NCBI GenBank assembly: GCA_903813345.2
Contig: CAIIXF020000012.1
Coordinates: 26,238,684-26,302,683 of the forward strand
DNA from: Owenia fusiformis
Lineage: Eukaryota > Annelida > Polychaeta > Sabellida > Oweniidae
Direction of reading: 5' to 3'
Length of the DNA stretch: 64,000 nucleotides
Of the stretch, positions 1-64,000 are shown piece by piece. The translations under genes were made by a program, and so were the position numbers. Within the stretch, counting starts at the first letter, position 1; the number at the start of each line of letters is the position of its first letter. The notes beneath the pieces are model-generated. The model had not been told where the DNA came from. It saw nothing but the letters and a program-made list of their open reading frames with translations, and did no database searches.

Positions 1-762
1 AATTCTTTTTGAAGGGTGTCCTGAGATTCCAAAATTAAGAAATAATTGTACTTATTTGATAAATTGATTTTAAAGTTTTATAAATTGAATTTTCTTTATT
101 TTATTAAATAATATTCTTTGTTTTTTGAAGATTTTTTTACAAAGCAAAACATTATTTTTCATTCTAGATACAATAACATGCATATTGGCATACTTTGTTT
201 TAATATAAGATTGTTATAACTCCAAGTTTTGCAAGTCACATGACCAATTCTTAGAGAGCTGATTGGTTGAAACAGTTGATATCAGATATGACAATTTGAA
301 ATTAGAAATAAGCTGTTATTCCAGTGGGAAATTGTATCAACTCCATTTCCATAGTTTTAAAAAAGGATCTTGTAAATTGTTTCAAGGTATGATATTTCAT
401 ATAAGATATCTCTAGGGTGAGACCAGGTGACATACAAAAAATCAAGTTTCACATAGCAATACTAAGTAAGATACAGACCTCTAAACTTTCAAACCTTGAT
501 TTCTCAGTTCCGTAAAAATGTGAGATAGTACAAAGTTATTCTCATGCGACGATATGTATTTAATATTTGAATGGGTAAAGATGCAACAAACCTTTAGAAA
601 CCCTAGCCAAACTCTAACTCTAAACTCTAGTCTAATATTTGAATCAGTAAAATTTTAGATACAGCAAAAAAGAAGCTCGAGCCAAACTCTTACCGTATTT
701 GAAAAACTGGTATATTTGAATAGGTAAAATATATGATGCAACACGTGTTTTACGAACTTTAC
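1..762 (-). other. Intron 1 of DEG/ENaC paralogue 1 (partial)
   Basis: This AT-rich stretch has no supportable exon. It lies immediately downstream, on the minus strand, of the GT donor that ends the paralogue 1 N-terminal exon at 763, so it is the start of that gene's first intron. By analogy with the two complete paralogues, whose first introns are 3.4 and 8.8 kb, the TM1 exon should lie beyond the left edge. Confidence 0.75.
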
Positions 763-1052
763 CTTCTAATAAAAAACGGAGTATTTTCCCCTATTTGTCG
801 AACACCATGCACGGTTGTCGTGGAGCTGAAATCCTTCAAAAGCCTTCTCCAATGACCATTCTTAACTTTCTTTGATGGTTCAAAATCAAACCGTTGTCCT
901 GATTGAAAGTCTTTGTGCGCACTCTCCACGACTCCCGTAACGTCTCTATTAGCAAATCCAGCCATGTCTCCTTTGGTTTGATCTATGTCGATTATTTCAC
1001 CATCATGTTGCACGATTTGATAATATTTGCAATGTTCAGCTCGTTCTTTCAT
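763..1052 (-). CDS. DEG/ENaC (ASIC-like) channel paralogue 1, N-terminal exon only
   Basis: This is the first coding exon of a third tandem DEG/ENaC channel gene; the rest lies off the left edge. It starts at ATG (1050-1052) and encodes 96 residues plus two bases of an Arg codon, ending at an AG|GTAAAG donor. It is the cytoplasmic N-terminus. Its last third is nearly identical to paralogues 2 and 3: a GHW motif, then DFSSTTTVHGVRQIGEN, containing the His-Gly gating motif expected before TM1 in DEG/ENaC channels. The first 60 residues have diverged. The exon ends in the same phase (2) as its paralogues. Membership of the family is clear. Whether the remaining exons exist, and whether they carry the large insert seen in paralogues 2 and 3, cannot be seen here. 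Confidence 0.87.
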
Positions 1053-2608
1053 TCAGCTGGTCCGGATGAGATTATATGATCACTCTGCACTGCCATCATA
1101 AAATATTTACGATTCTCTGATTGGTCGTCTAAGTTATACATGTGATCCTTGCCATGTGATTCAGAGCTAAGAATGAGTAATCCTCGCCCAAAGGTATGGC
1201 GTCGTTTAATGGTTGTATTTGCCAAAATCGCGTTTCCTGGCTGTTGGAGTCTTTGAAAAAGGCAAACCTCAAAGTGAGGTGTGCCACGTTTCTCTTATTT
1301 GAAAAGATGGTCCACGAATACTGGTCAAAATAAGTGTATTACTAGTATTTAATAGAGCTATCTAGATCATAAATAAAACTAGAATGTGCTTAATACATTG
1401 AATAAGTTTGAAATTATTAAGATAAAATAAAATGACAAATTAGAATGCACGTTGGCAGGCGATTTGATGTTTAGGTTTAAATAGTATTTAACCAAATTTA
1501 TTACTCATGATGTTTTGCATTCTGTGTTACTACATGTACCCTCAGTTGATTTCAAACAGCCAGCATACAAAATAAATTGTATCGAAACAATAATATTTTA
1601 TAATTGCAATCATGTATGCGTGTAATAATACTAAATTAATTATTTGATTTATATATAAATATACAAAATTAGATTTTTGAATGACCCCCTAAATATTGTA
1701 AAGTCATTTGTGAAAACCCGAACCCAAAGCTACTCCTTTACAGGGGTTTTCCAAGGTTGTTTTTAAGGTGGGTGCGTCTACATCTAAAACAGCATCATTT
1801 TCGCCACAGCGCATAGTTCTTTCCTCCGAGTGTTCACATCAGCGCAATGAACAAACCCCCTGAAAATTGCTCAAAAGGGGAGAGATGCGGTCGCTCCTAA
1901 CACATCCCTCCCCTTTAGACGCTCATTCTATATGCTGTTGCTCATACACGTATATATAAAATATTTAGGGTTAATTCAAGCCCGGGATTCAAGCTCAGTT
2001 TGCATTATTTAGTTTATCTGATTTCACTCATGGATTAAAACTCAAAACTCAAGACCGAGATCAACTTGTTTCATTACCATTTTAGGTTCCAGCCATTTGG
2101 AGTTACATTTATTTATTAATCATACCAGTTGACAAACACAAGTTTATTAATTCTTGAAATATTGTGCTATGCTCATTCAAAAATGGGGCGGGATGTCAGA
2201 TTTTACTCAAGGGTAAGAACCCCATCTATTATTAACCATAAAGTCAAATTTTAACTGCAAATGATCACAAAAGAAATATTATTATTCAAAACATGTGAAA
2301 TATATTTGGAATCTTGTAAGTCACGGATGTTTTCATCAAAGGTAAAATTATCATCCAGGCTTTACTTTGGTTGAGTTTGTTTGTGTTGTATCTCAAGCGA
2401 CCCCTATCAATAGGAGCAGTTTTTTGGAGTAACAATGTCAGAAAAAGGAAAGACCGGCAAGTAGTGACACCTAGGCCAATGAGTGCATGGCCTGCTAAGT
2501 CTAATGAGCTGGAGTAGTATATATATATATATATACCCCATGCACTGGGTTCAATGTAATATTGCTATCCAAATGTGGAAAATTCACAATATCAACATTA
2601 ATTAGAGG

Positions 2609-2721
2609 TTATGTCACTATCGTGGCATATATGCCCGAGGTCTCAGTGATATATGGCCCGACCTTGGGAGGGACATTGATCTCTGAGAACCGAGGGCATA
2701 TGTGCCACGATAGTGACATAA
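2609..2721. repeat. Foldback hairpin
   Basis: Arms of about 40 bp, beginning TTATGTCACTATCGTGGC and ending in its near-perfect reverse complement, flank a short loop that includes ATGGCCCGACCTT. The whole unit could fold as one hairpin. It looks like a short non-autonomous foldback element; the family is not recognised. Confidence 0.8.
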
Positions 2722-2725
2722 ACGA

Positions 2726-2979
2726 TTTATAACATACCTATGATGATGTAGACTGGTCAGCGAGTACCGTTTTCTTAAAGAATTGACAAACAAATGGTTT
2801 GAAAATGATTGAAATGAGTTTAGAAAAATTGCTCGCGCAGTTTTATCTTCGATTGATTGGTTATGACGTCAGCGCCTTGACCAATCAGAAAGTTAGCGGG
2901 CGAGGGCTTTTCAAAACTTATATTGGCCCGCTGTCTTGTGTACACTTTGCACTATACATCATCATAGGTATGTTATAAA
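2726..2979. repeat. Inverted-repeat element with CCAAT and CRE sites inside
   Basis: Terminal inverted repeats of about 25 bp (TAACATACCTATGATGATG and its complement) bound about 250 bp. The interior has two inverted CCAAT-type sites (GATTGGTTATGACGTCAG and TGACCAATCAG) and a TGACGTCA palindrome. It looks like a MITE, placed directly beside the previous hairpin. Confidence 0.7.
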
Positions 2980-2999
2980 GTCATTTATTATATACCCAA

Positions 3000-3202
3000 T
3001 ACTGTATAAGTGGTAATTTTGCCTAATCATTTAATTTGCCTATTTCCTAATTTTTGCCAGGTTCGGAAAATTAAATGTCGGAAATATTGTCTTTATAATG
3101 TTATCCAATGGAACGTTTCTTAGGAAAATTAAAATTAGGAAAATGATGAAATTTGACCATTCGGAAAATTAACCACTCGGATTAAATACCACTTATACAG
3201 TA
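3000..3202. mobile_element. Short MITE with TACTGTATAAGTGG ends
   Basis: The left end TACTGTATAAGTGGTA is repeated in inverse at the right end (TACCACTTATACAGTA). The internal 170 bp is AT-rich and contains repeated CGGAAAATTAA pieces in both orientations. No coding capacity. A TA target duplication is possible but cannot be told apart from the terminus. Confidence 0.7.
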
Positions 3203-3289
3203 TGTAACACTAATCCTGATTGGTCAATACCTAGTCACGTGTTCCGAAATAGATTTACTATTTCCCTCGGAAAGTTACATTCCCTAAAA

Positions 3290-3339
3290 TGTGACGTCAG
3301 CGGGAATATACATTTGAACTATTGCCCGCTGACGTCACA
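3290..3339. repeat. Palindrome built on two CRE sites
   Basis: TGTGACGTCAGCGGG and its exact reverse complement are separated by about 20 bp, so each arm has a full CREB/ATF palindrome (TGACGTCA). A second short hairpin, GTCTGCGCA/TGCGCAGAC, lies about 30 bp further on. No transcript is evident; this may be part of another foldback repeat. Confidence 0.6.
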
Positions 3340-3721
3340 ATTACAAGTTCTATTACCCTTGGAAACGTCTGCGCATCATCACTGCGCAGACGAAAAACAG
3401 AAAAATGGAGGATGAGCACAAACACAAATCAACTCCATTCACCATGACAGACGTGCGTTAACGATACAATATAAGCAACGTGTATAAAGTTCCCTAAGCT
3501 CAATACGTCTGTGTAATTTCAAGTGTTATGATAATCTATTCCGCGTGTTAAACGCGATTGAATTTGTCAAGTGAGAGTCTCAGAGGCAAAAATTTCTGTT
3601 GAGCATCTGATGACGTCACAGCTTATAATGCTAACAATGGACCCGGGGAGGGGGCTTTCTAAACCTTTTTGGCCTTCGCAGAGGAAACGGGACAAGAGTC
3701 AGTATAGGGTATATAATAAAA

Positions 3722-3890
3722 CAAATAGTGACTGCCTAATTTCGAGCAATAGTGTAAATGATTTCCCCTTGGGAATATCCTCTACAATGTACTATTCCCT
3801 CAGCCTGCGGCTTCGGGAATAGTACATTGTAGAGGATATTCCCTCGAGGAAATAATTTACACTATTGCCCTCAATGGCAGTCACTATTTG
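3722..3890. repeat. Near-perfect foldback of about 170 bp
   Basis: CAAATAGTGACTGCC at the left is mirrored as GGCAGTCACTATTTG at the right, and almost all intervening sequence pairs, closing on the loop CAGCCTGCGGCT. It belongs to the same structural class as the palindromes at 30.7, 39.0, 57.5 and 62.4 kb, although the arm sequences differ. Confidence 0.85.
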
Positions 3891-4565
3891 TATACTATTG
3901 CATCATCTAACCAACACTATCATACTAGTCTTAATCAATCATGTCAATCAGAAGGTTAAACATGTTAAAATAAGGCAGACTCATGTTTGATTCATTTGTG
4001 TTTTTCAACTCTAACTTGACAGGGTAAATCCCACTGACAAAAGTAGTTAGGGCTGTCTAAACATAACAGGTCTTCTATATACCAACTGTCATATAAAAGA
4101 ACTTGGCGATATGAAATTTAGTTTTATCTTTCATCATCTCTTGAAAAGTTACATTCACTAGCGGATCCAGAAGCTTACAAGGGGGGGGGGGAGCATTTCA
4201 AGTCAGAAAATATTTCCGCGCTTGTGTGTAAAATACTTTTGTGTTGACCTCCTAAAACCTAAAAGTGGGCCCAATTTTTTTCAATTTTAAGGACCATTTT
4301 TGATGATTTTATAATCAATTAAAAGATAAGGCCCCAAAAGGCCAAGTTATGCCTAAAATGCACACTACGTGAGGCCCTACTAAATGTTTGGGTCCAACCA
4401 TGGAAGGGGGGGGGGGTCCCATGCTGCTAAAATAGAAGCACAATGTGTCTCCAATTTTGTGTTAATGCATTTTGATGTAAAACTATATTTCCGAACGTAA
4501 ATAATATCAATCAAAATGCCTAAAGCCTCGCAGTAAAATTGCAGCGAAAGAAAAATATAACATAT

Positions 4566-4576
4566 TTTATTTTATT
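4566..4576 (-). promoter_or_regulatory. Candidate poly(A) signals for DEG/ENaC paralogue 2
   Basis: Two overlapping minus-strand AATAAA hexamers (TTTATTTTATT on the plus strand) lie about 280 nt downstream of the paralogue 2 stop codon. They are the first such hexamers I find past the stop. Position and orientation fit; there is no transcript evidence. Confidence 0.4.
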
Positions 4577-4853
4577 CATCGGAAAAGTTCTTTGCATACC
4601 ATAGTTCAAGCTTTGACACATTTTCGACCAAAGGAATCGTTTTTTCTATTTCTCATACTGCAGATAGCTTCAATATTTTGAGCATGGCAATTTGTATCAT
4701 GATATTATTGTTAATCCTTTTTTTATATTGCTCACTTCAATTTAATAGTATCTAATTGGATGTTTCTCCTATACTAGCTGCCGTAGCAAAACAACTTGCA
4801 CTATTTCGTGATGACATGTGACGTCATAACCTCGAGACGAGGCCCCGTTCGAT

Positions 4854-7800
4854 TCATCTTCCAGTGCAGTGTACTCTTAGCAAGTTATGTATCACAACGT
4901 CCAGTAGTTCAAAAATGGTGAGAACACTAGCACCAACAAACAGACCAAGAGATCCTCCAATGTCACCTGGAAAGTAACATCAAAACATTTAAAAACATAT
5001 TATATTTTGTTTTGGCCTCCCCCTGTTATCAATATTTGACGCAAATAAATTTGTATTATAGCCCGTTTGATGACATAACGATATGCTCTATATTAATATG
5101 GACTTACTCCAAAGAGCTGTAAGATCATACGCCTTTTGTTGTTCTATCTGTTCATAGTTTAGTTCCCTCATGAAGACATCCATTTGTAGAAAGTTCTCTC
5201 TATAAAATGAATCTCTAAGTAGAATAATTCAGTGATTTGAATTTTAACGATACTGGTATCAAATGTAAAGCGCTGATCGAGGAATTTCACATAGCAATGC
5301 AGCGGGCAGATTTGAAAATATGGTCATTCTGGATCGCAAGGCTTTTTTTAAAAAAAATGGATTGTCGTTGCTTATGTTGACATACATATAGGATAATAAC
5401 AACGCTTTCAATTGTTGACTCATTATTTGATTTTTAACAATAACGTCAGTATAAGGTATTGCAACATAAATATGTGAACTCACTTACTTTACAAAAGCAG
5501 TTCCCAGTCTATTTTTATTTTCATAATCTTTCAAAGATGCAAGTAGATCGTCGAATGCATCTCTTAGAGCACTATCCTTATTCCCGGCGACGCTTTCAAC
5601 ATTAAAGCTTTCTATGATGCTTTTATATTTTAGTTGAATCTCTGTCAACTTATCATTTAAGTTAATGTCTACAAAATCAGCATTTAAGAATATGTCCCAA
5701 TTATTGTCTATCAGGCTGGCTCTATCTGTATCATTTTTGGGGATTTTAAGCAATTTTCGAAACACATCTTTCACATAGAAACTTCCATTTTGACGCACTA
5801 TATTTACATCATCTTTTATTTTTTGATAAAATTGAACTAATGCTTTTTCTGACAGCATACTGGACCATATTTTCATGACGTCTACTTTTAATTGAACCCA
5901 TATGTCTTTAATGATACGTTCACGTGATCTCAGATCTAAGAAGAATAAATGAACTGCTTGCATTGCAGCCGATACTTCCTCTTGTAAAGCTGATTTGGCT
6001 AAAAGTGTTTTGTTTATTCCTCGTTCTGTATACTGGTTAGCTAATATTGCGATGTGCTGCAGAGTTAACAATGCTGAAGTGTTTAGTGTCATTGCAGATG
6101 TGGTCAAACTTACCAGCTGTTGATTTAATGACTCAAATTTCTTAAACAGACTTGTGTTTGAGCTACTAAAGTTGTCCATGTTTTTCTGCAGTGCCTTACT
6201 TGTAACTAGTACAGTGTCTTGCTCATACATATATAGTCTGTAATTAATGCTCCTTGCCCCGGAGGCGAATAATTCATGTGTTTCCTGTATGTGGGTCCAG
6301 TTGGCTTCATTTGTCTCCATCACAGTTGACAGAATATCAGTGAAGTTATCCAGACAATCCATATAAATTTCCAATTGTGTCCGGAGTATTGTGTAGATGT
6401 TGAGTTCACCCTCTTCAGAATGTTTGAATATATCTTTCGATATATATTCCCTATCATACCGCCGATCTGGTGAATTTTCATAGACAAACCAAGGGTCTGC
6501 GTTTCCAAAGACATTGTGAATCTTTGTCATATTATCATAACCTCTTTTGGCTAGAACTTGCTTTATAGATATCTCACGTTGTACGATCATTTGGAGAGTC
6601 TCTCTGCAGTTTGTGTTGTTTAGTGGAATCTCCAGCAAATGACTAACTGCGGCAGAAAATGAATCAATAAATGCGTAAAATCCTGTTGTTATATGTGAAA
6701 GAGAGCGTTCGTTCAATACTTCCCAAGCTCTGACGAAATCCCTGTCCATCGTGGTAAGGAGCCTGGTGAGGCCACGATTATAATGAAACCAGATCCGCCT
6801 GGATAGTTCGGAGAGAGAGGCAGACAACTCTGTGGATAACCCATGGACATGTTTAACAACACCGTGCAATACTTCTTTTATTTCATTTGTGGCTTTGTCA
6901 AAATTTTTAATCAGCAATTTGTCATCTTTCACGATATCTTGGTTTACTCTCTGCTGAGTCTCCCTTGCATTTAAGTAATGTTTCTTTATCGAAGCAGTTT
7001 TGGTATGATTTGCACTTAGATAGCTGTCAAGGTCGTGGTTTGATATTGCCGCATAAGTTATGGCAGAATCGAACTGCGTCTGTTTACATGGTATTGGGCA
7101 ATCACTTTCATCTTTCTGCTCACCAACTTTCACTAGAATAGAACAAATTTTAGAATGAATGTTTTTATATATACTAGTCAGCCATGATATGTTTGTGTAT
7201 AATGTAATAAGTAATAGATACGTTTATAAAGGCATAGAAAGTCTAGAAAATCAGATTATTACGTTTAAGGCATTTTATTATTTCAAAGTAACGTTTTTTA
7301 TATTAATGTAAGCACTAAACTATGCATGAGAACGCAAGGTGTAGGTCACTGATTTGCATACTTTTAATGGATGTATTTATTGATATTTTAATATTCTTAA
7401 ATTATTTCATATTTAAATGATAACATTGATATATACTATTTACCATTATTTGTCATGACACAATTGAAATAAGAGTAGACGTCACACAATTCCATTGGGT
7501 CTAGAAATAAATTGATTAAAATTAGTTTTTGTCAAAAGTCTACAATTTTCTGCTGCCAAGACTGACTATGTGGTCAAATGTAAAAACGTTTAGAAGATAT
7601 CGCGGTCACAACATATTTATACTGTGCATGCACATTCAGTGGACCTCTGATTGAACTATTTTTTACTAAGCAGCTATGTCCAAAGCAAACATCTATTCAT
7701 ATATACCTCCCTCTAATTATTTTACTCTCCTACAAATAAAATCTTCCATTTTTTGCTTTCTTATATACACATCAAATCGTTTTCCAAGAGTACATTTCCC

Positions 7801-10800
7801 GATGTCTAAATATGATTTGGGCGTTGCATACTGTACATTTATGATGCCTGTACTCACTTGTCTTGTGTTGGGGTACATATAGATCTCTGCACCCACATTG
7901 TTGACTTATATATCTAGCCTTGCTGTCCACATGGCAGGCAGCTATTGAATAGTCATCAAAATGGTTGAGTCGTTTAGAGTCATCGCATTCCCCATGTGGT
8001 TCCTTGAGGTTGTGAAGCTAAAATCAGAATCAAAACAGTTCAAGTTTGGTGATATGATGATAACTTGGATATACATACATGATGCTATAACCCTATGAAT
8101 ACCTTATTTGGAGTGCTCGTTTGATATGCCTTGAAACTTAGCGTTTAAGCTGGTGTTTACCTGTAGCATACGAACACCTACAAATGCCTGCATCCCAGGA
8201 GGTATTGCCTGTCCGAGATCTCCAACTAACGGGATTTCATTGTGGTCGTGAATGAGAATCTTTACACCTGCGCCACTGTTCGGACCTTTCATGTATTCAT
8301 ATTGTTCAACATTAAGTCGGAGTTTGAGACCATACGCTGAACCAGTCTGAATTGACTCAAGCGTAGGAATACCTGTAAAATGAAATATATACAAAACTAA
8401 CGGATGGCAAAATATCACCACTTTTATTTGAAAAACTACTATCGGTGTTTTATTCTTTGAGTCATATGTTTATGTGCTGCATTTAACATAAGAATTTGCA
8501 TTTATTTTGTTTGTGATATCACTTTAATCAACTCAATTATTCAATGCTTTGTCTTCAGTTATGCCAACGTCACAATACCATACCATACGATTCTATACCT
8601 TACCATATACCATACCATGCCATACTATACCATGTAATACCATACCATACCATACCATACCATACCATAAGGACTGTACCACGCCACGCCTACGACGCGG
8701 CAATATGTAAGGGTAGTAGTTAATTGTAAAGTATGATGCATTGTACGGTTATACCCATGCTACTAATAAGTAATGTCAATAGATGGCATGGAATCCAATG
8801 GGTAAATTATATTTCAGATAATTATATCCATCTCCATCGACAAAAGGGACGAGGAGATTATGAGTGCTGGTTGGCATTTCATCCAAGAATATTATTGGAT
8901 ATTACAAATAGGTAGTATGGAGTTCAGATAAACTGCAATGAGAACCTGGGTACTTTGCAAGCGTTTAAATTGTTTACCGTTTCTACCATGGTTGAATGTA
9001 TAGCAAGTGCCGTAATCCGTGAAGGTTGTCGTAATTTCATCAGGACTGCATTCTCTGCCACTCCAATGACAACTGAAATACAATATCATGAAATACATGA
9101 AGAGGATAAATTCCGAATGAAGTCAGCGAATTTACTTTTACAGGTCATACAAGTCATTTTCGATTTCAAATTAGACTATTTCCGAGGTAACTGAACATAC
9201 GTTTATTTAGATATTCTATCTCCTAAATAAATCAGGGCGAGATCACTGAGCCCATTTGGAAGTTCCAATTTATTGCCTTCGATCTATGAATGAACAAACA
9301 AAGTATATGCAAAGTTATTTGTTTTATGTTTTCCTGACTTAAGGTTGGGTTTTCTTTGCATTTTTCTGATTAATATTTAAACTTTCATATTTATAGACTA
9401 TATTTTATAATTCGAGATAATTAACGGCCGTGATGTCATTTTGCCGTTGCAACGTGATACAATAATGGTATTTCAGCAGCGTTTCAGAAATCCTTTTAAT
9501 TTGCTATCATATTTCAAATCATTAATCATTCATGTAAAGTCTGAATAGCAATTTCCAACTACTTAACAGCAGGGCTATTATAGGGATAGTTATATCATAA
9601 TTGATTTCACGATAATGAATTTAATTCGACTACATTATTCTTCCGGAATATATATACGACCTATATAGGGACATCAGCCATGATCATTTCTTTTTAAAAA
9701 GAATACAATGTATTGTTGACAACCCGTTTGTAATGTAGCATTTTTTCTCTTATTGTCAAGTTACTTTTCTATGGCAGTTAGGGGTGATCACTTCAATTCA
9801 CATTGACGAATAAATAAAAAATGATAACAATACTCTTCACATCAAAATTTATGCAATATAGAGCATTCCGTCTCAGATGGTGTTTGACTGACATAATATT
9901 ACAGATGTTCACATTAACATATATGATTAGACGCAAGAAGCTCACTCGTCTCGAACTGAAGACTTCATAGATACGGGGACATAGCCAAGTAACGTGTTCA
10001 GTGCACTAGACCGCTCCTACACATACATCAATAGTTAATACCATGATTACGGGACAGCGCCAAGCTTAGGAAATTCAGTGCACTAGACCGTTCACACACA
10101 TACATCAAGAGTTAATACCATGATTACGGGACAGCGCCAAGCTTAGCGAGTTCAGTGCACTAGACCGCTCACACACATACATCAATAGTGAATACCATTA
10201 TTAAGGGACAGCGTCAAGCTTAGCGAATTCAGTGCACTAGACCGCTCACACACATACATCAATAGTTAATACCATAATTACGGGACAGCGCCAAGCTTAG
10301 CGAGTTCAGTGCACTAGACCGCTCATACACATACATCAATAGTTAATACCATGATTACGGGACAGCGCCAAGCTTAGCGAGTTCAGTGCACTAGACCGCT
10401 CACACACATACATCAATAGTGAATACCATTATTAAGGGACAGCGCCAAGCTTAGCGAGTTCAGTACACTAAACCGCTCATACACATACCTCAATACCATA
10501 TCCTCTAACTGATGACCACCCGTCTTGAATAGATGGAGAAGTGATAGATTTCTGAACGATTGGCTAACTTCACCGGACCCATGTTCACTGTACAACTCAG
10601 TAAGGTTTTCGTACAAACCAAGCTCTTCCATCATCGTTGCCCTTGAAAATAAATATAGTATAAGTATATCGACTTAAATTCTTAAAACAGCCTGGGTCAA
10701 GTGGCTCTTGATTTTTTCTCAACGTTCGAATTGTGGCCAATATGATGCCTAATTAATTATACATCTCATACTAAGTTACCAGTGATATATACTTCCCTTA

Positions 10801-13800
10801 AAACCTTTGACAACCCTAGCTCCCCCATTGGATGAGAATACATCGATTTCATTTTCTGTATTTAACTATTCCCATTCTCCCCTTTAAAATGTCGGTAAAT
10901 CTCTGCGGTTGCCGAGTGTAATTCGGTGTCGAACAGGTAGGTCTAGCTCAAGCATTGTGTGTACTTGTACTTTCATGATTTATATAGTACCAGTAATCGA
11001 GTTATGATCGTGTGATAAACATCAATCGTAAATAAATGGTAACTCTATTCAATGTAACGACCGACTTACTGCAGGGAACATGGAAAGGCATACCCCCGAG
11101 TGGGTAGTCCCCATATTGGCTAGATGGGGACGTGCCGCAAAAGTGGGTCACTTTTTCATCAAAAAATTCCTAGATGTGGGTCTCATTTGAAGAAAAAATC
11201 TAGAAATGGGTCCCATGTTGATGACAAAATCCCAAGGACTAGGTCTAATTTTTGAAAATCCTAAAACTGAGTATTGTTTGTGAAAAAATCCCCGGAATTG
11301 GGTCCTGTTTTTTAAAAATTACCTAAAGTGGGTCTATTTTTGAAATAAAAGCCCTAGATGTGGGTCCATTTTGAGAGAAAAATCCCTAGAAGTGCGTAGA
11401 TAATTTGAAACTCATCGGCACACCCCTGTACACAGATTTGACCAGTGCCCCCCACCGGAATACCCCCTAGTAAAATTTCTGGATTACCTGAACGCATTCT
11501 GGTTGCAAACAGTGACAGCGGGAAATGTCAGTGTTGTGTTGTAGTTGATCTTCATCGTGACAGACATCGGATAGGAAAAGTAGTAGAGGAAGCTCGTAAT
11601 CAGTTGATGGGTAAACAAGGCAAACCCAGTCACAACCAAGCAGAGCCAAATCACTCTGGAAATAAAATACAATGATGTTGGACAAGATGTCGATGCAGCG
11701 AAAACCATTGCCTATGAACTGAACCCTCCCTTCAATTGTACCCTTGCATCATTTCTTGCATTAAGTGACAGTGATGAGAATTATTTCCACTAACACGTGG
11801 TTGGTCTGCCGTCCAGTTTAAGCTTTATACTCAGCACCTATTGCATATTCATTGATTTTGGAGGCTAAAACACCTATATTCTTTTTAAATCAAAATTCAG
11901 CAGCAGCCACATTGACACCTAGGTGAAATTGTTGATTGGGGAGGGGGGGGGGCATTTATTTAGAGGTGAAAAAGTTCGTTGTATCAAGTAAAAATGGAAT
12001 ATTGGGGTTTACTTGGTAAATCTTGCAACCATCACAACATTGATTTTTTTAGCATGAATTCATGTATCCAATAAAATAATCCGTCTGATAATCTAATCAC
12101 AGAGCGAATAAACCAGTATTCATTCAAATATCTCAAGAACTGATAGTAATGTTGAAAACACAATATTACGTCACTCTTGAAAATAGATTCCAACCTGATT
12201 TAATGATGTTGTTGAAAGCATCTTGATTTTATACACTTCTGTTTTATCTTCATATGTCCATATCATCACAACACATTTCAATTAAGACCATCTGTTGAAA
12301 GGTTGTTTCCAAATGGTCTTATATAAACAAAAAGAACGTAACAGCAGAAATTCTAAAATCTATTCTTGCAGTAATCGAGTTTCTCGGAACTCTTAGTGTC
12401 TGCTAACACCAGACAAAATGGACATGTGCATATCTCAGTTTGAAAAGTCTACTATTTTGACAGTCCTTATAAAATAATTGATACCTATCAGGATGTGACC
12501 TATTTACAATAAGAAGGGTTAGAATGACATTAGGTTTGTTATTAAAAAAACAGTTGAGACAGAGCAATCGTATTTAGAGCTTTATCTTATCAAGACTGAA
12601 GAGTTTCGATTCGAGTCTGCTTTCTTCTGTGATTCCATCAAATGACCTTTACATATTACATTTATTTTTTTTAGATAATGTGTATTTCACAATGGCAACA
12701 CCATATATAAATGATTGATGGATCGATCAATGCTAAGCTGAAAAATCACACCAGGAAACATTAATTCTTATCGGCTTGTAGACAAGCAATTTCACGTCTA
12801 GAATTAATATTGGTTTAAATCAAACGTAGACATATAAGTCCCCAAGCCCAGTGATCTGATTGATGGCCAGAAAGATATGCCTACTTTGTACATGTACTTT
12901 GTTCACTTAAGCCTGACTTGTGTACGAAGGATAATCCCAAAAGATTAACTATTGAGAAGATGAATGTCATGGGAATAGTGTTTCACGGTAATTCATTGAC
13001 ACGATTCTTTGAAATCTATTGACCTTTAGACACATTTTAATTCAATGCTTACGTCCTCAATGTCACTGCTAGTGTTACCAATTATACGGAGAATATTTTG
13101 CGTTTCTTTGAGGTATATTTGGACTTTACAATATAACCTTTTTTGAAAGCAATTAATAAGATACAATGCTGGTCAATGATTTAAACGATTTCTTCTGAAA
13201 TAACAATGTAATAATATATTTCATAATTTTCATATACAACTAACGTAAGTTATTCATCACATCGGCATATATGTAAATATTATAAAATAAATAAATGTAA
13301 TATTTCAAGAGCAGATTATCTACCCTTCAGTAACGACTGCCCTAAAAAGAAACCCACTTAGATTTACATGGGGACAAAAATTGCTATACAAAAGTATTTG
13401 AATAATTCATTATAATTAGCAAACTTTGAATGCGGGTCCTCAGTTTATGTATAAAATTGGAAAAATAGAAAAATACTATAACGCTGCTTGTATGTACGAT
13501 TCAATTTAACAACTTGGATGAGACTGGTTGAATTTTATCATTATTTATGAATACTTGCAATTCCCAAATTGGTATAGTTAATATAACGAAATAATGCATT
13601 AATAGTTCGAAACTATATCCGCAGTTCCGGAATTGTTTATTAATCGTTTTTATTTAGGCAATTTCATCTCGGGAAAGCAAAATTGGTCTTGAATAATTAC
13701 CCAGTTGAAATTGATCTCTATTTGAGCTCCATGAGCTGCTCCTCTGCAAGTACTGTAAGCTAGGTTCCGACTCAAGCCGATCAGTATGGAATTCAGTCAA

Positions 13801-15345
13801 TTCAGAAGCTCCACAGAGCCCCGTAAATAAGCTCCGATCATTGTTTATAACCCTTTTTTATTTAGGCAATTTTATCCCGGGAAAACATGTGTGAAACTGG
13901 TCCTGGATGATTTCCCCTTTGAAATCGATTTTTATTTGAGGGATTACAAAAACCCTTGGTGCATTCCCTAGGAAATTACAAAGCCATATCAATCAAGAAA
14001 AATACATTCTAGTATAGATATATTGATAAGTCTGTCTCAAGTGTACATATTTCTTAAACTGTTTTCTCCTAAGCCGACAATAGTACATCATGGATCGGCA
14101 GTATATAATTGACTCGTTTTTACAGGCTTCCAGTGCCTGTTACATAACTTAACATAAATGCAGAGCAGTTTCAAATCTCTTTTCACTGTCAGGACCTATT
14201 TACTTTCTGAAGATTGAATCCACCATAGTCTTCTGAATTTTATCTTATTTAGCGATGTACTGAGGCATACACTGTTCCTCGGATTATTATCGTTTAGATA
14301 GTGTTATCATGTAAAATGTGTTCAATAACTGCTATTTCCTGTTTTCAACAAGTTACATCTAAATCACTAAATCTCATGATTTTAAAACATGAGCTATATG
14401 GGAAATCTGACGTGGTTTCAAATATGTTACTTGGAATAAAATTCAAAAACCTAAAAACTGAAATAATTGTTTGGCAATCGAGTATTTTTTTCTGAAACTT
14501 TATGTTCGTGACATTTGAGCATCACTTTCCGTTGGATAAACATGATCAAGAGCAGGTGACTTTTTGATGTTCTCCATACTCAGTGCAAATGATCAGAAAG
14601 AGATTAACGAATGCAAAAGATGTTTGCAATCTTGGACCATGCAGCGAAGATAAACAAGCCATATGTCGGAGAAATGAAGTTTGGGAAATTCGTTTTCAAC
14701 GCGAACTAAACCAAATTCCAAATGTACTGTTATTAATTTAGAGGTATATAAGTGATAAAATACTTTGAAGTCAATGCCTGTATATAAATATATACATTCC
14801 TTCCAAACTGTTTATTTCCTTTGACTTTTTACCACACGTAAGAGTTATCAATGTTTTCAATATTTATTGTGGTCATGCTTCAAAACAGTAAATAATACCT
14901 CAAAATGACAAAGTTAGAAATAGTTAAACAGAACCTTTTGACTGACCCAAGTAATTTGTATTGTTTAATTATCAAAGCATATCATTTTATGGATTATTTA
15001 TTTAAATTATTTAACAAAATATATGATACATAAAACATACCTTCTAAGAAAAAACGGAGTATTTTCCCCAATCTGTCTGACTCCATGTACAGTTGTTGTG
15101 CCGCTGAAATCTTTCAACACTTTTTTCCAATGACCATTTCGTTTGTTTTCCGGTGTCCGTTCAAAGTTCAAAGAACCATCCACAACTTTTGGAATTTCCC
15201 TCTTCGTAAAATGAGCACCTTCTCTCCCATTCTGTGTCATGTTGACTGACTCATTATTTGAAACAGGCACGTAGGCAACTCCACGACTGATTGTGTCACG
15301 ATATTTCTCATTTCCGAATCTACATGTATATGTTCCATCAGTCAT
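4854..15345 (-). CDS. DEG/ENaC (ASIC-like) ion channel, paralogue 2, with giant extracellular insert
   Basis: This is a ligand- or stimulus-gated sodium channel subunit of the plasma membrane, by family. Ten coding exons join in frame: 15345-15041, 11655-11488, 10641-10489, 9072-8978, 8372-8161, 8017-7858, 7500-7444, 7132-5488, 5199-5108, 4966-4854, giving 999 residues. Every junction has GT-AG ends and matching phase. Visible parts are: cytoplasmic N-terminus with TTTVHGVRQI (His-Gly at 87-88); TM1 at about 103-123; post-TM1 FPAVTVCNQNAFR (146-158); a cysteine-rich ectodomain with GTCYTFN (exon 4), CGCRDLYVPQ (exon 6) and ELCDVYSYFNC (exon 7); CPIPC (395-399); about 500 inserted residues; ENFLQMDVFMRELNYEQIEQ; then TM2 with SDIGGSLGLFVGASVLTIF, including the G-A-S selectivity filter. 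Ser963 sits where the degenerin residue is expected. The C-terminal tail is short. Nothing looks broken. The gating stimulus is unknown. Confidence 0.93.
5488..7132 (-). CDS. Exon 8 of paralogue 2: knuckle insert domain
   Basis: This single exon of 1645 nt encodes residues 384-932. Its first 30 residues are standard channel (SDCPIPC, then TYAAIS) and its 3' end splices straight into the canonical pre-TM2 strand. The remaining 500 or so residues occupy a gap that spans only about 35-40 residues in ASIC-type channels, where the knuckle helix lies. The insert reads as mostly helical, with long Leu/Ile heptad-like stretches. It has about ten N-X-S/T sequons (for example NHT, NMT, NFT, NWT, NKT, NDT) and only two cysteines (NCRETL and MDCLDN). 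These features indicate an extracellular, glycosylated domain, perhaps with one disulphide. I do not recognise it as any known fold. Confidence 0.88.
8576..8668. repeat. (ATACC)n microsatellite
   Basis: This imperfect pentanucleotide array (CCATA units, the last seven nearly perfect) lies in intron 4 of paralogue 2, about 200 bp from exon 5. It is not present at the matching place in paralogue 3. Confidence 0.85.
9998..10488. repeat. 77-bp minisatellite abutting a splice donor
   Basis: About 6.4 head-to-tail units have an exact 77-bp spacing: TTCAGTG ends at 10003, 10080, 10157, 10234, 10311, 10388, and its variant at 10465. Units 3 and 6 share variants (GTGAATACCATTATTAAG against GTTAATACCATGATTACG in the others), suggesting a 3-unit higher-order period. 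The last partial unit runs directly into exon 3 of the channel gene, and its minus-strand sequence forms the GTATGTGTATG donor. Lies in intron 3; absent from paralogue 3. Confidence 0.92.
11095..11420. repeat. Diverged tandem repeat, about 40-bp unit
   Basis: About eight degenerate copies of a unit like ATCCCTAGAAATGGGTCC followed by a TTTTGAAAAA tract end in the phrase CATCGGCACACCCCTGTA. It sits in intron 2 of paralogue 2, about 70 bp from exon 2. There is no coding potential. Confidence 0.75.
13626..13945. repeat. Two direct copies of a dispersed repeat
   Basis: The stretch at about 13626-13735 (TTTATTTAGGCAATTTCATC, TCGGGAAA) recurs at about 13841-13943 with modest divergence. A third relative lies at about 38185-38290 (TTTTCATCTCGGGAAATCATG). 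All three are in first introns of the channel paralogues. The family is unknown. Confidence 0.6.
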
Positions 15346-16382
15346 GTCTTTTATTGTATATAACTATCTATTACATTAAAACATTCTGTTTTTGTGGTTA
15401 ATGCTTTCATTAAGATCAACATTTTCATTGCATTAATGGCTGTTAAGTGATAAGCACTTTGTACTCCGCTGTTACTGTGTAGTAATAACTACATACTAAT
15501 AGGCCTATAAGTGTGAGGATATTCCTATATTCCAGCCCCTCTATGACGGCTTATCAATCAATGATAAGCTGCAAGGAACTACAACAAAACATGTGTATTT
15601 CACTTATATGATACGGGAATACACCACATGTCTATTACGCTGACATCTAGCATTGTTAATTGCTCACACAACTGGAGCGAAGCTAAAAAGTAAAACTGGC
15701 TGAAAAGGATTTGCTTGAAAATTTTCTGCGACAAAATTTTGAAAACTCATTACTACTTTTTAAAGACTGCCTCGTATGCGGCAAACTTTATCCCCCATGT
15801 ACATAGTAGGCAACGTATTTTTTTAGCACTAATAGGCGGGGAGGGGGTCACCCCTGGCGTTTTTAATGTTACAGAGGTATAGTAAAAAAAAACTAAGGAA
15901 CCTAGAATTGGTCATTCCAAGCTTTCGAGGAGGTGTATTAACATCTTAAAAATAGGTCAAAAGTATGTCAAAGAAACATATGGGAGGGGAGATTCTTAAA
16001 CAACATATATCAATCTGTTAGCCAGAAAAGGGTGATAATTGTGATAGGTGTATATAAGATTGCAGTGCATCACCTGTGAGAAGTGTCGTCCTATTTTGCT
16101 GGCGTTAAAATCTTGAAATGGCGCCCGGGAAAGGCATGACATATTCGACCACTGAAAAGTTGGCCGAAGTCAGATTTCGCATGAGTTTATAAAAAATCTA
16201 TCCTTTGCAGGCAATCATGGAATGATTTTATTTCCTCTGGTGTAAATTAATCGAGAGATCATGTTATTCAAGAATTCAAGTATATTCTAGGGTACAATTA
16301 TATAAAATATTGACACGTTTAAACATTTTAATAATTTAGTAACCCTGTAGAAATGTTTTACTATAATTTGAAATGGTAAGTA

Positions 16383-17997
16383 AGCTTGTCGGTATTCGCG
16401 AATGCAAATAGCGGCTACCGGATTAACCCATTGATTTGCATAAATTAATCCGTCAGTTTGAAGTTGCAATATCGAACAGCCCGTTTGTCGACTAACAGTG
16501 ATCATGTGACCTTTTTTGTCATTGTCACATGGTCAAACAAACTTAAAATGTGTTTTGCGTCTATGCGCATGCGCTTTTTACAATTCCGAACACCTCGATA
16601 GTCGGTGTTAGTTGCTGCTTTAATCAAGGGCGTTACAATACCCGGGAATTTATCGGTTCGTCCAGTACTTGTTTGTGATAGCGCCCTCTGTAGGTCACTG
16701 TGCTTATAGCCTACAGTAATACGGGGTAGGATATCGGGAATTCGGTCAGTTTCTATCCGTCGATTTCGCTATGAATTGAAGCAAGTGTGACCACTTTATC
16801 CACTTAAACAATTTGATAATTGATTAAATCTTTAAACAAAATCGATAAACACGTTATACACTTCCCATCTCCTTAGAAATTAGCATGTATTTATGGATTG
16901 TGTTTTCGAACAAGGCTCGACCCACCCCAATAGGGAAATCCTTATGCTAATTAGTATGACGTCATATTTTCCTGGGGAATCCTAGATTTCAAGGCCTCAG
17001 TCTGTTATTGTGTCAAATGTAAACGCTCTTGGGACGCTCTTTTGCAGACAGAAAATTGACAGATTAGCTTTTAACTTTCAGCTTTGATGTTTAAACATTC
17101 TGTATTTCTACCGGACTTCTTGCTGAATATCATATAATGTTATAACTTGGTTCGGATCATTGCCTGATTGATCATTCTGAAATTTTGATTGTGATTCATG
17201 ATTGATTGGCAAGAAAAATAATTCCTATTGTTTTCCAGCGAAGTCAAAATGTTACAGCATGAGTTATAATGTCGAGTTTGCATCATGCTAAATTCTGCAA
17301 GTGATTAGAAGTCAATGCACAAGCATACACATAAGAGACAAACACACCCAGGCTCCAGGCCGTGGATGGAAATATAAAACTATTTAAGGCACAAACTGGT
17401 ATTAATAGACCGATATGTAGTGTCTGCCATGTATTGAAGGTAAACCAATCTGTATTATTAATGTTTCTTCTATCAATACATGGGTTGTGCAATAGAAAAG
17501 CAATGGCACAATCAAAAATGTGCATATCAATCGTGAATATCTCTCGGTTCAAAGCTTATTTCCAACAGAATCGTGTCAAAATATGTGTCTGAGTAACAGT
17601 TATACATTATAAGATCGCAAACTCTTACCAATTATCAGCCGAATGGCTCATTTTCAACGAAATGTCCTTAAGACAACAGCCCTGGGTCGCGCCTGAGACC
17701 AAAAACTACTTCAAATAGCCCTCCCCTAATTATATTGGATAATCACATTTATGCGTGCGCGCGCAGCTCATCCAATGAACGAAACGCCACTTCCCGCTGA
17801 AATCACCGGGTATTGATCTTTCCCTTGCTTTAATACCAGATTAATTTGTTATTTAGCTCAGTTTCTGGGTCTTGGGCTAGAACTGGCAACTAATTGGACG
17901 CACGGCAGGTACTATTCATATTTAAATGAGTTTGCCATCAAATTGCCATCAACCCGGAAGCCGGTAGCCGCTATTCACACTCGCGAATACAAGCTAA
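16383..17997. repeat. 1.6-kb segment bounded by inverted repeats
   Basis: The left arm (GGTATTCGCGAATG, then AATAGCGGCTACCGG) recurs inverted at 17958-17997 (CCGGTAGCCGCTATTC, ACTCGCGAATAC), about 38 bp at high identity. The interior contains no transposase-like ORF. It includes, at 16628-16706, a piece also found inverted at about 38725-38800. A non-autonomous DNA element is possible, but no target-site duplication is clear. Confidence 0.5.
16628..16706 (+). repeat. Dispersed repeat copy 1 (GGCGTTACAATACCCGGG)
   Basis: GGCGTTACAATACCCGGGAA, then TTTATCG, followed some 20 bp later by TATAGCGCC-like sequence. The same block appears in reverse orientation at about 38725-38800, roughly 76 bp in common. 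This shows a dispersed family with at least two copies here. Confidence 0.6.
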
Positions 17998-18100
17998 GTC
18001 TATATGCGGTTAAATATAATGTCAGGTCTAAACGTATTCATAAAGCTGTATTGTTCTGGGTACTCGCGCTCTTTGATAGGCAAAAGTAAGAGTAACAAAA

Positions 18101-18964
18101 CTAACACCCCAGTCACATTTCCTGCGGCCGCCGTGCGGTCTATCATTTCTGCGGCCAGTTGCTTTTCTACGCTCGCCGCAGAATTTCTGCGCTCTTATAC
18201 TTTTGCAGTCACATTTCCCACGGCAGCCGCACGGTGAATTTTAAATTTCTGTTGATAAATAATACTTTTTTTCATTTTATTTACATCAGGACAATTCATA
18301 AATGTTATTCATAGTGCTAGGATGTAATATCAAATGAAAAGTGATCGTGATACATTGACAAATAATGATTCAATCTTGTTTAGCCTGTTGATTTCTACGG
18401 GGACCTCAGAAATGAACAAATATTATAACTCCGAGTTATAATTTCTACGCCTTCCCTGCGGTGTGTTACACCCCAGTCACATTTGTCGCACGGCGGCCGC
18501 AAGTCGACCGCAGATCAATTAAATCGGTGAATTTCTGCGGCGAGCGTAGAAAAACTACGCTCGCCTTGCGGCCTCCGTACGGCGAATGCAGATTTTTACA
18601 GGCCGCATGGAAGGCGTGGAAATTATAACTCGGAGTTATAATATTTGTTCATTTCTGAGGTCCCCGTAGAAATCAACTGGCTCAACAAGATTGAATCATT
18701 ATTTGTCAATGTTTTACGATCACTTTTCATTTGATATTACATCCTAGCACTTTGAATAACATTTATAAATTGTCCGGATGTAAATAAAATGAAAAAAAAC
18801 TATTATTTATCAATAGAAATTTAAAATTCACCGTGCGGCTGCCGTGGGAAATGTGACTGCAAAAGTATGAGAGCGTAGAAATTCTGCGGCGAGCGTAGAA
18901 AAGCTACTGGCCGCAGAAATGATAGACCGCAAGGTCGCCGTAGGAAATGTGACTGGGGTGTTAG
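18101..18964. mobile_element. Large foldback element, arms about 365 bp
   Basis: The ends are CTAACACCCCAGTCACATTT and its exact complement (AAATGTGACTGGGGTGTTAG). Each arm runs about 365 bp (18101-18466 and 18599-18964) and contains GC-rich coding-like phrases such as GCGGCGAGCGTAGAA and an AT-rich block. The 130-bp centre repeats the terminal CACCCCAGTCACATTT motif and has its own small hairpin (GGCGAGCGTAG/CTACGCTCGCC). Arm identity is high, so the element is probably young. No transposase; it must be non-autonomous. The superfamily is not assignable by eye. Confidence 0.88.
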
Positions 18965-20637
18965 TAGGCTTGCTGTTGGCTATACAGTATAATATGATAA
19001 CGTAATTTTATTATAAATTACATAATGTTATATAACAATCATTTTTGCCGATAGTGGATTTGTATTCTAAAATGTTGCCATTAGTAGCAAACAAAAATAA
19101 ACATAAATACAACATTAATTACATTTTGCGCTGACCATAGTATTATATATATATCTTTATATCCCATCTAGCATGGAGTATAAAAATATTAAACATTTAA
19201 CACAGCAGTGAAAATTAACCAAAAACAACACAAAAACATATTCAAGGTGTTGCATCTAATGATTTCAATATTAAGAATTAATATGCATAAATTCATGATG
19301 TAATGAAAATACTCTCTCAATTTATAAATAGGAAACTTTCCATTTGTATTACCTATTGATGGTGACTTACACCATCTAATATAGCAAACAAAGAATTTAA
19401 TTGGATTATTTCAAATATTCTTTTAATAGCCAGGACTGTTTTAACAAAGCATTGTTAGATGACAATAATATTAAGTCATTCAAAGCTTCAGTCATACTCC
19501 CGTTTGAAGTATTTCCTAAAATATGAAATCATAAAAAAGTTAACACATAATGTCATGTCTCGTCATCAGAATTTAGTTCCAACATGTTGACAATGTATCA
19601 CGTACATCATTAACAACTTACCTCAATACATTATATCATTCTGGACTGGCCTGGTTTCAAATCATTGAGCTTATTCAAGATCGCAGCAAAGACTGTTGCA
19701 ACAAAGTATTGGAAAATGAGAAGAATTAAACATCGAAAGTTACAGTGACAAATGTTATGTCTATCCATTAACATTTTAAAGGAATCAATATGCTAAAATA
19801 AAGAAATGCAATGGGATTCACTCCAATACCGAGTTATTGAGAAATGCGATAAAGTTAAAAACCACATTTCCCATGTTATTTTCCCAAAGGTAAATTCATC
19901 TAAACTATCCATTGTTTTCAACATGATTTTGGCCATCGAAAGTTGATATCTTCAAAGCTAGACGTTCAATACCATTCTACTCTTGAAGATGTTTTAGACC
20001 CCTTGCTGAATAATGTTTTCATACAATAAAAATCAGAAAAAGAAGATCCTCTTTTGAGCAAATAAGTTCAACATTTTGAAAAAATTGTTGACGCGGGGTC
20101 CCTATTTATAATTTTTCAAATTGTCAGATTGATATTTTTAAGATCATGTGGACTTCACTTGAAAAACGACATATTTTTTAAATAAAAACCACATGACTGT
20201 ATTTATGCCCAGAAAGTAATCGTAGTGAAAGAAATGACAGTCTAAAATAACCTGCCATACTGCACATGGACCTTTAACATCAATTTGGACGAATGGTAAC
20301 GGAGAGATTAAATTAAACATGTCTGAAATATATAGAAGAGAGTCAAGGTACATGTCCATTTACATTATCAGTTTTTCTTTCATTTCGGTCTTAGAAATAG
20401 AGTTCAAACATACATGGGTTTAACCATATAAACCTATGAAGAAATTAAAAGACTGATCTTTAACGTTTTGAGTAGTATAATTCATTATCGGATGTCAATA
20501 ATTCCCGTGAATGTGTCTTATGTATAAGTTGAACTGCTATTTAATAAGTGCACTTTTTGCATTAAATAAACAAGGAAATAAAAGAACATTGGTACAAATG
20601 GATCAAATGAATAATTACAAAAATTAAATTGCTCACA

Positions 20638-20768
20638 TAAATTACCAAAACCTTGAGACACTAAATACATAAATTATCAAAACCTTGAGACACTTAAATA
20701 CATAAATTATCAAAACCTTGAGACACTCAAATACATAAATTATCAAAACCTTGAGACACTGAAATTTC
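20638..20768. repeat. Tandem repeat, 32-33-bp unit, four copies
   Basis: Four near-identical units read ATAAATTATCAAAACC, then TTGAGACACT, separated by short variable A-rich joins. The units are contiguous with no unique spacers, so this is an ordinary minisatellite. Confidence 0.9.
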
Positions 20769-21027
20769 ATACGAATAACATTAAATAGTATTAAAATGAA
20801 ACAATCTTGGTGCAAGTTGATTACATTAATTACTGTTATGCATATAAAATATTACATAATGATGTTTTGTATTCCAAGGAGGGGTTGCATGGCAGAGCCA
20901 CTAAGAGGGATGAATCACAAATAAGATCATACTGTAGGCGTCGCCAACCTTTCTTAACAGAAACATTCTTTAAAAGAGCCTAGTCAAATCAGCATAGTTT
21001 ATCAAGTTTATTTTTGCCCCAGTCGAT

Positions 21028-21361
21028 GCGGTGTAAAAGTGTAGGAGGTTATATTCATTTATGGTCCTACTCTCTATTGATTTATATGATGACCTCTTTC
21101 TCTTATTATCTTATACACAATCAGAGGCTGTAACGGCCTTGGAAAAAGGGGGACCATAATCCCAGGGGGACCATAATCTCTTTCAAACCGGTGTGAAAGA
21201 AATAATGGCCCCCTGGGGATTATGGTCCCCTTTCTTAAAGGCCATTACTGACCCTGATTGTGGATAGGATAATAAGGGAAAGAGTTGTATTTAGGCCACC
21301 ATATAAATCAATGGAAAGAAGGACCATAATTTGATAGGACCTCCTACCCTTTTACACCGGC
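21028..21361. mobile_element. Long inverted repeat, arms about 165 bp
   Basis: GCGGTGTAAAAG, then GTAGGAGGT at the left is mirrored by ACCTCCTACCCTTTTACACCG at the right. Homology runs through nearly the whole 335 bp, meeting at GGGGGACCATAATCCC near the centre. Arms differ at perhaps one base in eight, so it is older than the 18-kb foldback. No coding capacity. Confidence 0.8.
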
Positions 21362-21471
21362 TTAGACACCAATGTACGCAATCAGTCATGTGAATATTTA
21401 ATTTTCATAGTTTGCAAGCTTCATTATTGTAGGCCAACATTTTATGAAAACAGGCGTGGGTAGTTGCTTGA

Positions 21472-24400
21472 CTAATTGCTGGGTTTGACACAGTGTAATA
21501 TCATAAGTTCAGTGCAAAACGGGTATTTTTTATCAGATACGTCTTGTATAAAAATATTTGATACACTATTCTGAAAAAAAAGAGAAAGAAACTTTTTGTT
21601 CTCCATTTCTTCAACAATGGGAACCATTTCCTTGATAAATTCATCTTGTAAATTGGAAGGAATCTGATTCTGAAATTGCATAAATAATTTAAAAATATTT
21701 TTCAGAAAATAATAAAGATCATTTGGAAAATACCAGGACTGAACAATTTTACACATTTTTACTTGAAATCCTATTTCTTCAAGACGCTTCGAAAAAAGTT
21801 TCTTGTCACACCAAATCATTTTCTTGATATTTTCATTTGCGCTGGCTATGACCTCAGATCCTTAGTTGCACCTTGAAAATATTTTCTCCATTTGTCTTTC
21901 CCCATCAGAGTAAGAATTGCAGTTTGCAGACCCTCCACTTGTAAAAAGTATGAAGCTCCAAATTCACCTCCTGGTTTAAGGCTCTTGAACACCTGCTTTA
22001 GCACAGTCTCTTGGTCCAGTATCATGTTCAAACATTCATTTGAGAATACCTAATAAAAGATCAAAGGTCAATGTCAACTATAAGCTTGTTGTTAACATTT
22101 CTTGTTTTTAGTGCAGATGTTTTTTGTTCCTTTCTACCAATTCTTGAGAATGAAATAAAATGTCTTTCCGAACCTTGTTGGAACAAAATAGCATATACAA
22201 CATATTGTTAGACCTCTCGATATTATAGTTATACAAGGGAAATTTTGGTTGATTAAACAAAAAAACAAAAAGTATGCAAAAACTTAAAACAAAACCCTCC
22301 AAAATATATAAAAATTAAGTTAAACCTTTATTTCATTAACAAGATACTTTTTTAAAATCAACCAAACTTTCCTTTGTACACTTACGAAATTGAGAGAGTC
22401 GTTTTGTTCCAATTAAGTTTGGGTAGATTCATTTCATTCCGAACATATGATACCGAGAACGAAAGAAGTGTCTGATGTGTTTTCTAAAACAATATAAAGA
22501 AAAGTATATATATATATTTCAAATTATAATGTTACTTTCCAAAAGATGACCATTAAACTGACGATGTGTAAAATTTTCAGAATGTTTTGATGACCGGTTT
22601 AAGAGAAACGCGTGTTCAAAAGTTCACCATATCGATACCACTCCTTTGTCAAAATCAGCGAATGTAACCATTATGTGCCAAACTTTTGAAGGGAGGCATA
22701 GATGCATAGATCAGGTTTTGTTGGCACATAGATGCAACATAATAAATGTTAAGCTTTTACTGACTTTATAATTAGGAATAATGAACATATTGAATTCAGA
22801 CATTATACATGTACCTTGTCATACTTGTTCTCCCAGCTTGTTGTCCATTCTTTAGATACATCCATCTCTAAATATGTTACCTTAGGGTTATCATTTTCCT
22901 TCTTAGCATACTCAATACAAGGACCTAAGATGTCACATGCTGTGATGTGTTGTATTTGATCACTTTTAGAAAGCAACATGTTAGTGACGTCACCGTTGTT
23001 GCACCCAATATCTAGTATGACGTCATCCAGATAACTCCAACACAATTCTGGAAATGTACCCAATAATTTCCCTTTACAATATAATGATTCAGGATTATTG
23101 CTATGCAATTAATAAGAGCTGGTTGTATAAAGCTATGGTATTTCTTTGTATGATATACATATCTGTACAATGAAGACAATATACAATGGAGAACAAAGGG
23201 ACCCATATACTAATAAGTCCTTAAATGTTTTTGTTCCGGTAATCTAAGTATGTACATTTAAGGACTTAGAATCTTAGCTCAATGAAATTTACGAAGCAAT
23301 GGTTGAGGGCAAGGGACATGTTGGTCAGCAATATTGATATCGCTGCAAGTTAAGGTAAGATATATATATATGGCAATGTCAGCTGGGGCAACATAATGTG
23401 AAAATGTTTGTAACTTTTGAGTTTCTTTCAGGCTAAGTTTCACAATCACTTACCTTTAAGTAATGCATCTGTATTTACTTTTTGGATTGGTGTTGCGACT
23501 TCAGCATATAGTGCTGGATTGGGGATGAACTCCCACCCCTCTTCCCTTACGGCATACTCTGTGAATACTTTTGGAACATCCATTGCTTTCAACATACCTA
23601 TACAGTGAAAGAGCAGCATTTCAAACGGTAACTGGTCAACTCGTACCCAAGACAAGTCGTACCCAAGACAACTCGTACCCAAGTATATATTTTGTTTTGA
23701 ATCAAGCATTGGACTGGGAATGTGAATAGATACACATATTATAATTGTAACTTACTATTCAGAATAGTTTAAAGTTTGAAGAAGAATTTTTGAAAGAAAT
23801 TGATTTAATTTTGTGACATTTTGAGCTGAGTGTCAATTTATATTGACTATTATTTTATATTGGTCACAGATTCAGGATGTTTGAGTGAAGAGACATATGT
23901 TTATAATCATTTTCAAAATATTGTATGTTTATGAGTGTTTGGAAGTGTCAAATCTAATGTCGTAATTATATTTATTTATATATATGTTTGACAAAAAAAT
24001 GTTGAGAACAAGCGCTTCAAGCACTTCTTTTATTTAATAAAAAATGGTTTACTGATCCATTGAGAAAAAATGTCGTCTAAATTCAAAAAAATATTGAGGC
24101 TTATTTGATTCACATTATAACATGAAAGCATTACAAACTAAATTTTTTAATAATATGCACCCATAATACTGAAAATAAGCTTGGGTACGAGTTGTCTTGG
24201 GTACGAGTTGTCTTGGGTACCAGTTGTCTTGGGTACCAGTTGTCTTGGGTACGAGTTGTCTTGGGTACGAGTTGACTAGGAAGCTTTCAAACAACAGTCT
24301 AGTGATATATAACTAAAAAATCACAATTTGGTATAGGTTTCGATCATCGAAATTCTCAATGCTTTTGTTAGGTATTCTAAAGGTGCGAAGAGGCATTTGA

Positions 24401-25477
24401 CCAATTGATCAAAACAGGATCTTAAGAGGTTCTGGACAAATCATTTGATTCTAGACGCGTCACATTTTTTAACGAAATCACATTCAAGGGTTGAATTTTT
24501 ATTATTATTAGCTATTTAGAGAGCGAGACCTGCCGAGTATTAATTTCAATAAAAATTAAAATAGAACCCTATTTGAGAGTTAATCTAATACTTACATTAC
24601 ATTGATAAATTAAGGCAAATCCTGTAAATCCAATCCAACTTTTTATGAAATATTATACATTGGCAAGTATTGAGATGAAACGGTATTATTCAAATACAAA
24701 TCATAACATGATGATATTTTTCATAAACTATTTTTCCGTGAAATTCAATTGAAGGGTCAAGATAAAACGAGCTAATTAAGCTGAAAACCCTTACATGATG
24801 ATGTGTTTTCATAACTTCTTTCATACAATTCCATCAAGGGGTGAAATTAAATGATCGAATGTAGGTGCAAAACAAAACACGAGGATCTGTTTTCATGGAT
24901 ATTTTCTATGAAATCCCATCTAAGGGTCAAGGTAAAAGTTTGATTTTGATTTTGTATTAGGTCACGTGTTTGAAAGATCCATATAAGGCCTATATAGGAA
25001 TATCATTTTGAATGTCACGTGATAGATCCATATAAGGCCTTTAGAACCATATCAGGAAAGATGAGGGGTATCCCCTGACACCTGTTTAACGATTTAAATA
25101 CATGACTTTCAATCACGTTACCTAATACCAAATCAAAATCAAAATTTTAATGTAATGTAAGTATTAGATTAACTCTCGAATAGGGTTCTATTTTAACTTT
25201 TTTATTGAAATTAATGCTAGGCAGAACTCACTCTCTAAATAGCTAAAAATTTAACACTATGATGTGATTTCGTTGAAAAAAACACCGAAACTAAACATGA
25301 GTCTTGTGATATGAAGAGTAATATATAATGAAAGTTGTGAGAAGAAATAATTTTGATATCTAGCTCGTTATCATGAATATTTAAAGTGCACAATTAAGTG
25401 AATGTAGAGTGTAAAATTAAAGTAAAAAGTATTTACCTGTTGTTAAAATTAGTCCTGCGATACTGAGTGTTACGCAT
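21472..25477 (-). CDS. JHAMT-like SAM-dependent methyltransferase, probably frameshifted
   Basis: Class I Rossmann-fold methyltransferase, most like the juvenile hormone acid O-methyltransferase group; its substrate here is unknown. Proposed exons are 25477-25437 (M plus 12 residues, tentative), 23100-22815, and 22049 down to the stop at 21474-21472. Exon 2 opens with NNPESLYCKGKLL, the family's N-terminal signature, then motif I ILDIGCNNGDVTNMLL, TACDI and YLEMDVSKEW. Exon 3 has VFSNECLNMILDQ, then VFKSLKPGGEF, followed by KDKWRKYFQ. Just after KWRKYFQ (about 21845-21875) the frame must shift by one base to continue into EVIASANENIKKMIWCDKKL and the C-terminal 115 residues. No plausible intron fits there. 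Either the gene is decaying or the base call is wrong. Exon 1 rests only on phase match and an ATG. Confidence 0.6.
23454..23597 (-). CDS. Orphan exon-like ORF, phase 1-1, unassigned
   Basis: This 144-nt minus-strand ORF lies between a good acceptor (pyrimidine-rich CTTTCACTGTATAG) and a strong donor (AAAG|GTAAGTG). It encodes GMLKAMDVPKVFTEY, then GWEFIPNPALYAEVATP, ending in VNTDALLKG. Both boundaries are phase 1, so it cannot splice into the methyltransferase exon at 23100, which needs phase 2. It lies inside that gene's presumed first intron. It could be an exon of another gene, an alternative exon, or a relic. I do not recognise the family. Confidence 0.35.
23636..24275. mobile_element. 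Element ended by inverted arrays of a 16-bp unit
   Basis: The left end has three head-to-tail copies of ACAACTCGTACCCAAG (one variant). The right end (24180-24275) has six copies of the same unit in reverse orientation (two with GGTACCAG variants). Both outer borders read TCAACTCGTACCC. The 500-bp interior is AT-rich without ORFs. The structure fits a MITE whose terminal repeats have themselves become tandem arrays. It starts about 40 bp from the acceptor of the orphan exon. Confidence 0.8.
24464..25283. mobile_element. MITE with about 140-bp terminal inverted repeats
   Basis: Left arm 24464-24605 (AACGAAATCACATTC; TTAGCTATTTAGAGAG; AGAACCCTATTTGAGAG) is mirrored by right arm 25149-25283 (CTCTCGAATAGGGTTCT; CTCTCTAAATAGCTAA; GTGATTTCGTTG). 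The interior has several diverged copies of a phrase ending in CCCTTGAATG/CATTCAAGGG type sequence, and a direct pair of GATCCATATAAGGCCT. No transposase is seen. Confidence 0.8.
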
Positions 25478-26594
25478 AACAGTTGTTTATGGTATTATTG
25501 ACAGATTTCCAAATCAATAATATAATTGGTGGAAAAATGTAAAAGGAACCTTTGGTCAGGCCGATTGCTCAATGGTTATCTATCTTTAATACTGGATCAT
25601 GTTCAAATGCAAGGGCGATGTACCCCTCAACATGCATGTACCTACCAACTACGTTGACTTCATTTTTCATATTATTTTTATGGTGTAACATTTTAACGTA
25701 TCAGTTTGTTTTATGTGAGATGCATTTAAAAAGTATAATTGGTAGAAGTCTACCAACAGCTTGATTCTAAAACCACACTTAATTATGAGTGGTAAATTTA
25801 AAGATGATTGCTCGCTTTCGCTTATTGCATGCTCGTTTAAACCTTGGTCTAAAGTCTCAAAGCAAAGTATTGATATCACAAAGTGAAAATAAAATAATAA
25901 GTATATGTTTACACAGGTTTGCATTGACCGAGAGTTTGACCTAAACATTTGATCTATTTATGTAATTGAAAGATGAAAACACACGGGCCTTTAAAAGGTC
26001 GTAAAAGGTTTACTGGGAGTCCGATTTCAATTTCATATCCAGGATCCTGAATTTCACATCAAGCGAGTCTTATGACATTTTAAAGCATATAACATTCACG
26101 ACAGTAATGTGTGGCTCAATGTGGTTAAGTTGGTAAGACTTGATCTGTTTGAGCCAGTTTGGTGAATGGGTCTGAGCTTTGCTGTTACTCTGTGTATCCA
26201 AGACGACTACAAATTTCAATGTTTCTCGGATTTTAAAAAAGGATGATCGAGGTGATGTATTTGGCCAAATACCATTGGTAATAAATGTACAATTCTATTT
26301 GATGAGAGTTTTCGTTTTAGTCATCCATGTCAGCTAATAATTTAAGTTTTGCTAAATCGTGTACAAAGTATTCATGAACACATTATAAGTGTATCTAATA
26401 TTTCTAAATTGTTCTGTGTTTCATTATTTATTCCTACTGCAACCAAGGGCTCTATCAATTACTAAAAACCACTATGTATGCACAGCAGTATGTCTTTCCT
26501 TTTTCAATAAAACAGAACAACGTTAGTTGGTAAAATTTTACACCATCACGTGACGGGATGTCACGTCATGAACTTGAAATGAGGCGTATTAGAT
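25478..26594. other. Intergenic/3' flank of paralogue 3
   Basis: AT-rich DNA without a supportable exon. It contains the 3' untranslated region and flank of DEG/ENaC paralogue 3. Confidence 0.5.
26427..26432 (-). promoter_or_regulatory. Candidate poly(A) signal for DEG/ENaC paralogue 3
   Basis: A minus-strand AATAAA lies about 165 nt downstream of the paralogue 3 stop codon. Position and orientation fit; there is no transcript evidence. Confidence 0.4.
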
Positions 26595-29500
26595 TCATTG
26601 CCCAGTGCAGTGCACTCTTAGCAAGTTATGTATCACAACGTCCAGTAGTTCAAAAATGGTGAGAACACTAGCTCCAACAAACAGACCAAGAGATCCCCCA
26701 ATGTCACCTGGAATGTAACACAAAACATATTTCTCCAATTTTGGAAACTGTAATTTATAATACTTTTTAAGTGCCATGTTATTTTTTCCATAAAAGCTTA
26801 ATATATGTACATGTAATTAACTGAATACCGAAATATATTATCATGATATACAAGCTCGTGCATCTTATTACATTTGATTTAGTAAAATTATCAGACTTAC
26901 TCCAAAGTGCTGTTAGATCATATGCCTTTTGTTGTTCTACCTGTTCGTAATTTAGTTCCCTCATGAAGATATCCATTTGTAGAAAGTTTTCTCTGAAATA
27001 TATATTTTTCAATTTAATTTTCAAAAGTAGTGTGACTCAACATTTCTGAATTACAAGTCTAAAGATATGCATAGCATACAGAAGAAACATGCAGATCGTG
27101 TGATAACGAGGTTGATCTATGAGTTTGAATCGATATAAAATGATACCGGTGATAAAACAGTGAATAACATTCGTGATCTAATGAAAATCACAATTTCAGT
27201 TGGACTACTTTTACATCGTATACAGGGGTCCGTTTCTAAACTGTCCTAACTTATGATTTCATTGTTAATCAAAAAGAAAAGAAGGATCCAATCGTAAGTT
27301 ACGATCGTATCAAAATGGAACCCCAGTATCGGCTTTTATTAAAAAAGTGTACCCATTAAGTATAAAACAACTATAATGTATCTCCTTACTTAACAAAGGA
27401 CGCTCCGATTTCATTATTAGTTTCATAGTCTTTCAGTGATGCGAGTAAATCAGCAAACGCTTTTCTCAAGGCGTCATCTTTATTGCTGATGACTTCCTTA
27501 ACATTAAATCGATCTATAATGCGCTTGTATTGAAGTTGAATTCCTGTCATTTTATCATTTAAGTTGATATCTGGAAAATCAGCATTTAAGAATATGTCCC
27601 AATTATTGTGTATGAGGCTAGTTCTATTTGTATCATTTTTAGGAATTCGTAGCAATCTTCGGAAAATATCTTTTTCGTAAAGACTTCCATTTTGACGCAC
27701 TATATTTACATCGTCTTTTATTTTTTGATAAAATGGAAACAATGCCCTTTCTGATAACATGCCTGACCATATTTTCATGACGTCTACTTTTAATTGTATC
27801 CATATGTCATTTATGATACGCTCACGTGATCTCAGATCTAAGAAAAATAGATTAACTGCTTGCATAGCAGCTGATACTTCCTCTTGTAAAGCTGACTTGG
27901 CTAAAAGTGTTTTGTTTATTCCTCGTTCTGTATATTGGTTAGCCAATATAGCGATGTGTTGCAGAGTCAACAATGCTGAAGTGTTTAGTGTTACTGCAGA
28001 TGTGGTCAAACTTACCAGCTGTTGATTTAACGTCTCAACCCTTTGAAAAAAACTTGTGTTCAAATTTCTAAAACTATCCATGTTATTTTGAATTACTTTA
28101 CTTGTGACTAGTACTGTTTGTTGCTCATACTTATACAATCGGTAATTGATTCTTTTTCCTTTTAAGGCGAACAATTCCTGTGTAGCATGTATATGTGTCC
28201 AATTGGCATCATTTGTCTCCATCACAGCTGACAGAATTTCTGTAAAATTCTTGAGGCAATCCATGTAATCGTTTATGTTTATTCGAATCTCAGAGTATTC
28301 TTTTTGTTCACCAGTTTCAGAGTATTTGAACATATCTTTTGATATATACACTCGATCATATCGTCTATCTGGAGAATTTTCGTAGACAAACCAAGGGTCT
28401 GCGTTTCCAAAGACATTGTGAATCCTTGTCATATTGTCATAGCCTCTCTCAGCAAGGACTTGCTTTATGGTTATCTCACGCTGAACGATCATTTGGAGAG
28501 TCTCTCTGCAATTTGTGTTGTTTAGTGGAATCTCCATCAAATGACTAACTGCGGCAGAAAATGAATCAATAAATGCGTAAAATCCTGTTGTAATATGTGA
28601 AAGAGAGCGTTCGTTCAATACTTCCCAAGCTCTGACGAAATTCCTGTCCATCGTAGAAAGTAATTTCACAAGGCCACGATTGTAGTGAAACCATATTCTC
28701 CTGGACATTTCAAAATACAAATCTGATAATTCCATCGATAACCTATGAATACGCTTGACAACGTCCTGCAATACTTTCTCCATATTAACCATGGCTTTGT
28801 CAAAATTCTCAATCAACAATGTGTCTTGCTTAACAATATCCTCGTCTACTCTCTGCTGGGTTTCTCTTGCATTCAAAAAGTTGTTCTTCACCGAGGCAGT
28901 TTTGTTCAGCGTTGGGCTTAGATAGCTATCAAGGTCGTGGTTTGATATGGCTGCATATGTTATGGCAGTATCGAACTGCATCTGCATACATGGTATTGGA
29001 CAGTCACTTCTACCCTTCAGCGCTTCAACGTTCACTGAAACCAGAACAAAGCATTTGCGAACTGTTTGTTACAAATGATGGAAAGACATCGCACATACAA
29101 TTTACACTCATATCTTTTTGTATTTAAGTATCAAATTTAGGCAAATCCATAGTTTAGAAGATTCGAGTACTTTAACAACCTTATTGGTTCATCATATAAT
29201 TTTGTTGCTCAGTAGGTTTGTTGGTGTTGTTTGCCAAGGTTGCTATTCGCAAACATTTAAACTTTACATAAGGGAATTGTGTAATTATTATGTAGTTCCA
29301 CCTATGAATTTATTTTGATGCATTGGTGATATTGATGTTAACATACTTTAAAACTGGTGCATGCTTGTCTGATACTAGAAAACAAATTATACCATTAGAT
29401 GCCATTACGCAGTTGAAGTAGGTGTAGACGTCGCACAATTCCTTTGGTTCTAAAAAATATCCAAAATAGTAACAATATGTATTTTTGCTTGAAATACTTA

Positions 29501-32500
29501 TGAATTTGTATAAGCAAGGCCAAATGCAATTGAGCAAAACATGTTACAGAGCCCGGCAAGAAAAATAAAAGATCTATGTGTACACCAGAAATAATGGAAA
29601 CAAGCTCCATCTTTCCCAAAAAATGAAAATAAACTTTTTCTCTTCCCCCCCCCCTTCCACCAGTTCTGATGGACTTATCATGTGACATGCCTCGCTTAAG
29701 ATTAATCGACACAAACATTTAATTGGCACACTCAGTGGATTCCTTTAATTGTTATGTACATTGGCTTGTCTATTTTCATTACTTACTAGTATTATGTTGT
29801 GGTACATAGAGATCTCTACATCCACATTTTTCACTGATGTATTTTGCCTTAGTGTCAACATGGCAGGCGGCTATGGAGTAGTTATCGAAGTGTTCAAGTT
29901 GCATAGAGTCATCACATTCCCCATATGGTTTTTCAAGATTTCGAAGCTACAATCAGATTTGAACCAGCTCATATTCAGGCCCCCTAGACTTCCACCAATG
30001 CGAACATCAGTTCTGAGCCCGTGAACTATGTTCGTTGCACTCAAACCACGATTCTGACATCGCAAATGTTAAATCGCGAACCACCATTTCCTCGCTCCCG
30101 AACATATTTCTCCACTCGCGCATTGATATATGTGCTCGTGAACAATCGCGAGCGTGCGACTAAAGATTTCAGGTTCGCGATGTCAGAATCGTGGTTCGAG
30201 TGCAAGGAACGTAGTTCGCAAGGTCAGAACTGTGTTTAGACAACCAGGAAGATTCCATCATGATGAAGTGGTGTATTCTTTATTATACCACTCTAAGTCA
30301 AATTACAGTTGTATAACATGGGTCTATAACAACGATATATAGTGGAGAGTGGTATATCGTCATCGTATACACTCCACCGTATACACTCCAGCGTATACCA
30401 CTGTAGAAGTGCATTCTGGGAACTAATGAATATAGAGCGAAGAACAACGTGTATGTTTTGTTACACAGACTGTTGTGTCCCTCGAATGAGCGGAGCGAAT
30501 GAGGAGTTCCGACGCTCCAAAATTTTCATGATTTCCTAGAATCAAGTGACGTCTTAAATGGGTTCCGGCATGATTTTCTAGAATCAAGTGACGTCATAAA
30601 TGGTTCGAGATCAACATCGGCATTATTGAGTTGGCTATGATGGGATATTTTTATGGTTTTTAATCGTTATGATTGTGTTCGAATCAACTGTAGTTGAACT
30701 TAGAGTGGCATAATAAGATTATATAATGATTCATTCTGTATATCGTGCATTTTATACTCTCGTGAGAATATAATATATTCACTCGTTCGCTACGCTCACT
30801 TGTGAATATATCATATACTCACTCGAGTATAAACACGATATACAGAATGAACCATTATATAACCTCATACTATTTACATTGAATGGATCAATTCAAGGTT
30901 CGATACTTTACAAGATATGGATGGATATAACGTACCTGTACTTTCGTGACACAAACTCACCAATTGTGTAAAAATTAGCCTGTTTACTTCAAATACAGAA
31001 TTACCTGTAACATACGAACGCCGACAAATGCCTGCATCCCTGGAGGTATCGCCTGTCCGAGATCTCCAACTAACGGGATTTCATTGTGGTCATGAATGAG
31101 TATCTTTACACCTGCGCCACTGTTTGGACCTTTCATGTATTCATATTGTTCAACATTTAGCCGAAGTTTAAGTCCATACGCGGAACCAGTCTGAATTGAC
31201 TCTAGAATACGGATACCTATTGGAAACAATATGATTAAGTGCAGTCAAAATATTACTATTTCCGGTTAGGTATGGCAAAACACCGCTAAATCACATCACT
31301 ATACAAGTCAATGGGCAATTTTTATATCGAGTTTTGGCCCCACTGACCTATCTGAGGTACAAAAGCATTGTCTAGGCTACATTTATACGCTAAAAACTCA
31401 AAAGGGGTCAAATATCTTCTTTTTTAAATAATCAGTCAAATGTGACACTATCCCCTATCTCTCTACCACCATACATTGAAATTCACAAAAATGGACTCGA
31501 AATTCTCCTTCAGATATCCCAAATAAACACAGTTTTAGAAGAAAGGGCGTGTTATCGTTGAAAAATATGACATCTGTACAGATCAGCTCACTGACTTGTC
31601 ATGATCACAATTCAGTTTTTAAAACTACTTTTTTATTATTTTGTAGACATTATTGATAGCCCTTAAATCAAATTACATAAAATTATGTACTGGTGTACTT
31701 TATGTTGGATATATGTGGCCTTTGTAGATTAAAGAAATGTTTTGTTTACCGTTTCTACCATGGTTAAATGTATAGCAAGTGCCGTAATCCGTGAAGGTTG
31801 TCGTAATTTCATCAGGATTGCATTCTCTTCCACTCCAATGGCAGCTGAAACATCAACAATTATTTGGAGATTAAGGCCCATAGAAATTAAATGTTTGTTT
31901 GATATTCATCTCAAAACTTTATTTGTCGAATATTTTGCCAAACACGAATACACGGTGACCAAGTGTTAATAGTTGAAATTGTTCTGGAAGTGATTTTTCA
32001 CACGATTTGGACTTGTTTTATAAGAACATGGAATACGACATTCGTTAGAATGGAGCAAAAAGTTAAGAATAGTCTATATTTTACAAACCAACATAACTTG
32101 ACTTCTACCTAAGATGTTCTTCTTCATATCCACGGCTCTAATTTGCGGATCATTCTTTCATACTTTAGTAATCGCAATTATTAATTACCCAAATGCGAGT
32201 AGGTAGTTACCAGTTTAACCACCAGGTGGCTGACTCGGGTCAATTAACATGGCAGGTATATAAGAAAGTTCCCTTAAACTTGAATATTATCAATTTAAGT
32301 GGCTCAATTTTCATATAACCCTTATGTGTCTGATACTTATACTAATATAAATATGTCCAGTAAAGCAAAATATTATCTGTCCACTCAAAGAAAAGATATT
32401 TCATTTTTTGTGATTTTATAGCATGGGGTCTATGGGGAATCTCCCCGAGCTAGAAGTCACATTTTCAAAGAAAATTAATTTTTCAAAGTTGATAAACACT

Positions 32501-35500
32501 TTTTAAAACCACATTTCTAGATGTAATTTTACATGTAGATTTCAAATATGATATTACTTTGACTGAATTTTGAATTTTTAATGACGTAAATCAAGATTAT
32601 TTCTACTCGCATCTGGGTTATTGAGGCCTAATGTTTAAAACTTACACGGATTCTTTTAATTCCGATGTATTTGCATTAGGGTATCTATTTTTGTTTAAAT
32701 GGCGTTTGTTACTGATTTATATTTACATTTCATCGTGTTAAATTGACAGTGAATTTATTTCACAACACAATCCGATTCAATAGCCAAGACAACATTTTAC
32801 CGTTGCGAAGCGACACAACAATATTGTCCGGTTATCGTTTCAGAAATTCCTTTAATTTGCTATCATATTATTTTGATTCATTAATCATTCATACTAAAAG
32901 ACTTTTTAATTTTAATGAACTTTTCTACCTAGGGCAATTAGGCTTATCGATAGTGTGACGTCATCTCAGGTCAATCTGACCACAGGAGAACTAAAAAATC
33001 AATCCACTCATTCAGTTTTTGTACATTTACCATGTCTTGTGAATAGAGCAAAATTGTTGTATTCTAATGGTGAACCAGAATTTGAAATTATTTCATGCTA
33101 TATAATGGACACAAGTTAAATCAACATAAGAAATAATCTTAATTGCTTCATTCAGTTCATGTGTAGCTTCCAAAAACAAAAGTTAAATCATGCATATTCG
33201 CAGATAACATTTAACTTGTATACAAATATAAAATAACACAAAATCGAGCCCCGATATATGTGCCATCTATTGGTGGCATTCATAGTCACTCAAAATCACA
33301 CTCCTTCGAACAAGAAACATTGCTTCTGGTTATTTACAATACTCTCAATAGTAGATTTTATATTTGATTAAGCTGATACTTCTCCTATAGTTGTATTGTT
33401 CTTATTTTAAGGTTATATAACTAAACGTATAACTGTAAAACTATTACTGTAAAAAAATATAGGACAGACTGTTGCTATATATTAGGTAAACTGAGGCACG
33501 CATGGGCTAGATTACAAGGAGGATTGGTCCCAGGGTTCCAACTCGATCTTCTTCCATCTATAGAGATGTCGTGATTACCAAATTCGAATTCAAACAGGCG
33601 ACTTTTTGTTAACTTTAGAATGTTAAATCGCGAGTGTTGGTCTTATTTCCGAACAAAACATTCCAAAATATACAAGCAATGATTGAGATATTAGTTCGAA
33701 TATTTTGCACTGTTGATGAATTTATAGTCAGTTATAATATCACAAAATAACGGCATTCTAACATTTTTATTGTTGGAAAATATCGAATTGCGTCCCTGGG
33801 ACCCAATCTTTCTTGGTTAGATTGTAAACAAATAACCATATTGATTATGGGTAATGTCACTATGTTTACCTCAATACCATGTCCTCTAGCTGATGACCAC
33901 CCGTCTTGAATAGATGGAGTAGTGATAGGTTTCTGAATGATTGGCTAACTTTACCGGACCCATGTTCACTGTACATATCAGTGAGATTTTCGTACAAACC
34001 GATCTCTTCCATCGTTGTTGCCCTTGAAAATAGAAATAAGTATATCGACTTTGAATTCTTAAAGCAGTCTGGGTTAAGTGGCTCTTGATTTTCTCATATC
34101 TTTATAGTGATTCTATAGAAACAATTAATTGTGTTATCTAATTCCATGTTACTTGCAATGTATCACACTCTAATTACTACAGAGAGGATTGCCCAGAATA
34201 GGCCTGCCTTATTGGCTGAGAAAATACATCAAAACCAAGAATAAGAAAGGGTATTCATACGGATGACTGCATACCTAAACGCATTTTGGTTGCACACAGT
34301 TACTGCTGGAAATGTCAGGGTTGTGTTGTAGTTGATCTTCACTGTTACAGACATCGGGTAGGAAAAGTAGTAGAGAAAGCTCGTAACCAGTTGATTTGTA
34401 AACAAGGCAAAACCTGTTACGACCAAGAAGAACCAAATCACTCTGGAAATAGAATTTACACAGTGTAATAGACAGGGTGGCACAGGAGAGAAAAGCTCCT
34501 TATTTGAATATCATACTTTGTATTGTTTCACTCATTATAAAAAATGAATTAAAGTATTCAAAAGGCAAATGCCAGACCAACACTATTCTGAAAAAAGATC
34601 GTAGAGTATGAAACAACCTGTATGATAATAATAGTCGGACACATGTGTAGATACTTTCAGTATCTGCAAGAAACTAGAAACAACGATAACCAGATCAATC
34701 AGACTCCGGTAGAAGAGGGGCGTGAATCCAGCAACGTACTATTTCAAAAATGCTGTCAATACGGATATTCTAAACTGAAACAAATGTAACAGTGATATGT
34801 TTGATTTTGAGATTATTATGGATAGATTGCTCCTAAATAATGAGTTCTACTTTTAATCAATTATAAGTGTATATATTTTTCTCGGGGAGGTATAATTGAT
34901 TGATTTAAATGATGCATTGTCTCCAAGGTCGGAATGATGCCTACAATCCAAGATATCACTGTTTGCAATTGTTTGTTCGGAGTTCTTTCACACATACACT
35001 GGTGATCCACTCGATTACGCTGGTTACCAAAACGAACCGTTTTGGTAACAAAATGTCGGAACGTCGAAGGCACGATTTTTCTTTTTTCCTTATTTCACGC
35101 GTTGTAGGCAGAATCCCCACGACGTTTTTTCTCACAACGTGCATCAGTATCATATGTTTTAGAAAGTGTACATGTTTGCTAAAAAATATCTCAGAGGACA
35201 ACAGAATCGTCGATTTACTTCCTCACTTAAGTTACATAAACGGTTTTTCGAAAAACAGTTAAGATCTGCACTTTTAACCCAAACCGTTTATGTAACTTAA
35301 ATGAGGAAGTAAATCGACGATTCTGTTGTCTTCTGAAGTATTTGTTGGCAAATATGTACAATTTCTTAAACATATGGTACTGATACACGTTTATGTTAAA
35401 CAATGTCGTGGGAATTCTGCCTACAACGTGTAAAATAAGAAAACGAGAAAAATCGTACCTTCCGGATGTTCCGACATTTTGTTACCAAAACGGTTCGTTT

Positions 35501-38500
35501 TGGTAACCAGCGTAATCGAGTGGATCACCAGTGACATATGTTATTTTCAAACGTCCATTATCTCTACACGTTTACTTTTAAGACCATGTGTTGAAAGATG
35601 GTTTCCCAAGCGTACTACGATGCGCAATAGTAGCACAACCACAGGTAACATTACGATATCCATGGTTGCATCTGGTATCTTCAAAACAGTAAGCCTGGCC
35701 TGTGTGTATTGTATTAATCTAGATGTCACCCCGACCCTTCTCGAGGAACTCTTATTATCCAATTAAGAATATAAGAAATGGTGTGAATTTGCACAAGGTA
35801 TTCAGTAAAATGATTGAATTTCATGCTGACACGACATATGTTTGCTAGAAATATTTAAAACATCTAATCAAACATTGAACGAATGGTGTATAAAAAGATA
35901 CGTTTTAACCAGTCAAGGACATATAATGTTAATGGCCTTTGCTTAACAAATTAATTTAATTGAACCTTATTTAGGAATATTGCATCTTAAGAGAATGGAT
36001 TGATTTAACTATCAAAAATGTTTAGAATATGACCTTTTGAAAAACATTAAGATAAGCTCGTGTTTCTTTTAGAACAAAGCCAGACTTGATTGAGTAATAG
36101 AAGTCTAATTTACTTTATCATAATAAAATCTCCCAAATCAGACATACGAAGAGATGCGATATATATGAAAACATTTTCAATATTCATGCAGTATATGCAT
36201 CACCAGGCTTCGTTGTTCCGATATTCTGAAGCAGAGGCGTCCCCAGGAATTCCCCAAAGGAATCTGCTAAAATACACTGCCATTCTATCAATCTACCAAA
36301 ACTGACGTTAAAGTGGATTGAATACCATGCACTTGGTTCTATATTGAATAGACTTGCAAATACCAGATATTTCATTTTGACTATTGTTCCATTTGAAAAC
36401 CGTGTCTGAATAGTATTGCCAAGGTATGTCGAAGATTATACCTTACGGTAATCACTGTTCCACAGCTGGATGAGCAAGAAGTTTAACCCTTTCCCGACGT
36501 GAATATAAGAGGAAAATGTTGTCCCCAGTGACGGATAAGTAAGAGTGTTTTTTAGGGGAAAACTGCAAAATACCTATGCCCTGGGACCTATACCTTGGAT
36601 TTCATCACTGATATACAATTTTTAGTAAGGGTTATCACATAAGAACAACTTGTCAAAATTTGGTGTAAAAATACTAAATAGAACTGGAGATATTGTCATT
36701 TCATTGATGTATATAAATAAAAAATAATGGTGCCAAAAGGAGCCTATCGTCCTGAAAGGTATTACATAATAGGGCTCCATATGGAGCCTATCGTCGTGAA
36801 AGGGTTAAAGAAAACATCTTCACTCAGAATGACTCTAACTGAAGTTGATGATACACTCTACTAACTCAAACATGATATTCACCATTGATGACACTAACTT
36901 AAATTGTAATGCATGTATTCGTTCCATAAAGTTAGTGTCATCCACCGTTTCAGATAGTGTCATTCCAACGTCATCATCAAATTCATTTAGAGTCATTCTA
37001 AGTGAGGTCTTTTTCTTTAAATGTCTCCAATATCGCGGATGTTTGAATGTTTTCTTATGGCTGTTTACAATCATGGCTTCATTAGTTTGCATGGCGAGAT
37101 AAATCAGAAGTTTATCGAAAATGAAATAATTTTGGCCACCATCTTGAATGATACGACAGTATAACAGAGTTATCCAGTTGTGGATAGTAATGTGAGAATT
37201 TAAAAAGATTTATGCCTGATTGACAAACGAGGTAGTGAATGATACGATATCGGTAATTCTGGTTCGCCTTTTTTGGTTTAATTAGCCTAAGATGACGTTT
37301 AGCAGAGATTCTATGGGCAAATGAACCATGTACTTGTACTCCCTTGCGAATTTGATTGATGAGAAAAAAGATAAGTCCACTTGTTCTTTCTAGCATCATT
37401 TGCATCTAGTCCCGTGAGATTTATTATTTAACAGTTAAATGACTTGCGATTTATCAGAGTAATCCGTCGAGATGTTTATTTGAATCTACTGACATTTAGA
37501 CCGTGTTTACCTCAAGTTCAATGTCAATAGTCCTACAAATAATAAGTAATAGACATGTTCATGGACTTATATTTTTCCTTAATACCGAATTTTTTAGTAA
37601 TACAAAAAAAGATTAATGAATTCAAAAATTGGAATATAAACCAAAATTTGATTACCATAGTGTATCATCAAAACTAAAAGAGACTTATGATTAATTGCTT
37701 TGTTCCGCGGCACCAAGCAGAACGATCTTTGCTTGAACGAATCTACTTGTTTAACTCAAGAACTAGTGACAAATAATGAGAACGATTTTTGTATAAGAAT
37801 CGAATGTACCCGAAAAACAAATGATCACCAAATAATGCTTCTTACTAAACTGACTTAAAATGTATTTGTAAACCCGTCCTCGTAATAAAGTTATTTATTT
37901 TAATCAATAGCAATATGGTTAAAAGTAATTATCGAATTCCACATTCTAGTATAACGTTTAAGTAAATTGATGAAAAATGGAAATGAAAACAAAAATTAAT
38001 ACAATACAATTGAATGGTGAATGGTGATCAAAGACTTGAATATTGAAAGTAATAGCCTATAATACGGATACAGTTGAGAATCAGACTAAGTATGCAATTC
38101 CCTAGTGGGTCACATATAACAAAATATAATTATACTAAATACATAGCTACTTCCAAATAATATCCGGTAAGACTTAATACCGGAATTTTATATCAAAATA
38201 TTCCTATTTATTTTCATCTCGGGAAATCATGTGTCAAATTTATTATAAATAATTTGCCCTTCATGATTGGTATAAATCTACAAGTGGTACCAAATTAGCT
38301 TTTTGTTGTATTTCTGAAGTCAAAAGTCCTCCAGACATCCAAAAATAATTATTTAACTTCGTTAGACTTTGTTCTTCAAAAGTGATAACAAATTCAAGTT
38401 AATCATTCGTGCCTGTTGAGTAGATGTGATTTATTGGATTGGATCACTGCTAACTGTCAATCCTAATGGTTTACAGTACAGAGGTTGTATGGTCGCAATG

Positions 38501-41500
38501 AGATCGGGTTGGTACTGATAGTGTTCATCGTCGTAGGCCACGATTTGTCCATCTTAAGTCATACTTTTTCTACAGATGGCAAAATAAGGGGACACCTCCT
38601 TTTCAATGAATTATGCAAGAGTTATTGGCAATCTGCAAAGTGCAAACATTGTTTTTGTCTCCTCCAAAAACCAAAAGAATACATACAAATTGGAAACTGG
38701 GGCTAATTTCCTACAAGATCGCACTGAGCTAAAGATGGCGCTATAACATAGACATGCACTGTACGAGTCGATAAATTCCCGGGTATTGTAACGCCATTAG
38801 ACTCAGGTTGAAAATTCAGTGTCATTTCTGAGATGAAATATTATAATTGCATCGTAAAAAGATTGTCCGCGAAATGACACGAGTATTTATTAGTCGCAAG
38901 GTTCCGTTAATTTGAACTGTGATTCAAGGAATATGTCAAATGATTTCTATATAAGGTTATCTATATAAGGTTATCGATAACCAAATAATTATAGGATATC
39001 CTATGATTTTGAGGAATATCATTTTTATCTACGAGGTGACATTGATATCTTCACGAGAGAGCGAAGCGAACGAGTGCACATATCAATATCACCGAGTTAC
39101 GATATCCTCCGGATATTTATTTTGCCAATAAATATCAAATTTATTTTTTCATGTTATCATACATTTAGTACACTAAGTGGAGGATAATACACTTTATTCA
39201 AACAATGCAGTCGTTATTTTGATGCAATTTAAGATACAAAATTCCATAAAGTCCAAAATGGCCGATAATACCTGTACGTCATTTTATTCCAAAAATCATT
39301 GTTGAAGAAATCCTGTGTTAAATATGAGAGAAAAATATGCTGAGTCAATTCGTATTATCAATTTCATATTACTTAGTATGTGTAAATATTTATTCTTGTT
39401 GATTTCATCCCAATTTATTCTCAAATCAAATTTTCTTATAATTGTTTCCTCAAATCTATACTGACCTCCAAAAGTTATCTTTCTCTCGTTGTATATATTG
39501 CCTACACACCATGGTAAGTGCTAACTCGGTGTTACTTGTAACCTTTTACATGTATGCCATAACTTTAGTGCTCAAATATTCAAGTTTATGCTATGTCAAT
39601 ATCGAAGTGCAATATTATATCATATTCTAGTAATCAAAATGCAGTAGATTATTTACTGAATTGATTTTCATGAGAATCTTTTCCTCAGGAACATATTGAA
39701 CCCTACTTTAATACATAAGCTCAAAAAGTCTGAATTTTACTGTGCAAATTTAATGATAATGTGATAAGTTAAATAAAATGTAGTAACTCCGATGGACATG
39801 ATTGTATGAATTATTCATTGAAAATAATTGCGCGATAACTTTTTGTAACGATACGTTGAATCTCTTACTTATATTTGATATTTGACTTTTTAATGTACTT
39901 TTTCCCATGAAGAGTGAACCTCATAAATTCGTTTTTTGCCCATCACTTCATCTCAAGAATTCTCAGTATTCCAAGTATTTTCATAATTACACTAGTTCAA
40001 GTATGTGACGTCAGAGACAACAGCAACAGGGTACCCGTAGCGTTCAATCTGAGACCATACTATGTTAATAGACACCCCATAGGGTCGGAAACAGTATGTT
40101 TTTACAGTTGATATAATGAGAATTATACACCAGCTTCCAGCCCTGTATATGCGAATATCAATTTGAACGATCAACGTTTTCTCGCATAATGTTTGATTTT
40201 TACGATATCCAAAGACAGGGACTTATATTGCAAACCTAACCTCAGCTTCAACTCCGATCATTTGATTGGCAAAAGCCCCCCCCCCCCCATTTCCTTTTTA
40301 CCTCTGATTCTGCAGCCTCAGAGTTCAGAAATAAAATGTCTAAACTGTACAATCAGGTTCTCTATTACACGATTGTATTGGTTAATTCGTTAGAAATAAA
40401 AGAAAGGTTTATAGTTAGGTGATAGCCATTTAAGAGACTCTAGACCTGTAGGAGGTAATATTTGGATCGAACTAAAGAATTCATTGCTTATTTATATGAA
40501 ATAAAATGATATTCTCTAAAAATTCGGGCCATAGTTCACATTGACAAATTCGACATAAATGTCGGAGGTCTGAGGTTCGTCCTACAAGATTTTACATTTC
40601 AGTCAAAATTGTTTGGAGAAATCTCTACTCAAAACTCAACTTTACTGTATCGTTCGATATTTTGAAATGGATTTTTGCGCCTTTATTGAATGAATTATTT
40701 TATTTTATACGGTTAATTAACACGATGACACGTAAAAGTTTCACGTATATAATTGATAAGAAACATGAATAGATCATTTAATTTTATTTCTTCTAGACCA
40801 CATAAATAAAAAATGGCCCGTGCCTAAATGTATTGTAAGGGTTTTCAGGAATTCGAAGGGGAAAATAAAAACGCACGTTTTATACCGATGACTGATTTCA
40901 CTAAGAAATAATACGTTGGCACTAATTCATCCCTTCAGGTTCATGTAATATTCATAAAACACGTGACTATACGATTGTTCAGTTGAAATCTAAGTGCACG
41001 ATAATTAGAGAAAATTGAATTATTTAGAAAAGTATGTAATGGGATGCTCTTAGAGTTCATTGAGACATTGAACACAGAATGTCAATACCACCTTCCATTA
41101 GCCAAGATAAATAGACTTATGTACAATAAATATGAGACACGAATCATTTATTGAATATAGACGTTGATTCTCAAGTATTAAATAGTCATTCAATTAAAAT
41201 AAATTAAAATAAAACGTACGATTTAAAGATGTGTCACTGTTTAATCATCAGGGATTTTATATTTTTTGTTTTATACATGCATTGTCTATTTATTATGGTA
41301 CATATTATGGTTGACATTATTATTTTTCTTCTTTTTATGCTCTTTAGTTTTTAACAAATTAAATGAGCAATACTAAACAAACAAACAAACAAACAAACAA
41401 ATGAATGAATAAATAAATTATTCGAAATAAATGAATAATAAATAGTAAATAAACACAAAAACGAATAAATAAATAATAATAATAAGTAAATAAATGAATA

Positions 41501-43547
41501 TAAATAAATAATAGATGAATAAACAAATCAACAAACAAACAAACAAACAAACAACTAAATAATAAATAATTAGATAGGCCTACTCAATAAGATCTCGATT
41601 TTGATTTCCAGAAATCTTTTGTTTGTACTCTAATAACCCTCCATTGCTAATGGAAAAATCACATCATAATTGCGCCGGACTGCTTAGAGATTTATGAGCC
41701 TACTCGATCGTGTTTTAAGGAAATCTGATTTTTCTCAATTAGATGATTAACAAAGACTGCCAGGTGGGTTGCTGCTTTTGAATAAGATGTGATTAGTCAG
41801 GTAAAAGTCACCATGATCTCTAATTTATATACAGGTTGGCAATCAAATATGTTTTTCCCCCTCAACTTTAACATCCACAAAATGTTGCATAACTTTTTTT
41901 GTCTACAGTATGATATCTGAATTGTTCTTTTTCACATTAAAACTAGGCTTCATGGAACAACTCTACAAGAAGTTTCAAATGACTAGCTCAACTTTGTGCA
42001 CTTGCACGCACAAAAGGTCATACTTGAAATCAAGGGAGAACATTTTTATTTGTTTTTGCAATACAACTCATTTAAAAACAGAATTTGGTGTATTTGGTGA
42101 TGATCACATCACCAGTCAGTAATACAGGTCATGTCGACCCAGACGAATTGATTTATAGCAAAGAAATATATTAAACAATGATTGGCTTATGTTTTCCATT
42201 TACTTGTTGACTTATCCATGAAAATAAATGTTTAAATTATAATAAATAAGATGTACTAATGTTTGATGAACACATATTGTCATTTAAGCTTTATATTTAG
42301 ATTACTATATCCAGATATTTCTTAGAAGCCTTTGTTAAAATATGTTCAAAAAAGGGAATGGAAAAACGATCATTTCTATTGTATGACATTCGCCTCTTTC
42401 GATAACATTGATTTGGGTCATAATAGGCTTCCAATGAGCATCGTGCAAGAGGACGATTAACATTACCATGACGTGTTCGAGATAATTGTGTGAAAATGTT
42501 GAAATATCTTGTAAAAACTACACGCTCTTCCCCATTGAAAAATAATTTTATCATGGAGATTTTATTGAACCTGAAGAAGCCTGTCTTTAGCTTTGTTACA
42601 TAAAATTAGCATATTAATTGTCTATTTAACTTGTTTTTTTTGAGAACTCGAAAGGATGCATGGATATTGTGTCATATGACAAACCCCCATTTGTTTACAT
42701 CAATAATTCATCATTTTTAACATCAATTTCCGACCCATTGTAATTGTTGAAAAAATTAGAAAAAATTGAGGTATTTTCAAGACGTCAATTTATATTTCCA
42801 GTCTTATTTTTTTCTTTAAAGATTGTGTAAATCGGGATTCAAACATAGAAAGGCTTGAACAAGTAATCCAGCGGGGGAATAAAGGTTGCCAAATTTTTGG
42901 AGGGGAGTGTAGTGTTCTGAGTACGATGGTTTGCAATATACACCGCATCGTCTCATACATCACAACTATGTTACAACCAATTAGATTGCGACAGGGGCAT
43001 TTCTTAAAACGAATAGACTACCTGCCTCGATTGACACAACTTCAGCTAGGATCATTCTTGCCCATTTTATGTAGTAATTTAGTTAATTTTAGAATTTTGA
43101 AATTGCTTCAATAATTTGCATTTCGTGCTTTAAATTGTTTCATTTATGCTATTTTCATTCAAACTTTTTAATCAGCAAAATCTATGACTTTTCGTGATTT
43201 CAGTAGCAATACCTTCTAAAGAAAAACGGCGTACTCTCTCCTATCTGCCGGACTCCGTGCACCGTTGTTGAGCCGCTGAAATCTCGCCATACTCGTCCCC
43301 AGTGCCCACTTCGGTCTTTCTTTGGCGGTGTTTGTTCGAAATCAAATAATTCCCCTGTCCGTAAATCCGTGTTTGAACGACCAGTCGCAACTCTCGGAAC
43401 TTCTCTCTCAGTATATGTAGCCATGTTTCTTTCATTGTGTCCCATCCCGACTAGCTCATTATTCTGTGAAACAGGCGTGTAGGCTGAGCCATGATCGATG
43501 TTATCACGACCCGGATTCTGACGAAATTTATGTAGTCGCTCAGCCAT
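26595..43547 (-). CDS. DEG/ENaC (ASIC-like) ion channel, paralogue 3, with giant extracellular insert
   Basis: Plasma-membrane cation channel subunit, the closest relative of paralogue 2. Ten coding exons: 43547-43213, 34442-34275, 34022-33870, 31844-31750, 31216-31005, 29946-29787, 29449-29393, 29034-27390, 26992-26901, 26707-26595, giving 1009 residues. Exons 2-10 have exactly the lengths of paralogue 2, and only exon 1 is longer (by 30 nt). Motifs: DFSGSTTVHGVRQIGES, TM1 beginning VIWFFLVVTGFALF, FPAVTVCNQNAFR, GTCYTFN, CGCRDLYVPQ, ELCDVYTYFNC, SDCPIPC, the roughly 500-residue insert, ENFLQMDIFMRELNYEQVEQ, then TM2 with SDIGGSLGLFVGAS and the C-terminal RVHCTGQ. The gene is larger only because its introns have gained repeats. 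It has no stops or shifts. A mariner-type element sits about 100 bp upstream of the ATG. Confidence 0.93.
27390..29034 (-). CDS. Exon 8 of paralogue 3: knuckle insert domain
   Basis: This 1645-nt exon is exactly as long as its counterpart in paralogue 2, with the same phases, and encodes the CPIPC region plus the large insert. Conservation between the copies is patchy. The segment from about RIWFHYNRGL through NERSLSHITTGFYAF to NTNCRETLQMIVQRE is almost unchanged even at silent sites. The stretch after YISKDMFKYSE differs at roughly half its positions. The two insert cysteines (NCRETL, MDCLKN) and most N-glycosylation sequons (NKT, NNT, NMT, NFT, NWT, NTS, NDT) are kept, while NRT is new. 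Equal length despite substitution argues for a folded, functional domain. Confidence 0.88.
30000..30237. mobile_element. Foldback MITE in intron 5 of paralogue 3
   Basis: Arms of about 62 bp: GCGAACATCAGTTCTGAG through CCACGATTCTGACATCGC at the left, and GCGATGTCAGAATCGTGG through GGTCAGAACTG at the right. The loop is about 115 bp and includes TCGCGA-rich sequence. The matching intron in paralogue 2 is only 143 bp and lacks it. Confidence 0.8.
30281..30715. mobile_element. Second inverted-repeat element in intron 5 of paralogue 3
   Basis: Terminal inverted repeats of about 31 bp: TATTATACCACTCTAAGT, then CAGTTG, mirrored at the right end. Inside are clustered GTATACACTCCA repeats, a loop-type motif GAGCGGAGCGAATGAG, and a direct duplication of CTAGAATCAAGTGACGTC at about 30536 and 30580. 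No coding capacity. Confidence 0.7.
30717..30862. repeat. Foldback hairpin with CGCTACGCTC loop
   Basis: TATAATGATTCATTCTGTAT, then ATCGTGC pairs with the complement ending at 30862. The centre is CTCGTTCGCTACGCTCAC. It abuts the previous element, so three inverted-repeat units lie head to tail in one intron. Confidence 0.8.
32183..32622. mobile_element. Probable MITE in intron 3 of paralogue 3
   Basis: Terminal inverted repeats of about 20 bp: AATTACCCAAATGCGAGTAG at the left and the complement of AATAACCCAGATGCGAGTAG at the right (2-3 mismatches). The 400-bp interior is AT-rich and non-coding. Only the termini support this call. Confidence 0.6.
34997..35533. mobile_element. 537-bp foldback element with 5-bp target duplication
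   Basis: The element begins CACTGGTGATCCACTCG and ends with its exact complement. It is a nearly full-length palindrome with arms of about 260 bp, meeting near 35265. It is flanked on both sides by ACATA (34992-34996 and 35534-35538), which I read as a 5-bp target-site duplication. It lies in intron 1 of paralogue 3 and has no coding capacity. Some arm regions have diverged, so it is not brand new. Confidence 0.85.
35578..35699 (-). other. Short cysteine-rich ORF, possible terminal exon
   Basis: After a possible acceptor (ATACACACAG) the minus strand reads QAYCFEDTRCNHGYRNVTC, GCATIAHRSTLGKPSF, ending NTWS and a TAA. Four cysteines in a C-x5-C-x8-C-x-C pattern look like a secreted fragment. 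No partner exon was found. It could be chance or a relic inside intron 1 of paralogue 3. Confidence 0.2.
36483..36808. mobile_element. piggyBac-type MITE (TTAA target)
   Basis: The element is flanked by TTAA at 36483-36486 and 36805-36808. Its inverted ends are CCCTTTCCCGACG and CGTCGTGAAAGGG. TTAA duplication plus CCCTTT termini is typical of piggyBac derivatives. The interior holds a direct pair of GGAGCCTATCGTC near the right end. No transposase. It lies in intron 1 of paralogue 3. Confidence 0.8.
36805..37020. mobile_element. TTAA-ended foldback sharing its TTAA with the piggyBac MITE
   Basis: It starts TTAAAGAAAACATCTTCACT and ends with the complement of TTAAAGAAAAAGACCTCACT. Arms of about 45 bp include AGAATGACTCTAA. 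Inner repeats ATGACACTAACTT/AAGTTAGTGTCAT extend the fold. Its left TTAA is the right TTAA of the neighbouring MITE. The long open frames here on both strands are consequences of the symmetry. Confidence 0.7.
38725..38800 (-). repeat. Dispersed repeat copy 2 (GGCGTTACAATACCCGGG)
   Basis: Reverse-orientation copy of the block at 16628-16706, sharing GGCGTTACAATACCCGGGAA, then TTTATCG and a TATAGCGCC segment. It is in intron 1 of paralogue 3. Confidence 0.6.
39011..39110. repeat. Foldback hairpin with GAGCGAAGCGAACGAG loop
   Basis: GAGGAATATC and CGAGGTGACATTGATAT on the left pair with ATATCAATATCACCG and GATATCCTC on the right, closing on AGAGCGAAGCGAACGAG. The loop motif resembles that of the hairpin at 30717-30862, although the arms differ. 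Confidence 0.75.
41371..41562. repeat. (AAAC)n/(AAAT)n compound microsatellite
   Basis: Runs of ACAA and ATAA/ATGA tetranucleotides extend for about 190 bp, with AAAC blocks at both ends and AAAT blocks in the middle. It generates a spurious minus-strand open frame rich in Leu, Phe and Tyr. Confidence 0.9.
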
Positions 43548-43648
43548 ATATTGTCTTGAATTTTCATCGCATCATTTTCCCTTTGTGTGGTAAAAATCAA
43601 ATTAACGCTTTTATTATATCACACTTATACATGTACAATGTACATGTA

Positions 43649-44407
43649 CAGGGTCGGCCAAAAAAACTCCATATTTTTGATTTCGATATCACATTTTTGA
43701 AAATGCATGGATTTCGGCATGGGCTTTCAATTGAAAGCCCATGATTTCGGTAATTTTTTTCGCAAGAGATGCAGAAATCACATTTGCAATTGTTATTCAG
43801 TTTTTAAGAGCGACACGTAAGGTATGGTGCTCAGTTTCTTCTGGAATATTTGTTTAGAAGTATCATAAGACAAATAAGCTGAAAAACTGATTTGTCATTA
43901 AGAAAATGGTGATTTGGGGAAATCCGCCTCTACAGGAAATTGTAAATCCAATATCTTATTTGTGCTTAACGCTGGATTATATTTCGAATGTTCTTTCAAG
44001 GCTCAGATTAAAACTTTGCTAAAAATTCATTTCACCAAGAATTCGCTTTGATGTTGAACCAGTCCATCTCATCTTTCTTAAAGGTATATAAAACGCTTAA
44101 CTGTAAACATCATACATGTCATGTCCCTCTGACTGACTGTATACGATGATGTGAATCTGGTACGATTATTTGAAACATGGCCAATATATCTGTTTGAATA
44201 TTATCTTGAAAATTGTAATTTAAAAAATAAGACCCCCAGTGTCTGTTAACCTTTCTTATCCCAAAATTGCTGCAAGTTCATAGATCACAAATCAGAAACG
44301 ATTTAAGATTGGATTGCTGCATGCTCAGTAAAATACATTTCGAAAAATATGCATTATCAAAAAGTTAGTGTCGGATAAAAAATGTGGACGTTTTTTGGCT
44401 CACCATG
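43649..44407. mobile_element. Mariner-type non-autonomous element
   Basis: Inverted ends of about 30 bp: CAGGGTCGGCCAAAAAAACT at the left, and the complement of CATGGTGAGCCAAAAAACGT at the right. Both are flanked by TA (43647-43648 and 44408-44409), the target of the Tc1/mariner/IS630 superfamily. A perfect 26-bp palindrome (core GGGCTTTCAATTGAAAGCCC) lies near 43716-43741. No transposase frame is visible. The left end is about 100 bp upstream of the paralogue 3 ATG, so the element may sit in its 5' leader or promoter. Confidence 0.8.
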
Positions 44408-47329
44408 TAAATATTATCTAAATGATCGATGCCTTTTTACGGCCGTGTAGTGCAATTATAAAACATTCCAATTAAACTCTGTAATCGCGAATAAGGAGGC
44501 ACAGCTACAACAAGAGCCCCGAAGTGTAAGGGTATTTTCAATACCAGGAAGTTTATAAGGCTGTATGAGTGAACAGTATTACGAAGGTTTTGTCAGTTAA
44601 TTTGCGACTGCGGTATATCATGGGTCATTCTTTATGAAATAGATATAAATATTATAGGAATATGGTTTTGAAAAATTATCATTTATATCCATACAAATCT
44701 TTAATTATATTAAGGTGAATATCTGGACATCTTTCTCAAGCTCAAGTGATAGTCCATGAAGCCCCAAAAACTACTTTCGTAGAATGGAATAATAGTTTAT
44801 TATCATGATATACTATATATTAAATCATAAATGATATAATGATGTAATGTAAATAATTGTAGATTATACATGTTTTTCTTTTTTTAACTAAATATATAGC
44901 ATAATATTGTACACTTCAATATATGAAGGAATAAAAGTCATACAATACTATAAGAAATTGTATTTTTTACATTGGCCTTTTTTAAGTGAGCTGAATCTGA
45001 TAACCTGTCTTAGATTTCCAAAAATTACATTATTTCCTTAAAATGGCGGCCATTGTGAATTTGGAAACCATTTTGAAAATAAATCCTCTGTGACATATAT
45101 TCCATGCTCTTTGGCATCAGCCTATATTCTTTGACCCAAACCCGACTGAGTTATTAATGATTATATTTTTCAAAAAAATGGCAGTCATTTTGAATCGAGC
45201 AGCCATATTGGAAACGGTATTTGAGTTATCGTAAGGACATACGTACAGAAGGAAGGCTTCTCTAAATGCTTGCACGAACTTAGTTCGGTGGAACTTTAGC
45301 AACGATCGATCACAAGATTGGAAATTCAAGATTACAAGATAATAAGTCTAATTCTACCATGCAATTTTCATATTTGCATATCGATACGAATTAAACACTC
45401 TTTTCTTTATTATGAATATTTTTAGACAGGAAATTTCAGAGCAATTTGGTATTGAATCCAGGTACAGAAAATCCCAGTTATTGTCAAGAAAACATGCCAC
45501 ATAATAATGGTATTACAGCTATACATCTTTCTCCACAACACCCTTCCCTACATGCATGCATTGTGTAATTTATATACTCATCCCCGACCCCCCCCCCCCC
45601 CTAAATGCTGACAGTAGGCTCTGCTATCGTATCATATGTTGGTGTATATCTATAATTTGCTATTTCCCATAAAAGCACAAAACAAAAAGCGATTAGATTC
45701 CTGGATAAAAATAATTGATAGAGGGACATTGATCCGAATGGGTCACGTCTCCACGTACAACGCAAATTCTCTTAACTTAATAACATATCTATTGCATCTT
45801 AAGTAAGAGTGGCCGATATTCGATGGAGACGGACCCAAAAACTGCAAAATTTGGCAATTTGGGTAACAAACTGCCATTATATATTAGGTATTCTTTTTAA
45901 TTTTGGGCCTATTTTAAAGAATTTCAAAGTGGGGGCCACAGAATTTTATAAAGGAACCTTTTTGCTCCCTCCCCCACCCCATCCTCTTTTTCAGATCCAC
46001 CCCTACAATTTATGTACCCATATGCCACCATACTGATCTTTTCTTGAACGGTTGAGATATGTAATAAAATATAAAGAAACTGTTTGAAGATTACTATGTT
46101 TAATTTGAGAAGATAGCGATGAAAAATCACAAGGTAGATTAGTTTATATCGTTCATATGTTTTAGATCTCTGATTTATGGTTGTTGCACACTGTTGATGG
46201 TTCATAGAACACCAACCAATCCTATCCGTTTCATATACATTATGGAAAAGTGTTTTTTTAGTGGCTACCATGCTGGTATTCTCGTAGATTTCATGTAGCC
46301 GTAGCATTGAAGTTATGACTTGCTATTCTACATCAAGATAAAAAAGATAAAAAAGATTCGTATATCAACTAAAACATAACATCGATGCTGGTTGACAAGT
46401 AGTTGATTTGACCTTTCCACACCCTTTATCTAGCGATTACACTAATTTTGAATGGTAGTGGTAAAAACGAGTCACGACGACTAAAAACCCCAAAAGACTA
46501 TTATACCAAATAGTAATTCACCAGCACACAGTGATGCTTATCCCAGATTCTATATACTGTTTTAGAAGTGGCAGATATTAACTTATGCATACCATGTGTT
46601 TTTAGTCTAATCAAACGCATAGGAAAGAGATAAAACAGTTGTTTAAATATGCAGATTGCATGTTTACCCGAGATCAGAATTTCGATGACGAGAAATGGCT
46701 CTGTAACTTTATATGAAGATCGAGATGCTTTATCGTTAAAACATCATATTTATGAAATAAATTAATAATCTTAATGTAGGCGACATCTTTTATATACACT
46801 AATTCATTAGACGCATTTTTATTTCCCACCGTTTGCTCTAATTCATGTTATACGTACATGTAGGGATTAGGAGTGGACATATTTTCTAGATCCTAGCCAG
46901 GTACATTCTTGTCGTAAAGGTGAACAAGGTACATAATGATATATTTTTGTTAAGAATTTCGTGTGTCAACATGGTCCATATATAGTTAATAGGGGGAGGT
47001 GGAGGGAGTCTAGGACTTAACTGACAACATAAGCGTTTTGTGCGACATTGAACTTTTGATGTGCTCCCAAATTTTACTCGTAGTTTTCCGTGTCGAAAAT
47101 ATCGACTTCTATAATTTTTCTTCTTTCTGTACATTTATGTTGGACAATAGTTTTTTTCGCAAATGGTTTTGTTGATAATTTCTCTTCTCTCTGAAATGAC
47201 TTTCTAGAGGTCTAAACCTAAAAGCAGTTTACATTTACTAGACTAAGTATAGTATATGTTTTTCTCACTATAAAGCACAATGGTCTTCTTACAGACATTT
47301 CCTCCGTGACCATCTGACCGTGGGGCCTC

Positions 47330-48080
47330 ATACTTGGTCAACATACTAAGTGGGTCGATAGGCACTTTACGAAGGTCAGAGGTCAAGGTCAATTCAGGGA
47401 CAAAAGTCAATATCTAGGTATATGGCTTTTTAATGCCCTGGGTCTGTGCTGTGACTCAAGATAAGTTGACCCGAGGTCAAGGTCAACTTTATAGATCAAG
47501 GTCATTTCAAGGTCAAAGGTAAATTTGTTGGTAAAAGGTCAATGAAGATTGGCTTCCAGGATCGAAATTCGATATTTTCCAACAAGGGAAACGTCGAATT
47601 ATCGTTATTTTCTAAAATTAAAACCAACCTTAAATTCAAATAAACATTTTAAAAGATTCGAACAAATATCTCGATCATTTTGGGAATTTTTCGTTTGAAA
47701 ATATGGAAATGCATTTCGGTGCTGTCAAGGTCAAGGTTTATGGGTCAAGATCTCAAGGTCAAAGGACGATATCATGGCGTGTTTAGGACCTTGGGGACTG
47801 TTGTGACCATTGGCGACCCAAGATTAGGTGACCTGGGGTCAAGGTCAATTCAAGGTCAAAGGTCGACTTTTAATACCCTTTGCGAATCATGATTAGGTGA
47901 ACTGAGGTCAAGGTTTATGGTTTTCGATCAAGGTCATCTCAAGGTCAATATATAAAGTGTTTGGCGTTTTAAGAATCTTGAAGAATATTGTGACCTTTGA
48001 CAACTCATGATTATGTGACCTGAGGTCTAATTCGAGGTTTTTGGGCCAATGTCATTTCAAGGTCAAAGGTGAACATCAAG
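47330..48080. repeat. AGGTCA-rich diverged repeat
   Basis: About six degenerate units with a period near 115-125 bp each hold phrases such as GAGGTCAAGGTCAATTCAAG and TTCAAGGTCAAAGGTC. The half-site AGGTCA occurs many times, often as direct repeats with 0 or 1 spacer (AGGTCAAGGTCA, AGGTCAAAGGTCA). There are no coding features. Confidence 0.8.
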
Positions 48081-48304
48081 GTATTAGGCGTTTCAAGGCA
48101 TTTGGACAAATTATCTTAAACTCAAGAATTGGTCAAGAACAAACAATCAATATACAGGTATTGAGCAGGTACCATGAAACGTTTCTATATGGGATTACAA
48201 AATTGGAAGCAATATATACGCTAGATCTGATTCTAGTCTCTCGTCTATAAATTTCTTTTAAAATCCAACAAGGCCCTTTAAAATGCAGTTCATTTTAAAT
48301 AATA

Positions 48305-48334
48305 TTTATTTGAAGAAAAAAACAACAATTTATT
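48305..48334 (-). promoter_or_regulatory. Candidate poly(A) signals for the 553-residue ORF
   Basis: Two minus-strand AATAAA hexamers (48329-48334 and 48305-48310) lie about 50 and 75 nt past the TAA stop. Both are well placed to end this transcript. Confidence 0.45.
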
Positions 48335-48382
48335 GCTTTGCCATAAACATATAAATTGCAGCTATGTCTCCTGATTTAATAT

Positions 48383-50044
48383 TTATGCACTCTTTTTCTT
48401 TTGACGTTTTCTAGTTTTCTCGCCTACCCGTTGCAATGGGCCATTAGGATTCTGATCAAATATGGGAAAAACACCTTTCTTAGGTCGTTTGTTTCCCTTT
48501 TTCGTCCTTATAAATCCGACATTTGATTGCACAGTATTTGTAATATCTGTTGTTTCGTCTCTATGTTTGGATACATCCGCTCCTCTCGGAGAGATCCGTG
48601 TATTTGCAAAAGTGTCATATGATACCGGGTCTTCACACATTTTAAGGGTAATCTTCTCGGTCAGTTCTTGATCGCTTAGCACCTTAAACCAGTCTTTATC
48701 ACCTTGAACCATTTTATGATCGTCCTCCCGTAATGTTGATTGAAAGTTCAACGGAGGGAGTGTTCTACCAGGATCGCTTGCAGGTCGAAACGGAGTTGCA
48801 ACATTTGTCATGTCCTCGTGAACTAGATCTTGAAATGAACTCTCAGAACTTGTACTCGCTCTGAGATTAAACGTCCCTTTGATGCTTCTTGGTGTTTGTA
48901 TATCCATTTGAGGTAGTTTAAGTTGATCAGTTTTAATAAAATCCACAGTTGAAACCATCTTGTTGGCCCTTCTTGTCGAAATCGGACTAAGCGTTAGTCT
49001 AGACGGCCTAGGTGGTTTATCGGTTTCAACTTGAGCTAGAGTGTCGTTATTTTGTGTGATTGAATCTTCCGCTATTTTTAATGGAGTCAAAGAAACTGTC
49101 AATTTTGGTATTTTATTTGCACTCTCAGTCTCCATTTTGTTTATCGAAGTAGTGTCGATGTTTTCTAACTCTACAATATTAGACTCTATGTTATTTTTAC
49201 TATTTGATTCAATCATATCGAGATTTGAATTATCCAATATTAAATTGAAATCGGATTTATTGAACGATTGACTATTTTCAATATCAAGCCTTTCAGAGGA
49301 TAAGTCCAAAATCGGGTTAGGCTTTATTGAACTTGATATTATCCCAGTGGGATTACTGGTCTCGAGCGTTGTGTAACTATCAGTAGGGGTTATATGTTTT
49401 TCTTTGAGCTCAGTATCATGAACAGTGGTCTTATCCTTTGTATCCAGTCCTCCTGCTGGGAGTTTCTCCTTTGTATATCGTTTGTATCTATATGGGATAT
49501 CAGGAAGGGATGCTGGGTGTCTATATGTAATCTTAATTCCTCGATTAGCCCTTTGAAATTCATTTACTAATTCTTGCTTTGCGAAATAATCATCGATTGC
49601 ACTTCGAACGCCTTCACTAATTGTACTTTCGTCATTTTTAATGGCGGTGGTACCGTCTTCTGTCTTTCTCTCATTAGGTATTGATGGTAATGGCTTTGAA
49701 ATCCTCGGCAACGGGTTTGGTAACGCTGTAACAAGCACACCCATAAGTGCGATATCATTGCTGGCCGTATGAGTAAACATTTGTCTGTTTATCTTTCGTC
49801 CGATTTTATCTTCAGGAACATCCAGTTTCATTGATGTTGACTTTGATGATAAGGGTTCAAGGTCGTTACCTTTTGAGTTCGACCTAATCCGCTGTAGTTT
49901 AGAGTTCGGTCTGCTAAGTGGTGGCAATACTTTATTACGTTTACGTTGTCTCTGGGCGAAGGTAGGAATACTCGCTGGTAGCCCATGGGCAATGGTACCC
50001 AGTTCCTTTGGGACGTGTCTATCCAGTCTATCCATGCTTGACAT
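48383..50044 (-). CDS. Intronless 553-residue protein of unknown function
   Basis: One uninterrupted frame runs from ATG (50042-50044) to TAA. An in-frame TAA lies two codons upstream of the ATG, so the start is well bounded. The product looks largely disordered: rich in Ser, Thr, Asn, Asp, Pro and Lys, without cysteine-rich, transmembrane or signal segments. It has a basic stretch near residue 35 (QRQRKRNK) and ends in a lysine/arginine tail (KTRKRQKKKSA), which could be nuclear-localisation signals. Repeated PLPRISKPLPSIP-like and RPSRLTLSPIS patches resemble SH3-type or kinase sites. The segment DWFKVLSDQELTEKITLKM (about residues 455-475) looks helical and ordered. I do not recognise the family. 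Frame length and bounding stop support a real gene; a retrocopy is also possible. Confidence 0.65.
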   Translation of the reverse strand: MSSMDRLDRHVPKELGTIAHGLPASIPTFAQRQRKRNKVLPPLSRPNSKLQRIRSNSKGNDLEPLSSKSTSMKLDVPEDKIGRKINRQMFTHTASNDIALMGVLVTALPNPLPRISKPLPSIPNERKTEDGTTAIKNDESTISEGVRSAIDDYFAKQELVNEFQRANRGIKITYRHPASLPDIPYRYKRYTKEKLPAGGLDTKDKTTVHDTELKEKHITPTDSYTTLETSNPTGIISSSIKPNPILDLSSERLDIENSQSFNKSDFNLILDNSNLDMIESNSKNNIESNIVELENIDTTSINKMETESANKIPKLTVSLTPLKIAEDSITQNNDTLAQVETDKPPRPSRLTLSPISTRRANKMVSTVDFIKTDQLKLPQMDIQTPRSIKGTFNLRASTSSESSFQDLVHEDMTNVATPFRPASDPGRTLPPLNFQSTLREDDHKMVQGDKDWFKVLSDQELTEKITLKMCEDPVSYDTFANTRISPRGADVSKHRDETTDITNTVQSNVGFIRTKKGNKRPKKGVFPIFDQNPNGPLQRVGEKTRKRQKKKSA

Positions 50045-52449
50045 CGTTTAGAATGAGTTTTTCAAGGACATAATAGCCAAATTGATATAAAATCCATCAA
50101 GTTTGTCCATCGCTTTGAAATGCGTCTCAATAAAGTGTTGCTGAGTCAATGTGTTGTTTTTCCAAGCTAGAATCGATATGGAGTGTCTTATTCACTCGAC
50201 TATTATTAAAGTCTCGTTCAAGATCAATTGGGCATCTTTTAGAGTCAATAAGTTCTTGAACTTGTATGTGAATCAATTATATGGACCACTTATCAGTATA
50301 ACATGGTCAAACTAAAATATTCTACATGTTCCTTATAATAAGTGTTTACAGTCGTTATCATGACCAGTGATATAAATAAAACCATATCCAAATATTGGAG
50401 TCAAACAGATTTAGTTGATATGGGATTGACACATCCGTGCTATTTGTTTAATGTGTAGATCATTGGTCATTAAGACTTTCCTTTGAAAAATTGTTGTCAT
50501 TCATCAAATGTGTTCAGATGTACAAACATGTTTTGTCAAATAAATACATGCATGCATACAGATCGTCCTGTCAGTCCGTGCCGATTTGCCGTACCTGTAA
50601 ATATTGTGATTTTAAAGCAGTTGGGCGGGTCTGGCTGTTGTTCCGTCCGGAGATAACCACTTGCTTTTTCCTTTGCAATTGTACAAAGTGTTATTCCATT
50701 TGATATGCTAAGTAGCCTAGTTTTATTTACATGGATAAACCAGTAATTGCGATAAATTTAGAATCTAGTTTAGAAGCATTGATTAACTTCCGTTCACTTA
50801 ACAATGCTCCATCATCCATCACTATTATCCTTTGTTTATCTATCGATTATCTTTACATGTGGCCGTTAAACAGTATAATGTTTGTTTTTGAAACACAATA
50901 TAACACCTGAAAAACACAATATTGATGGATTTCCAATTTGGATTCCCAATCAAGGTTGGGGGATTTTATTATTGGAATAAGTTAAACGGCAGATGTGAAG
51001 GTTATTCAATGTAAATCCATTTATTTATATTCCATAACATTTTTGAATAAAGTATCCTTGAAATATGCGATCGCCGTATCTCTTTTATATCGATTCTCAT
51101 AAATCGAGTTAGCTTTTGTATAAGCAGTATGGTGAATGCCAGTGTTTCTCTATCACTCCGAGCTTGCGGCACAGATCTATTGTTATATATTTATTATGTA
51201 CAGGATATAATACAGAATCACGAAATGCCAAACGGGGTATCCATTACCACGTTAAAGTATTACGGTGGTATCATTTGCAATCCAAATATGATGAAACGAG
51301 TTGCGTCTAATAATACAATCATCGACGTACATTATTCTTCCCAATATCGAACGTACTAGTACATGTATGTTTGATGTGGATACCAATCGTCGGGCTGGTC
51401 AGTGACCATGCACATGACAATGTCAACGGTACATGACGATTAACTTACCATTTAAATCCATATACATCTCAATATACTTCCGAAAGCCTTTGTTTCCTGT
51501 CAATATCCTCAGGCAACTTTGCAATTGTCCAAAGAAAACTTGGAATGGTTTCAGATTTGGTCAATAGAGATGTTTGTTGAAATAACATATGAATCAATTC
51601 TGGCAGGAAAGTCGGCTAAATGTTTGTAAATATTTTAAAGGAAAATAAAGCCAAACAAATTTTAAAAGCTTGCCTGCTTAATGTCAACAATTTATTTTTG
51701 TGTACAATGCGTCGGTATTATTATATTGACATTTGATTCATTGCATTTCATCTTCGACCTTTCTAGATATACAACCTTGGAAAACCATAGGTAAATGACC
51801 TTTCACGGTGTTCGTCTCTCTGGCTACACCGTATTATTACGTAAATGTACAATGTATATTACCCTCCAAATTACCTTTCAAGGTGCACGACCTTTCTCAT
51901 CATGCGACCCTCCAAGGTATTATATCTTCTTAAGCATACCATCCGCCACTCAGTCAGGATCAGTAAACTCGTCAACATTCGAAAAGAAAAATCTCATAAA
52001 TTGTACATCTTTGATTTCCAAAATAATTTGTCAGGTGGTTATCAAGATGATAATACACAGTTTAACGCATTTGTTTTGTTTACATCTCGAATCCATTATT
52101 CTCAACAAAGCGTTCACGAAATAAGTATTCGAAATCTCCAAGCATTCACGAAATAAGTATTCGAAATCTCCAAGTGTGGGGTTATAGAAGTACGTTAACA
52201 GATTCCTCTGAAAACAAGATGTAGAATCAAAGTCGTATTCTTCTTATTTAATGCTCACTGACACATTACAGCGAATGTTACATTATAAGTAAATATTATC
52301 GTTCTTAATAATTTTATCAACGTTACTATCTACAGCTGCCATTTTTTATATATTGAATAACAAAAAAATCATTTTGCATTTTGAAATTTATAAGTTTCTT
52401 AGAATACGATATCAATGTGGATGGTACAAATTGGGGTAGTTATTGCCCT
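50045..52449. other. Intergenic, nothing recognised
   Basis: AT-rich DNA without a convincing exon. The only structure I note is a 31-bp direct duplication at about 52108-52172. Confidence 0.5.
52108..52172. repeat. Short tandem duplication
   Basis: CATTCACGAAATAAGTATTC, then GAAATCTCCAAG, occurs twice in direct succession, the first copy with one difference at its start. It looks like a recent local duplication. Confidence 0.85.
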
Positions 52450-52860
52450 CTTAAGATTGTTAGGGGCCCGTCAGTATACATATTGGCTTTGAGAAATCCC
52501 CAAAGATAAAATCTGAGAGATTTAGATCTGGAGAATAAGCTGCCAATATGTTATGAGTTCTGCGACAGATGAGCTGGTCACCAAAGCATTGCTTAAACCA
52601 TTTCAGCGTATCATTTGAAGTGTTGGGGTGGTATTGGCTTGTTGAAACCAATGCCTATCTCCTTAGATGCCCCTTCTGGTGCTTAGTGAACTCCAAAACT
52701 TGGTCAGACCTTGAATATGCTGGTCCTTGTTCATGGGGAAGCTCGTCCCCAGTCATCTTCGAATCAAAAAGGACTGATGATTCCATGTTTGCTCAATGCC
52801 ACCCAGACAGTGCATTGTTCAGAATGCAATGGACACTGTAACACTTCATCAGGAGAATGT
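52450..52860 (-). pseudogene. Decayed mariner/IS630-type transposase
   Basis: The minus strand encodes, in more than one frame, fragments of a DDE/D transposase. VWVALSKHGII resembles the region following the first catalytic block. Further along, TSNDTLKWFKQCFGDQLICRR is followed by AAYSPDLNLSDFIFGDFSK, matching the family hallmark SPDLNPxDFxxWG near the last catalytic Asp. Tryptophan of the WG pair is lost and the frames are interrupted, so it is inactive. No terminal repeats were located, and its ends do not resemble the element at 43649-44407. Confidence 0.75.
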
Positions 52861-53439
52861 AAGCCCCAGTAGATATTGTATATTATACGATCATTTTATC
52901 AACCAGTTAAAAAGCCATTGTTAGTTTAGTGCGCCATCTTTACATTGAAGTATTGATAAGAAATACATTTAGTAAGAATTCTACATATTATTTCTTGTGT
53001 ATGTATCATATTTAAACGTATCTTTATGTATCATATATAAAATGTTGTATTAATTTTCTATTTATCTACCAACTGTAGTGTGTATGTAAACTTAAAATGT
53101 ATGAAAATGATAATAAAAATGTAGTTCAGTAAGTGTTATTTTGAATTGTTTACTTCATCAAAATACATTAAATGATACAGGCATAATATTTTGAAGCATC
53201 CTAATTGATATGTAATATACCTTGCCTATAAAAAGATAAGAAGCAAAAAACATAATTTGAAATGTGAGCAAGTCAAAAAGCTAAAGCCTAAGTTGTAGAT
53301 GAAATGTAAGAACGTGGGAATGCTGTTTGTTTCACTATGTACATATTAATTGAGAAGATATTGCGAATGCTGAAAAAAACGTAACTTCAATTAAAATCAT
53401 AGGGTTACATGGTTTTTGTGTCACTCTGATACACTGCGT

Positions 53440-53640
53440 GAAAAATGGAATTTCTAGACTAAGCACGTCTAGAAACTAAGTCTAAGCACGCCGGGTGCTT
53501 AGGCGTGACTAGTTTTGACACGTCTAGGTACGCGATGAAACCAACTCTAGACATCTCTAGGCACGTCTAAGCACACGCAGTGCAAAGACGTGCTTAGAAT
53601 GTGACAAAAAGTCTTGGCACGCCTTGAGACTAATGATTGA
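53440..53640. repeat. Short array of TAAGCACGTCTAG-type units
   Basis: The motif (C)TAAGCACG(T/C)CTAG and its complement recur about eight times in 200 bp, in both orientations and with variable spacing. This gives many small hairpins. No coding capacity. Confidence 0.65.
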
Positions 53641-54050
53641 AATCTAGAATAAAGTTATTATCGAATCAGGTGAATGTATATTGTTATAAGCAATTATGAT
53701 CAACATTCATAATTTAGACATATTTTCACTGAAATATACTAATTTCTTTTTATCTTTTATCTATCTTATTTATTATTTTGTATAACGAACTGTTCACGTA
53801 TACCATGACGTTTTACATATATGATTGAATAATAAATCACGTACTGTTTAAAGCTTGTAAAATACCAAACAAGCTGTACTGATAACTAGTAAAAATATGT
53901 TTTCCCGGGCATCTATCAAGTTGTTACATCAAACTCCGGGTATCAAGCAAGATACTAGAATAGTATTATTATTGTGCGTCTGACCAAATGGATGAAAAAA
54001 CTGTGTGTTCATATTGTGTATGCAATGTATCATTACTAATTGATATAGGG

Positions 54051-54251
54051 CAGGGGCGAAGCCAGCTTTCATTCAGGATGGGGGGGGGTGCGATCGCCAA
54101 AAACTTTTCGGTTTTCAGTCACGGGGTTGCGATTGTTGCATGAACAAGCCATAAAAATAAGATTTATTTTGAATTTTACAAATTCAAAATCGAGCTTTTT
54201 CTTTCTCATGGTTTTATCTTTTTTGCACCCCCCCCCCTTGCTTCGCCTATG
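54051..54251. mobile_element. Poly-G/poly-C-bounded MITE, copy 1
   Basis: It begins CAGGGGCGAAGCCAGC, followed shortly by a run of G. It ends with a run of C followed by GCTTCGCCTATG, a rough inverse of the start. The AT-rich core contains TTTTGAATTTTACAAA, which it shares with copies 2 and 3. Confidence 0.7.
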
Positions 54252-55581
54252 GACGCAATTAGCATATTCATTTAAGTTGCCTCTCCCGGTAGATACGTGG
54301 AGTTTATAGACCATCCTACGTCTAGAAATTGCAAGAAATTCCACATTTGATGCAGTGATCATACTTGCGAATCATATTGAAATTAATCTTTTTAAGCAAA
54401 CAAGAATTAAAATATAGTTTACGTTACGCTAAAAACAAAAACTCCTTTGCACAATTACAGAACGATGATTCAAAACTGTTTTTTGAAACCCTTTTTTAAA
54501 GAGTACTTTCTCCTATAGTACAGGAAATAATTGTTTGGACGTTGGTCGATATTACATACATCCCCCCCCTCCATAAAATTAGTAACAGGATCCCTTTTTC
54601 GGCCACCTATCTAATCAAATCCTGATTATGATTGGCGATTTAGATAAATTCGTCAAATATCACAAATAACTGAACTACTAGATCTAGCATTGCAATTGAG
54701 GAAATAATTAGATTTAAATATTGATATGCTTCGAAATGAAAACACACGATTGCCAATCTAATGGAAGGGGTGCGTAATGAAGACGCGATATTGTGTTTAC
54801 CGCCCATCGTCCATCGCCCGAAAAGAAAATCACATTGTCCTGACCAATCCCTCTCACAAAAATCGCATTTATCTCAAAATTCACTAACGAAATTGAATTC
54901 TTCTCCCATTTGAAAATTAAGAGATTTTGAAACGAAAGGAGTATGAAGCTCTGTTTGAGCCTATTAAACACATGTGAATGGTAATTTCATCATTATGCTC
55001 TGACACAATTAAAGTCATAGATATCTGAGCAACAAGCGATTTTGTTTGGCCGCTATTATATTGTTTCGTTGATTTTTTTGATGCTGGTGTGTTTATATTA
55101 TTCAATAAAATTTTATATTTCAAAATGTCATTTTAAGTCATCGGATATTTTGTAGACTTATGATATAAGACTTCTGGTTTTGTTTCATCATACAAAGTTT
55201 AGATATGGACTTCGAACTTCAGATTTCATTGAAGAGAGTTAGGAATATCATGATCGGAATTGAATATGGCCTATGGTTTTATACCCTGTGACAACATAAT
55301 ATTAACCTCTGGCCCTCTGGCCCTCTGAGCCCTCGAGAAATGTATCGTGTCCCTTTGGAAGGGTTGGTGAAAGTCCCCCCCCCCTGGCCAAAAAGTCTAG
55401 ATCTTTCAAAAGCGTGCAGCTTTTCACCATTGTGAGCACTTTTCAAATACACCATTAACCATTCCAATGATCGGGATACCATCATGTATTTCACCAGTCC
55501 ATGTTATGTCGATGCACCATTGAAGACTCCTCATTTTCCCAGAAGAACTCAAGTTGATCGAATCTCAAAAGGCACAATCAT

Positions 55582-55837
55582 GCCAGCTTTCAGTCGAGGG
55601 GGGGGGGGGGGGTGATGCCCAAACGAATTTCGGCAGGGGGGTAGCATCGTGGCTTAAACAGACCGATAAATTAATTTTGAATTTTACAAATATTGATGAA
55701 ACTTCTTTCAAAATTGAGCTAGAGGCTCAAAATAAAAAAAAATTTTTACCCTTTTCTTCTTCTATCTCATGGTTCTATTATTGGTTATCGCACCCATCGT
55801 ACCCCCCCCCCCCCTCCCCACTTGGTAACGCCTATTG
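55582..55837. mobile_element. Poly-G/poly-C-bounded MITE, copy 2
   Basis: GCCAGCTTTCAGTCGAGG leads into a long G run. The core shares TTTTGAATTTTACAAA and a CTCATGGTTCTATTATTGG segment with its relatives. A C run and GTAACGCCTATTG close the element. Confidence 0.7.
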
Positions 55838-55867
55838 TTTTTTAAACAGGACATTAACACGCGGTGT

Positions 55868-56261
55868 TAACTTCGACCGTTAATTTGAATTTTTGGCCTA
55901 TTGGATGTTTGAAAATCAAGGATTACGAGTCTCATACTGCACCGTTTTTCTTCAAACTTGTTCCATTCAAAGCATAACAAAAATCCCTTTCTGTTGGTAC
56001 ACTATCCTCTTAAACAGAGTCCCTACTTCCAGCGGCATTTTGGTCCCCATGTGTAAGAAGGCCTTCGAACAGCTGGGGACCAAAACGCTGCTAGAACGAG
56101 GGACTCAGAGTCTCTTTACAAAAAGTAATAGACCGACAGAAAGGCAATTTTGTTTTACTTTAATGGTATAAGTGGGAAGAAAAACGGTGCAGTATGAGAC
56201 TCGCAATCCTTGATTTTCGAGCATCTGGTAGGCCAAAAATTCAAATTAACGGTCGAAGTTA
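55868..56261. mobile_element. Foldback family F1, copy 1
   Basis: TAACTTCGACCGTTAATTTG at the left is mirrored at the right, and most of the 394 bp is self-complementary (GTCTCATACTGCACCG; GTCCCTACTTCCAGC; AACAGCTGGGGACC near the centre). A second, more diverged copy lies 1.5 kb away. No coding capacity. Confidence 0.85.
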
Positions 56262-57380
56262 GGACCGATTGATTAAAGCTTAACGAAGGCTGTTTTGAAA
56301 TCTTTCGTTACAGGGCTATACTACATCATAATGGCGTGTATACGTTATGTTATGCCAACAGTTACATGTTATACGACTTGAAAGTTCATAATTATGGTCT
56401 TTGCGTTATCTTTTAGATATTTATAATAATTAGTAATGTAGCTCTCTTTGTTGGCGGTGGTGATAAGTTCTACTTCTTTCCAAGTATCTATTGTTTTGAT
56501 TTCTTATTACTTATTAATGCCAGGTTTGCCAAGGGGGTGGTTTGCTTTTTAATCAAAAAATGAAAAGGTCACATTTTGGCCCCAAATCACTTGAAAATCA
56601 CTGAGAAAAACGCCATGATTTTGTACAAACGTTTGGTCGCTCACATCCTCTTAACCCCTCCCCCTCCGGGCTAAGAGATTGCACATGTTTATTACAGCTT
56701 GATTGTAGATAGAATGTTGCTTGTTTTTATTAGTTAACCTTAGCTAAATACTTTTTGTGCTTCTTTATTCAATTACGCTTCCAGTTTCAACCGTTTTACT
56801 GCATTGCTCGGGGCATTGCTATAAGAGGCATTTTATAAAAGGCATATTGATCGATGTACACCTGTTCTGTAGTCAGTTGCTTTCCAAAGTTTTTGCTTTT
56901 TCATATTTTGAATGAATGTGAATGACTTATGAGGGGGGGAATTCAAACGAGTCAAAGCTTTAAAAATGCTGTCGTCGTCATAATCTTTACCAGTCCATCA
57001 ATATTGAAAACCACCAACGCACAGTATAACACTCGACATCAATGAGAAATGGCAAATTGAGAGAATTATACAGTCAACCGTATTAATGAGATATTTTATT
57101 CTTTACTTCCTTATTATGTTGTTGTACGTGCCACTTTCAGGTCTGAGTGTGTTTTAACAATTTTCAAAAAGCGGGGACTAACATCGTAAAAACATTTGCG
57201 CTAAAGAATTTCAAGACCGAGCCAAAAAGACGGGTTTGCAGATTAGATACCCCCTACCCATTACGATGTTTAATTCCACCCCTAGTTATTTGCTTCGGAA
57301 CCACCTTGGGATGTCCCCTTGTCAATCTCTCCCTTCCAGATTCGCAAATTATTCTAGACCTTGCTGTACATAATACTACG

Positions 57381-57590
57381 TATTCCATACCTGATGAGGT
57401 TTCAGAGACATATCAACCGGGAATATATTTCAGATCCGGGCAAATATTTCTCGTATGTCCCGCTCCAGCAAGGATCCGGGACATATAAATCGTATGTCCC
57501 GCATTATATCCCTTGGAATATACAATATATCTTCCCTTTGTCTCTTTGGGCCCTCGGGAAGATATATTGTATATCCCTCGGGATATTCCC
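57381..57590. repeat. GGGACATAT repeat copy 1 with adjoining hairpin
   Basis: TATTCCATACCTGATGAG, then GACATATCAACCGGGAATAT and ATCCGGGCAAATATTT, are shared with the copy at 62164-62287. Following it, GGAATATACAATATATCTTC pairs with GAAGATATATTGTATATCC around a CCCTCGGG-type loop. Confidence 0.75.
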
Positions 57591-57786
57591 TATATCCAAA
57601 ACATTCCAGTGCATAACCCCTATGTATTAACTTTATCATTTGAGAGGAGCTAAGCTACACGTTTTAGAGACAAAGTGCACGTGAACTTATAATATTATGA
57701 CCCCTCCACATTGGTTTCTCCAGGGCCCCTAATAAATAATTCAATATCCCTTAAACCCCGGGCCTTAAACATTTATCACAGAGTCC

Positions 57787-58158
57787 TAACTACGACCGTT
57801 AGTTTGAATTTCAAACCTACCATGTGTTTAAAAATCAAGGATTATGAGTCTCATAATGCACCGTTTTTGTTCCATTAAAACCTGGTAAACAAAAATGCCT
57901 CTCTGTCGGTGCATTGCTGTCGGGGCCGGTCCCAAGCTGTGTGAAGCGCTTCTCCCCAGGCGCTTCTCACAGCTGGGGATCCAAACGCCGCTAAAAGGAG
58001 GGACTCTCAGTCGGTATAACAGTATAATGTAACCATCAGAAAAATTTGTTTTCTTTTAATGGAACAAATTTGAAGAAAAACGGTGCAGTGTATATTGATT
58101 CACAATCCTTGATTTCCAAACAGGTGTAGGTATAAAATTCAAATTAACGGTCGGGGTT
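57787..58158. mobile_element. Foldback family F1, copy 2
   Basis: Same ends (TAACTACGACCGTTAGTTTG) and order of motifs as the copy at 55868, including AATGCACCGTTTTTGTTCC, a GCTGGGGATCCAAACGCCG centre and a mirrored AACGGTCGGGGTTGG end. Its arms have diverged more than those of copy 1. Confidence 0.8.
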
Positions 58159-59325
58159 GGCACCTCGTGTTTATACTTACTAGTAATGGGACAAATAATA
58201 CTAGGAAAGGCAGAACTTATTCCAAGAGGACCATAATTCTGCACGTTCACGAACAAGCTCCTTCATAACCCCCCTATCATGAAAAATGGCATCTATTGCA
58301 GTTTTCTAAACCTGCATTCTAAAGGACGTAATCCAAGTTCCCCCCTCCCCTATTCGCTCATGTTTATAATGTCCAGTGAAGATCATGATGATGCACATGT
58401 ATACATGTGTCTGGTATGTACATGTATGATTACAATTGTAGAGTTAGAAATTGAAATGTTTCCCTTTGTCACTTTAATGCATCTTATGTAAACCTGTTTG
58501 AATAAAATACTAAAAATATGATAACTTCATTCGAAATGCATGCAATTCACTCCAATTACATTTATTTTCATTATAGGATAGGGAAAGAGTTTTAATTAAA
58601 AAATAGACTGTGGTTGTGATTTGGGAGGGGGTATACTCTACTAAGGTGTTAGACCCAGCAATCTTCACAAATGGTGGCTACAACTTAAGTTCCAATTTAT
58701 GAATCTCTTATTAAAATAAACAACTATTACTAAAGGTTCTTTCTGATTGCATTTTACCAATGAAATTATAATCTCTGACTAAACTCGTCTTTAGATTTTA
58801 AGATATGAATTTTAGATCTCACTGTTATTTAACATTAAATGTCTAGTGTGGGATTGAGCGATAAATCTCCAGTCAAGAAAATGGAATGGCATCTCTTAGT
58901 CGGGCTCTTACTATGCTATTTGGACATTCAATCTCACTTCTGACATTGCGTGTGAGGTACAATTTGATCGAAGAAATTCCAAAATCAGAATCTAGCAAAT
59001 CGCAATCTTTGCCACAATCATTTATTCGGACATTGCACATACATCTATCGTTCCCAGGAAATTGTACATGTTATTAAAACTTCCAGTAATTCCGGAGACA
59101 AATGTATTATTTTGTTCTGTAGCGTCATTAGATGATAGCAAAAAGTAATTGATTGATTGAACAATTTATTTCCTTATTTTCTAAGTGTACCAATGTATAA
59201 GATGACATGATTTAGCATAATTACATAATAGTCTATGGCTACCCTTGCATTCGTTCGACTTCTAATGCTGCTAATCACCCATCCCCTCTTCACAAAACGA
59301 CGACCTTTTAGCTGCTTTCCAAATT

Positions 59326-59481
59326 CAGGCCCGTAGCCAAGGGGAGCGGAGGGAGCGGCCGCTCCCCCTCCTGGCCAAATGATGTTTTGCCAAAACTGTC
59401 AAAAAGCCCCCCCCCCAATCCCTTGGCAACCCCCCCCCCCTGGTAAAACCGCTCCCCCGGTAAATCCTGGCTACGGGCCTG
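59326..59481. mobile_element. MITE with CAGGCCCGTAGCC ends and G/C runs
   Basis: CAGGCCCGTAGCCA at the left, TGGCTACGGGCCTG at the right. Inside are a GAGCGGCCGCTC palindrome and three C runs. A spurious Gly/Arg-rich minus-strand frame covers it. Confidence 0.8.
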
Positions 59482-60839
59482 AAAATATTATATCTTGATC
59501 TATGATTTATAAACATGATTTTCTAGGTTCTAGGTTTCATGGGTGGTCATTCCCCCGAAGCCTCCTTGAAACATACCGATTTCAATGTTTACCCATTTCA
59601 AACATGTCTCTGTGTCAAACAAACTAACCAGGAAAACAGATAACTAGAAATGCATTAGGCCCAGGTCTTGTTGCCCCATTTTCGTTGCCACATTCTTACA
59701 GGAAATGCTATAGATATCGGAGATATATATCTACATAAAAGTACTTTTTATTTTTATTATAAAGAAGATGTTATCTGGATTGAGCATAAACTTAAACTTG
59801 AAAAACATCCGAACTCACCAACGACTTAATTATAGTGAATGTATGGGGGGGGGGGTAATGATTCCATCTTTTATTTTCTAGATTGGGCTCTATTTCTCTG
59901 TACCAGTAATCGGGGTTTACCCAGTAGCCGGAGGGCAAAAATATGATCAATATTAAATGTAAAAAGTAAAAGATTTACCCCACCCAAATATGGTAACTGA
60001 GTCGAAAACTCAAAAAAAATTGCAAGCAACATCTGAGACTAACATAAAAGGTAAAAAAAAATATTGTCCCTTATTTAAGTTTCAATAAATAATGTAGCTT
60101 GATCATTTGATTTCACTTGCTGTTGGATAGGATATGAAATGATTCAAAATACTAGTCCATGTCCGTGCGATTAGTATCAATTCATATAGTTTTGATTACA
60201 ATCAGAATTCTCAATTTTGAGAATTCACTTTCAAGTCACTTTTCCTTTAATCTATCTGTAATCACTAATTAACTAGATCAATACATACTCGATTTCCTCT
60301 GCCCACCAATAACACTGTTATGAAAGGGCGGAAATAAATCACTGTAATCTTGTAATCGGGCATTTGAAAATGACTCCTAAATTTCCTCCATGACCATGGT
60401 AAGAGCCAAGGGTAGATGGAACTGGAACTCTTCCTGGCCAAAATTTCAATCACATGCAGTTTTCATCATTTTTTGGACACTTTCAAAGAGCTCTTTGAAT
60501 CTCAGGGCCGTTAGATAGGGGAGGGGGTGTCCAGATATCACTATATCTAGGATGTTGATCTGACATTATTTATGCCGGGATACCTTCTTGCACCCCCATC
60601 CTTAGCCTTTTCCAAGTCGGTATTTTACTTATCTGATCTTGAATAATAGAAATCAAGATAGGAAAAAGATACGACTTGGGCAAGGCTATCCCATCCACCA
60701 TATTCTAATCTTTCTGGAAACTACTCCCCATGTGGTGCGATCCCATTCTGATACTCATAGCATCTTTCTGTTTCACCTGAAACATCATCTCAGGACTGAG
60801 AAGAAATGAGATGTGTCATGATGTGCGATCGTGGCATAT

Positions 60840-61030
60840 CTTATTAAGCAAGCCCTATATTTTGAATTTTACAAAAATTGATGATTCTTTCAAAATTCTT
60901 CAAAAATGAGATTGAAACTTCAAATAAAAAAATTGAAAGCTCATTTCTTCTATCTAATGGTTATATTTTTATAAGCTTTTTTTTGGGGGGGGGTGTGCTT
61001 CGCACTCATCGCAACCCCCCCCCCCCCCGC
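60840..61030. mobile_element. Poly-G/poly-C-bounded MITE, copy 3
   Basis: The core TTTTGAATTTTACAAAAATT, then TTCTTTCAAAATT, and the TTCTTCTATCTAATGGTTAT segment match copy 2. The G run and long C run here lie together near the right side, with TGCTTCGCACTCATCGCAA between them. Confidence 0.6.
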
Positions 61031-61639
61031 TCTGCCGTCCAGAGACAGAGAGTCCAGCTAGAGATAGTTTGCAAAGCGTGCTCACGGCTTTCCATGGAAA
61101 ACATCACCAGTTGCATGCAACTAGTGTCTTTTTCTTTTTCTTTTTTTCTTTTTAAAGTTGCAACTAGTCTCTACAACTGTCACTGACTGAAGATCACCTA
61201 GACAGAGTTGCATGTACATTATGTCAAGGTCACGGGTTGTATCCAAAGCCCCGTTATAATTGAGAGATCGCGAGCAAGTTCCCGCTGAAATCACGAGCAA
61301 AGTCCTTTTTATTTAATTCATCTGGAAATATGGACCAAAAAGGTAAGAATACGCATTACTGTTCTTTGATACTTTAGGTATACTTTCAGAACAGGTATAT
61401 CTTCACAAACAATGAAATGCAAGATAACTATTTTTACTGGCATGGAAGAAACGGGCGTCAATATGCACGTTTGCATAATTTACTGTTAACATATTACTTT
61501 TATGGTTAAAATAGAAACAAGAACTACGATATACATACCTCATTATGAATATCGGACCAACATTGTATGTATTGATAAGTTTGTTTTCAAAAACATCGAC
61601 TGTGGGGGGTGAAATACATCATTGAAGGTGTGCCAGTGG

Positions 61640-61740
61640 CCCCGCTGAAATTATGAGGAAGCCCCGCTGAAAACATGAGGAGGTCCCGCTGAAAACAGGA
61701 GCAGATATCACGAGTACCCGCTTCGATCACGAGGAAAGCT
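61640..61740 (+). repeat. CCCGCTGAAAACATGAGG array, plus orientation
   Basis: Three successive units of about 22 bp (CCCCGCTGAAATTATGAGG, CCCCGCTGAAAACATGAGG, TCCCGCTGAAAACAGGAG) and a degenerate fourth. A single relative lies at about 61282 and another at about 17791. The same unit recurs inverted at 63921-63991. Confidence 0.8.
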
Positions 61741-62163
61741 CATTACTATTACATAAAATATTGAGGTTCTTCAAATAAACGTACACGAAAGACCAAGTTA
61801 AGAACATCTAATAATTACTGTATACTGTTTCATTCTAGGGCTTAGGTTTCTAATGTTTCCATTCCAACTTCAAGCCACCAGAGATTTCGTCAAACATTTT
61901 ATAGAGTTGCATCCATATCAAAATGTATAGGAGAAAGGTGGATAACATTTCAAGAATGAACTTAATTGAAGCCTGAGGTCCAGGGTAATGAGTCTTGTAT
62001 TAAACAAAGACACCCCAAGTTGCAAGAAGATGAAATTTAGAGAGAAAGGAGAACCACAAAGTCTCCATGATAATTCAGGTTCTACTTTTATAATTTAACA
62101 ATAACATTTAACAATAACATTCAAGTTTTTGTTTTTAAATATTTATTAAAATAATGATGATTT

Positions 62164-62287
62164 GTATTCCATACCTGATAATTTTCAGGGACATATCAAC
62201 CGGGAATATATTCCATATCCGGGCAAATATTTTTCGTATGTCCCGCTCAAACGAGGATCCGGGACATATAAATCGTATGTCCTGCAT
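62164..62287. repeat. GGGACATAT repeat copy 2
   Basis: About 124 bp closely matching 57381-57505, with internal inverted pieces (GGGACATATC/CGTATGTCCC). Confidence 0.75.
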
Positions 62288-62360
62288 AAGCCATTTTCCT
62301 GGACATATTGTTACGCGGTAAACACGATACAAATATATGTCATATTCCACAATGAATTAA

Positions 62361-62532
62361 GAAATATAGACCAAAGAGCAGGGGTTATATCGTCGAATAC
62401 ACCCCGCAGGGCTAGGCACAAAAGTTTTCTGTACACCAAACGACCGAAGGGAGTGAGGGGTTTGAAAGCTTTTGTGCCCAGCCCTAAGGGATGTATTCGA
62501 CGATATTATCCCTGCTCTGAGGTCGATATTAC
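62361..62532. repeat. Foldback with about 65-bp arms
   Basis: AGAGCAGGGGTTATATCG, TCGAATACACCCC and GGCTAGGCACAAAAG on the left pair with CTTTTGTGCCCAGCC, GATGTATTCGACGATAT and CCCTGCTCT on the right. The loop includes CGACCGAAGGGAGTGAGG. Confidence 0.85.
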
Positions 62533-62705
62533 GATTCGAACATGAAAACTCACCAAAATGTTTCGAATATTCATTATGGTCCGCCATTACTACGGCCCGC
62601 CGTTATGACGTCACACATTACACGTATTACCAGGGGTTTTGTTCGCGAATATACCCCGTGTGAAATGTTGACTTTGTTTACAGTTTACAGAAGGCGTGAA
62701 TACAG

Positions 62706-63376
62706 TCATGTTCGAATATGGCATATTCACTTGTGGAGTATGACAGATTCACCTGCGGTATATGGCATACTCACCTGCGGTGTAAGGCATATTCTGCAAG
62801 TGAGTATGACATATTCTGCGAGCATGGGGTATTTACCGAAATAAATGTATCACATATTCAATACGGAATATGCCATACTCACCTGCGGAATACGCCATAT
62901 ACTACAGATGAATATTGCATATACACCCGTATCACAAATACCACGCAACCGTGAATATATGCCATATTCCGCGTAACACATACGATGTTACGTGGAGTAT
63001 GGCATACATTTATGTTTGCGTGGTATTTGTGATACGGGTATACAGTATATGCCATACTCACCTGCAGTTTATGGCATATTCCGCAGGTGAGTATGCGATA
63101 TTCCGCTGTGAATATGCGATACATTGATTTCAGTGAATACCTGATAGTCACCTGCAGAATATGTCATACTCACTTGCCGAATATGTCATATACCGCAGGT
63201 GAAAATGACACAATGATTACCCATTTGTTCAATCAATGCAATTGACAATTGCGTACTTCTGTATCGTGTTCTCATTGCTTAGTGGGTATGCAATACACTG
63301 CAGCTGAATCTGTCATACACCGCAAGTGAATATGCCATAGTTATTGCAGAATATGACACATATTTGCATCATGTTT
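62706..63376. repeat. GCATACTCACCTGCGG array in both orientations
   Basis: Roughly twenty degenerate units of the type TATGGCATACTCACCTGCGG or its complement CCGCAGGTGAGTATGCCATA are spaced about 25-35 bp apart. They include a larger hairpin made by ATCACAAATACCACGCAA and TTGCGTGGTATTTGTGAT around 62933-63034. No ORF here is credible. Confidence 0.85.
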
Positions 63377-63920
63377 TCCGCGTAACACGTGCGTTTAACA
63401 TAACCTACGATTAATTGTTAATGATGAAATAATTTGATTATCATTATTTCGGACTCATAATCGGATGATGTACTCCTTTGTTACTTACATCTAGCAGTTG
63501 ATCCATAAATTGCCTTTTCAAACGTGTGCGCCATTGGTGCTGAAACCTCTAAGGTAGTAATATACTGAACTACAGTATAATGTTACTTCAGTGAAATATA
63601 AATATATATTGCATACAAAGAAAAACGAGTTATTTGAAACTTGTCAAAAGTCGTGGAATGGATTTAAATCTTCTCTTGGTAAATTTCTCGATGGAGTCAG
63701 GTCGAAATACATTAAGTGAAATGGTTTTATTGGAATCATGCTCGTAGCCAGCTTTTGGTAAGGGGGGGGGGGTTGCTCGAACCGATAATAACAATGACAA
63801 TGATATATGATATATATATGCTCTGTAGAGTATCAATAATTAATATATTTATTACGTTGGCTACAGTCGTGGCAGATTTGCAAAGTCAAATCGGTCTTCA
63901 CTCCATTTTAGAGAGCCACT

Positions 63921-63991
63921 TGCTCCTGATTTCAGCGGGACCTCCTCATGTTTTCAGCGGGGCCTCCTCATGTTTTCAGCGGGATCTTTAG
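63921..63991 (-). repeat. CCCGCTGAAAACATGAGG array, minus orientation
   Basis: At least three units of CCTCATGTTTTCAGCGGG, the complement of the array at 61640-61740. It probably continues beyond the right edge. Confidence 0.8.
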
Positions 63992-64000
63992 TTTATTGCT

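Follow-up and report, generated by a model that had tools for sequence, protein, structure and literature searches.

The window, by which we mean the whole 64,000-nucleotide stretch of Owenia fusiformis DNA analysed here (GCA_903813345.2, contig CAIIXF020000012.1, positions 26,238,684 to 26,302,683 of the forward strand), carries on its minus strand a tandem array of genes coding for DEG/ENaC channel subunits, namely two complete genes, termed P1 and P2, and the first exon of a third, P0. The genes, the exons that matter here and the long inserts borne by their products lie as follows:

4854..15345, minus strand: P1 gene, complete, ten exons coding for 999 aa in a single open frame with GT-AG borders
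15041..15345, minus strand: P1 exon 1, the N-terminal intracellular part (exon model)
5488..7132, minus strand: P1 exon 8, 1645 nt, carrying CPIPC and the entire insert (exon model)
5508..6995, minus strand: P1 insert proper, residues 430-925, with approximate borders transferred from P2 by alignment
5108..5199, minus strand: P1 exon 9, the pre-TM2 strand with ENFLQMD and ELNY (exon model)
4854..4966, minus strand: P1 exon 10, TM2, GAS filter and stop (exon model)
26595..43547, minus strand: P2 gene, complete, ten exons coding for 1009 aa in a single open frame with GT-AG borders
43213..43547, minus strand: P2 exon 1 (exon model)
27390..29034, minus strand: P2 exon 8, 1645 nt, carrying CPIPC and the entire insert (exon model)
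27410..28897, minus strand: P2 insert proper, residues 440-935, from HMMER alignment with ASIC chains, borders +/- a few residues
26901..26992, minus strand: P2 exon 9, the pre-TM2 strand (exon model)
26595..26707, minus strand: P2 exon 10, TM2, GAS filter and stop (exon model)
763..1052, minus strand: P0 exon 1, with a guessed start codon; nine further exons lie beyond the window on the same contig

In the base-by-base minus-strand models all 18 introns of P1 and P2 were set on GT-AG borders, exons 2-10 are of equal length in the two genes, exon for exon, and the intron phases are the same in P0, P1 and P2. Completed from its own genome, P0 is a third complete tandem gene of 994 aa, counted from the guessed start codon. 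The original prediction had spoken of two complete paralogues with an insert; the rebuilt models uphold both of these, but the number of copies has to be raised to three. A search of the genome (498 Mb, 525 contigs) with P2 exon 8 as the query, in which four candidates were scored at E <= 0.001, returned three matches, namely P2, P1 and P0. As an observation apart, dS between P1 and P2 is uneven across exons 2-10: exons 4 and 10 have values of 0.18-0.19, exon 6 one of 2.3 and exon 7 one of 1.4, perhaps as a result of gene conversion among the tandem copies, though the exons concerned are short.

DEG/ENaC subunits are characterized by two transmembrane segments (TM1 and TM2), a His-Gly motif before TM1 and a GAS-type filter in TM2. 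P2 matches the PF00858 profile in two stretches (E 1.4e-87; 295 bits against a cut-off of 23.6), and over the ectodomain preceding the insert P1 and P0 are 87% and 82% identical to it, respectively. P0, P1 and P2 each have ELNY, the GAS filter and, ahead of TM1, the His-Gly as part of TTVHG, so the earlier statement that the flanking channel motifs and the filter are intact extends to all three copies; TM1 and TM2 constitute the two highest hydrophobic peaks in P1 and P2. Against solved structures P2 obtains 227 bits with ASIC2 (E 5.1e-66), 209-219 bits with ASIC1 and 215 bits with ASIC5, and lower scores with FaNaC (125 and 99 bits), ENaC gamma (111 bits) and alpha-ENaC (86 bits), while the best of 52 paralogues from its own genome reaches 119 bits, below the ASIC scores. 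Ranked by score alone, P0-P2 would thus be ASIC-like DEG/ENaC subunits. ASICs are collinear with P2 over TM1, the ectodomain, the pre-TM2 strand and the GAS filter, whereas P0-P2 are set apart by about 497 extra knuckle residues, a Met and a Gln at the proton positions and the absence of two cysteines. The ASIC ectodomain has 14 cysteines of known pairing; each of our three copies has 12 cysteines between the transmembrane segments outside the insert, aligned to 12 of the ASIC cysteines, and the two missing ones presumably form the C313-C360 pair of ASICs. The position of the wrist His (H73 in mouse ASIC1) is occupied by Met in P0, P1 and P2, and, from the alignment and the sequences, a palm Lys position, which we take to be that of the known proton-linked Lys, by Gln. 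The wrist His and palm Lys are tied to the proton activation of ASICs (PMC10507113); their replacement in three of three copies therefore makes another stimulus likely. A survey places ASICs in several spiralians and in neither of two sampled molluscs (PMC9949801).

The motif CPIPC starts at residue 395 in P1 and 405 in P2, and ENFLQMD at residue 933 and 943, respectively; in P0, P1 and P2 alike 533 residues separate the CPxPC cysteine from ENFLQM, and the loop, measured from the final CPxPC cysteine up to the ENF Asn, is 534 residues long in each. This count, contained within one exon, agrees with the roughly 530 residues in a single frame of the original prediction. In HMMER alignments with PDB chains, P2 residue 439 pairs with residue 395 of the chicken ASIC1 chain and P2 938 with residue 396, and with the ASIC2 chain P2 439 pairs with residue 396 and P2 936 with residue 395. 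Because these paired residues adjoin, about 497 residues have been added between neighbouring ASIC residues at the knuckle, where the insert had indeed been predicted to lie. A query stripped of the insert aligns with ASIC2 straight through the junction (E 7.9e-19) with a single five-residue gap, and the equivalent loop of ASIC2, counted by hand from the chain, has 36 residues, in keeping with the 35-40 originally given for ASICs. We place the insert directly after the knuckle helix, and the ASIC alignments show the strand leading to TM2 directly following it. In FaNaC1 helix alpha6 is assigned to the knuckle (PMC11026163). The insert exceeds in size the entire ASIC ectodomain, given as about 300 residues (PMC9949801).

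Exon 8 stays open through 547 codons, an event with a chance probability of about 6e-18 at the local base composition, and in all three pairs of P0, P1 and P2 the insert aligns over 506 codons without a single gap. Its dN/dS values for the three pairs of copies, 0.167, 0.238 and 0.189, are slightly above those of the ectodomain preceding it (0.115-0.159), the part after the insert having values of 0.06-0.08; between P1 and P2, 17 of 17 windows of 60 codons across exon 8 have a dN/dS of at most 0.28. Only two of nine introns align between these two genes, over 78 and 103 bp. Together, these comparisons show that the insert codes for protein and is under purifying selection. Skipping of exon 8 breaks the frame, as it joins a phase-1 intron to a phase-2 intron, and since this exon also carries the CPxPC strand a normal channel would be impossible without it. 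P1 and P2 were scanned for in-frame GTRA..YAG pairs spanning more than 1350 nt whose donor falls between 80 and 260 nt from the start of exon 8, and no pair of this pattern turned up. The splicing-out of the insert, which had been named as what would refute the original prediction, hence appears unlikely from the gene structure.

Neither the exon-8 frames nor the whole of P2 yielded a Pfam family in the insert above the cut-off; the best matches below it were to Phasin_2 (15.5 and 13.9 bits against a cut-off of 24.9 for the exon frames, 11.0 bits for the whole of P2) and, in whole P2, to Laminin_II (8 bits against 33). A profile search of PDB with exon 8 matched nothing but the flank that resembles ASICs, at E values of 0.87 and 1.3, and gave no match for the insert itself. 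Within the insert, the 19-mer of highest hydrophobicity attains 1.26 in P1 and 1.38 in P2, as against 1.89-2.06 for TM1 and TM2, leaving the insert of both copies devoid of a strong hydrophobic segment; nor does it contain an RGD motif or an RxKR/RxRR site in P1 or P2. It bears 10 N-glycosylation sequons in P0 and 11 each in P1 and P2, eight of them common to all three copies; this number exceeds the shuffle mean of 5.7 for P1 and 5.6 for P2 and was reached in 2.1% and 1.6%, respectively, of 2000 shuffles, a modest excess. One of these sequons stands at the very start of the insert in P2, where ASICs have NKS, and two residues earlier in P1; it is missing in P0. On the strength of the sequons, together with the lack of a strong hydrophobic segment in P1 and P2, the insert is probably extracellular. 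One of its cysteines is common to all three copies, and a second is sited differently in P0 than in P1 and P2, P0 having lost one cysteine and gained another. AlphaFold2 models of the exon-8 product, built from two and three sequences, are nearly all helix, at mean pLDDT values of 37.1 and 38.5 and a pTM of 0.25 that are too low for a fold to be called. Models of this confidence do not establish the large helical crown of the original prediction: at a pLDDT of 37-38 they lean towards helix at most, and the crown is guesswork. Of 23 windows examined for a hydrophobic periodicity of about 3.5-3.6, computed without a shuffle control, a single one (around residues 458-499) shows it strongly and a few show it moderately, which suggests that the insert is not one continuous coiled coil. 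We also considered an internal duplication within the P2 insert and rejected it, as the best self-alignment scores 39, within the 34-50 of 12 shuffles.

We then compared the array with the remainder of the genome, in which, over 498 Mb searched with P2 exon 8, the insert was found only in P0, P1 and P2. This genome carries a large intronless DEG/ENaC expansion, with at least 95 matches to PF00858 (a few counted twice; loci L006-L057 included), a lower bound as 92 of 212 candidates were scored; most of these are intronless single frames of about 520-830 aa spread across many contigs, and P0-P2 along with other intron-bearing genes are missed in the list because introns split them. From these matches 52 paralogues were sampled, 34 of which had been kept by an earlier motif filter, and the knuckle loops of the 51 that could be measured range from 57 to 124 aa with a median of 67, the remaining one, L036, having failed to align at the cysteine. 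The longest of the 51 loops, of 124 residues, belongs to the intronless L037 (C3:23018901-23022900), and its relatives L049, L051 and L054 have loops of 88-90 residues, pointing to growth of the knuckle elsewhere in the family too. In L036 (C9:3962801-3966800) the Pfam match is interrupted, with some 590 nt separating profile position 337 from position 353, and the longest ATG-started frame, of 500 aa, ends early; the locus may carry an insert of its own, may be split by an intron or may be a broken gene.

The best genome match to the channel part after P0-P2 themselves is an ASIC-like gene on contig C8 (12400201-12404700, L063), with 40.8% identity over 120 residues of this part. It has an intron directly before the pre-TM2 strand, agreeing in position and phase (phase 2) with that of P0-P2, and in both cases a Lys codon is split after AA, the C8 donor (GTCAGT) being placed by homology only. 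The C8 gene differs from the array in its loop, of 37 residues by hand count, and in retaining both of the cysteines that P0-P2 lack; over 4.5 kb of this locus, a part of the gene with the intron included, nothing resembling the insert was found (best tblastn E 1.1). Weaker intron-bearing candidates lie at C12:7283727, C9:19921555, C1:44928799 and C1:44940209, among others. With the insert in just three genes, short loops in 51 paralogues and the intron shared with the C8 gene, we have what looks like a clade-specific insertion adjoining a conserved intron. In the simplest history exon 8 would have acquired the insert, immediately 5' to the conserved phase-2 intron, before two tandem duplications; it may have arisen either by a shift of the donor into the intron or by an insertion inside the exon, and its source could be either intron sequence or imported sequence. 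A transposon origin was considered and set aside, the insert having no Pfam domain and only three copies with the P2 exon as the query. Prokaryote contigs gave seven pattern matches, none of them confirmed, and viral contigs gave none, as is to be expected of an animal gene. Searches of the open-access literature brought up no description of a DEG/ENaC protein with a long knuckle insert, though databases may already contain such proteins under no name of their own.

In light of the above we propose, tentatively and at a little under even chances, that the insert is an extracellular accessory input domain of the P0-P2 subunits that feeds the gate, a function which we infer from its setting. According to this proposal, some 500 residues would have been gained within the knuckle, in exon 8, in the common ancestor of the three tandem subunits; every subunit would bear the accessory domain at the top of the trimer, on its outer side, where it would bind matrix or a neighbouring molecule, and the pull or binding energy would pass via the short post-insert strand to TM2. 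Among the possible roles we rank a mechanical tether above a ligand-binding module, and the latter above assembly or trafficking. That the DEG/ENaC ectodomain accepts added modules is known from nematodes, namely from the degenerins and the EGF-bearing EGAS, where both the site and the type of the module differ from those of the knuckle insert. We assume that the start of the insert corresponds to N511 of alpha-ENaC. In a study of ENaC, N312 in the palm and N511 in the knuckle of alpha-ENaC are important for the shear response, and delta-ENaC furnished with an added knuckle N-glycan displays a shear response that hyaluronidase abolishes (PMC7958617). The location of the insert in the knuckle, the site of the shear-relevant alpha-ENaC glycan, is our lead for a tether mechanism: in both cases an extracellular knuckle site is concerned, which in P0-P2 is probably glycosylated and in alpha-ENaC bears a glycan and contributes to shear sensing, but the alpha-ENaC loop is short, with one glycan, and alpha-ENaC scores 86 bits against P2. 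Taken further, P0-P2 would be channel-adhesion hybrids in which each subunit brings its own protein tether of about 500 residues and a pull by matrix or a neighbouring cell would open the pore directly, with no separate linker proteins, an idea that we deem unlikely. A point against the mechanical tether is the knuckle helix of FaNaC1, described as relatively static during gating (PMC11026163). Against the input-domain proposal as a whole count the low pLDDT of the models, the lack of an RGD motif in P1 and P2 and the patchy periodicity, as do the single insert cysteine common to the three copies and the lack of the starting sequon in P0.

Alternatively, the insert might serve assembly, the choice among P0, P1 and P2 in heteromers, trafficking or shielding, without feeding the gate, which we regard as improbable though the best-surviving alternative. 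Three tandem paralogues of the same layout make heterotrimers conceivable, the dN/dS of the insert is slightly above that of the preceding ectodomain, and glycosylation at N393, the very site that starts the P2 insert, promotes surface localisation of ASIC1a (PMC13357609); however, other DEG/ENaC proteins assemble with short loops, as in 51 of the 52 sampled paralogues, and the insert directly precedes the strand leading to TM2. Less probable still is a receptor module that binds a ligand in solution, for instance a peptide, in which force would play no role and which overlaps the ligand half of the preferred input-domain reading. Mollusc and annelid DEG/ENaCs gated by peptides are on record (PMC10507113), and FaNaC1, which shares the DEG/ENaC fold, has the knuckle helix alpha6 as a part of its FMRFamide pocket (PMC11026163); such a module would furthermore suit channels whose canonical proton residues are replaced. 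Nevertheless, the Pfam and PDB searches did not match the insert to any known domain that binds ligands, and the pocket of FaNaC1 is formed chiefly by the finger, a part that has not grown in P0-P2. FaNaC1 has a GIS rather than GAS motif in TM2, and its divergent part is the finger. We give yet less credence to the insert as a passenger tolerated at a permissive loop, with little function beyond folding: knuckle loops of this genome do vary in length, with as many as 124 aa, and no domain is recognised, yet an unconstrained loop would differ in length among the copies, and the insert keeps eight common sequons and zero gaps in 506 codons in three copies at a dN/dS of 0.17-0.24. Finally, the removal of most of exon 8 by splicing, leaving the protein without the insert, is highly improbable, being opposed by the codon-level constraint across the exon, the frame break on skipping, the failure of the bounded scan of P1 and P2 to turn up an in-frame GTRA..YAG pair that would serve and the location of the CPxPC strand in the same exon.

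As DEG/ENaC subunits are compact, a conserved insert in the knuckle, joined to the strand that leads to the pore helix, would be nature's own test of the way in which a force or ligand outside the cell acts on the gate; being encoded as one exon-borne block it is removable, so that the lost stimulus would be directly readable. The array would also illustrate a route of domain gain, in which an exon expands next to an intron that is conserved and the gene is then duplicated in tandem.

Several further features were seen in the window, in which no tRNA and no Rfam match was detected over the 64 kb. Between P1 and P2, at 22809-23108 on the minus strand, an open frame contains a Methyltransf_25 domain (E 2.4e-7, above the cut-off) and is a methyltransferase gene or its remnant within the channel array. 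The single open frame of 554 aa at 48383-50047 on the minus strand, for which Pfam gave nothing at E <= 1, is probably an exon of another gene. At 9996-10495, inside P1 intron 3 and towards its 5' end, a 77-bp unit is repeated 6.5 times with 92% matches, the end of the repeat overlapping the last seven bases of P1 exon 3 (10489-10641). Lastly, open frames at about 17998-19007 and 23449-24313, on opposite strands, are close matches of one another, as inverted repeats would be, and are possibly mobile elements.
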